Assembly: GCA_905160935.1 (NCBI GenBank)
Contig: CAJHZI010000573.1
Coordinates: 79,501 to 143,500 of the forward strand
DNA from: Enchytraeus crypticus
Taxonomy: Eukaryota; Annelida; Clitellata; Enchytraeida; Enchytraeidae
Direction: 5' to 3'
Length of the DNA stretch: 64,000 nt
The notes under the pieces are model-generated. The model was not told the origin of the DNA. It saw only the letters and a list, made by a program, of their open reading frames with translations, and did no database searches. Position numbers and translations under genes: made by a program. This document shows, piece by piece, positions 1 through 64,000 of this stretch (position 1 is the first letter of the stretch; the number at the start of each line of letters is the position of its first letter).

Positions 1-594
1 CTGTATAATTTACTCTCAAAGTTCTTTTTTCATTTCAACTCTCTTTCAAAATTAATCCTCTTGCTCACAATTTCTCAAGCGCTTTCTCTCTCTCAGTATC
101 AAATTACATTTTGCTTCTATTTTAGTTCTTAAAATATTCTTACCCATGTCACGTATTGCAGTTAACTACAAGCATACATTGTGTGTCACTGACTTTTTAC
201 TGGATACGTTCTGGTTGAAGTACTAAGCAAATATTTCATCTCGTTTACTTTTCTTTTTAATATTTGTTTGAATTACCATGCATTGGTGAAAAAAGTCTTT
301 ATATTTGGACACATAATTAGCAGCAAATAAATGTAATTATTGTTTCTTCTCTGATTCTATCATCTTTACGCAGTTAAAATAATCGTATTTCATTGCTTTC
401 TCAAATCAAATAGGCTATTTATAAGCCTGCATTGACCTTTACATGTTGAGAACTATTGATTCCCTTTGGAAAGCTCTGTAATCTTAACAGCAATCCTATT
501 TAGTTAAAGTCATTAATCAAACAAAACGGTTATTTTAATTTATCACCTTTTCATTGTCTTTCTATTTCTCTATTTTATTCTACTAATATTTCAG
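1..594 (+). other. intron upstream of the first visible ADAMTS exon
   Basis: AT-rich sequence with pyrimidine-rich stretches and no recognisable coding segment. It ends in a good 3' splice site (polypyrimidine then TTTCAG at 589-594), so it is the tail of an intron whose 5' part lies outside the window. Confidence 0.7.
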
Positions 595-727
595 ATTCTC
601 TGCGGCACCGACGAACGATGCAGGCGGGGGGAGGTGAGATGTACCACGTGATGGCCCCCACCCTCACCACGAGACCAAACCCTGGCTCTGGTCCGAGTGC
701 AGCAAACCAAAATGACCGAGTTTTCGA
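595..727 (+). CDS. ADAMTS exon 1 of window: C-terminal metalloprotease (frame-broken)
   Basis: After the acceptor TTTCAG the exon reads [12 protein letters not shown], the conserved 'MAPTL' strand after the zinc-binding helix. In the next frame comes PWLWSECSK, and in the third frame KMTEF, which together match the family pattern MAPTL...PWxWSxCS..yiteFLD. Reading through needs one missing base at each of three homopolymers (CCC near 680, AAAA near 711, TTTT near 722). The donor is GTATGT at 728. With the three bases restored the exon would end in phase 2, matching E2. Either sequencing/assembly errors or true decay. Confidence 0.7.
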
Positions 728-1810
728 GTATGTGTTGTCTCATCATTGGCTAAAACGGATTTTTCGTCGAGGTTTTTTCACGAAATTAAACGTAGGGCTT
801 GATGTCGAATTTAACCAAAAACTACATAGAAAGTCATATACATATGAAATCTCTCTCATTCGTTTTAGAAAATTTTGTAGCAATTTATGGATCCTAAGCG
901 CTCACCCCGAATGCCCTTTCTGATGTTGATTTGGTCTTAGTGCTTTAATCGCCTTCTACAACACATGCAGTCACCGGTGGTCTATCTAAACAACTCGGAC
1001 GGTGAATCAAACACAACACACGGGGATCTCTTTGATATAAATATCTCTCTTATTGCTTATTTGTTTCATTTTATTTATTTGTAGTGCTGGGATGGGCGAA
1101 TGTTTGAACGACTGCCTGTGGCCGCCAAGCGTTACCCTGTGTTAGAGCCCTGACCGAGGGCTATCAGCGACGAGCCGGCAGTGTCTACACATCTGACGAT
1201 CAATGCTCTCAGGTCTTTGAACGTGGTTCAATACGATGCCCTATATGGTATGACATTGAATACTACCCTTTTTGACAACTTATTCATATCAATACCAAAA
1301 TTAATGGCTTAAATATAACTACTTTGTGTAGTGGAAAGGAACCTTTTTAATAAAAATCTATACTATCTGTAGTTGGCAATGAATTATTAAATATACGAAT
1401 CGAAGAAATTTATCGAAATTTTTTTGTTGTGAATTATATTATTATATTCTTACAATTATTTAACTGTTCTTGAGTAATAAGTATTCTGAGTTAGATGCAA
1501 TGTGTTTTTATCAGCAATTATCTCTTCATATTTACTGGTTAAATTGGATCATTGTTCATTAAATTAATAATTTAGTGCAATACTATGTAAGCAGTTGATG
1601 ACTGCTTTGAAAAATTGCAAAAGTATTTCATATGCATTTTGTAAATGATAGTTGGCAGCGTTTTAGAAATCACAGTGACTCTGGGTTGAAAATCTGAATC
1701 CCATACTAATGTAATCGGAAAGCTAGTGTTGGAGTATCTCTAATATGGTTGCTTTGTAACTTTGTAATGTGTTGCGTGTCTGTCCGGGTGAGTAACCGTA
1801 ATTATTTATC

Positions 1811-1846
<36 letters not shown>

Positions 1847-1853
1847 CGATATA

Positions 1854-1899
<46 letters not shown>

Positions 1900-4800
1900 C
1901 TTTTATTTCACCATTCAGGTAGCAAGACAAGAAACAAACTACAATACAATCGTACAAGTAACCACAGAAGTAGTGCTTAAAAAAATTAGACGCAAGCATA
2001 CACTCAATCAATAAACTAAAAATGAATAACTAAACATTAATTGATTTCTAGCGAACGTTCAAAGTAGTTTCGCAATAATAACTTAAAGTCAAGTCTCTCA
2101 ACTTGTAAGATCCCTAGCAAGGTACAGTTAGTTATATTAATAACGTTGACGCAGTATATATCAATCATTGGCAACAACTCTCCATTAAAACAATTAAAGT
2201 ATTTACAAGTAGTATCAGAGAGACACAATTTCCTCAAAAAATTAAATCTTCTATTTGCAATCTTTAGTTCAATCGGCAATTGACCCAAAAAAAACTGACA
2301 TTGATTAATTGTTTTCTTATCGAATGTACGAAATAACTTGCTATACAATTGAGAATAAGCATTTTCTAGGCTCTGAATCAGAGACTTTGCCAATTCTACA
2401 CATTCAGAACCATACAGCAAAATAGGTATACAATATGATTCAACAAGTGAGATTACTGCAGAAGGTGCAGCGTTGCCCCCAATTTTGCTGAAGATAGCGT
2501 TAAGTGCCCTAAGAAATTTATGTTTACGATTTTGAATATTAATTTTGAAACTTTTTGATGACACCAAAACTAATCCCAAATAACGTATTTCATTAACCCA
2601 CTCTATGCTTCTGTTATCAATTATCATATTAATGGGCTTAATATTATGTCTAGGACCAATTCTAATGCAGAATGTCTTACTGCAATTAACACTTAAACCT
2701 ACATTAGTTAATTCATTTGTGCTGATTTCAATTAGGGACTGTAAATCTGTAACAGTCAACGATAATAATATTAAATCGTCCGCATACATAAGGGAATTGC
2801 AGCACAGAGAAGATACGAAACAACCAATTTTGGATTTTTCAAGCTTAACTAGCATATCATCGACACATACAGCAAACAAAATTGGAGATAAAATGCCGCC
2901 CTGTCTAACTCCCGAAGTAACGACAAAACTACTTGATACAGCATCATTCCACTTAACACGTGAATTTAATTTTCCGTACCAATTTAACAATAGTTCAATT
3001 AGCACTCTCGGTAATTTTCTGTTCATCAATTTGCAGAATAACATTTTGAAATTAATTTTGTCAAATGCTTTCGATACAGCTAACGAACAAATATTTACAG
3101 TAGAGCTTTTAGTTGTAAAATATTCAATAGTTTTTCTTAAAGAATAAATTGCGTTACTACATCCCACATTTTGATTAAAACCAAATTGACGAACGGATGT
3201 CAGGAAATAATTGCCTACATAACGCAATATACAACTTTCAAATATCTTGGACAGCATGCAACTAATTGTTATTCCTCTATAATTTTCAATTTTAACATGA
3301 TCACATTTCCTATCACCCTTAGGAATCGGAATAATTATCCCCTCCCCAAAAGTAGCAGGAACATACTTTAATTCCACAATTAAGTTAAACGGCATAGTGA
3401 TGCAACTGCAAACAATTGGATGAGCATATTGAAGATTTTCACATGCAATATTGTCCATTCCAGAGGCTTTGCCTTTCTTCAACTTGTTTATAACATCATC
3501 AACGGTAGCAACTTCAAATTTTATATCCAGATTATCGCCAATATAGTTGGAAAATCTTTCTTCAAAATTGTCTCCCAATTCAACTGAATTTTCGTTGTAC
3601 AATTTTGACAAATATTCCGCGAAATTATTAGCAATTAAATTACTATCATTAATGTTATTAATTAAGGTGCAACATTTAGCCTTAGAAGCACCAAACTTTG
3701 CATTCCAAACATGCCAAAAAGTATTATTATCTTTATTTAAGAGGGCCTCATGCAGTGAGTTAGAGAGCTGACTTCTTTCAGTTTTTATTTTATTAGCTAA
3801 GAATGATCTATATTCACGTTTAGCCTTCGCTTTGGCTATATAGATATCTCCATATTTAGGACGTCCTGATTCTTTCCACACATTGTGAGTCTGAATAGAT
3901 TTTTCTTTTAAGGTATTACCTTCGGCATCCTACCAATATTTGTAAAAAATTGATTTTTTTTACCTTAACATTTTCAGCAGCTGCTTTATTTAAACATAGA
4001 ATTATGGTTTCATAAAAGTATTCTATAATATCATTGTTTGAAACATGACTAGAACGTGCACTCGATGCTGTAAAATGTTTCGTATTATGCCATAATGTTG
4101 AAAACAATGCATACGTAGAATCATAGTACAATTTCAAATCGCTGTGGTCCCAGCGCAAAACATTATTAAAGCGATTAACCTTAGGCCTACTCTGCTCTTG
4201 AACGAGGTGGTCCGTTGCTGATGTCACTTTACTCAGGTCAATACAATCACTGATAGTTAATAAGACAGGATTATGATCTGACATATTTAAAGGACTATCA
4301 ATGATAATCTTGAACACTTATATAAAGATTCCTACTAATAATAAGTAGTCTATTAAACTGTATCTGCAGCTGCTTCATTGGAAAAAGTATAATCCAAGGA
4401 ATCAGCGTTAGATAAAAAGTTATCACATGATTACCAATCACTTTGAGACATAAACTGTTTAAACGCAGTTACGGACCAGTCATTTTTTCCGCTTATGAGA
4501 TTTAGATTTAAATCACCTCCTAAAACGACAATGCAATCATTAAACTCCTGAATTGCAATTTCAATTTCAGCCAGGGTATCGTTAAATATTTCTCTATCAG
4601 ATTCTGTTTTAATATTTGGCAAATAAACATTTACAAATAAAGTTTTACCAATTACTATACAAACAAATCTCTCACACGCTTTAGTGCATTTTTATAAATT
4701 TAACTAAAGCAATTTTTATTAGCACTCCTACTCCTTGGACGCCCAATTAGAAGAGACGAGGAGACCTTATGTTCCATAGCGGAGAATCCGTAAAACATAT

Positions 4801-7067
4801 AATTGTCAGACAATTTCTCAATTTTGTGCATATTGTCAGGAGTAAGCCAGAGTTCTTGTAAGAATATTAAATCTGATGTTATTGAATTATTGTTAGTATT
4901 GCAGAATGAATTTAAAAGCATTTTGCCTTGATTAAAACTGTGATAGTTGTAGGTCATAACGACTAGAGTACTATTAATACTATTCAACGCGGCCATTGTT
5001 ATATTCATCTGTCACAGTTTCGCTTACTACATCCAATTCAATTGCACTACTACACGCAGAATGAACAATGGCTGACGTATTGGCTTTCAGTGCCTCCTGT
5101 AGGCCTACCGATTCCATTTCTAAGTCAGCATCGCTTTCATTGTCTCTATTAATATTAACATTGGACTGGGCTGTCTCAGATTTCTCATTCACAACACCAG
5201 GTGCAAGAATATCAGCTGTCATCGTAATGTTCGTGTTACCAGCTGCTGCAGATTTGAGTGAATTTACAGCTATTGCGGAACTATCATTCACAAAGGCATT
5301 ATCAGTCAGATCGATTAATTGTTCTACTGTAATTGACTCTGGCTTGTATCTCCATTTGCAAACAATAATTCCGATCGGCCAAGAAGATTTCAGCAATAAC
5401 GTGGATTCGTGTTTCTTATCGATGGCTAACTTAAAAGACCGCGATGTTTGATTAGTCTTCGTAACATCAAAGCAAAACAATACCTTGATGTTAAGTCTCT
5501 CACACTGCTTCCTGATATCGGCAACCTCATGTTCTTTCCTAACATTTTATATGCCGAATACAGATTTTTCAGCTGTCGGACCATTCGGAGTGGCAGCTTT
5601 AATCATACCAGATTTGGCGTTTCCCACAACTTTCGCCTCAGTCGAAGTAGGCCTTGAGGCTACAGCTTGCTTACGAGTTCCTACCGTATGAGTATTGCGT
5701 GAAACTGTTTCACGAGTCACTACAACCTGAGCGTAAGAATTTTTGGACGCCGTGTTATTACGCTTTTGCTGACTGTCGCTCGCTAGCACTGAGTCTATGG
5801 GCGAGATGTTAGCGGCAGCAGCAGATCTCTGCTTTCGACTACGATATAAAACGAATCCATTGTCATCAGATTCCGAAACTTTAGGTGTCACAGTTACTGA
5901 ACCCCAGTGTTGCACTTCGCTACCTGTAGATTGAATGACTTCATTTTCAGCTCGCGACGCATCACTGATTTCCACAGGCCTGCTTTCTGAAACTTTCACA
6001 GCAGCTGACTGACTTAGCATGTTTAGGCCTGATCCACCTGTACTGTTCTTAGATGTCGATACACTCCTGGACAGAATGAAATTATCTGACATCTGGCGAA
6101 CTGACTGCAGAGAAGACATTGAGTTCTCACGAACCTCCTTAATGTAGTTTTCCAGTCTGCCTAATCTGGACCAGAGAAGATCCAGGTCCCCCTCCAGGAG
6201 CCTTGACGACGGTATGTGATCAGGATGATCCGCCACGAATAGGGGGAGACCACCCATGAGCCCCTGCTCATCCATGAAACACAGGATAGAAACGATATCA
6301 TCAAACTCGACAGAGGCGTTCGAGTTGTTGTCACGTCTTTTCCTAATAGACATCGGAAAATTCGGAATATCCAATTTACCGACGGTATCCAATAGCAGTT
6401 TTTTTCGCAGAAACTATATCATCATGTTGAAAGAATTCCAAAATTACTGAGTTTAGAGTTTTATTAGCTGATTTACCTATCTTATTTGTTACGAAACATA
6501 ACAAATTTGAAACAACTCATTCACGAGCAGCCGCCATGTTGGCAGCGTTACCACTTTTCTATATGTGTGCCTGGTATGTGCAATTGTATGCAGATTATAT
6601 GTGTATATGTGATTGGCCGGTAAATGCAATTGTAAACGGACAATATGTATATTTATATGTGGCTGATATGTGTAGTTGTAGCCTACAACAAATATTTGAA
6701 TTTATGTGTGGCAGATATGTGAAATTGTATAAGAAAATATGTGTATTTATGTGCGGTTGGTATGTGTAATAGTGTCTAGCCGATTTGTGTTTACTACGTG
6801 TAGCCGGTGTGTAAAAGACTTTGGTGCACCAGTCCAGACTTTGAGAGAACCGGATGTAGAACTCAGCACATGCCTTGGGCCGACGGAACACCCTGCAACA
6901 ATAAAAACGATGATGTAAGTTTGAAATAGCAAAAAAAATAAAATCTCTTTTTCTTTTCTTTTTCCTCTCTTTATTATTCTTTCGGTTTATTTTTCAGTTT
7001 CTTTCCATCTCTCATTATTATTAAGTCTCTCAGTTTCTCTTTGGCATCTATTCTGTGTATCTTTCTG

Positions 7068-7116
<49 letters not shown>

Positions 7117-9113
7117 CCTGAATATACATTACAAGTGGTCAGTCTTTCTTTCGTACCCCTTTCTTTATATTTGTTTTCTTATCTCGCTATACGCTATATT
7201 TTGTTATGTTATGCTATGACGCTATGTTTTGTGTTTAGTGATGCTTATAGAATATACTATGACGTAATGTTTTGTGTTTAGTGGTGCTATAGGATTTGCT
7301 ATGACGCTATGTTTTGTGTTTAGTGGTGCTATAGGATTTGCTATGACGCTATGTTTTGTGTTTAGTGGTGCTATAGGATATACTATGACGCTATGTTTTG
7401 TGTTTAGTGGTGCTACAGGGGGCAGTGTATACCCAAGACGATATACGCCCCGGTAGATGGGGATTGGGGCGAGTGGCAGCCATACGGTCAGTGCACAAGA
7501 ACCTGTGGTGGGGGCATTCAGCAATCTGTCAGACTGTGCAATAACCCACCGTATTTATCTTATTTTGTATTGATTGATTTAATTTTTGTAATAATTCTTC
7601 ATAAGTACATCATGCCAGTTAAATAATTTTAAACAAGTAATAATGATATGTACTGTAATAGTGATCTGTAAAGATAGTGAAAACTTTGGTTTGGACCACG
7701 CTATTGTATGGATGTGAGACATGGACCTTAAGGAAGGAAGATATTAGGAAACTGTAGGCGTTAGAAATGCGGATATGGAGAAGAATGGAGAGGATTAGCT
7801 GGATTCGAAAGGTTACAAATGAGGAAGTCCTGGAGAGAGTTGTCACAGATAGACAGTTGATAAATGTATTAAGAAATAGGAAGAAGATATGCATAGGACA
7901 CATTCTAAGGGGGAAGGTCTATTAAAAGAGGTCATAGAAGGTAGAATGGAAGGAAAAAGAGGCAGGGGTAGGCCGAGATTAGGTATGTTAGATGATATAA
8001 AGACCCACTCATATGTGGAAATAAAGAGGAAGGCGGAAGACAGAGAAGAGTAGAGGCGTTATATACCATGGATCTGCCAGTAGGCAATGCACTAAGAGAG
8101 AGAGAGAGAGAGAGAGACTGTAATAGAGGCTATGTCTCTGTATGACATGTAGAATTGTAGATGTACTAATGGTCGACTGTAATAGAGGTAATGTCTATGG
8201 ATTGAATGTAATAATATTCGACTGTAATGGAGGTAATGTCTGGTAATGTCTATGCATTAGCTGTAATAATGATTGAGTGTAATACAAGTAATGTCTATGT
8301 ATTGGAGGCAATAATGATAGACTATAATTGAGGATAATTTTGTAATGACATGTAGTAACATTTATTACATGTAATATCTTGTAATATTGATCTACTGTAC
8401 TAGAGACTATGTTCTTATATTAAAAAGATATGCACGGTTGAGATTAATGATCCTTTGTATGCTCTAGAAGAGCGTCAAGACTAACAGAGAGTAGAAATAT
8501 ATATATATTCTTTGTTCACCAAGCAAGTGGCAGTATTACAAGAAAGGAAAATTGGACAATAACTGAATTATGCAAACAAAAGAAATATAAAAGAATTAGA
8601 TTTACCTGTGAATTAACTATACGGTCATTTTGCTACATATACTAGAAACATCATAGCGGCAAAATACTTTCAAAATATTTCCAAAATTTTTATCTAATCT
8701 TAGTATTAGAGTCATTACTCTGAATGCCATATTTAGTTTGTAGAGTGAAATAATCTTCATAATTCAGATGATCTATGTCCAACTTATCATCCAAGCAAGT
8801 AGACAGGATCAGACTACGCAATATATGTACCTTAGATCTGACAGTTGGCAGAACACTAGAGACAGAGAGAGAGAGTGGGAGTACCTAACTTAGCTTGCTG
8901 ATATTGACCTATTTCAGACCAGAGCACGGGGGCAAGTATTGCATAGGGCGCAGAGTCAAATTTCGATCCTGCAACCATGACGTAAGTATTAATAGATTTA
9001 CTCATTATATGAGAATTACTCCTTTCTTCAGAATGGACCAATAAAAGAATAATGAATTTCGAGAATTCTGTCCTTTCTTTTTCTTGCCATGGATCTGCCA
9101 GTAGGCAGTACAC

Positions 9114-9163
<50 letters not shown>

Positions 9164-12100
9164 GAATTGGTAAATTGCTTTAATTCATGCTATTAAAGAA
9201 TTTAATTGAGTTAGCGCCTGAATTACCAGTTTTGGTCTAATATTGTAATTAGGCTGCTAGGCACTTAAATGTGTATAGTTGTTATTGTTGTATTAGGAAT
9301 GCCCGCCTTTAAATGTGTATTCTTGTTGTTGTTGTTGTATTAGGAATGCCCATATTTAAATGTGTATTGTTGTTGTTGATTTTGTATTTGGAATGCTCTT
9401 CTTTATATGTATATTGTTGTTGTTGTTGCATTAGGAATGCCCACCCGAGTCGATGGACTTCAGAGAGCAGCAGTGCTCGGCGTTCAACGGCAAGCACTTC
9501 AACATCAACGGGCTGGGCACTGACGTGTCCTGGGTGGCCAAGTACACCGGAAGTGAGTCTTGTTCGGCTTCAGTACTATATTGTTAGGTTAAAAAGTTCA
9601 ACACACTCCGTGGTGAAAACTATATATGACAAATGATCATCTTTTATCTCTTTGAGCTCTCCTATTCGACCATTGCACATGAACTGAGACCAACACGTAA
9701 ACCTCCATTCCATTAGTACCCTTCCTCGGACTGACTTCCTGGATTTTGGCTTGCACCGTTTTTGGACCCCACACTCTGCTCATCGGATTTGATTTGATAG
9801 CATAGTGCTTACTGTTGTCGTGGACGACAGTAGCATTCTAATTCTGTTGTTGTTGTTGTTTTTTTCTATCATTTCTAATACCACATGGTTAATCGTTAAG
9901 CAGTTTAGTCAATTATAGAGTTTTCCAGTCATGTTAATATGCAAGATTCCACTCTCTGATATTTCATTAGCTGTAATAATGATTGCTGAGTCAGGAATGA
10001 TCCCAGGACCTCAGGAACAACCGTTTAAAATTTTGTGATCCTACCATGTACACATTGATTAATTTAGACTTTCTAGCTTATACTGTATTCCGTGTGTAAT
10101 TACACAGATGGGATCCCTATTGCAGTGTATACTTTATTTTGTTTAAATATATTAAACTATACTAACAGGTTGAGATAGGAAGAGTAAGAGCGAGAGAGAT
10201 AGAAATAGATGAAATGGATGAAAGAAAAATAAGACAATTAATGGAACAAGCGAGAGAAGAGAGAGAGAGAGCCAACAAAAACGAGAATCTATGCGCATAA
10301 AATTACTAAATTTTTGAATTTGAACTGTAATTAGAAATTCTAAAACGTGTATTTGTTATGAAAACATTTCATTTAAGTAGCAACTTGAGTATTATTATAG
10401 TTCCATACAACTGCTAAGCTATCTTAGTTCTTTACCTACTATGCACTTTTTTAGTTCCGTGCTTACTGCAATGATGAAAAATTGCTGACAATATCAGTGT
10501 TGGAATGGGTCTTTGTGAAATAGAGTAGTCGTTAACTGAATGTGTCTGATATTATGTTTCAGTTGCAACAATAGACCGCTGCAAGCTGTTCTGTCGAGTG
10601 TCTTCGAGTACTGCGTACTATCAGCTGGCAGAGAAAGTTATCGACGGTACGAAGTGTGCGCCTGATACTACAGACGTGTGCATCATGGGACACTGTAAGG
10701 TGTGTATCTCTCTCCTCTCTATCTCTCTCTCTCTCTCTTAGTGCACTCTCTACTGACACGATCATGGTATACAACGCCTCCACTCATTTCTATCTTCCGT
10801 TTTCCTATTCAAGTCCACATATAGTGTATGGTAATATATAGTATATAGTATATATATATACTTTTAAATTATTTATAATATTCCTTTTAATACCATTATT
10901 CTTTGGGATTCTGCTTAATATGCTGTATATTATGCTCTATGCTCTGTTAAACATTAAACACTAAGCAAGTCATTTGACTTTGGCTGATTGATTATACAGT
11001 ATCTTGACTTCTCACTATACATAATTCTGCTAAAGCTGCTATACAGTGCAACTCTATACAAATGTGCTTATACGTATGGATTACTTGGTGACAAGACATC
11101 TCTATAGTTTATAATACTACATACATGTTTAAAATTGTTTACTAGCATATTTACATACAATTACAATTATAATTACATGCTAGCATAATTACATAAATTA
11201 TAATTGCATAGAGTGTAATTACATACAAGCATAACTGCATACAAGCATAATTACATTCAAGTGTAATTACATGCAAGCATAATTACATAAATTAAAATTT
11301 ATTTCATACAAGTATAATTACATACAAGGAAAAGAAAACCCACAAATGGAAATATTTGTGGATGTAATAGAAAGCCGGATGTGACCACCACCTGGGATCT
11401 GAGACTAAGAAGGACAAATGCGGTGTATGTGGAGGTGACAACACAAACTGTAAACAGATCACTGTACCCTGGAGGCCGTCAAAGAGGGTGGAATATGGTG
11501 GGTCCATTCTGTAGATTTCTAATTGTTTTACTTGTAAAAATATCTATACGATTTACCATTTAACACCTATATAATTTAGCCTTTAACAAGTAGCTATAAT
11601 ATTAAATGAACAAGAACCTATGGTATTAAATGAAGAGTTAAATAAATACCCATTGGTAAATGCTACGTTACTTTATGAACAAGTGAGCAGCAAAATTACT
11701 CAATATTATGAAATTTAAACGACACAGGTAATAGCCTATATCTAAATTTCCATTGTCGACCTACGCTGCCGTATTTTTTGTGGGATTTCAACCCTTGAGA
11801 AAGTAGAGAGATTACTTTGCTGCTATAGTTCCAGATTCTTCAAATGTTATTGGTAAAAGGATGCGCACACTTTATATTAAACCGGATTTAATCATTTCTC
11901 TGCTCTAGCCGTTTTGCACAGCAAGATTAAATTATATGATTTAAGCTTTTATAGTAAAATGCTTGCTGGTGTATTTCCAGACTGAGTCACCTTTGACATC
12001 ATCATGGATAAGAAGCCGATCGGTTATTAGATATTTATTCATCATCATCATCTTCTCGTTAATCCAAGTTTAACTAGTGTCGGGATTAGACAACTTTGTA

Positions 12101-15100
12101 GCATTTTAATTTGTCATTGTCTGATATTGTATTGCAGTGCATGGTATTATATTACTTTGCATTATATTATATTACATTGCATTGTATTGTATTTTGTTAT
12201 ATTGCATTGTTGTATCTTTAGGTTACAACCGAGTTGTAGTTATACCTAAGGGGGCGACTAACATCGAAATACGACAATACAGTGTTACTAACAGTAAAGA
12301 CGATGACACGTATCTCGGTAAGACAAAACATTTGAATATTCAAAAATTAACATTAAAATATTCATAGACATTATTTATAATTGTCTAATTTCGCAAACCT
12401 TCGGCGGCTTTTTATGTATTTACTATATGCTGAAGTCCATAAATTTGTTTAATTAGTTATTTAATGCGTTGATTTTGATTCGTATGTTTAATTGTGGATT
12501 ATAATTTCGTACTAAGTGTTGTGTTGCTATAATTAGTAGAATCTGAACGCAAATTCGCTTTTACCATGGATTCATATGTACCGATAACCTTCGAGACAGT
12601 CCAATGATTTTTACTCATTTTGGACTCAGTTTTTGCTTAGTGACGATGAAAACTTAGTAGATTTTCTCAAATATTGCTAGATAGTAGAATGTCCTAAATA
12701 TTCAAGTTATTATTACTGTGCAAGTTATTGCATACTATTGTGGATTAATCTAATGGATTAAATTAATTGTGGATTCAATCCAGAACTTGTTGCTGTATTT
12801 GTGTCAGTATTTTAGTATTTGAATAATGGTTGTTTTAGGATTGAATTCAAAAAAGTATTGTGATTGTTTTACGTATCTGTATATTTTTGGAAACAGGTAT
12901 TTTCGGATACTTATATCTATTTATAAGAAAAACGTTGATCTACTATGGAGAAAAATTATCATTATTGCCATAAATTAATATTAATAAACATTACTAAACA
13001 TGACTATTTTTAAGTATTTTAGATATTTAAAAATTAATAATTATTTAAATGTATTTGTTTTTATTGCCTCATGTATCTCAGCGCTTTTGGATTCGAGGGG
13101 ACAATACATCTTGAACGGTAACTTCATCGTCAGTGCCTTCCATAAGGAGATCCATGTGTCCGGGGTTATACTGGAATACACCGGATCAGCCACCGCTGTG
13201 GAGAAGATTAACGGAACAGGAATGATCAATGAGGATTTAACTGTTGAGGTTGATCCATGCATTCAATTAAATAATCTATCAAGCAGTCAGTTAATCAATC
13301 AGTCAAACAATCAGGAAGACAATCAATCAAGCAATCAGTTAAGCAATTCAAATAGAGTGTTACTGTGATCCATGACATCATTGAACAGTCAATCTGTAAC
13401 TTAGTAAGACAATCACATTGAGCGGTTAATTCATTGCTTAGTAATTCAATCAATCGATCAAACAATCAATCTACACTTGAAAATTTAAATTCGTGTACAA
13501 ATTTGTGCATTATTCTGATTCTAGAGATCTAGCAGTACTTTCGATCTCACTTCTCTTGTTTGATAGTGCGTGCAGATTAATATTTTTCCACTTGCCCTTG
13601 TACCATGGAATGTGGGCACCTTGTTTCCAGCATGCTGTCCAGATCTGGAATTCGATTCCTTTCCTCATCCACTCCTGATCAACCTTTCCTACTTTGCGAA
13701 CAGTTTCATAAGCGGTTAAAAGCTTTTTCTCTTCCATTTTTCTTATCCGCCTAATGTCCATTAACAGATACGATCGCACAAACTTCAATTATTCTAGTTC
13801 CCTTTCTTGTACTTATTACCCAGATTTTGGTAGCGGTTTATGGATCACCCACATGCTGCTCATCGGTTTTGATTTGGTTCCACGGTGCTCAATGTTGTCA
13901 TAGACAACAGTAGCACTCTAACGTATTGTTGCTGTTATTGTTGTTGTGCGCATTTCGGCTAAATATATATTACTCCATTGTTTTCTCATTATATTTTTAT
14001 AAATTTTTTCTCGCTAGCCCCTTCTATTCAACTAATGCTGATGTTGATGTCAGCCGCAGTATCTGTTAAAATTGATATTAGCGACGGGAACTCCAAAGAT
14101 TTCAACCCCACATATACTGACCTGTAGTCTGAGTCTTAGGCTAATATTCGTATCACGTGCTAAGCCAGTTTCTGATATCTACTTCCTTTTATTTTTTATC
14201 CTTTATTTATTATGATTAATTAGTTATTAATTAATTTATTTTTTATTATTAATTTATATTATTTAATATAAATATTAATTTATATTAATATAATATTAAT
14301 AATAATAATAATAATAATAAAATTATAATAATAATAATAGTAATAATATAATAATAATATGTGATTTATATACATATTAATTGATATTAATTTACATTTA
14401 ATTTATTAACTTATTATTATTATTATTAGTTAATTTATTTATTATTATTATTTATTATTATTGTTTTATTATTATAATTTTTATTTGTTATTTTTCCTTT
14501 TATTTACGCTTTACGTTTTTGATATCCGCTGAAACCGGAGAATAATTTCCTTTGATATCGATACATTTCAGGTGTTGACGGTGGGAGATATGCAGCACCC
14601 ACCTAACATCATGTACCAGTACACGGTGAGGGTGGATGACAGAGCGAGGACAGTGGCTCGTAGCGTAGAGCCTTACATGTGGAGCTCTAACACACTGCGC
14701 TTCAGTCGCTGCAGTCAAATCTGTCAGGGTAAATTACGCCTACTATCTAAATTGAGAAATAAATTAATAATAAATATCGTCTCTGTATATATTTGTGTTA
14801 AATGCTCTTAGATATTTACACTTCGTCATCATCTTCTTCTCTTGAATCTCAGTTTAACTAGGGTCGGGATAGTATTATTGTTATTATTATGAACAACGAA
14901 AACTTATATAGCAGTGTCATGGCCGAACTCGCTCTTCGAGATTACTTTACAGAAAGAGTCCAATAATAATAATAATCTAAATAACAATTACATTAAGTTA
15001 ATATCTAAACTAGTAAGAAATGTCTACATATGAGTGGAATTTTATACCATCCAGATATGAATAGACCTTCTCCACTCCTCTCTTTCCCACATCATGTCAT

Positions 15101-18100
15101 CCATCAATCCCTGTTTTTCATTTCTCTTTCAATGACGGCGTCCTACGTCAGTTGTGGTCTATCTCTGTTTAAATTAACTCCCAACTCCTCCTTACGAACG
15201 CCATCAAAACATCATACTCTGCTTTATCACTATATGATCATTCTTAAACACCTAGGAATAAATAATTAATTTAGATAAGGGATATGACGTAACGGTTAGA
15301 ATGTTCACGTCGGAAGCTAGTGGCCTTGGTTCGAAGCCCAGGTCAGTTAGCAACAAATAGGTCCCTAGACCCCCTCGAAGGTTGTTCATATATCGTATCT
15401 CGCTGCCAATTGGCGCTATCAACAGCAAATATGCGATTTATCATGGCCTGTAAAGCAGTCTCGAAGTTACCGTCCATGATACTGATATAGAAATGGTCGT
15501 TGTAAAAATATCCAATCGTTTACCAAAATACCGGAGTTTTACATGTACACAAACTATAACTGCTGTCATTGAGCAAGTACTATTTAATTGTCTGTTTCTA
15601 TATTGCCTTGATAATGTAAAACATGCAGTGACCGCATTTTTCTGAGAAGTTGAAAAGTTAACAAGTCTATATCTAAAATAACTTTCAGGCACGAAGGTGC
15701 GTCACGCGGTGTGTGTGAGTAGATACAATGGAGCGATTGTTTCACCTCAACATTGCCAATATCTTGAGAAACCTGAGGATGCTGTCATTCCTTGTCACAC
15801 TACTTGTAAGCTAAGGTAAGTCTTTATCCGTTCCCGTTACTCCACTCCATCTCTGCGTTCGTTCTTGACATCATCCTTGTATGAGGAAACGGACGTTAAA
15901 CCTTTATTATTATTATTATTTTACCTTTATATTATCTTGTTGTAGAGCAGTCATCTGCTCGGGTTTTGAATCCTGTATTCTCTGATTTCTTCCTCTCTCC
16001 AGCTAAAATCGCCATCACTCTGGATTTAGACGCTGCGATATTATCTGCTTTATATTTAGTCAATGCTACCTGCAATCTACACGTATAATTTGTGCTATCT
16101 GGAATAAAAGATAGAATTATTATCAAAACGGATAATATATATGTATATTGTTCGTAGGCAAGCCCTGCTATACCTACGCACCATTGTCGGTATAGTAGGG
16201 CTTGCCCGCTATGTTGGCTCAGATACTATACGTATTAGAGCTCCCAATTAGCTAGAGTTTCCTCCAAAAGGGCATAATCCACTTTCATTAGTACAGTATA
16301 ATTTTATCTCTATTATAATTCAATTGTGAGTTTATTACTAATTACCAATAACTATGTTTATACAGTGACATACACAAACAAGGCCGTCAAAGAGGTCACA
16401 AGTAACCTATCTAGTTGACCACCCATCCATCCTACAAATTGAAAAATAACTAGGCAAGCGAAATAAGCATGCAATACAAGTAAAAGAAATTTCAGTTGAT
16501 AAAGTATTAGTAGGAACTATTCTGAATGTGTGGATTTATATTCGTTATTATTAGTTGGGAGGTTATACCAGCCAGTGAGTGTTCAGCCAGATGTAACGAG
16601 ATAGGGGTGATGAAGCAGGAAGTCAGGTGTAAAAAAGAATCCACGACCCCGGACTCTCCCAACTCCAGCCGTAATCACGTAGACCAATCCCGAGCGTCCT
16701 ACATATCCGTCGATCAGTGCTCCCACCTTCCGGATAGACCATCCGACACTGTATCGTGTCGTGGGTCCTGCCTGGATACTCGCTGGATTTATACGGAGTG
16801 GTCCCAGGTGGGACTTGTGGAAGCTTTGATATAAATAATATAAATAATAATAATAATAATATAATAATAAAAAATTTAAAAATTTTAAAAGTTTAAAAAG
16901 TTAAAAATTTAAATAGAAATTGACCAATTGAAAGCTATTTTCTTTCGCTATAGACGACTAGTGGAGCCAGAGAGAAAAGATATTTGATAGGAATTAAGAT
17001 TAGTTGTCCATGTTGAAGTGATAGATCTTTAAAATGTTAGTCTCTCTTGTTAGACATTGACGATGAGTTATAGGCTTTAGACACAAAGGATCAAAGGGTA
17101 AAATTAAAACAAATTATTAGATACTAAGATATTACAAAAAAGCTGTAGATATTGAAAATTAATTGATTACAGATAAGCCCAAAATATCATCATCATCGTC
17201 TTCTCTTGAATCCCAGTTTAAGTAGGGTCGGGTTTAGAAAAATTCAAAATTTAAAATTTAAAAGATTAATTTTTCTAAAAATTGTAAGCATTAAAAAGGT
17301 TAAATTATTATCATATTAATTAGGTATTTTAATAGATAAGATGACGGAATGCCGTAATATTCCAAGTCTTTCAATTAATTAATTAATTGAATTGATTTAT
17401 ATATTAATTGTTTGATTGAATATCTTAATTAATTGATTTCCTGATTGATTGATTGAGTAATAGATGTTGGATTCATTGATTTGTTTATTGATTGAATGAC
17501 TGTTGATTGAATGACTGACTGATTGATTAATTGATTTATTTATTTAATTATTTATTGATTGATTGATTTATTTATTGATTATTTGATTGATTGATGATTG
17601 ATCGATTAATTGATTGATTGACTGCCTGACTGACTGATTGATTGACTGACTGACTCACTGATTTATTGATATGCTCAGTGCTCGAGGTCATGCGCTGGGG
17701 GGGAGCAGTATCGTAACGTGACGTGCTGGACGGGAGATGGAGTGAGAGTGACGGATGATCGCTGTGTCGAGTCCGAGAGGAAGTCCATGAGGAGGCAGTG
17801 CGCCACCGTCGAGTGTCCCAGATGGATTGAGGGCCAGTGGTCAGGGGTAAGCATCTGCATCCAATTATTATTAATAATTAGTAATTAATATTAATAATTA
17901 TTGTTTTAATTATTATTAATAATTATTATTTTACTCTTTATATAATACATTATTTATTATTAATAATAATTTTAATTTTTGAGATCATTTTTTAGATTAC
18001 TTTTATATAATACCATATTTATTAATAATAACTATTTTACTTTTTGAAATATTATAGGTGGCAGGTCCAAGGTAAATGTTCGTACTTGCAGTTCTATGCT

Positions 18101-21100
18101 TTGACGAAGCAATATGCATCTTAAACCTACCAATTAAGAGAATAAATATTAACAAATTTACATACTTAAAGTGGACATAGAGTATGCATAGTAGAATTAG
18201 GTTTCTTATAATAAATAAAATAATTAACAATAGTTGATTAAAGTCTAAAAGGAAAAAGCAGAGTGTATAGTCAGTTTCCTGTCTCTAAAGCATGTCAGGG
18301 ATTGGTAGATCACTGGATTTGAATCCAGCACCTAGTGATCCACAGTAGGATACTTACCGACATGACACCAACTCAGCCCCAATAATATACCAACAATAAG
18401 ATCTTAAATTAGTAAAATTAGTAAAAAGATGAAATAACTTATAGGATCTATGTCAATCTAATGACGAAATCCCTATTGTTACAAATAAAATCTACTCGTT
18501 GGTAGGACAAATATAATTCCACAATTTCGCAATATTTTAAGCCAGTTACCCAATAAAATTCGCTTTCGGCTATTCGTCAGCTGTGTTAATTTATCTGTGA
18601 CAAATTTCAACGTTCCAATTTAATCTAAGCAACATCTTATTTCCAATCTAATTATAATTTCTAGTTCATGGCGCCACACGGCTTTCCAAGTACTACATAT
18701 TAATCATCATTTTCTTACCTTGAATCTCAGGGTTTCTAGGGTCAGGATACGAATAGATCTTCACTGTTCCATTTGTTTTATAAAATTTTGTAGTAATTTT
18801 TGGATCCTAGAAGCTCTCCAACCGAATGCCCTTTCTGACGTTGGTTTAGACTTCATGCTACATGTTAATGTTGTTGCTATATAGCCTTTTAAATAAAATT
18901 ACATAGCAGGCATAATGCTCAAAATCATTCTTTAATATTAGTAAATGTTATTTAATACTTAATAAATATTAATGCTATCGTTTCAGTGCTCGGTGACGTG
19001 TGGAACGGGATTCCTCTATCGATCTGTCACGTGTCAACAGAGTGGTTCCGTGGTGGACAAGTCCTTGTGTGATCATAACACCGAGCCAAGGTCAAGGTCA
19101 GCGTGTCAGGCTGTAGCCTGTCCTGTCTGGAACTATGGGACGTGGAGTCCAGTAAGTTCAATCAATAAATTTGTAATCAGCTCAAATTCTCACCAGCTAA
19201 TCAATTAAATCAATTCATTCAGCTGCCCAAATTATCAATCACGTTAATTGTTAGTCACGTGTACTAACTGTTTGCCCGTGTCGTGTCCGAGCCACTGAAG
19301 ACTAGATCAATCGTAAACTTCATGTGTCGTAAGATGTCACTAAGTAAGAACTGAGGAAGCCATAGGAAACAACTATAGCCATAACTTCAGATACCATATT
19401 TTTCCGAATTCATAAGGTTGCTTGACCATGCGGATAAGGTGCTGTCAAACGTTTTAATGGGTGGAAACCTTTGTGGAGCTTGAAAATAGAGTGCCAATAG
19501 GAATTCTTCTTCTTCTAGTGGACAGTCTAACGGCAGGTCTATAGCATATAACTCGTCTAACCAATTCATCCTCAGCTTTTCTTTTCAAATCTATATAAGA
19601 ATTTGTTATCAAATCATCCAACGTCCCATGTCTTGGTCTGCTTCTTAATTCTTTTCCCCTGCAATCTACCTTCTGCTACATCTTTCAGCAAACCATTTCC
19701 CCTTATACTATGTCCTATCCAGCTTTTCTTTCTATTTCTTATCACGTCTATTAACTGTCTCGCTATATCGACCCTTTCAAGAACTTTGTCTTTTATTTAG
19801 TTCCGTATGCTATTTAATCATGGGGAATTTTGTGTACCTTGTGTTTTGATACTTTGTGCCTAGTGTTGTGATACTTTGTGCCTAGTGTTTTGATACTTTG
19901 TGCCTAGTGTTTTGATACTTTGTACCTAGTGTTGTGATACTTTGTGCCTAGTGTTGTGATACTTTGTGCCTAGTGTTTTGATACTTTGTGCCTAGTGTTG
20001 TGATACTTTATGCCTAGTGTTGTGATACTTTGTGCCTAGTGTTGTAATACTCTTTGCCTAATGTTGTGGTACTTTGTGCCTAGTGCTCAGTCACTTGTGG
20101 TGCCGGAGAGAGAAGGAGGCTGGTTCAGTGCCTAACAGCTAACGGGGGGCTACTGGACAGTAGCATGTGTGATGCTGGCTCTAAGCCCGGGGAGAGAACC
20201 CCCTGTCGTCTACTGTCCTGCCCGCCACGAACCACCCCGGCCCCCCCGTCACCTAAACCCCCCGTGGCTCCCCTCACACAACCACCACCGGTGGAGAGAA
20301 GGAGAGAGACAGAAATTTTCTGGAGGACAGGTGGATGGACAGAGGTAAGATGAGCTTAATTGAACACATTGTTCTACAGTGTTCACTCAATGCTCATACA
20401 AACATCATCGTCGTAAACAATTAATAGTTAGTTAGTTGATTTTATAAGCGTACCATACAACAGCAATAATAATAATAATTATTATAATAATAATAATAAT
20501 AATAATAATCATCATCATCATCATCATCATTATTTAATTAGTCAAATTGACGTTAAACTTCGAATGTATTTAAATACCTAAACATTTTAATAGTAACAGC
20601 CCAATAGCTGAATCGTTGTTTGTATTGTTGTTGTTGTTGTTGATGTTATTAAAAGCCAATTTTAACCTTCCTATAGAGGTCTCGATGATACATAATTTAT
20701 ATTAGTAATAACCTATTTTGATATTTATTTCGTTATATTTTATTGTTGTGTGATTGCTTTTTTTATTTATTCTACTTGTTCGAGCTCTATTAGGCATCAC
20801 ATTGTGGACACTAGAGTAGTCTCTCCAACTTTATTCCTCCACTGATCTCGCTCAATCACAGAACCATACATATCACCATCCGCTTTTTATTTATTGATTG
20901 CTGTATTGATTGCATTATTGATTGATTAATTGATTGATTGATTGATTGGTTCGTTCGTTCGTTCGTTGGTTGATTAATTCATTGCTTGATTGATTGTTTA
21001 ATTGGTTGTTGCTTGATTGATTGATTGTTTAATTAATTGATTTATTTATTTATTAATCAATTGATTGATTGATTGACACGCTCAGTGTTCAGCGTCGTGT

Positions 21101-22925
21101 GGAACTGGTCACAGGGAGAGATATGTTAGTTGCAGGGACAGAGAAGGCAGGATCGCTCCTGACTCTGCCTGTAGACATCTCAACAGACCCGCAGCCTCCG
21201 AGCAGTGTATGATCAGACCCTGTGGAGAGTGGAGAACCGGAGACTGGACTCAGGTAAGCTTATGTCTTCAATTCAATAAAATGCTATTCTAGTGCGGCCG
21301 GCGTTATTCCAGCGTCCCGTTATTCAGCGTTCCGCTATTCCAGCGTCACGTTATTCTAGCGTCACGATAGTCTAGCGTCACGTTATTTCAACGTCACGTT
21401 ATCCCAGCGTCCCGTTATTCAATAGTCATGTTATTTTAGAGAAAATTTTACTACAACCATGTCATTGCAGTATTAGAACGTAACTCTCTAATAGCCAGTA
21501 TGGTACTTAAATCTCTCATTCCTGTGACATTTTTTGTTTCTTTAGAATATGCATCTTTACTGATTGAATGCTTCTTTAAAAGCAAACTTAGAAATACGAG
21601 GAGTTCACATATATTCTAAAATATATTCAGGAATTTAGTATGTTTAATCATTGAATTAAATAATGATAACAATATTAATAATAATAATAATAATATTAAA
21701 GGTTTAACGTTCGTTTCCTCATACAAGAATGATGTCAGGGACGTCCTCCCATCACCTGTCACCACAAATCGATTCACCTCAAACATTCTGAAAGTACTAA
21801 TATGCTTTCAGATCGATGCTTGACAAGTAGTAATTTATTTAATGATTACTGCATTAATTGGCTGACTGGTTAAGTGATTGATTGCAGTGTTCAAGGACAT
21901 GTGGTCCCGATGGAGAAGAATCGCGATTTGTAGCCTGCACTATTCAACAACCCGGGGTCTCAGATATTATCGTGGATAACGGGCAGTGCGATCCAGCTTC
22001 TAGGCCTCCGTCAGTCCGTCGATGCAATATGGCGGACTGCCGTATTCTAGATCGTTCAGCCAATCACATTGAGCGACACAGCGACACATCTGTCAGAACC
22101 AATCAGCCGTCACATCACAAAACTGTAGGCGTGGCTAGATGGAGAATAGGGTCTTGGTCACCGGTATACAATCTATTGTTAAATTTGTTTACTGAATATT
22201 TCTGACTATCGGCATATAAAATTATGAAAGCAGACTCTAAGTATGAATATGTACCTTAGATATGCCACTTAGCCGAACACTAGATAAGGAGAGATAAATA
22301 TAAGTCAGATTGAGCATCTCAATTCGCAATGAACCAATTAATAACTGTTGGAATAACGCCAAACTGTAAACTTTGTACACAACTCAAAATATAGTATTGA
22401 GTGAATGCTTAGTGTAGATTCAAGGATATCAATATATGTAGAAGGATTTTATTAGGCCTAATTATTTGTTTGACTGTTTGTGTTTATGTAAATTACTAAC
22501 AGCTTTTCATCTGAAAATGTGACTTGCTAGAACTTATCTGTTTTAACTATCAGTGAGTGTGAGAAATTAATTGATTGACTCTTTCTTAGACTCATTTAAT
22601 AATAGACTGGTAATTTGATTGAGTGCTTTATTGATTGATTGACTTAATTATGAAACAATTGATTGATTAGTGTTTAAGTACCTATCGGGCATGTTTAGCG
22701 ATGAAGAGGCTAACAATTAATTAATTGATTGATTGATTGCTAATTAGTGCTCGAGTACTTGCCTGGCCGGAATTCAGATGAGACGTGTCGTATGTCAGGA
22801 CGAGTGGGGCAATGACTCAGATAAATGTTCGTCAGCCAGTCAACCACCTGATCGACAGCCCTGCAATATGGGACCATGTCCTTTCTGGAACTACGGCGGC
22901 TGGGGAACGGTCAGACTTCTATAGA

Positions 22926-22992
<67 letters not shown>

Positions 22993-23009
22993 ATATATAC
23001 ATATATATG

Positions 23010-23040
<31 letters not shown>

Positions 23041-26000
23041 TCCTCTGTAACTACTTTATCACAGCTATATCTATTTCTTTCACTATGTTTGGACTGCCTG
23101 TGTTTGCATTGCTGTCTTTTAATGTATTATGTAAATATCTGCTGTTGTCATACTGTTATGAAATAAACGCAGAATGTTTAACGAATAAATCTAATAAGTA
23201 GTACTAAGTATGTCAATGTCGATTATTTGGCGTCTCTCTTAGATCATTTGATACGTTCTTATAGATGAAGATATATATGTTGCAGATTTCATGATATTAA
23301 ATAACTTATCTTTAGTTCTGGTTTCATGAGCTGGATGCGCCTTGGCTTCCAAAAATGTATCATGGTGTTCTACGGTTGATGTTCTACAAACAAATTAGCA
23401 TCGTGCATAGAATACGAAGGTGCAAAGAACCTTAAATTAATTAATTAATTATCCTGCGTGATGGCCACCAGTGAGGACATGTTGATCAACCTCTTATGGT
23501 GCATTGTTTATGTATAACATAAATTACGAAGAGATATTTTTTGTGTACAGTATTGAACAACGTAATATGGAGTGTATTATGTGTGTACAGTGTAGCGTAT
23601 CATGTGGTGGGGTGTATTATATATGTACAGTGTAGCGTATCATGTGGTGGGGTGTATTATATGTGTACAGTGTAGCGTACAATGTGGTGGAGTGTATTAT
23701 GTGTGTACAGTGAAGCGTATCATGTGATGGGTGTATTATGTGTGTACAGTGAAGCGTCTCATGTGATGTGGGTGTATTATATGTGTACAGTGAGAGAGAG
23801 AGATATATATGTGTTTATTTCAGCATCAACACCAAATCACTGACAAATACAAATAGAAATAAACATTTAAATGAAATAAAATTAAAAATTCCCAGAAGCA
23901 CAGTGTGTCAAACAGAGTGTATGGAATGTATTATGTGTGTACAGTGCAGCGTATCATGTGGTGGGGTGTATTATGTGTGTACAGTGTAGCGTATCATGTG
24001 GTGGGGTGTATTATGTGTGTACAGTGTAGCTTATCATGTGGTGTGTTATGTGTGTACAATGTAGCTTATCATGTGGTGTATTATATGTGTACAGTGTAGC
24101 TTATCATGTGGTGGGGTGTACTATGTGTGTACAGTGTAGCGTATCATGTGGTGTATTATATGTGTACAGTAGCTTATCATGTGGTGGGGTGTATTATGTG
24201 TGTGCAATGCAGCGTATCATGTGGTGGGGTGTATTATGTGTGTAACAGTGTAGCGTATCATGTGGTGGGGTGTATTATATGTGTAACAGTGTAGCGTATC
24301 ATGTGGTGTATTATATGTGTACAGTGTAGCGTATCGTGTGGTGGAGGTGTACAGAGAAGGATTGTACACTGTCAACTGCCTGACGGACAACTTCTGCCCG
24401 AGGCGAATTGTCTGGACTTTGCGCCCCCTAACTCTCAGCCTTGCTCCCTTCATCACTGCCCCTCTGATCAATCTAACCACGCCCCCAGACATGGTAACTG
24501 GGTCAAGGGAAACTGGTCTCCGGTAAGTTAATTTTCTATAACTATTGCTTTCCACATATCATCTGTCGGTGTGAAAGGATGCTTTAATTTTTTATTGAAT
24601 TTTGGTTTTATTTAATAATAGTGACATTTTTATTTTTAAATGGCTCCTGCTTCTTACTGAGTTTATCATTTCTTCCATGCGCAATAGTGACTCTGTGAGT
24701 GTCTAATAACGATGGCTTTGAATACATGTATCCCGCATGGGTGTATCATACCATATACTTTCCAGTATATGATATAATGGCTGCATATCAAATGTCACAA
24801 CATGTAGTAAACGTATTGCTGTACTTTTCAATAATTAAATGATATGCAACAAACATATTAAAGCTTGTTGCAATTATCATTAATTTTGTATTTTATTAAT
24901 AATATGTTCAATCGCTAAATTGTATGGTATTCATGGTCTTCTTGTTTATCTATGTACCTTATGTGCTTCTTGAGTTACTTGTGCATTTTTAAGAAAATGC
25001 ATTGTAACATTATGCATTTTCGTGCTCATTTCGGTTTAAATACTCTATATAATTTAATAAAAAAATGCATTTTTAACCAAACTTTCACATCCAGGTTATA
25101 CTATTCATTCAATAATGATGTTTATGATTTAATTATAAACATATATATGTATGTATAACCAGCGTGTGAATGATCAGTTTGCGTTCGGTGTCTTCCTGCT
25201 TTCTTGTTTTCCGTAAATAATTTCTAAATATTAAGTTGCCTTCCACCCTGTACTGTTAATATCATTACGTGCTTTTATTTCGTTTTGTGCCAGTAGTGCT
25301 ATTCAACACTTTTTAATTTTAAATTAGTTCTTAAGTTATCAAGTAAATATCAGAATCTATTACGAGAAAAATATTGTGGCTCTCTAAATATATATTATGC
25401 GTATTTTATGTTTTAGCATTTTAAAGCATTGAAAAATTATAATCAAGCAATTATTATTGCATTAAAGTTATTGTGCATTAGCTTTGTATTTTTCATTGCG
25501 CATAAAATTTATATCTATCAAGCTTTTGATTTATTTTCAATATTATTTAGATGTTAATCTTATATTTTGATTTTCTAAGACAACGCAAATAATCAAACAA
25601 AAAATCATCCGTTTGATGTTACATGTTTTTATTAATGAAACTGGCAGTACGACCTTTGACCTGCAGTTGGCAGTAAACTAGACTGATGACTAGAAAAGTT
25701 GTAGTTAAGTATAAATGGCTATTAAAATATTTGTTTCCGCCGGAAAGCCTGTCATGTGCTATTTGTTAGATCATCTTCATCATCATCCTCCCTAGAATCC
25801 AAGTTTAACCAGGGTCGGGAATTGACATTCTCCAATCCTCTCTGTTACCAATCACAAAATGCCCGTACCGTCCATTTGTTTACATTTTGTAGCAATTTCT
25901 GGAGCCTAGGCGCTTACCCACCTAATGCCCTCTCTGACGTTTGGTTTTATTCTTATTTCTATGTTGCCTTTTCTGACACGTGCAGGACAAGACTGGTCTA

Positions 26001-29000
26001 TCCTCAAGCAGCCCGGATGCAACACTGGAATTTTCTAAATCAATAGTCTTAAAACGACTCACTTATTTATTCCATAAAGAGTACTCCTTCGATCAACACG
26101 TTTCAAAAAGCCAAATCCTCCACCAAAATCTCAGTGTTGATATTGATTCTAGTATGAAGATACTACGGCATCTCAGGTGGTTCTCAATACCATATCCTTT
26201 CATGTTTGGTCGTCTCTTAAAACAAAAGCCGACCAATCTCTGATATATTTAGCTCTCTACGAGAACAACCGTGGATTTCTCTTTGGATGGGTTTTTCTGT
26301 CATTTTATAATTTCTTCAAAACCAGTAACTTTTTGTTTCAGTATGATAGTCGAGCTCTGATAGCGAGGCGTACAAAGACTAAGCGAAATCGTTCAGATTT
26401 GATGGTAAAGAATTAGAACAAGTTCTGTGGCTTGGCAGTTGCTTGATTGATAAGTTATAGTAGCTTTTTGACAACTTTGCATTGCTTCAAATAGCTTTTT
26501 GACATACTGGGATATTATTATGTGTTGTAAACTCTGATGGTTATTGCTAGTAGTTATTGGCCTTACTTCTCCTCAGCACATTTCTTTTGCGGATTGATTA
26601 GTTTGGGTGAATTGATCTTTAGTGATGTGTGCTATGGGGACGTCCCTGACATCATCCCTGGATGAGGAAACAGACGTTTAAACTTCTGTTATATTGGATG
26701 ATTTAACGCCACGATTGAAAGGAGGTTTAAATCTAGTGACGAGTTTCAACAGTTTCGTTAAAATTCAAATATAACCAAACAGCACATATATTACAGATTT
26801 GCAATTAGGAATATTTTTATCTTGAATTTTAATAGAAAATCAATTTACATAACCCCTACTTGCTTCATGATCGAGCAAAGTTGCCTAATTAGCAACAGAC
26901 CATAGGTTTAATTTCCTGTCACTAATTTCACAGTGTGCCTTTTCTATTTTAAACTGACTCTTATAATTGACGAAATTTAACTTAGCGAACCTTTTTCCGA
27001 ACCTTGTTCATATATATTCTATTTTGAGGAAAAATGACAGTTGTTTGTTTATTTGTTAACATTTGACTGAACAGCTTAGAGTATTTTATTGCTAACTATA
27101 TATGTAGGCTATCTCAACATTTTGCAACGCTGAACCGTAATTAACATTAACGTTCTAGTTTTGTTTTGTTTTACTAACGGTGTTAGTTAATCTATGTTGT
27201 TTATTATTTGATAACTTTTATGCTTTTCACCGTCATTGTATACCGTGCTAATATTTTATATCGGGCCTCTTCAATTGCCAAACTCTTCTAATGCTATACA
27301 AAACACTAAAATATTTTGTTGTAGATTAATTACTTTTTATACTCATATATTGAAATCTAATGTTCTATTCATATTAAACTCTCCTTAATTATTATCTGAC
27401 GAAGATGGGGTATGACAGGTTGTAATATTTCTGCGGCTTAGCTGCAGTATGAGTTTTAGTTTGAAATGACTAAACGTCTAAATTATACGTCGTCTGATAC
27501 GGTTTCCTCCCACCACGAAACCACTTAAATCAGTGCAAGACTTGTTTTAGATGAAATGGTACGTTCGTTCCACTCTTTGTCTTTCATTAGATACTTCTTT
27601 ATCTAATACAAAGTCTGTGACACCTGGAGATGACAAGGCTAATAAGGCTGACGATGCCTTTATATCTTATAAATACTAATAGTATCTTCCTAGTCGAAAT
27701 ATATTACCAGATTTACCAATTAATTTCTGTGTGATTCTTACGTTTTTGCAAGATATTTTAAATTAATAATTATGGCATTATTCTGTTGAGTTTTATTATA
27801 ATTAATTAAAAACCACTGATAAATAAATTCAAATATGTAATCAGTACCTTAATGATTCTCAAGTTTAATCACATATTTTAAGTTTTTTCTCTTTAATAAC
27901 TTAATCACTATTGATTGATTAAGAGATTGATTGATTGATAGATTGTTGATTGATTGATTGATGTATATTCGTAGTGCTCTGTAACATGCGGTAAGGGCAG
28001 AAAGTCCAGACAAGTGGCTTGTGTTGATAGCAGTGTCAACAACAACAACAGCAGCAGCACGGCTATATTGCCTAACAAAGATTGCGAGAAATCTGGAAAG
28101 AAACCCAGCACCAGTAAAATCTGTAATAAATCCAAGTGTCCACGCTGGAAGACTACGGATTGGTCGTCTGTGGTAATCAATTTAATGACAATATTAATAA
28201 TAAAAATAATAACCTCCGAAAATGTCTATAGGACTTTCATGGCCGGTGGCTTGTCTTCGAGACTACTTTACAGGTTCCTGGCCGGCCAATATTATTCCTC
28301 TCCAAGGTTAATCGTATCTTTACCATTGATAGCACCAATCGGCAGAGAGCTCCGAAACAGGAATAACCTTCCTTGGGCTTAAGGGGACATTCATCATTTG
28401 TTGACTGGCCTGATCTTTGAACCCAGATCACTTGTATCCGAGGTAAACGCTCTAACCATTACACGTATCCCCTCCCTCCTAATATTATCTTTTATTAGGG
28501 ATTTTAAGTTAATGTTCAAAAGTATAAATATCTGAAGGGTTTTATAAAGGGCGCATTTCAACAACAATAATAAACCTTTGTATAAAAAAGTAATAGAATG
28601 TAATTTGCAATTAAGGAAAAAGTAATTGTTATTGAACGAAGAGTAACTGAAGTGTAGAGTCTAATTGAAATTCATTTGAAGAGTACTAAAGTAATTTAAT
28701 GTAATTAATTAATTACTTTTGACGTATAGCTTCCCCGTGGCAATGTTTTACATTTATAAACAAATGCTCTCGCGAAGAACAAGCGAGAAAGAAAATTATG
28801 ATTTATTTTTTACAACCTGTGACATGCTTGGTTGTAACTTGCATGTTTACTTCCACAAAGATCTGTAATTGCTAGGGGCAGTATACTCAATTTTATTTTG
28901 TCAGTTCTTGACTATTGATTATTTAGTATTTAAATAAATTTGGAGTATAGATTTTAACAAATTTATTTGAAAGAAGTCATTATTACAAAGTTTAACTCTT

Positions 29001-32000
29001 TTATAGAATTTATAGATGTAACAATTTGGGAAAAGCGAGAGAAATTTCACGAAGATCTTAAGAGTAGTTCTAATTGGTAAAGTAATGAATATCGCACAAT
29101 AACTTGTAATAATTACAATTATTAGATATTAAAATTAATGAATAATTAACATTTAATTTAATTGATTTATAGTGTTCAGCGGAATGCGGAGAGGGAGTGG
29201 TGTGGAGAAACGTGAGTTGTGTGAGAGGCCGAGGCAAGGAATTGAACCCAGATCTCTGTATTCATCTCCCTCGTCCCAGCCTCTCGAAGATCTGCCACGG
29301 TACCATCTGCTCCCCGTACGTCTGGAGAACTGGCGATTGGTCTGCCGTTAGTATTAATTAATTAATTCATTCATTCAATCATTCATTCATTCATGCGATT
29401 CAATTATGCATTTAGGCTACATAGCTTTTTTTCGTTTAGTATCGTTTTTTGTTCATCACAGCATAGATTATACAAACAATAGGAACGTGTATGTAGTTAG
29501 ATAAACAAATAACAATACTAAAGAGGCTACCATAAAAGAGCCATAGCTCTGTTCGGTAATACCATAATTAGTAGCTATAGCAGAGTCTAGCTTAGAAGGA
29601 TCGAGGTAATGAATATGCTTCTATGTAGGGGTCACTTTTCAATTCTTTGTTTGAAACGAGAAAAATTGAAAATATTTCAACCTTATCAGATATAATTTAT
29701 AGGTTGAAATGTGTATGATTAGTATTATTTTCCAGAATACGGAACCATTTCGAATTTTACGTCTAATTGTTCTAGGTTTGTTAATTTTGGTACGAGAAGG
29801 CTGATGTTACAGTTGGCTTTGATCATAAAGCATCGAAATATTTGACTGAAAAGTTTGTATAGGAATGTGGTATTGAGCAGTCATCATCAGACTTTGGATG
29901 GGTGGGTAGGTGTAATATCACAATGCCAGTTCAGTATAAAATGTGCAGTACTGTGTTAATTACTTATATGTCCCTTTATTGCAATTTATATCTCAATTGT
30001 GATTCACAGACACATGTTAATTTATGAGTATATGTATTGTGTTCTTTGTTGTTACAGCCTTTTGCCTATGTTCGATTTGCTTACTCGGAATACTGTTTTT
30101 GCACAGTTTGTGGATCCTATGTTTTTGTTCTTCGACTTGACAATGATTTACATAGTGCGTAATGTTGTCATTGACGACACTTGCACTCTAATTGATGTTT
30201 TACTTGTTGATTCTGTCTTCACGGAATTGACCAATCCGAGAGGCTTGGTTTGTAATGCATTCTACATTCTGCGCGTACTTTCTAACTATACGTCACTATG
30301 TGTGTCACAGTGCTCTAGTTCCTGTGGAGTTGGCCTATCAGAGAGAACGATCATGTGCATGGAGAGAGTGGCTGGCAGATTGGTAGAGGACCGGCACTGT
30401 GACCCGACGACTAAACCAGACTATCAGAAGGAGTGTCGCTTCAAACACTGTGATACACTGTGGATAACCAGCGACTGGACTCAAGTATGCAATATACACG
30501 TATGAAAGCTAAAAAAGCTAATGTTAACTTCAGTTTCCTCACTCGAAAGCGATGTCAGGGACGAGTAACCCCAGGAATTGAACCCCGCACACACTGATCC
30601 GCGGTCGAATATCTTACCGACATATTAGGTATATAGAAGAAAACCTTTTTAATAAAAAGAGCAAACACGCATTATAGTACATTGTTCAATTATGTTGATA
30701 TCTAGCACTTCTAATACCACATATTTGAACCGTTGACAATTTAGACAATTTTACGTAAAGCCAGTCCTGTGAATATCCGAGATTTTACTCTCAGATCAGC
30801 GCGGCTGGGATTCGAACCCACGAGGGTTCAATTCACCTCAGTGATGATTATGATGATGATTTCGTTCTCTTTCGTAACATACTAACATTTTAGTGAAATC
30901 ATCATCATCATCACCTTGCCTTAAATCCTAGACTATCTAGGGTCGGGATACGAATAGACCTTCATTTTTTATCCATTCGTTTGAATTTCTGTAGCAATTT
31001 CTGGACTCTAGGCGCACACCATCAGTACAGTACTGTGTAGCACTGTACTGAGCAGTATGGTACTGTGCTGTATGACAGACTACAATAAAGTACACTACAG
31101 TACTGTGCAGTGCTGCAGAGTACAATAAAGTACACTACAGTATTGCATAGTGCTGCAGAGTACAATAAAGTACACTACAGTACTGTATAGTGCTGCAGAG
31201 TACAATAAAGTACACTACAGTACTGTACAGTGCTGCAGAGTACAATAAAGTACACTACTATACTGTGCAGTATGGCAGCTAGAGTACAATAAAGTACATT
31301 ACTGTACTGTGCAGTGTGGTACAGTACAATAAAGTACACTACAGTACTGTACAGTGCTGCAGAGCGCCGTGCCGTGAGCAGAGTAAATCTAAAAAACTAA
31401 TGTTAACGTCAGTTTCCTCACTCGAAAGCGATGTCAGTGACGTGTGAGCCCAGGATTTGAACTCCGCACATGCTGATCCGAGATCGAATATCTTACCGAC
31501 ATCGCCACTGGCTCCAGCCAGGGTTATCAGTGAGAGAGTAAAAAACGCACATTAAAGTGAAATGATCAACATGTTGATATCTATCACTTTTAATACCACA
31601 TGTTTAAATCGTTAGGCAACTTTTATTCCATTTTCCTTATAACCAGTCCAGTGAATGTTCGAGATTTTACTCTCAGATCAGTGCGGCTGAGATTGGAACT
31701 CACGATGGGTCAATTCATCTCAGGATCTGTCATTTAAAACTTCATGACTTTACCCCTACGCTATTAAGACATTCAGAGTGATCCTGTCAGAGTGATGAGG
31801 TCAGTTTATTACTACTACGATTCTTTGCAGTGCTCGACGAGCTGTGATGAGGGCTTGCAGAAGCGCTCAGTTAAATGCCGGTCCATGGCAGCTGAGGGAT
31901 GGCTTACACGTGATGATAGAGGCGTCAACAACTGCAGTCACACAGAGCGACCACCAAGCGAGAGGAAGTGCAACTACGGCAGCTGTGCAGCTCACTATCA

Positions 32001-35000
32001 TTGGAGGGTGTCAGCTTGGAGTGCGGTACGAGAGAGAATTAAAATGTTACATAACTCTAGTTTAATAGTAAAGGTTTAACGTCCTTTTCCTTATCCAGGG
32101 ATGATGTCAGGAACGCCATTATTTTCAGGGATGTTTAGCATAATTATCATGGTCGATTATTGAATCGGGAAATATGGAGACAATGAAACGAACCGAGTAC
32201 GTGTGAAATCTTGGATGGACACTAAATGCAGCACAATAACCTACTGTTTTTTGTGCACTGTGGCACTAAAAATCTGTAAACTTCTGTCTGTGCAATGAAA
32301 CGCTATGACCTATTGTGCGTTTGCACAGTTTAGCTTTATGACCTACTGTCCGGTTCTACATTGCAGCGCTACAACCTTTGTCTATTGGTACACTGCAGCA
32401 TTATATCCTACCGTTGGTTTATACACAGTGCTCGAAGACTTGTGGATTTGGCGTCGCCTATCGTGATGCATATTGTCAGTCAGTTGACGGAAGCCTTCAG
32501 TCGAGAGATAAGTGTGACCTGGGCTTCCTTCCAGACACATCAAAGCAGTGCTATATGGGCCCATGTTAGTACTATTACACTTCTGTGTGTTAACTTTTTG
32601 AGGAATCTTATAATAGTCTACTGGTTTGTGGTTTGTTATCACGGTATCTCGACTCTTTTGCTCGTAATTTCGCTCTGTATGATTAGCCTGCTTCAGTAAA
32701 GATATCAACAACATTTATAGCAATACAGTGAAAAGACAATCCATGTTGGGATTGGTCAGTATGAAGCCTAACTCCAATTGAGTGACAAACAAATAAAAAT
32801 CCAATGTAAAATAAAGCCATTCTAAACCCAGAAAATCTTTGAAGTCAAGATTCTCCCGCCTTCACTGTACTTGTACGTAAGAGGCGATTTACAGTGTAAA
32901 TTATCATAATGAATTTGTGACCACTGTAAAAGTCATATTTGTAAAGCGAAAAGCTATCGTGATTCTGATAAAGTCATATTATTTATATCTATTTTGGTGA
33001 GGTTAAGTTTTTACTCGATTTATAGCTTTATAGTAGCATTAAAACAACTGAGTTACTTCAGAAATATGCCCTAATATCTTGGACCGATCATTTTGGAGGA
33101 GCACCGTTCAGTCAATATAGTACGGCAATACAAAGTGAAACATCTCTTTACTGCTTTGATCTATTAACACTTTAACATAAGAGTAAAATCTAAAAGTGAG
33201 CCAGATATGACGTCCTAAGCTTTATCTGCCGCAGACCTCATGATGACGAGCGAGGTAGTGAGATACCATAAACATGAATATGACAGGTTATTTAAAACTG
33301 CAAAAGTACTCGTTTTTTATATAATTTTAAATCGTATAATGCTAGAATTTCTTTTAGACATATTTATGGCTTTAAATAAATTAATTATGACATTATCATC
33401 ATCATCCTCCCTTTAATCCCAGTTTAACTAGGGTCAGGTGGTTTAACTAGATCAATTTTAGCATTATACTTTTGAAAATAATTCTCTGTTACATTTTTTT
33501 CATTTTCAGGTTATTCTTCGTCCTGTAGAGAGTTGAGAGAGACATCTGCGATAAAGAAAGATGGAGAATATATACTTATAATAAAAGGAAAACTTTTGCC
33601 GGTCAGTGATATATTCTCATATTATTAATCTCACCGTTGAATAAATAATTTAATTATAACTAATAAATCTGCCTAATAATAAATAATATAATGAAAGTCT
33701 ATGTTTTTGAAACTGGACATAATGACAATTATTAGTATTTAGTTAGCAATGTTAATTAATTAGTACTATTAATTAAGAGATTGCTTTAGAAATTATTTTA
33801 TTAAACTCAGTGTTTTTGCGAAACCCAGTATTTTTTCAAATCATTACGAGAGATGTAAATTTCCTAAAAGCAAACGTTAATAATTCTACTGTAATAGAGA
33901 GCTTTGATGGTTATTTGAAGTCTCCGTAAAACTTCAGTTTCTGTCTAGAAAGCATTTCCATGAGCACTAAATTGGAACCCTGCACCTATTATTTGCCGGT
34001 CAATCAACTAACCGATGTGATACCGGCTCAGTAACTTTACTATGATATGAGCAGTCTGATGATTGGCTCTGTTTAGATCCATTAGCACGTTATTTAAGCA
34101 GCCTCATGATTGGCTGTATGTGTTTAGATCTATTAACACGTGATGTAAGAAGCCTTATATTGACTGTATGTGTTTAGATCTATTTTCACATGATGTAAGC
34201 AGCCTGATGATTGGCTGTATGTATTTAAATCTATTGTCACATGATGTAAGCAGCCTGATGATTGGCTGTATGTATTTAAATCTATTGTCACATGATGTAA
34301 GCAGCCTGATGATTGGCTGTATGTGTTTAGATCTATTGTCACGGTATGTCGAAATCTCATCCAATTGAATACCTCACGTTGCCAGCTGGACAGACTGAAA
34401 ACTATTCTAAAGTCTATGGAAAATGGTATTTTTAATATACTTATAGTCATAAACAATGTCATTCTTAACGTTCATATTGCTACAGTGTTATTTTTATTAG
34501 TTCTCTTTGTCAGTGTCATATTGTTGTTGTTATTTTCTTTACTGTTAGAAATGTGTTTTGAGACGCCGTCTTCTATTGGGAGTTCAGGTTCGTAACTCAA
34601 TGTGACTTAGTTCCATACCATTAGAGTGTCTTTGAAGCTTGATATAAAATAATACTTTACTGAAGTGCCTTGTTAAGCCTTCATACCCTAAACCAATTAA
34701 ATAGGTTCTCCGTCCTCTAATGACCTAAGAAATCACGGTCGTCACGGAATTATAGATTTTAATTAACTACTGCTTTAATTGTTAAACGTCAGAAAAGGTA
34801 TTCGGATGCGCCTAGGCTCCAGAAATTTCTACACAATTTTTCGAAACGATTGGGACAGATTATATGAAATTAACGATGTTATGGTAGGGGACAGAGATTT
34901 AGTATCCCGCCCCTAGTTGAACTGGGAATAATGGAAGATTATGATGATTGATTGATTTACATTTTAAGAATTTAATACTCCATTAACGATTCAGCAAACC

Positions 35001-38000
35001 CATCGACGCTATGTTTTTATTTTTTTAGTAATATATCTTACTAAGTTGTGAAATTTTAAACTTCGGTTTTGCCTCGATTGAAATGTCATGATCCTGTCCA
35101 ATGATTGACTATAGTAGCAGATATATAATAAAGCTGGTAAAGCTAAGGTTAACGTCAGTTTCCTCACTCGAAAGCGATGTCAGTGACGGGATATAAAGCA
35201 GTGATAATACACTATCTCAGTGTGAAAAAGTAAACACGCATTATAGTGAAATGATCAACTATGTTGATATCTATCACTTTTTAGTACCATATTTTTAAAC
35301 CGTTAGGCAATTTAGACCATTTTCCTTGTAACCAGTCCAGTGAATGTCCGAGATTTTACTCTCAGATCAGCGCGGCTGGGATTCGAACCCACGAGGATTC
35401 AATTCACCTCAGGATCTGTCATTTACAACTTATGAAGCATCAATTGTAATCTTGTAAATTGATAGGTTAACTGAACCAGCTTCCTGTATCACAAAGGATT
35501 TTAATGAGTCCAGCAGTTTCAGCAGCAACAGCAGCAGCAGCAACAACAGCAGCAACAGCAGCAGTAGCGTTAGGAGAAAAGATAGGCGGAGTAGCTGTAC
35601 AGGAGGGGAGTGTGAGAATGGTTTTGGGTGGGGTGAGAATTCTGTTTCAGTCACACAGTTCAGTAGGGTCAGGTTTAACATCAGCTCTCTGCAAATAATC
35701 GGTAAGTCTGTGTTAACCAGATTAACAGTTAAATCTGCTAACTTATGTGAATTGTTTTCTGTATTTCTTCTTTATTAATTTTATTTAAAAAATAAATTGT
35801 TACATGTATGTAGTTAGTTTTATTTGATTTTTTAAAATCTTTCTTTAAGTCGTTATGTGAATTTTTGTCTTTTTATTTATTTATGTAAATTTTTATCTGA
35901 CATCTTTATAGAATACATGTAAATACTTGAATTATATACAGTAACTGTGTCCATGAGTTGCGACCAGCACATAAATTTCATTTTCTTTAATTCCCTTAAT
36001 TTTTGGACTTTCCTCTGGATTTTTGGGATTAGCACTGCCTTTGGACCTTCCTTTTGCTCGCCAGCTTGGATTTGCCTCAATAGTGCTTGATGTTGTCATT
36101 GATGACAGTAGCACTCAAATTGTTGTTATGGCATATTATGTTTATATTCTGTCATGTTAATACTGTAAATACATTTATTTATTTATTATTCTCTGTGTCT
36201 CCATAATGGTGTCGTCGTTGAGAAATAAAAATAAACATACTTCTAATACTAAATTTCAATTAATGCAGTGCATTATGCATAAACATTCTGAGGCGGTTTT
36301 CATGATGTGCTGCAGAATGACTGAATGATTGATTGAATGAATGATTGAATGAATGAATGAATGATTGAAGAAATTATTTGACTCGACTCGTTCAAGTCTT
36401 GGGCAGTTTTCAGTTGGTAAAAGCTAAGATTAACGTCAGTTTCCTCACTCGAAAGCGATGTCAGTAACGGGCAAGCCCAAGATTTGAACCCCGCATATAC
36501 AGATCCGCGGTCGAATATCTTGCTAACATCGCCACTGGCTCCAGCCAACGTTGGACTAGTGTGTAGCATCGCAGTGCTAGAATGAGCTTGTGTCATTCAG
36601 AATAAAGTCAAAGAGAACTGCGCATTCCTATTGCCCAACAGATTTCACATGCATTTTGTAATATAGTGAATTTTATGTAACTTGATTTGTATGTGACCAT
36701 GTTAAAACTATATTTTATCATATTGACTTATTGTTATCGACGACCTACACATCCCTGAAAGAGTGAATCGGACGTAAAATCTCTATTAATAAGCTCAGAC
36801 AATTTTTTGGTATCTTTTTATTTTTTACCTCAGGTGAGAGATACCGAGATTTGATAAAACGATTTGAGCACAACGTGCTGAATCGCCTTCCGGTTATTCG
36901 AGGTCGTCTAGTTGCTTTAAAGAATGGCCGAAGCAGACTGCATTAAATAGGAATATATTTATATAATACTAATATTAACAACAATAATAATATTACCATT
37001 TATTATTATTATTATTACTATTATTTTTTATTTTTTTAAATTGCCCTGGGCTGTATAAGGCCCTGGGCTAAAATATAAGATAAAAGAGAGACTTTATTTA
37101 ATTAAAAGAAAGATAACAAATATTTAAAATAGTTCCTCTACGCTCTGGGAGGCCGCATTCGCCAATGTGCCACGAATGCATACAGCATTAAAACGCTGGA
37201 GTGCAATAGATAGGCGCTGCCATAGAAAGGCTTTTTCCCGTAGGTCACCTGAAATGGCGCTGGTTCTCCTGCCTAATTCGTTAATGAAGTCCGACGCCGC
37301 AGAGTTGATGGGGCCCAATGTCTCAAAAGCAATTGGCAGGAAGATGTAGCTGCTAGAGACTGCGGCATATTTAAGTGTCTTCCTATTGGCAGAGGCTTCA
37401 GCAGCTGAGCCATCAGCAGCGCATGAAAGGCTGAGATTGCTTGCTGAGAATGTGTCTGTCACAGCGACATCCCATCTGATACACTTGCCAAGACATACAC
37501 TTATTATATAACATACACTTGTTATTATTATTATTATTATCTTTTATTTAAAAACTAAAGTTATTTTTATTTTAGGAGATGACTACACGTATAGCTCAAC
37601 GAATAGTTCAGCTCGAGTCGCTTTTGCTACTGCGGGCGACTGTTTTGCATCCAATAAAAAATGTCCACTCAGGGTTAGCAATCCGTGATCTCTGATTGGC
37701 TGTTTATAGACGTGTAGTATCTAGTTCTCTTATTGTATTTGCATTTGTACTTTACATTCCACGAATTACTGATTGATAACTGATATCAGTTATCCTTTCA
37801 GTAATCGCCCGACCATTTAAACTGACTGGATCTCTCGATATTTACTGAACTACGTCAATTATCTCTAATTTCTTATTGGTTTACTTTATTGAAACGTATT
37901 TTATGCTCCTTAATTAATTCACAATGATTCACTGTTTCGATTTATTTTAGTTATATGTGAACTGAACAGAGTTATCAAACTAATGTTTAAATTAGATTCA

Positions 38001-41000
38001 ATTTAATACATTTCAATTATTCTAATTATTACATCATTACATATTTGTTATTTCGGAATTTATCTATTAGATTTGCATATGCAACATTTTTAGACATTTC
38101 CCATATTCATTTATAGACTTTTCATAGTATTGTCAGTGAAGAAGCATCATCGAAACTCTCTCAGCTTTAGTTTTGGTCTAAAATCTTTCAAAATGTGGAA
38201 GTGCGACAAATTTTGGCCCAGGTATCAGAGAAAAGGTTAATTCTTACCACCACCTGCTTCTTCTGTATAAAAATAACCTCATAATAACGTCATTGCGTAG
38301 ATATTGCAACTAATTCTAATGCAATTAGAGTTGATTTATGGAGTATATAGTTGTACAAAACAGATAGCATAAAATAGTGTAGAATAGTGATTATTACTAG
38401 TACTAGTATAGAATAGTGATTAAAGTAATCTGTATTACGCCTATTAAGTAATTGAAGTTGTATTAACAATTTTATTTTGATTCTAACTGCTTAACTGAGA
38501 GTTGTCAATTTTCTGTTACAGGGAACGTTTAGCATAAATCTGAAGGGAACTCAGTTTAAACTACAATCAAGTAAGCAATGGGAAAGTGTTGGGAATATGC
38601 CATACTCAGACTTTAAGCTATCAAAGGTACGTAATTAATTAATAATAAATATCTTCTAGTCCTTATCTGTGTAAGGGCTTAGGTGGAAGGTCTTTAGTTT
38701 GTGCGGATACTTCAGAAGCTTATCCGGCCTAAGAGGCAGTTGTGCCAACAACTCTGCTATTCGATAGATCAAAATGAATTAAGAGTTTGCAAGAAATTCT
38801 AAAGTAAAATATTCACATTTCAATGTTAGCTCATTTTGTTTCAATGTTTTTAATGGTTGGCATTCGGTTGCTGAGCTCCAGAAATTTCTACAAAATTTTC
38901 TAAAACGAATAGAAACGTTTTTAGTGGATTGACTGATATGGTTTGGGACTGAAAAGAATTGAGAATATCTATTCGTATCTCGACCCTGAATTAAAAAAAA
39001 TTCAAAGGAAGAATACGACGATGATGGTAATGTTTCTAATTTTAAAATACTGATTATATTTCGTAATTTATGTCTGCGTTTATACCCATGTCAGAATGGT
39101 TCCTCATACTCTGCGCTTTTCGTAAGAGACGTTTGTTTGTATGCATGATCTGAAAAGGTATTGAGTCACGGACACGTAAAAACGTGCCTTTGTTGGGATG
39201 GGATCAAGATTATAAACGAGGAAGTAAATAGTTATGAATTTTTAATAATTAGTTTAATAATAAAATAGAGAAAATTGTATGATTCTTATGCGGCAGGATA
39301 CAATGTTTTACTACAGAATCTTTGAATTATATTTTAATTAATTATCTATTTATAATTATTGAATCTTCTTCTCCCCGTGTTTCGTCCGGATTGTTTGAAG
39401 AATAGACCAACCGGTGACTGCACGTCTCGTAGAAGGCGACTAAAGTACTAAGATCCAAACCAACGTCAGAAACGGCATTCGGTTGATGAGCGGCTATTGG
39501 CTCCAGAAATTTCTACAACATTTTCTAAAACGAATGGAAGAGACTTTGATATTGTATGGGACAGAGGGGATTGCAGAGGATGCTTTCGTATCCCGACCCC
39601 AGTTAAACTGTGATTAAAGGAATATGATGATGATTGGCGTCTTCTTCATATCCATGTAGTTATAATTATTATTATTATTATTATTATTATTTTTACCCCG
39701 GTGTAAAGAACCTGGGGTTTGATAAAAACGATTCAAGCAATACGTGCTGAATCGCCGCCCGGCTACTCGAGGTCATCAATCGGCTTAAAAGAATTGCTGA
39801 AGCAGACTGCATTAAATCTTTGCAAAGTCATGGAAAGCCTTTGCCAAAGAAAAGATGTCTCTCGCTTATCGCCGGTTTGCTCTGCAATAAGTCTGCCTAT
39901 GCCATTAATAAAGTCAACTCCTTCGGGATTCATCGGGCCCATGGTTTCAATGGCCACCGGAACAACTTCATATCCTAAGGACAGATCACGGTATTTATCC
40001 AACTTCCTAGAGGCGGCATGAACAGCAGCACCACCGGCTGTGACTGAAGTCGTATTCAGGTAGGAGTTTGCCATAGTGTCAATGACCGTGACGTCCCAAC
40101 GGCACATTTACCGTTGCACCAGGGCACTAAAGTCATGCCGTCCGGACGCTTGCCGTCTGATCTGGACAACCCACTTGGTTTCCTTAGAGGAAGGGATGCC
40201 TGCTCTCGAAAGTGCTCGCCATATTATGTCATTTAAATTGTGATGGCGAGACATTCTACCTGAGCTTCGTTTGCAGGAGAGGCCGTGGAGACCTAAAGCG
40301 TCGACTTCATGACCGCAGGGGCACATGTGAGGCTCGCAAGTTTTCGCCCCTAAACGGAAACTAACAGCTACTCGAATCGCCTCATTGTCTAAAAATAGCC
40401 CACAAGAAGCAACAGGGAGAGCGTGAAGCCAGTCGCTGCTTCTTTTAGTTGATACAGCTAGGAGTCGTGCTCTGTCTACTGCATTGGACTGGGATTCTAA
40501 CAGACTGTTATAAATCCGATCCACTATAGGACGGTCCCATGATTTCTGGCTACTGACTGAGGTAGAAGGTGGAGCACTGGAGGTGAGGCTTTTGGACCAA
40601 ACTGACAACGCAACGTCAATGGAACTATCGGCAGAAAGGGAGCACTTATGAAGGATGGCGTCTTGCAACTGCCTCGTTCCCATCGCTGATGCCAAAAAGG
40701 CTGAAGGCGCGATATGGGAAACAAGACGAATTCCAAGACCACCCATGCTCACCGGTAGACTGGCTTGCTGCCACTGCAAATCAGACAAATCTGCGTTGAT
40801 AACGGCGCATAAGCATTGCCTAAGAGCCTCGTCGTAGTCTAAAAGCCGCGGATTAGAGAAGCTCGGACTAGAGCGCAGAACGTGCATAAGTTTAGGTGCA
40901 CTTAAAGAAAAGCGAAGGATTGTTAAAGCATCATGAGCGGCTAGCGACTTCAAGCGTGATGCTGTACGTTTGAGGTCTTCAAGGCGACTGGATAAAGCGG

Positions 41001-43043
41001 TGGTAGTAGCTTCTTCTCCAGAGAGTGGCGCGCCGAGTAGAGAACTATGGGATAGGCACATTGGCACAAATGATGACAAAACTGAGTTGCCCGGAGATTT
41101 GCAAACTGATGAAATGACTTCGCACTTGGTGCGATTCAACTGAAGCCCAAATTCTTGGCCTCTGTCGATGATAGTCTGTACATCATTTGCAATCGACGAC
41201 TCGCAACCACCTAGAGTAATGTCATCTAGGTATCCCACCGTGAGATCGCTAGAGAGAGAAGTAAGGAGAGGGTGAATAGTCAGGCAAAACAGCATGGGCC
41301 CTAAGGGATCCCCTTGTTGGACTCCTTCCTGTGACTCAATGCACCAGTCTCCGAACTTCAACCACGAAGGGCTTGAGTAAGCTAGATGGCAGAAACTATA
41401 CAGCTCTGGTATCCTGTGATGTATTTCGCTGAGCATTCGTGATCTACTCAAGCAATTAAAAGCATTACAGAAGTCTAGCTTTACCACGAAGTGATCAGCT
41501 GGCATTGACTCAGCGAAACGGCGAGTAGCGTGAACAGCTGCCTCACAGCCACCTGGAATACCAGCTCCAAGTTGAATTGGGCTCAAGTATTCGCTGAGAG
41601 CAGATACTGCATAGCGATTTGCGCATTTAGCGGCTAAACGACGCCAAGTGTAACCCACTGCAATGGGGCGAATGCCGCCAGATTTCTTATTGAGTGCGAA
41701 GAGTTTACCACCAAACAGCACCGGTTGGACCTCAGGGGGGCAAGCACCTCTAAGAAGGAGATTCACGAAAGAAGTCAAAGCGGTCAAAAATGTCCCAGCC
41801 GACTCTCTACAAGTCACAAGCTCCAGAAGATGCTGAGGGCGAAGGCCATCAGGACCACCTGCTGAGCCTGCTGGAAAGCTACGTACAGCTTTGACAACAT
41901 CCTGCTCTGAGACTTGAATGGGCGGAGTCGCCGTTGAGTCCGGAAGGGGTGCCATTATACTGCTACTAGCTGTGGGTGGGTGCTTGGCCTTCAGGATATT
42001 GAAAGTGTTTATGGTGCATTGCGCTGGGCTTTCGTCTGAACAGAGGATGCGCACAGCTGCCGAAACATTTCCATCTTCCATTTTGGACCTGACTGCTGAG
42101 GCACGGGAGTCATGAGAATGATGAGCTCTTTTAATTCTTTCTACGACCGGCTCAGTGGGAGCACTAGTACCTAGGCCCTCCAACCTTTTCTTAATTAAAG
42201 AGCTTAGATTATGCCTTTTACCTGTGCGAGCAGGGACTTGCAAAACCGAAGATGCGAAAAGCAACAAATCTGACCAGTATGATAAAACTGAGGGATCGCT
42301 TTCGATCTTACGGAAGGCATCAATCAAGGCTGCTGAACAAGCAGGTCTGGCTGATTTGGGAATGTGTTTTATTGTTGGTCGCGATAAGCAGGGATGTTCA
42401 AGAATGAGCGGCTGAGAGGAAAATGAATTGGGAGATAAGTTAGCAGAATTGGGAGCAGCAGTGGGAGGAGAACTCTGTCTAGCCGAACCAGAGTCGCAGC
42501 TCCGATTCCTGATCCTATTCCTTATATCAGAAACTGCAAGACCTGGTTGCGAAGCTGCCGCCTGTGCGGAGATCTGCAAGGGAGGTTGGTTGGAACCCGG
42601 GCACCGATTATCCAATGGGCCATGAAGATGGACCTTTCCGTCTCCCGAATGAAGCTGACGTTGAGCTAGGCACACCGAACAGATGCCAGTTTTCTTGTTG
42701 GCAGTCTGAGACAGTGGCCAAGTCTGTCTGGCAGGCATGTGGCAAACACGGCATAGCAAGCGAGAGATAAAAGAATTACAACTGGAACACTACTGCAAAT
42801 AGCTGCAGTCCAATAGTCCAATGCAGGTGAAAACTAAAGCATAATGCAGATTTAATAAAAGGTAAAATAAGCCGAATGCGCACAAAAGAATAGAAATAAA
42901 AGGGCCTGGGCGTACAGGGATATATATAAAAGCAGTATGACAAAAGACAAAGTGAAAAAATTGGCAGAAGTGAAGAAAAACGATAAAAAGTGCTAAAGAA
43001 AAACACAGGTGTGCGTAAACAAACTAACCACCTCGAGCGCCTC

Positions 43044-43076
<33 letters not shown>

Positions 43077-43564: not shown

Positions 43565-43594
43565 GGATAGATGCCAGGAAGCACGTAACTTTAT
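43460..43594 (+). CDS. ADAMTS exon 30b: GON domain end and stop, with start of 3' UTR
   Basis: Starts after TGAAG. Reads [20 protein letters not shown] then an Asn run and LHLKFLS, stop TGA at 43562-43564. Matches the GON end DG..v.G.CgG.Cg.C.P..g. A good donor (GTAAGT at 43595) lies 30 bases past the stop, so the transcript probably splices once more in its 3' UTR. Confidence 0.93.
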
Positions 43595-43849
43595 GTAAGT
43601 ATTGTAATGCAAAATACTTATTTAAAAGATTTTACTTTTAGACAAAGCAATTTCTGAATTAATTTTTAAATTTTAAGCTATAAATAACTTGTGACATTGT
43701 TATTTTATATAAGCTTAGTCTAAAATGAGTTACTGAACTAATTTTAACACTTTAAACCTATATCAGATTTAAAATATAGAGGACAATTTATCACCTAGAG
43801 GACTATAATAGGTCATAGCTTTAAAATAGATTTGCATTTTACTCTTTAG

Positions 43850-44276
43850 ATTACAGATCTATAATGGATTTGCATTGTACTCTTTAGATCACAGATCTAT
43901 AATAGATTTGCATTGTACTCTTTAGATCACAGATCTATAATAGATTTGCATTGTACTCTTTAGATCACAGATCTATAATAGATTTGCATTGTACTCTTTA
44001 GATCACAGATAAAAAGTAAACACGCATTATAGTGAATAATCAACTTTGTTGATATCTATCACTTTTAAAACCACATGTTTAATCCGTTAGGCAATTTAGA
44101 CTATTTTCCGTATAACCAGTCCAGTGAATGTCCGAGATTTTACTCTCAGATCAGCGCGGCCGGGATTCGAACCCACGAGGATTCAAATCACCTCAGGATT
44201 TGTCATTTAAAACTTCATGACGTTACCCCTACGCTATTTAGACATTCTATAATAGATTTGCATTGTACTGGATTTA
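43850..44276 (+). repeat. 46-bp minisatellite split by an R2 SINE
   Basis: Units with ATAGATTTGCATTGTACTCT + TTAGATCACAGATCTATA. The SINE at 44011-44246 interrupts a unit between CAGAT and CTATAATAG, and the array resumes on the far side. Lies in the proposed 3'-UTR intron. Confidence 0.93.
44011..44246 (-). repeat. tRNA-derived SINE (family R2), complete, exact ends known
   Basis: On the minus strand: A box TAGCGTAGGGGTAACG (complement of 44221-44236, fits TRGYNNANNGG) and B box GGTTCGAATCC (complement of 44163-44173), about 50 bases apart. This is the Pol III promoter layout of tRNA genes and tRNA-derived SINEs. 236 bases, defined by insertion into a tandem array. No target-site duplication longer than one or two bases is visible. 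Confidence 0.9.
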
Positions 44277-44334
44277 ACTTGATTGTCTTATATCGCAATA
44301 ATTACTAATCATTTTCCTGTAACTATTTTTGCAG

Positions 44335-45150
44335 ATTCTTATTAAATCCGGTGCTATTAAAAATCGACTTCGCTGATTAGCAAGAAGATGCTAATGGCTT
44401 TGAAGTCAGCCAGTTGTCTTCAATAGTGTACTTCGAGGTACTGCTAATAGTGTACTACAAGGTACTGCTAATAGTGTACTACAAGGTACTACGAATACGT
44501 TGTCACAAATCGTCAACTAGCTATTGAGGGTTGCTGTCAACAGATTCTTCAGATATTATCTGCAACACTGTCAGGGAATGGATCAGTGTTTGCTTCAAAC
44601 AGTCTAGTCAAAAAATCGCACAACAACTTTGTGCAACTTCTGAACTGTTTCTCGATAAGTAAGCTGCACGCTGTCAAAAAGTTGTGAATATTTCCTCAGA
44701 TTGTCATTTGTTTGACATTAAGTTTGCAAGTATTTCTGAAGCAGTATCTTTTCCCTATTTGTTACTCTTTGATTCGGTGCTACTGCAGCAATTTTTGCCA
44801 CTAGTAGGAATATAGCAGGTGATGCAGCTATTATAACTGTAAATGAGCTACTGACTCGCTGTCTTAAAATGATCTATAAATCCTCAGAGGTGAAACAAAC
44901 GTCTGCTGTAGAGGTTTTAGATGCTCCACTGTAGAGATATCTATAGCATAAAACTACAGTACTGACTACAGTACTGCAGAGAGTATATGAAATGCTATGC
45001 AATTAACAACAAATTAAAGATGGGCAATCAAGTTTTCTAGAAGTTCTGACCATTTTGTAACTACTCGATGCTAACAACAAATAACAAGTAAGTTATTCAT
45101 TTGTAATATTGTTACTAAGTTTGAAATAAAAACTAAAAATTTAATAACTG
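44335..45150 (+). other. probable last 3'-UTR exon of the ADAMTS gene
   Basis: Good acceptor (pyrimidine run then TTTTTGCAG, ending 44334), no in-frame coding continuation, and AATAAA at 45125-45130. Together with the donor at 43595 this suggests a 3'-UTR exon of about 0.8 kb. Inferred from signals only. It includes a 25-bp triplicate (44418-44495, GTACTGCTAATAGTGTACTA) and a coding-like stretch described in the findings. Confidence 0.5.
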
Positions 45151-48100
45151 TCCATTATTATAACAAATCGTAAAGAAAATTTCGGTCAGTATATGTATTG
45201 TAATGTAAAAATGGACAGATATAGTATCTCTGCCATAATGGGCAATATAAGTAGACGTTTAAGGTAACAAGAAATGAAAATACTTTACAAATTTTTACGT
45301 GTTTTAATTTAGCACCTTAGAATTGCCTAATGTGCTCTTTGATTATATCGTTTAATTTCCTTACTTGAGTTTAAGTCAGTAATATACTTAATTTCTATAG
45401 TCGAGAAGCGTGCCTAAAGTTTCCTTTCTCTTCTATTCAATTATCTTCTTTATTTAATGTTCTCTTCCTAGTTTAATATACAAGAAACTGACGCAATTGT
45501 CAAAGTAAAATTTCTAAACTTTCAATGGATTGTTATAAATTACAGTATACATGTATTACAGTATATTGCAGTATATTATATTATATCGCAGTACACTACA
45601 ACAGTATATATAGAATATATAGTATGCATATATCATACTTATTAAATATGTTACATATATCTCGCCACAATATGTCTGAACTACTGAAAGTGTGGCTCAT
45701 TGTTTAAAAACGGCTGAGAGAATGTCGCTGCTGATTTTTCAAAGTTACAGATATCAAAATTGTAAAGACTAACTTAAAACTCAGGTCGATTCCTGGTTAA
45801 GGAGTTAACCCATTTCAAAGTTCACCTTCAATGTACATGAACTAAAGCTAGTAGTAACAATAATAACTAATCCAAAAATATGCTTGCCATCTCACTTTTC
45901 TGGTACACCGTTCAGTTCATTATGATTGTCTTCCATGGCAAGTACCAAAAATAATTTACAAATGTACCTAATTATAATTATATAGTGTCTTTTATGATAA
46001 TTAAAGAGAATTTTTAACAATTATTTATTAATTTATCGTACTAATTTCGCAACCTTTGTTGCAATATGCAAATGCTAGGCTAATTTGTTTTATTATAAAT
46101 AGTTGTAATATGATTTTAAATTAATTATTGGTGACCAAGAAAATAGTTGTGTAGCTTTTTCATGTTTTATAATAGCGTATTGGTAAAGAAACATTTTATG
46201 CATTTGTATATGTATAGTATAATAATTTGCAGAACATGTGTACAGTATAATACTCTGCACGGCATGTACATTTGTTTTGTTTAATATTGTACTGTATATT
46301 CTTATTAAAAAATGGTGTACTCTACATTCGTAGTACAATAACTAACTTTCATTTGTATAATGTCATACTGCACTCACACTTTTACTGAGTTTGACGGCGC
46401 TATCAAAGATACATGTAACTACATACTTGTTTAATATTTTACTGTGCGTTTGTATATTGTGAAATGTTATCATGTACATTTGCACTGCATAACACTTTAC
46501 TACGCATTAGCGACGTTTAATACTGTGCTTTTTGTATTATTCTATGCAATTGGTATTGTACAGTATTGTACTTCTCGTTTACGTCGTAGTGTTGTACTTA
46601 TTTACAGTAATTAGTAGAAAGTAGCCTTGAGTCTGTTTCAAATATCCAGTTATCTCAAATCTAAAAACTCCAATAGTGAAAAATTCAAACTTTGATTCTA
46701 AGTTATTACTACGACTCTGAGAGCTTAAAAACAGCTTGAACTCTTTAGAACCCTTTCGCTATTGGGACTACTCTAGTCTATGCCACCTCGCTACTGTGAG
46801 CCTTGCGTATTCAGTGAACAACTACTTCAGTAACTGATCTATCTTTTCAAGTGTACCTCTCCTACAATGGTTTAAGCTCATCTTTGACGAAACCACCCTT
46901 TTGGGGCTATTTTAACAAATTCAATAATGACTGCTGATATAACTATATTGCATCGGTTTTATGTTTTAATATTTTTTCATTTTTAATGATATAATCATAT
47001 CACGATATAATCATATTGAATAATAACACATGTGTTCATGGTTTGGCAGCAACGTGTGTCTGTTAAATCACAATGAAGTTCTATGCAAAGAAATCTCATC
47101 CTCTCTGCATCTGTCTTACTCTATATATCTGTATGTCTTACTCTACCTCTTTGTCTGTCTGTCCGTCTGTCTGTCCGTCTGTCTATCTGTAGTTATCTGT
47201 CAAATATTTTTCTGTAGGTATTTGTATATTGTCAGAAACTATCACTGCCATAATTTAACAAATGCTCTTAAACTGCCACAACAATATTTTATATGCATTA
47301 TGAATTTGTGTTCTTCAATGTGTTTGTGGATATTCTTGAGTATTGGAACTCGGAGCTGCCAGTTGCACTGCAGTATGTAAGGCGCTAATGTCACTATGCT
47401 ATTAAAAACAAAATTAAACGAAAAGATTTTGCTAGTTTTCCGTAGATTAGGGGGAATAATCTATACACTATCAAATTCCCCAGTTCATAATTAGCAAAAT
47501 ACAGATGAGATAATTGCAACGAACTAGCATAAACTTTCGCTAATGTTTATCTTCTATGATTAAAACTTTTTTCTTGTGCTTATACTAGTCACATAGATGA
47601 AGAAAGGGAACTAGGTGGCGAACTTCTTTTAGAATTCTAGAAATATGAAAGAAATTAAAATAACAATGATAACGCGACTTATCGTGGTTTGTTTGCAATA
47701 GATTGAGAAAACGACTTGTATTTGGCACAGATTGGCTTGGAAGCCAATAAAGAGTCTTGAAATCCCATAGGCCTATGGAACTAAACATGACAGAATTCTT
47801 GTCATATCTCAGTTCAGAGATATCCGTGTTATTGACTTGCCGTATATGATAAGAACTTTATTATTATAAATAGTATTAATATGATAAATTAATAAAATTA
47901 GAAAAAGGCGAGTGCCTTAGAATTCTAGTTATACAATCAATCAAATTAACCTTGAAAAGATTAATGACTTTTTGACTGACACACTATTGTCATTCAGCTA
48001 ATATTACTGACATCTTAATGTAGAAATGCATTTTTAGATATTTTAAATTCGCTACTTCTGCTTTTTATTGTGATTTTCTGAGGATTGTTTGCAAAACAGT

Positions 48101-50150
48101 ACGGCATAGTGCATACTGCGTTCATTTTGGTATTCGTAGGCAATTTCTAGATTTTTTTAATTTTATTGAAATTTAGACAAAATATTTCTATATAGGCCTA
48201 GCTATGAACATTATTGTTATTGAATTGGACAATTAGAGAATTTTGAAACTTCTAATCCGTCAGCATAGGAAATTTAATGTCACTATTTATTATTTTACAG
48301 TTTAGGCTACGTAGCTGAGCAGTTCTCAAATTTATCTAATAATCCATTTCACTTCTAGTAATGTTTATCACATTGAGTGAGATATGTTAAACTAAAACTT
48401 AATTCATGATAATTATTAAAACTACGACGATTAATCAGATTCTATTTCAGAAACAATTACAATGAGTTTTATTCGCATCTTAATGCTTTCATTGATTCTT
48501 ACATTTGTATCTTATTTAATACGCGTATCAGGAGGGTTCTTTTATTTTAAATAACATGTAATTAAATGGTTATGTGTTCGCTAATTCTATAATTTTTTGC
48601 TTAGTGTTCATTTCAAATACTGCCAAAGTAGCTTTTTACAGTCAACTTCTGTTTTACTGTTGTCTTTTTCCAAACTTAATATTTTGTTAAATATAAGCTA
48701 AATATTTCAAACTGGAATTTCTATCTTTAATTCTAAAGATAAATTTAATGACTAACACAGAATTTGATTCAATTATGACACTATAATTTTGCTTTAACGC
48801 TGTGGGCAAATAATACCAATTAACAGTTTCTTCCGTACTAATGTAATGATTTTTGTACTAATAATATTACTGTAATATATTTTATTCTTATACATAATTA
48901 CTATAGGCTTTTTGGTTTATATTTGCGCATGTTATAGATGGGTATTTTTATTTTTTATTAATTTAATTATTGTTTCAATTAATATTCACTTTCACGCATC
49001 CATATAGTACATAGAAGTTTTAGTGGTTAATTATTATGATATCGAACTCTGTTATAGAAGATCCAGTTTCAAACACAGAGATCACAAGAATACTTAGATT
49101 AATGTTAATTGGTATCAGAGTAATTGAAGTTATATAGCGTTTGGAGAAAACGTTAACGAGGTTTGGGTAAAAAGGCTCAATATGACCTTTCATGTGTTTG
49201 TAGATATGGATAGTGTTGTATCACAGCAGAATTCGTAGGTTCGCTGTATATTTACAGGTACGCCTGTTAGAATGATGAATGATTATGATCTGCGTGGTGT
49301 GTGCGATTGTATGTACGTTTTGCTGTTATGTTATTTTTATGTATGCAATGCATATTTCAGTGTGAAGTTGAAAGTGAATTCTAGTTTACGTAGTTTACAC
49401 ATACATGACATTACATGTGCAGGTGTGTGGCATTGGAATTTAGTGTCTGTACATATATAATTGTACGAGCAGAGCAGATTTGAGTTGAATAATGTTGTAA
49501 TTTACTAGAAATTGGTTTAACCTTATACAAAATGGCGTAAAACTGTTATCTTGAAGTACTGATTTATTTAATTATTATTTTGAGATTAGGGTCTAATGTC
49601 TAAGGCAAGCCAGCCATATTGAGACAAAATCAATCCAGCAAGCATAAAGAAGGTCCAAAAACGGTGCAAATTCCAAAATTCAGATAATCAGTTCAAAGAA
49701 AAAAGAAAAAATATAAATATAGGCTTATGCATAGCTCATTTTAAGAATCGTTGCCGACATTATCAAGCTTTTTTCGACTATTTAGTAGTATAACTAAATT
49801 TCTCATTTCATTTGCAATCAAAAATATCCATATATAGTATTGATGCTATGAAGTATATTCATAAATGAGACAGTGTCGATATAGTTAATAAATATTTTAT
49901 CACAATTTAAATATTGGGTCAAATAAATTACCAAATATTTTCTTCAGGTTCAGTTTTTGAGAGCTATGCAGCTACGTTTTCTTTTCATGCTTTACCTACG
50001 AGTATCCTATATATTCAGGTGTGTGTGTATATTGTATATGTGTATAATATAAGCATTAAATCTATACAAATCTAATCTACATACGTATATAGAAATTTTA
50101 CATTTTAATATATATAGAATATTTATATAGTACATTGTATACTATATATA
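45151..50150. other. intergenic, no gene seen
   Basis: AT-rich. Contains a short CTGT-rich run (47150-47192) and a reverse partial R5-like repeat near 49585-49690. I found no splice-bounded coding segments. Confidence 0.5.
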
Positions 50151-50167
50151 GAAATATATATATTAAT

Positions 50168-50285
50168 AATAAAGGTTTGACGTCCTTTTCCTCATCCAAG
50201 GATGATGTCAGGGATGTCCCTACAGCAAACATCACTACAAATCAATTCACCCAGAAAAATCTGCAAAAGAAATGTGCTTAGGAGA
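50168..50285 (+). repeat. dispersed repeat (family R6), best copy
   Basis: AAAGGTTTGACGTCCTTTTC, ATGATGTCAGGGATGTCCCT, CACTACAAATCAATTCACCC, AATCTGCAAAAGAAATGTGC. It shares order and sequence with 21697-21812. Confidence 0.8.
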
Positions 50286-50296
50286 AGTAAGTAATG

Positions 50297-50410
50297 CATA
50301 TATATATATATATAAATATATATATATATAATATGCCTATATTATATAGGCCTATATATATATATAAATGCATTAATAATCTTTGTAAATGCATTAATAA
50401 GTACTATACA

Positions 50411-50470
<60 letters not shown>

Positions 50471-50488
50471 TATATTATATATAAACAT

Positions 50489-50520
<32 letters not shown>

Positions 50521-50560
50521 ATATGTATATATATATTATATACATATATATATGCATGTA
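50297..50560. repeat. (TA)n-rich tract
   Basis: Long TA repeats with embedded copies of ATGCATTAATA and short palindromes; no coding content. Confidence 0.93.
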
Positions 50561-52611
50561 TAGTGCTTATTAATGCATTTATAAAGATTATTTGCTAATG
50601 TGTGCTGTGGCATGAAATATTGCTACACTGATGCGACATTGTATTTTGAAATGATTAAGTCTTTTAGTTACTTAGCCAGCGTGCGAAGAACTGAATAACT
50701 TCAGTATGGTTCATGTAAATAAATATGTATAGATATTTATTTGTAATTTATTGTTGCAGTCATTGTTGCTGTTGTTGTCAATTAATTGTTTCAGTGTAGA
50801 TTTACAGAGTGTATCGTTCACGTTTTGTGTTTCAACGTCGGTGCTGGAGCTTGTAAAGTAGTCTTTAAGATCAAGTCGATATAATGATTCTTCCCGCTGC
50901 CTGACGGAATATTTAAATGATTAAATTGCTGCTGTGTTAAATCACGGTTCGTAGTCGTAAAATAAACTGAACTTCTATCGTGTCATCGTTTGGCTGATTT
51001 GGCAGCACGCTTGCTTAATAGTGCAAGACACGACGGCTTCAAAACTCCACTGGCTTGTCTCTGAAACCACGCATGAGGTACGGAAGCAGACGTTGAAAGT
51101 ATCTTGCTTTCATGCCGCTATGCTATGGTTGAGAATTTTCCTCATCCGAATCTCGCCGTTGGTCCGTTAATATACTGACATTTGTACCCTAAGTTGGCAC
51201 ACGTATTAGGGATAACTAATTCTTTGAATATACGTAAAAGAGCACATTTATAATGTTCTGCCTTCATCGCTTGAATGAACAGATATTTAGTTCAAAATGT
51301 AATGCTAGAGTTCTCTTTTGATATCGTCCTCTGAAAATGAACTTAATTTTTGACTATCGATTAATGATAGCTATTAGTCGACGCTGTTTCGAACTGTGAA
51401 TTATTTACTTATATAATAATATAGAGACTAATTGGTAAATCTACAAAGGCACTGCACGATTACAAAGCGGCTAATCCCTTAGTGCTGAATAGAAAACTGC
51501 ATTCACTTTATTACAATGTGTAGCTTATGAACGACTGCATTGTCTCTGTAAGCTGCGTACTGTATTTTAATGTATTGCATTGTATTGTATTGTATCGTAA
51601 TGTATCGTACTGTATTATAATGAGAAGAGATAGGATGTATATTATTGAAGTTGGCGAAATGTTCAACCCCGTTTTAGAAGCTGCTGATTTAGTATATAGC
51701 TTGTTATGAAGCTTTCCATCTAATTATCATTTGAGATACCAAACTGTTCATCTTGTAGCATGAAATGGTCAACATCCTGTTGAAATTGCGCTTTTTTCAG
51801 ATACCTTCCTCGTTTACTTGTAACACGTATCAAAGCTATTTAAGTGTGTTGCATTTATTAATTTTCATGTCTTTTCAATAGTCTCTTACTTGCTTTGCTT
51901 GCTCGTTTCTCAATTACTTATTGGTTTCACTTGATGGTATTACAACACTTCCTTTGTTTATTGATATAGCGCCATTTTTCCGCACCTTAATTGATATTAC
52001 TGCGATTGCGAATATCTAATTGCTTACTAACTTTGTCCTATCCTAACAATTTCGACACTTCTCATTGGCTTTGTTTCTGAAGCCTCTGACGTTGAAAAAT
52101 CATTGTTGAGCCGACTGAGCCATGATTATTATTTGAATGTTTAACCTAACCAAACATCTTTAGTTTTGCTGATTAGTAAATGAGTTCACTAATGAAAACG
52201 GCAGCATCAGTTAGAGATTCTATAAATGTGTAGCACGTGACTGTTCGTATTTTGTAATTATTGTTTGTGCCTTAATATACTGATTTCTGCAGATTGTGTA
52301 TATTTATGCCAATTTTGCATATATGTAACTAGCTAAACTGCATTTTATTGATGCCGCTTGAATGTAGAACGTTTGGTATATTTGCGATGTGTCCTTTTTT
52401 GAAATGCTTTAGTCGCGTGTGCGCTTAGAAATTATGAAACTTTGTCAAATAAGCTGGAAATAAAGTGAAAAAGTACAAACTAATAGCTATTAATTACAAT
52501 TTTAACTACATGAGGTATGAGTTTTGTATATGCATTTTGTACTAGGCATGTACAGTATATTCAGGCTTATATACGATGCGTGGTAATCTGAGACTTATTT
52601 TTCGTTGTTTT

Positions 52612-52655
<44 letters not shown>

Positions 52656-54630
52656 CAGCGTGGAGCGAGTAAATGGCAATTAAATAGACAACAAAATAAA
52701 TCATTTTCTGTATTATAATCTTCTATAGAGCGTACTAAAATAGTTAGTAGTAGGGCCTGCGTTAAGTTACAATAGCATTCTATCTGCAACATTCTGTCTT
52801 CAATGATTTTTACTTTAAATGTTCAGTTACGATGGTGCGTTTGTAATAGTTTGATCCTGCAATTCGTTGTACCCTGGTATATACTATTATTGATAGATTG
52901 TCTGATTTGTGGCTACTTACTCTATCGCCCTAAACTTAACTATCATTAAGTTAAGAATCTTAAATATTAATACATTGCCTTTGCGTTCAAATGAACATGG
53001 AGCATTTTACCTATTTGCATAGCTTGCCTCTATAAAGGTATTTGCAAATTTCCTCAGGTTGTATAGTGACCTCAGCTCGAAAATCGACCCTTTAAGTGTT
53101 TACTGTTTACATACGTGCTATTTAATAAAAGCTAAAGCTAATGTTAACGTCATTTTCCTCACTCGAAAGCGATGTCAGTGACGGGTGAGGATTTGATCCC
53201 TGCACATACTGATCCGCGGTCGAGTATCTTATCGACATCGTGACTGGCTGGAGCCAGTGTCGATGTGTAAACGATTTGCTTTGTATCTTCCTGTTTAAGC
53301 AATTATGCAATATTAAACCTGACTGGGTTATCTTGACGTGGTCTCCGTCAATCAGGGCCAGCTTTAACTTAACTGGACGACAACCCAATCAAAAATCATG
53401 CGTTATGATATTTGTTGCTCTATTTATCGTGTTGCCTAACCGACAATATAGGCTAGAAATAAAATTTAAATTCTCACTTATAATCAAAATAAACGATGGT
53501 CGTTTTCTTGTTTTAGATTTTTGATATAAAAACTAAAGCATTGCGTCTTTGTAAATAATTGTGCGCGTTTTTGGTTTGGTCGCAATAGAGTAGAGGAATT
53601 AAAGGCTTTTGAATGTTTACGGTTTTACAACGTTATGACAGTATGATGAAAATCAATAGGAATGTTCCGATTTCAGTCACCTACCTAATTGGATCATACC
53701 AAGATGAATATTTGATGAGTTAAGTTGATTTATATTGAAACATTATGTTTGCATATTTCTTATGGATCAAGTATTAATTGCGTAGCGAAATGTTGTAAAA
53801 CTAATTAATTAATTGATGACTAATTAATTAATTGATATATTACAACAGATGAAGGTTTTTAAGGCATTAGTATTCTGCCGATACGTAATATGTACTAAAC
53901 GTGTCTGATATCATCTTGGAGCGATGAAATAGGCATTAGATACTTACTGAGCGGTAGGGTACAAGTAAAATCATGTTGTACGTAATTTTTTAAGTACGTG
54001 TAAGTGTATATATTAATATCTGCAATTTTTACATCGCTGTACGTGTGCTTGTATGTATACTGGTCTTATTTAATATTGTTATAAATGTTTGTACGTATGC
54101 CGAACTGTATTATACTTCGCCAGTACGTGTTTCTACTTGATTAATTTCATACATGATAAACGTGCTTGTTTATAGAGTTGTCTTTTAAGTTTAGAACCTT
54201 TGCCTCTTCCCACGGCTTCATCACGATCACTGCCGTACACAAGTTGCATCATTACCTTGTAAAGCAGTCTAGAAGATCAGTCAAGACATAAATATTGAAA
54301 TCGATTTTATTAAATGGTTTAACTCTAGCTTCCTCTTCCATGGCTATTCAGAGAATGTGTTATGTCTGCTCTGATCGTTTCCTACGCTAAAAATTTTACT
54401 CGATGTACTAGAAAGAAGTATCAGATACTGTCCAATGTCCATGAACAATTCAACGGCACATACGCCATAAGTCACAGATATATAGTATAATCACGTCGCA
54501 TATTAACGTGGTTATTCAACATAGCCACTGATATATCCATGAAATGAATATGACAGTGTCAGGGTGTATCTGTCATCTTTTTCCGAGGGGATCGTTAGGG
54601 GGGTCTAAGGCTTGCCAGGGGTCATCAGGG
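50561..54630. other. intergenic, no gene seen
   Basis: AT-rich sequence with a pure (GA)n run at 52614-52651 and an R3 SINE at 53128-53258; nothing else recognised. Confidence 0.5.
53128..53258 (-). repeat. tRNA-like SINE (family R3)
   Basis: GCTAAAGCTAATGTTAACGT, TCACTCGAAAGCGATGTCAG, GATTTGATCCCTGC and GATCCGCGGTCGAGTATCTT in family order. Confidence 0.85.
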
Positions 54631-54640
54631 CTTTGTCATA

Positions 54641-54786
54641 CTGAGAAGGCTAAAACTGGGGGTTAAAACTTTAGCTGAGAAGGCTAAAACTGGGGGTTAA
54701 AACTTTAGCTGAGAAGGCTAAAACTGGGGGTTAAAACTTTAGCTGAGAAGGCTAAAACTGGGGGTTAAAACTAAAACTTTAGCTGA
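54641..54786 (+). repeat. 34-bp minisatellite (4 units)
   Basis: Unit GAGAAGGCTAAAACTGGGGG + TTAAAACTTTAGCT, nearly identical copies, so recent expansion. Each unit contains a GGGGG run. Confidence 0.95.
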
Positions 54787-55089
54787 GGGTCACACGTCTG
54801 CTAAGGGGGAGGGGGTTTACCCCGTCAGCAAAATATAACCCTGGACGGTGGCAATATTGTTTCCACCGTAATTTGAATAGAAGTTTACATTGGTCAATAG
54901 ATACATAATAATAGGGGGACAAGTGTGATCGATGAAGCCATTGGGCTGAAATGCTTAACTTGAATGAAGCAGCTATAGAGATGCCGATGCGTCAGTAGAT
55001 AAAACTGCCGCTAAACCTTTCATGATGCAAGCCCGGCTTGAGAGGTTCAAGTTACAAGCAATATGCTGGCTGATATGATAGCATATCGG

Positions 55090-55172
55090 TAAAAGATCTA
55101 TTCGTACTCTGACTGGGATTAAAAAATTAACTGGGATTAAACTGGGATTCAAGAGAAGATGATGATGATGAT
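55090..55172 (+). repeat. R1 SINE-like repeat, tail end
   Basis: ATCTATTCGTACTCTGACTG, then AACTGGGATT units (locally repeated) and GAAGATGATGATGATGATT tail. Confidence 0.8.
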
Positions 55173-56139
55173 TACATAACCTAGCGACGGAACACGGCAT
55201 GTAGCTACATGTCCAGTTGACCATAGGAATCATTGAGGCAAAATGCTAATCAGTAAATACAATCAAAACGTGTATTCTAGAATTACTAGTCATAATCTAT
55301 ATGTATACTTTTTCAATCAGCCATTTTATTTATCTATTGTCACAAATTTCAGACGTAATTAAAAAGGCATGGCATAAATACTATTCTACAAGCAGAAATT
55401 AGCAGAATACTTAGATTTAACACTGAATTTGACTACGCTGAAGCAAAACCCGCACAAATAAATAAAACATCTATTGGGACTTTAAATTAATAAATAATTA
55501 AAGAATTGAATGTATCTGTGATTTATTTATAAACTAATGAAGTAAAGAAGAACAGCAATAGACTAATGAGAGAACCCATATAACTCTATAAAGTAACTGC
55601 AGTTAAACCTAACGCGCTCTCTCAGCGGTGTTCCAATCCGTTTAGAATCCGAGACCTCTGGATGATCAGGCGCGTGCGCTACTAATTCTGCCTCGACCGA
55701 TACTTGGTTGAATTAAAAAAACAGATTTTAACAAGTACAAGTAAACCAGTTCTCTATTTAGTGAATACTCGCCTCGCTCTATATCTCCTCCTGCGAAAAA
55801 TTAGTCAATACGATATCGAGAAAACTATTTACAGTAATAGCAATAGAGTTTAGAGAAATTTCATAAGAAAGTATATAATTTTATAAGAAAGTATAATTAA
55901 CTAACAGTAAGTATAATTAATTAGTATTACGTAGTCTTTATAAAACGTCGATGTAAGAGGAATTTCACTGAAGTAGAAAACAATAATTTTGCATCAATAC
56001 ATTGTCGTGCATATCATTTTCTATTCAATAGTATTCACACTAATATTATTATTGTCAATATATTTGTACGTGCTTCACATAACGCTTAAAATATACGTCA
56101 TTATTAATTGAACTATAATTTAGAATCTACAAGAGTGTA

Positions 56140-56803
56140 CTCCTGTTCACCAGTGTACTGTAGACCACCAGTGTACTATAGACCACCAGTTTACTGTAGA
56201 CCACCAGTGCAATATAGACCACCAGTGTACTATAGACCACCAGTGCAATATAGACCACCAGTGTACTATAGACCACCAGTGTACTGTAGACCACCAGTGT
56301 ACTGTAGACCACCAGTGTACTGTAGACCACCATACTGTAGACCACCAGTGTACTGTAGACCACCAGTGTACTGTAGACCACCAGTGTACTGTAGACCACC
56401 AGTGTACTATAGACCACCAGTGTACTGTAGACCACCAGTGTACTGTAGACCACCAGTGTACTGTAGACCACCAGTGTACTGTAGACCACCAGTGTACTGT
56501 AGACCACCAGTGTACTATAGACCACCAGTGTACTGTAGACCACCAGTGTACTGTAGACCACCAGTGTAGACCACCAGTGTACTGTAGACCACCAGTGTAC
56601 TGTAGACCACCAGTGTACTGTAGACCACCAGTGTACTGTAGACCACCAGTGTACTGTAGACCACCAGTGTACTATAGACCACCAGTGTACTGTAGACCAC
56701 CAGTGTACTGTAGACCACCAGTGTATTGTAGACCACCAGTGTACTGTAGACCACCAGTGTACTTTAGACCACCAGTGTACTGTAGACCACCAGTGTACTG
56801 TTT
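56140..56803 (+). repeat. 18-bp satellite-like array (about 37 units)
   Basis: Unit TGTAGACCACCAGTGTAC, with variants TATAG and GTGCAATA and a few shortened units near 56330 and 56565. The 18-base period is a multiple of three and has no stop in several frames, so it looks like long YCRPPV or YSTLVV peptides on both strands. No splice or gene context supports translation. Confidence 0.96.
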
Positions 56804-57369
56804 AAGAAACTCCATATGATCATTACAAATATTATTATACTCAAAATACACACTTCAGACACTTGCGAGCCCAAATTAGTAAACATTATCTTACAAATAT
56901 TACATCTCGTTAATTGAAATAAGTAGCATCTATTGTACAACGGAAGCTTAAAACGTGCAAAGTAGCTACATGTATATCAACAAGTAATACTCTATTAATG
57001 GTCTTTTACGTATGCTTTATGAGCCAAAATCTATTTTATTTCTCCTACTCCTACAAATTTTAACTAAATAAACGACAGACAAAAATATATTTAGTAATTC
57101 GAAAGTACGAAACGAAAATAAGAGGAGATGATTGAAGCACTACGAGTTGAAACTGCTGCAATATTCACAGTAAATCCTAAACTAAGCCTATTTGATGAAT
57201 TGATTTTAACTACATAGCCAGAGTGAATCTAGAAGCAAGGTAACGCAGATGAACGCTTGAACGGCTACTTTTAAGATCGTATGAAAAAAATGTCATCACA
57301 AATTTAGTAGACTAACGACTGCAGCCAATCATCCAAGGTCTGACTGATAGCGCAGTGCTTAACTAATAG

Positions 57370-57502
57370 CAGAAAGCTAATGTTAACGTCAGTTTCCTCA
57401 CTCGAAAGCGATGTCACTGACGGGCGAGTCCAGGATTTAAACCCCACACATACTGATCCGCGGTCGATTATCTTGACGACATCGCCACTGGCTCCAGCAG
57501 AG
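57370..57502 (-). repeat. tRNA-like SINE (family R3), well preserved
   Basis: AGCTAATGTTAACGTCAGTT, TCACTCGAAAGCGATGTCAC, GGATTTAAACCCCACACATA, TGATCCGCGGTCGATTATCT, then CATCGCCACTGGCTCCAGC. Confidence 0.88.
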
Positions 57503-57717
57503 GTAGACTTGCTAGTTAAAATACACAGCTACGCGGGCAAAACTCCGTAATCATGCAATTAGCTGCGAATAGGTATGGAGAGATGATGATGACGATGATG
57601 TGTGTGTGCGAGTTCATAGAGGCTTATTCTTATTTGCGCATGGTGCCTTATTACATGAACTACATGAGATATCTGCAGATTTTAGTCGTGTTGTCCGCAA
57701 TTCTGAATAATAGAAAA

Positions 57718-57898
57718 CCCGTAGATAGTAAGTGTCGTAAAAGACGACAAAGTACTAAGATCCAAACAAAATCAGGAAGGATATTCGGTTGGAGAGCGCC
57801 TAGGCTCCAGGCATTGCTACAACATTTTCTAAACGATTGAAACTATTCGTACCCGCCCTCGCTCAACTGGGATTCAAGGGAAGATGATGATGATGATG
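57718..57898 (+). repeat. R1 SINE-like repeat, forward copy
   Basis: AAGTGTCGTAAAAGACGACA, GAGCGCCTAGGCTCCAGGCA, CTACAACATTTTCTAAACGA, TCAACTGGGATTCAAGGGAA then (GAT)n tail. Confidence 0.88.
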
Positions 57899-58398
57899 AT
57901 GTACGTGTGATAACTACTGAAAATATCAAAGAAAATGACAACTGACTAAGAAAGACGAAACAAAACTATGCTGGGATATTACTGCACTGAATTAGTTTTT
58001 AGTGTTTTAGATTAAAAACGTTTAATTTGATGTAAATTTAAATATTACATAAATGTAAACTTATTTTAGTAATTGAATTTTCATGATCATCAACGCTCGA
58101 AGTTCTCGTGAGATATGTTCAACTAATTAACTAAACTGCTACAAATCGCCGCAATATTGATACGTTCTTTCAAAGAAAGGTAACTTTGAATAGAATCTCG
58201 CCCTATTGGCTTAAGTGATTCAACAGAACGCAATGGAAAGGCATATGTGCACTTCATGCCACAACGATCAGCTGAATAATTCAGTTTAACAGTGCCCTAA
58301 ATCAAAGACAATTGTGTCGTAGTTTCCAGTTTTGATACCAAGTTTCATAATTCAGAGAAATATAATAGAATACTGGAAAGTGGAATGAAATAATTTCG

Positions 58399-58476
58399 AG
58401 AGAAAGAGAGAGACAGAGAGAGAGAGACAGAGACAGAGAGAGATAGAGAGAGAGAGTGAAAGATAGAGAGAAAGAG
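58399..58476. repeat. (GA)n-rich tract
   Basis: GAGAGA/GACAGA repeats of about 75 bases. Confidence 0.9.
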
Positions 58477-60184
58477 AACGAATAAAGCGTTAAATTCCGT
58501 GTTGATAAAGCAATAAGGTAGTATTCGTCAACATATTCGCCTGTTAAAAGAACTTGCTTGTATATGTAGGCCTACACTGAGATTAACAAACACAGAAACG
58601 ACAAGCAATCAGGTAGAATGAGGCTCTTATAACAGCCGGATAGGATAATAGCAGTAGCGTAGTTGAGACTGGTCACATAAATCACAATCAGCGTATTTCA
58701 CTGAATGAATTATGAATAAAAGCGAATACGGAGAGATTAATCGTAATTAAGACTAATTATGATCATTAATCATTTAATCAGTTTAATCAAGAGATTAATC
58801 ATTTTTGTCACATTTTTCGCGACAAAATTTTAGGAACCATATTCAAAATATTGCCGTTTTATTCAAATTGATATAGCTTAATATAAATTGAGCCAAAGTA
58901 AAGTTTATGAGACTAATTGTAATAATAAAGTTACAAACGATAGAATACAATGATAGTTGTGCTTTATTATTAACATTTAGCGGTGATTACAAGCGGAAAG
59001 TGAGGCACACATATAAGCATACAAGAATAGTGGTACAAAAATTGATTCAATGCAGCAAATAAGGGATTTAGATGTTACCTTATATTTCTAGCAGTATAGG
59101 TTACATGCACTTTCACAAATAGGAAATGTAAGTAGTCATTAAGTGATGGTTAGATTCTTTACAAAAAAATAAGCATAAGGAGTCATGTTACAATCTCTCC
59201 TATGACTTTGTCAAATGCCAAAACAGCATCTACATCTAGATTATTAGTTACTAAATACAAGACTTTACTTCCGTCTTCTCATTCAAGGGTGAACAAAGAA
59301 ACACGCTTGTGGATGACTGAAAATACAGCAATATATAGCATGATGTAGAGGAATAGAGAGCGTTTAACAGCATCACAGAATGACACAGCATGAGCTCATA
59401 TCTGTATTTCCAATCAAATATTTGCATTTTACTTTCATCTACTTTTTGTTTGTCATTAGCGCGCAGGCCAAATCATTACGCCGTCAGGCGAACAAAAAAA
59501 CCAATCAATATATCAATAAATAAAGCAATCAATACGATAATTATAAATAGCAATTAGTTACTGCACTGTACCCATTAATAAATTAAATCGCCGTAAATCA
59601 ATAAGCCTGCTAAAATACATATTAAGACAGACTGATTCTATATCAGTAAACGCAAATAGCGAGCAATGGTAATCTCGTGAAAGATCTTACAAACTTTCAT
59701 CCCAAAATTACAAAAAATATTAGAAAACAAGGTTAACTTTTATCAACACCATCTGCTATTCTGCATGGATGTAATGCATATAAACTACTGAGTAATCCTT
59801 AAGAGTTTACATTTTGTATCGATTAATACTATCATTTATTTATCTAATGACATATTCAATCAATCCACTACCCAGATAAACGTATAACCAAACATCCAAT
59901 AAATGCATGTCCCAACTAGTAAAACTCTACGCCAGCATCCAAAAAGGGTAACGATCGACGCAAGTACTATGCATAAACTTAAAAAATCAATTAAATACAA
60001 CGTCCCTTAATTCATTTATATTATGTTTAAATAGGGCCTAATTAGGCACACCGATATACAACGAAATATTACAACTAAAGCAAAGACCTATCTTCAGTAG
60101 ATTCGAAACAATGACATACTCTAGAGACTTCTACAATTCGAAAACGACTATATATATATTAAAAGTTATACATCAATAACTATC

Positions 60185-60228
60185 TATCGTCATTTTAATC
60201 TTTAGCACTAAAGATTAAAATGACGATA
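60185..60228. repeat. perfect palindrome, 21-bp arms
   Basis: ATCGTCATTTTAATCTTTAG, two bases (CA), then its exact reverse complement CTAAAGATTAAAATGACGAT, plus one more flanking T/A pair. Confidence 0.97.
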
Positions 60229-60523
60229 TTTTAAATGCGAGCTTAAAAGTAAACTTCAGGCAGTCTGTTCCAGTCATCAACATCGTTACGATGAACTATA
60301 CAGCAGAATCTAATACCATAAGTCGCTTTATCGCTTTACAAACAATCTAGTAGTTGTAAATTTTACATTTTATTAATAAATAAAATATTGGTCAGTAAGA
60401 TTTCAAGCACTCGTTTACGAGACTGACTAACGTAGTGAACACATTTTGTCTACAGAAGATTTAGAACAAGAAAATTTAACTTTCTCCAGATTAACGATTA
60501 CATGTTGTAATTGCTAAACGCCG

Positions 60524-60660
60524 GTCGTGAACCACAATGTACTATGCAGCAGTCAGTTAACCCTAATGAACCGTAAACCGCAATGTCCTATGAAGCAGTC
60601 AGTTAACCCTAATGAACCGTAAACCACAATGTACTATGAAGCAGTCCGTTAACCCTAACG
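60524..60660 (+). repeat. about 50-bp tandem repeat (3 units)
   Basis: Units with GAACC(G)TAAACC, ACAATGTACTATGAAGCAGT and CAGTTAACCCTAATG. Confidence 0.9.
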
Positions 60661-61346
60661 AGCTTTTACCCTAAGAATAACTGATATCTTTCATAGTGCT
60701 AGTTAAATCAGAAGAAGTCACAACATGACGAGCTTCACATAAAAACTATCTATCCAAAATAAATAATAATATGAAAAATATGTCTTGAAAATACCTTATG
60801 ATCGACAAATAAATCCCACAATCAGAGCCAAGAAAATCAAGCTGGGAAGTTGATCGTATGATTAGCTAATAAACATATATAAAGCCTCATTGTAAACATA
60901 GATATTCGATTGACAAATGAATGCAGAATATTGTATTAGGTTATAGAAGACGCCAGCCGTAAGTTGGTCTTTCTTAGAGTACAGCCTAGTGGCAGGTCCA
61001 TGGCAGGCCCGTGTGTAAATAAGCCAGTATAATGAGAGAGAGCGTTAATTCTTATTAGCATAAGAAGAAATGCACATATGCATAGATATCTATTAAACCT
61101 GATTTAAAGAATTACAGTGCAGACATCGCAGAATGAACATCAAATCCGTGATCTCTACTTTTCAAGCAATACACGAGAAAACCCACAAGCAGAATTCATC
61201 AGCTTATCATTCATAGCATCAAATGACTACAATTTGCATACAATAGTATCTTCCATACCAAATTACCTTACAAAATTTCACCAAACTATTCTACGAGCAT
61301 ACAGATGAGCTTCCAATTGATTACTAGTACAAAGCATCGGAATAGA

Positions 61347-61703
61347 TTAGAACAGATCACTGAAGAGCGACGACCCGGCAGATCTCCTCTCTTTACCCTC
61401 AGGGGGAGACAAGGCTCTCCTACGCGGAGCTCCCCTGTACTCCGTCTCGTCGTCGCTGCTCGCACTGGTCGTCCCACCGCGACGATAGCCCAGGGAGGGG
61501 GAGCTCCTGCCTCGCTTGGTCGGCGGAGATTCTGAGGGGTCGCTGAGCGCCGGGGGCTCGGCGCTACGAGGACGCCTGTGCCGGTGAGACCCATCGACGT
61601 CGTCGCTGTCTGAGCTCTCGGAGCCGCTCGGCTCTGAGTAGTAGCCAGGGGGAGGCGATATGGCCCTGACCACCTTCAGTCTGCTCTCCACCAACCACTG
61701 GTT
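61347..61703 (-). CDS. last exon of an unidentified gene: Ser/Arg/Pro-rich C-terminal tail
   Basis: Minus strand. Acceptor CTACAG, starts NQWLVESRLKVVRAI, then SPPPGYYSEPS, an acidic Ser run (SGSESSDSDDVDG), basic and Ser-rich stretches, and ends SSLFSDLF with TAA. 118 codons, phase 0. GC-rich compared with its surroundings, as expected of coding sequence. The composition suggests a disordered, phosphorylatable tail. I do not recognise the family. Confidence 0.8.
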   Translation of the reverse strand, partial: NQWLVESRLKVVRAISPPPGYYSEPSGSESSDSDDVDGSHRHRRPRSAEPPALSDPSESPPTKRGRSSPSLGYRRGGTTSASSDDETEYRGAPRRRALSPPEGKERRSAGSSLFSDLF

Positions 61704-61731
61704 CTGTAGCAGCGTAATACATCAGCGTTAT

Positions 61732-61900
61732 GATGATGATGATGTACATCATGATGTACATCATCATCAAAATTATGATGATGTACATCATCATCATTAT
61801 ATACATCATCATCAAAATGATCATGATGTATATCATCATCATGATGTACATCATGATGTACATCATCACCAAAATGATCATGATGTACATCATCATCATC
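61732..61900. repeat. (ATC)n/(CAT)n tract just upstream of the minus-strand acceptor
   Basis: ATGATG/CATCAT repeats with embedded self-complementary GATGTACATC blocks, continuing into an R1 SINE. On the minus strand it reads TGATGATG and ends about 30 bases before the acceptor at 61704-61705. Confidence 0.92.
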
Positions 61901-62130
61901 TTCTCTTGAATCCCCGTTTAATCTAATCAGTATCCCGGTCGGGATACGAACAGACCATCTTTTCCATTCGTTTTAGAACATTTTGTAAAAATTACTGTAG
62001 CCTAGGCGCTAGCAAACCGAATGCCCTTTCTGACGTTGCTGTTGGATCTAAGTGCCCTGTCGCCTTTAACGACACGTGCAGTCGCAGTCCATGGTGGGTC
62101 TATTATTCAGCAACCCGGACGAAATAACAT
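61878..62130 (-). repeat. R1 SINE-like repeat, nearly complete
   Basis: CATCATCATCTTCTCTTGAA, TCGGGATACGAACAGACCAT, CGTTTTAGAACATTTTGTAA, CCTAGGCGCTAGCAAACCGA, ACGACACGTGCAGTCGCAGT, CAACCCGGACGAAA. Lies in the intron of the minus-strand gene. Confidence 0.9.
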
Positions 62131-62895
62131 AGTACATAAACATATATTTAAGGACTGGTGGATTATTTGACAAAAAGCCTGCCAGTCGTTACGTCACGGG
62201 TTCCACATCCAGCTGAGCAGTCACTGTTCACACTGCGTACAATTGTGGTATGGACACAGACGTTAAATCTGCTTTAGAGGTTTATTCTTATAGCAGTAGG
62301 AAATACAGCGTCACTCAATAGAAGCACCCCTTAATCAAATTAGGCTTTTCATCTTCCTCGTAGCGTATTACAATTGTCTTTTACAAATTAAGCTAATCCT
62401 AGTTCAGAATTAAAATTTTCAGTAAATCTATAATGTAGGAAAGAAACTTGCTGGTATCGTCGTCAAATTATATCTCACTGTTGAGAAAAGCAGTATGTTA
62501 AAATTATTACAATTTTCTTTTACAAATTAGGCTTTTCATCTTCCTCGTAGCGTATGTCGCGCTCCTTGAATAAACGTTTAGACGTCACTTGACTGTCCAC
62601 AGAGTTCTCAGTTGCTGTAGAAATGAGTATGATCAAAAACTACCATTGAAATTCGGCCTCCTGGTAAGCTCTATTCTGCCGATAATATTCATATTTGTGA
62701 CGTGAAATATTTCGGCTGAGCAAAATTTAAATAAAAAAGCAGATAAGTGAAAGTTATTTTTCAAAATTTCTTCACCTAATTAGCTGACGCGGAGACTCTA
62801 AAGGGCAAACTTGAGTCCTTGATAATTTTATTTTTAAACATCTCAACAGCTCCTTACACACATGAAGGTCGCTTTGTACAAGATTTACCTACTAC

Positions 62896-63226
62896 GCAGT
62901 CTATCAGACTACCAGTGTGATAGACTGCAGTCTGGTAGACTGCAGTCCATCAGACTACCAGACTGCAGTCTATCAGACTACCAGACTGCAGTCTATCACA
63001 CTACCAGACTGCAGTCTATCACACTACCAGACTGCAGTCCATCACACTACCAGACTGCAGTCTATCACACTACCAAACTGCAGCCTATCAGACCACCAGA
63101 CTGCAGTCCATCACACTACTAGACTGCAGTCTATCAGACTACCAGACTGCAGTCCATCACACTACCAGGCTGCAGTCTACCAGACTGCAGTCTATCAGAC
63201 TACCAGACTGCAGTCTGTCAGACAAC
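62896..63226 (+). repeat. 22-23-bp minisatellite (about 14 units)
   Basis: Unit CTATCA(G/C)ACTACCAGACTGCAGT, in the intron of the minus-strand gene. CTGCAG recurs in each unit. Confidence 0.96.
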
Positions 63227-63632
63227 TAGAATTAGTTTTTACAAATATTTTCTCAAACTTGTTTTACTTTTTACCTTTGTTTACCTTATTCTACATATTA
63301 ACTCGAAAGGAAATCTATACATCCGTTAAACAGCCCAAGGCGTATATTCCCCTACAATGACATATTATCTTACTCAATCGATCAAGAAACTTGAGCTAAA
63401 AAGGTCAACCATAACCTTACCAGACCATCAACTATTATGTCCTTTCATACCTCGCATAGGAAAGTATCTGCTCCTGAATTGGTTTTACATTATATCTGTC
63501 AGTGAAGCTTTAATTATCTTCGAACGGCATATGAGTATCCTTATTTCTAAGATTTCCCAACAAGCTTCACGACAGTAAACGATGCAACACAGCTATAGAC
63601 AAGATACAAAACGAAACATCATCGACACTAAC

Positions 63633-63779
63633 AATGCGACCGTCTCTGCCGAACATCTGCATGAAGTTAGTGATGAACTCTCGTGACTTCTCCTCCCACT
63701 TGTTGATCAGCTCATGACTCTTACCAGCTATCCTGCCCTTCACTGACTCCACCTTGTTCTGCAGCATCAGCTTCTTTTC
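63633..63779 (-). CDS. penultimate exon of the unidentified minus-strand gene
   Basis: Acceptor TTGTAG, donor GTTAGT, exactly 49 codons, phase 0/0. Reads [20 protein letters not shown], then [20 protein letters not shown], a charged, mostly helical segment that may form a coiled coil. It joins in phase to the exon at 61347-61703. Upstream exons are outside the window. Function unknown. Confidence 0.8.
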
Positions 63780-64000
63780 CTACAAACACGTACACTGATA
63801 TCAGCCATAACTAAGCAAATATTTGGCTTAAGAGCCTCCTCAAGTCATGTCTCTCCAGGTAAAGGTTTCAATAAGAAAAGGATTTTCTTAAGAGAAGAAA
63901 TTGTTGATCGATGGAGCGCTCTTTCTGGTGCCTAAAAGCAGACTTCTCGTAGAAATATGCGCATTGAACCTGCCGTGAGTCAAAACACTGGAAAGACTCT

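Follow-up and report, generated by a model that had tools for sequence, protein, structure and literature searches.

Why tandem repeats should run across splice sites of one gene again and again, and whether this is a property of 3' splice sites, is the question raised by the stretch of DNA analysed here (64,000 nucleotides, hereafter the window). The gene concerned is an ADAMTS gene with GON, ADAMTS spacer and TSP1 domains in Pfam (Table 1). Its model has 29 exons and gives 1491 residues after a split first codon, with a frame that is open to the stop codon. The exons upstream of E3 lie only partly inside the window, with homology at 1086–1242. The protein is 42–43% identical to its Branchiostoma counterparts and groups with that of the annelid Capitella (support 100/99), not with those of lancelets. 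The junctions under study, with exon starts at 7408, 9435, 20084, 24325 and 34331, were set by the frame-consistent gene model and homologous proteins.

Table 1. The ADAMTS gene and the repeat arrays in and near its introns (positions in the window; slashes mark exon–intron junctions).
Feature	Position	Strand	Unit and copies	Relation to exon	Basis
GON-type ADAMTS gene, exons E3–E31	6833..43564	+			phase-consistent gene model, Pfam, homologues, tblastn
Degenerate array before E3	6560..6812	+	~23 bp	non-spanning; ends ~20 nt upstream of E3 acceptor (6833)	
E4 acceptor array	7210..7419	+	42 bp x 5.0	spans junction 7407/7408; 12 exon bases per copy	TRF
E6 acceptor array	9265..9443	+	44–47 bp x 3.9	spans junction 9434/9435; ~11 exon bases	TRF
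TGAT-type tetranucleotide array before E14	17374..17670	+		ends 8 nt before acceptor (17679)	
E16 acceptor array	19833..20085	+	22 bp x 11.5	ends on junction 20083/20084; certain: acceptor and 2 exon bases	TRF
TGAT-type tetranucleotide array before E17	20889..21076	+		ends 9 nt before acceptor (21086)	
E20 acceptor array	23568..24351	+	40 bp	spans junction 24324/24325; ~20 exon bases per copy	TRF
TGAT-type tetranucleotide array before E21	27910..27962	+		ends 12 nt before acceptor (27975)	
Minisatellite in intron before E24	31076..31364	+	40 bp x 7.1	sole strong array of the gene off any splice site	
E27 acceptor array	34042..34342	+	51 bp x 6.0	spans junction 34330/34331; 12 exon bases	TRF

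The units of the spanning arrays join intron bases to a stretch of exon bases, and most copies include the splice dinucleotide. An earlier note on this DNA had placed arrays across the acceptors of E4, E6, E16, E20, E25 and E27, and more weakly E3. TRF and the gene model bear this out for E4, E6, E16, E20 and E27. E3 was rejected since its array stops short of the acceptor, and E25 was rejected since TRF found no array there by default and only a 10-bp unit in 2.1 copies under relaxed settings; self-copy at E25 was barely above that of shuffled sequence (P 0.025). The same note had each unit take in the acceptor and usually 2–20 exon bases, which is true of E4 (12), E6 (11), E20 (20) and E27 (12). 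The exon-derived bases in the copies of these four carry at most one mismatch each, a score reached in 0 of 5000 shuffles. For E16 no more than the acceptor and 2 exon bases can be taken as certain (P 0.058). Four of the five arrays share at least 11 exon nt with their copies. Unit sequences and lengths differ between the arrays, in agreement with the independent origins that had been proposed. AG is kept in 30 of the 36 upstream copies, and the E27 array holds two neighbouring, identical copies without AG. The E20 array is broken at 23793–23926, with 5.6 and 11.1 copies on either side by TRF. The TGAT arrays close to the acceptors of E14, E17 and E21 were absent from the earlier note.

The sense strand is GT-rich relative to random intron segments in four of the five arrays (P 0.0005–0.014; E27, P 0.11), and GC skew is +0.24 over the last 25 nt of the ADAMTS introns. 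As a cause of the arrays this was rejected and stands as an observation only; the ends of the first 62 myosin introns did not show this skew (+0.09 and +0.10).

Splicing to any of the 36 upstream acceptor copies examined in ADAMTS would bring a stop or a frameshift, and therefore the last copy is predicted to be the working acceptor, as the earlier note had held; reading frame and homology agree on this. The working copy would in general be the one joined to the remainder of the exon, which is the last copy at an acceptor and the first at a donor. It probably remains the working one because nearly all the others bring stops or frameshifts. We assume that the decoy copies would be kept silent through exon definition or through the decay of mis-spliced RNA.

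Five of the six strong arrays of the ADAMTS gene lie on acceptors, whereas 0.19 were expected, and the maximum was 3 in 50,000 trials of random placement. Together with the density of myosin array ends at exon edges described below, this supports the earlier view that placement by chance is implausible. Arrays span 5 of the 29 acceptors, and no strong self-copy was found at the 28 donors (Fisher P 0.052). The contrast was weaker when single points were compared: duplication was found at 4 of the 29 acceptors (E16 extends to +2 only) and at 6.7% of 1112 intron points.

Arrays of the same kind occur elsewhere in this genome, whose assembly comprises 524 Mb in 802 contigs. Among 81 exon matches to myosin, arrays span the acceptor edge in 9 and the donor edge in 7 (16 of 162 edges). 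The spanned edges were picked by eye, because automatic splice-site prediction was too imprecise; on the first 62 matches it gave 4 of 39 acceptors and 3 of 48 donors spanned, with a profile that was flat into the intron. Most edges of the non-spanned matches are ends of HMM matches and not proven splice sites. All 16 hand-checked arrays share at least 11 exon nt with the nearest copy, a few mismatches being allowed, and the splice dinucleotide is retained in 55 of the 61 copies. Fifteen TRF-delimited spanning arrays were observed, compared with 6.8 expected from random placement that permitted 40 nt of exon overlap (P 0.0003). The density of array ends per kb was 1.49 from −60 to −2 nt of the exon edge, 2.24 from −2 to 20 nt, 0.49 from 20 to 120 nt and 0.10 from 120 to 300 nt. 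In the two gene families sampled from this one genome, array ends gather at both kinds of exon edge. In the pointwise test, from which 9 low-complexity and 3 short-flank edges were left out, the junction was duplicated in 20 of 150 cases and intron points 60–200 nt away in 78 of 689 (P 0.48; P 0.35 with stricter and 0.70 with looser matching). An ORF scan near other arrays led to a CC2D2A-like gene, coding by PF24656, with a donor array of 39 bp in 19.8 copies at 98%, and to one candidate donor array. No spanning array was found in 5 exons of CCT chaperonin genes with 300-nt flanks; these came from 40 selected among 57 matches, with 5 matches (a single-exon match on C373 and two each on C259 and C400) and 12 low scorers outside the selection.

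In ADAMTS and myosin together, 21 of 219 sampled exon edges, about one in ten, carry a spanning array, at 14 of 110 acceptors and 7 of 109 donors (P 0.17). Specificity for 3' splice sites, as proposed in the earlier note, is contradicted by the near-equal myosin counts and by the 20-copy donor array of the CC2D2A-like gene. The restriction to acceptors in ADAMTS was a small-sample effect.

Our data suggest that the arrays are probably mirages, a term used for amphioxus; that is, they would result from local tandem duplication, at the DNA level, of sequence on both sides of an exon–intron junction, and would be anchored at exon edges and largely silent in the RNA. They may have started as duplications of about 20–160 bp at a junction, and slippage or unequal exchange might then have caused array growth and homogenisation. 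A working splice site would be dispensable for growth, since the AG-less copy in E27 was itself duplicated exactly. We assume that the arrays are unstable in length. As the cause of anchoring we favour, although it is unproven, a junction-linked mutational bias, which might arise from breaks associated with transcription or splicing or from template switching, with selection mostly neutral. The earlier note had left the choice between mutational hot spots and tolerated or selected arrays. The density of array ends leans towards anchoring at exon edges, but point by point the junction hardly exceeds nearby intron, if at all. The pointwise junction values lie near the intron level in both myosin and ADAMTS, and therefore part of the pattern is that of arrays near exons generally. 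Only tentatively can it be proposed that splice junctions are themselves a mutational hot spot, at which short tandem duplications centred on exon edges arise again and again through some process coupled to transcription or splicing, leaving about one edge in ten with a row of decoys. Such a process might involve R-loops, stalling of the polymerase, or splicing intermediates that serve as templates for copying.

The closeness of the pointwise junction values to nearby intron, in ADAMTS and in myosin, would also be expected if minisatellites arose everywhere and were purged from exon interiors, with small exon overlaps surviving through one intact copy and no hot spot at all. Minisatellites are indeed common outside the ADAMTS gene, with 39 strong arrays in 264 kb of contig, window included. 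We regard pure tolerance of this kind as rather unlikely, however, since array ends crowd at exon edges far more than 120–300 nt away, the intron interior holds only one of the six strong ADAMTS arrays, and random placement falls short of the number of spanning myosin arrays even with exon overlap permitted. It seems improbable that the arrays are selected because extra copies of the branch point, tract and acceptor, or of the donor, raise the efficiency or fidelity of splicing at weak sites. The dinucleotide is kept in most ADAMTS and myosin copies, but recent copies would retain it anyway, and in E27 a dead copy was amplified. Acceptors with arrays are also not weaker than others when scored by leave-one-out (P 0.64 and 0.30); they had appeared weak only under a model trained on the other acceptors, and the idea was dropped. 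Selection on the arrays is neither needed nor shown.

New introns have been suggested to come from mirages (PMC3087553), and in human, repeats at boundaries form introns (PMC2812944). On this reading the duplicated AG/GT sites would yield alternative isoforms or new introns today. This is very unlikely here, as only 4 of the 61 extra myosin copies, and not one upstream copy in ADAMTS, are usable with the frame kept. An assembler that created or mis-sized the repeats is the least credible source of the pattern. One amphioxus mirage does appear mis-assembled in a draft genome (PMC3087553), but the units here differ by point changes and indels, the arrays differ in sequence and recur on many contigs, and an assembly in so few contigs suggests, without proving, long reads.

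The earlier note knew of no described class of this kind, but the arrays match the mirages of lancelets. These were described in amphioxus Adh3, troponin C, the globins BflGb6 and BflGb9, and PGBD5, with similar structures in retinol dehydrogenase and presenilin genes; they occur at both 5' and 3' boundaries, many copies carry AG/GT signals, and units are 10–72 bp in Adh3 and 150–160 bp in BflGb6 (PMC3087553, PMC3902484). The RT-PCR products reported were normal (PMC3087553). The arrays in our genome are likewise tandem arrays over exon–intron junctions with intron and exon bases in each unit, AG/GT in many copies and overlapping unit lengths. Both boundary types are hit in this genome too, although ADAMTS itself has arrays at acceptors only. 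Mirages were described gene by gene in cephalochordates, whereas here the host is an annelid-like lophotrochozoan with five in one gene and about 10% of sampled edges affected. Splicing and somatic instability were tested in amphioxus; our analysis covered one genome assembly.

A minisatellite that repeats a splice donor, and that reportedly supplies donors to the transcript, is known from a single human locus (by the title of a paper cited in PMC2572611). It shares the repeated donor with our arrays and differs in being one locus whose donors reportedly reach the transcript. The locus is said to be IFI6/G1P3. In human segmental duplications, variable internal tandem repeats with units of 30 bp on average occur at exon–intron boundaries and account for 27 intron modifications, and 66% of the intron cases also have repeat-retaining transcripts (PMC2812944). 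These are minisatellites at boundaries as here, but they were chosen for a difference in copy number between paralogues (PMC2812944). The model of Rogers, in which introns are gained through duplicated AG/GT proto-splice sites (cited in PMC3087553), also involves tandem duplication with splice signals; it starts within an exon and makes a new intron, whereas here existing introns carry the arrays. Among the literature matches listed, none concerned mirages outside cephalochordates, the human cases aside.

Our study takes a peculiarity of lancelets into a distant phylum and gives it a frequency, which was not met among the literature matches listed. Acceptors or donors in tandem that are identical apart from their position offer a natural experiment in spliceosomal choice between equal sites. 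Should exon edges indeed be hot spots of duplication, splicing or transcription would be linked to a specific type of mutation, and new introns and shifts of exon boundaries could draw on a running supply of raw material.

The GON-domain ADAMTS gene of the window was modelled as 29 exons (E3-E31, window 6833-43564) with consistent phase; the first codon is split, and the single open frame that follows it has 1491 residues. The source genome is a 524-Mb assembly of 802 contigs, in which the window occupies C480:79501-143500, and the ADAMTS junctions were set by frame, phase and homologue comparison, not by RNA. A domain search with a shortened protein detected GON, ADAMTS spacer, cysteine-rich and thrombospondin domains. 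Among the best 120 of 2129 matches, the top homologue was protein P0103 (50% identity across the entire query), whose source, a 6.6-kb contig, is probably a transcript judging from its length; Capitella and Branchiostoma homologues followed with 43% identity. A tree built from 18 selected proteins paired the window protein with P0103 and joined the pair to Capitella (100/99), not to lancelets. Because the tree holds only one annelid, the placement is no finer than "annelid-like lophotrochozoan".

Strong minisatellites (period at least 18, at least 2.8 copies, at least 80% matches, score at least 100; the halves at E20 counted once) were found by TRF across the acceptors of E4, E6, E16, E20 and E27. 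The earlier note had named seven acceptors, but the E3 array stops about 20 nt before its acceptor and E25 barely exceeds shuffles, so that neither was retained as spanning. Its claim that the units contain exon bases held for E4, E6, E20 and E27 (12, 11, 20 and 12 bases; 0/5000 shuffles each), and at E16 no more than the acceptor and two exon bases can be taken as certain (P 0.058). Chance placement is implausible, as had been argued: 5/6 strong ADAMTS arrays terminate in exon starts, against a mean of 0.19 on acceptors and a maximum of 3 in 50,000 trials when arrays were placed at random and could overlap an exon by up to 30 nt. When every kind of tandem repeat is included, coverage is 35% in the final 200 nt of ADAMTS introns, 17% in the first 200 nt and 9% in interiors (last versus first, one-sided sign-flip P 0.007; minisatellites alone, P 0.02). 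The break in the E20 array is probably an insertion.

Features of the window and of other loci of the same genome (C480, contig of the window; other C, contigs; L, retrieved stretches)
Feature	Position	Description
E20 array interruption	window 23793-23926	134 bp of unrelated sequence
TGAT runs	window 17442-17620, 20929-21075, 22630-22739, 27925-27961	+ strand; myosin cases in loci L022-L081
Myosin acceptor array	C735:246994	40-bp units of acceptor plus start of (G)NPLLEAFGNAKT
Myosin donor array	C325:892888	43-bp units of exon end ...SNPIME plus gtaagc
PF24656 exon array	L015:5765-6535 (C480:279265-280035)	donor plus 27 exon bases repeated
Strong minisatellites (TRF), no exon known there	window 43825-44010, 44422-44497, 54641-54772, 56148-56801, 60526-60658, 62937-63230	some units read acceptor-like
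Minus-strand gene, identified by eye	window 63630-63780 and about 61353-61705	exon 63630-63780 matches choline-phosphate cytidylyltransferase (4mvd, E 9e-8)
Array near minus-strand exon	window 61728-61899	starts about 20 nt upstream of presumed acceptor of exon at about 61353-61705; resembles dispersed-repeat tail
Reverse-transcriptase frames (PF00078) of retroelements	window 2037-3929, 40108-42789	minus strand; upstream of E3 and in last ADAMTS intron
31-bp, 17.8-copy array	L006:9010-9560 (C480:192510-193060)	minus strand reads as coding end, then gtgag
22-bp array	L020:6776-6930	stops a few bases short of putative minus-strand acceptor
135-bp duplication	C336:1039214-1039360 (in L073)	exon end and its donor, near-exact

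A Pfam Myosin_head search of the same genome gave 81 exon matches, a lower bound because the best candidates alone were scored. All were retrieved together with flanks no longer than 500 nt, and the arrays were checked by hand. Nine acceptor and seven donor edges are spanned; each of the 16 arrays has 1 to 8 other junction copies, and at least 11 exon nt are common with the nearest copy in 16/16. The acceptor array at C129:390389 was scored by eye because TRF stopped 23 nt short of the junction. Spanning frequency does not differ between acceptors and donors, either in myosin (P 0.79) or after pooling with ADAMTS (14/110 versus 7/109, P 0.17); overall, 21/219 edges are spanned. In the 200 kb that follow the window, a coding exon (PF24656) ends in a 39-bp, 19.8-copy, 98% array. 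We take its gene to be CC2D2A-like; this locus, to which the array itself led, is left out of the counts. Contrary to what had first been supposed, the phenomenon is not specific to acceptors. No spanning array occurred in five chaperonin exons with flanks of 300 nt, a sample too small to weigh. The L006 array is possibly a further donor-spanning case in a putative coding exon, and the C336 duplication is a possible first step toward a junction array.

Exon-facing ends of myosin arrays at curated edges number 14 at -60 to -2 (1.49 per kb) and 8 at -2 to 20 (2.24 per kb), and their density falls to 0.49 per kb at 20-120 nt and 0.10 at 120-300 nt. Fifteen TRF-delimited arrays span myosin edges, against 6.8 when placement is random within the flank and may extend 40 nt into the exon (P 0.0003). 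By edge, the values are 8 versus 4.8 for acceptors (P 0.046) and 7 versus 2.0 for donors (P 0.002); a previous run, restricted to the first 62 matches, gave 4 versus 1.9 (P 0.11) and 6 versus 1.5 (P 0.002). Plain tolerance of arrays, without a junction hot spot, is nevertheless a serious rival because of two controls. In ADAMTS, a local self-alignment score of at least 44 is reached at 5/29 acceptors and 0/28 donors (top donor score 22), with the junction clearly crossed in four of the five and the E16 alignment extending to +2, but 6.7% of the 1112 intron points that precede 34.4 kb also reach this mark, which weakens the contrast with acceptors. In myosin, after 9 low-complexity and 3 short-flank edges were dropped, duplicated 15-mers were present at 20/150 junctions versus 78/689 intron points 60-200 nt off (P 0.48; P 0.35 with one mismatch, P 0.70 with three), and points 60 nt from junctions were duplicated in 24/134, above the junction rate. 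Automatic splice-site calls in myosin gave 4/39 acceptors and 3/48 donors spanned, with coverage flat into the intron. The end clustering and the pointwise result together indicate that arrays are located close to exons, in which they often terminate, and that the junction base is not extra-duplicated relative to its intronic neighbourhood.

AG is kept in 30/36 upstream junction copies of ADAMTS, and 0/36 are usable without a stop or frameshift; this count excludes three weak rows (7209, 23551 and 23819) and misses two E20 copies with an inserted base, visible by eye. In myosin, 55/61 other copies retain AG or GT and 4/61 are usable with an open frame. Three upstream copies at E4 are identical to the working copy over -14 to +8, so site choice cannot depend on that stretch. 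At E27 (window 34191-34292), two neighbouring copies identical across 51 bp both lack the acceptor AG. A dead copy was thus duplicated, and array growth needs no working site.

Runs of (TGAT)n with at least three units occur on the sense strand in the 250 nt preceding 4/29 ADAMTS acceptors and 6 of the first 62 in myosin; the ATCA orientation occurs there in 0 and 1 cases. After donors there was no TGAT run, and ATCA was found in 0/28 ADAMTS and 2/62 myosin cases. All 12 such runs of the window are in + orientation. The motif resembles a branch site.

The arrays most likely arose by tandem duplication at the DNA level anchored at exon edges and were later homogenised, with putative growth by slippage or unequal exchange; a mutational bias linked to the junction may contribute. 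Decoy copies would be silent at the RNA level, and the arrays are probably mostly neutral because the exon-joined copy remains intact. The earlier note knew of no such class, but a match exists in the mirages of amphioxus. PMC3087553 describes these as intron-exon boundaries duplicated in the manner of a minisatellite, at either end, with units of 10-72 bp (Adh3) or 150-160 bp (BflGb6), length and somatic instability, an unclear mechanism, and splicing that by RT-PCR is apparently undisturbed. Further mirage genes, troponin C and PGBD5, appear in PMC3902484, and boundary repeats in human in PMC2812944. Intronic minisatellites are reported in earthworm by PMC12783039, whose consulted passages do not mention boundary-spanning ones. 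Our literature search, largely outside subscription literature, gave no mirage census and no lophotrochozoan mirage among the matches listed. The junction arrays of E. crypticus are real, non-randomly placed and wider than the earlier note claimed, and they extend a class already described to a new lineage, at an unexpected frequency.
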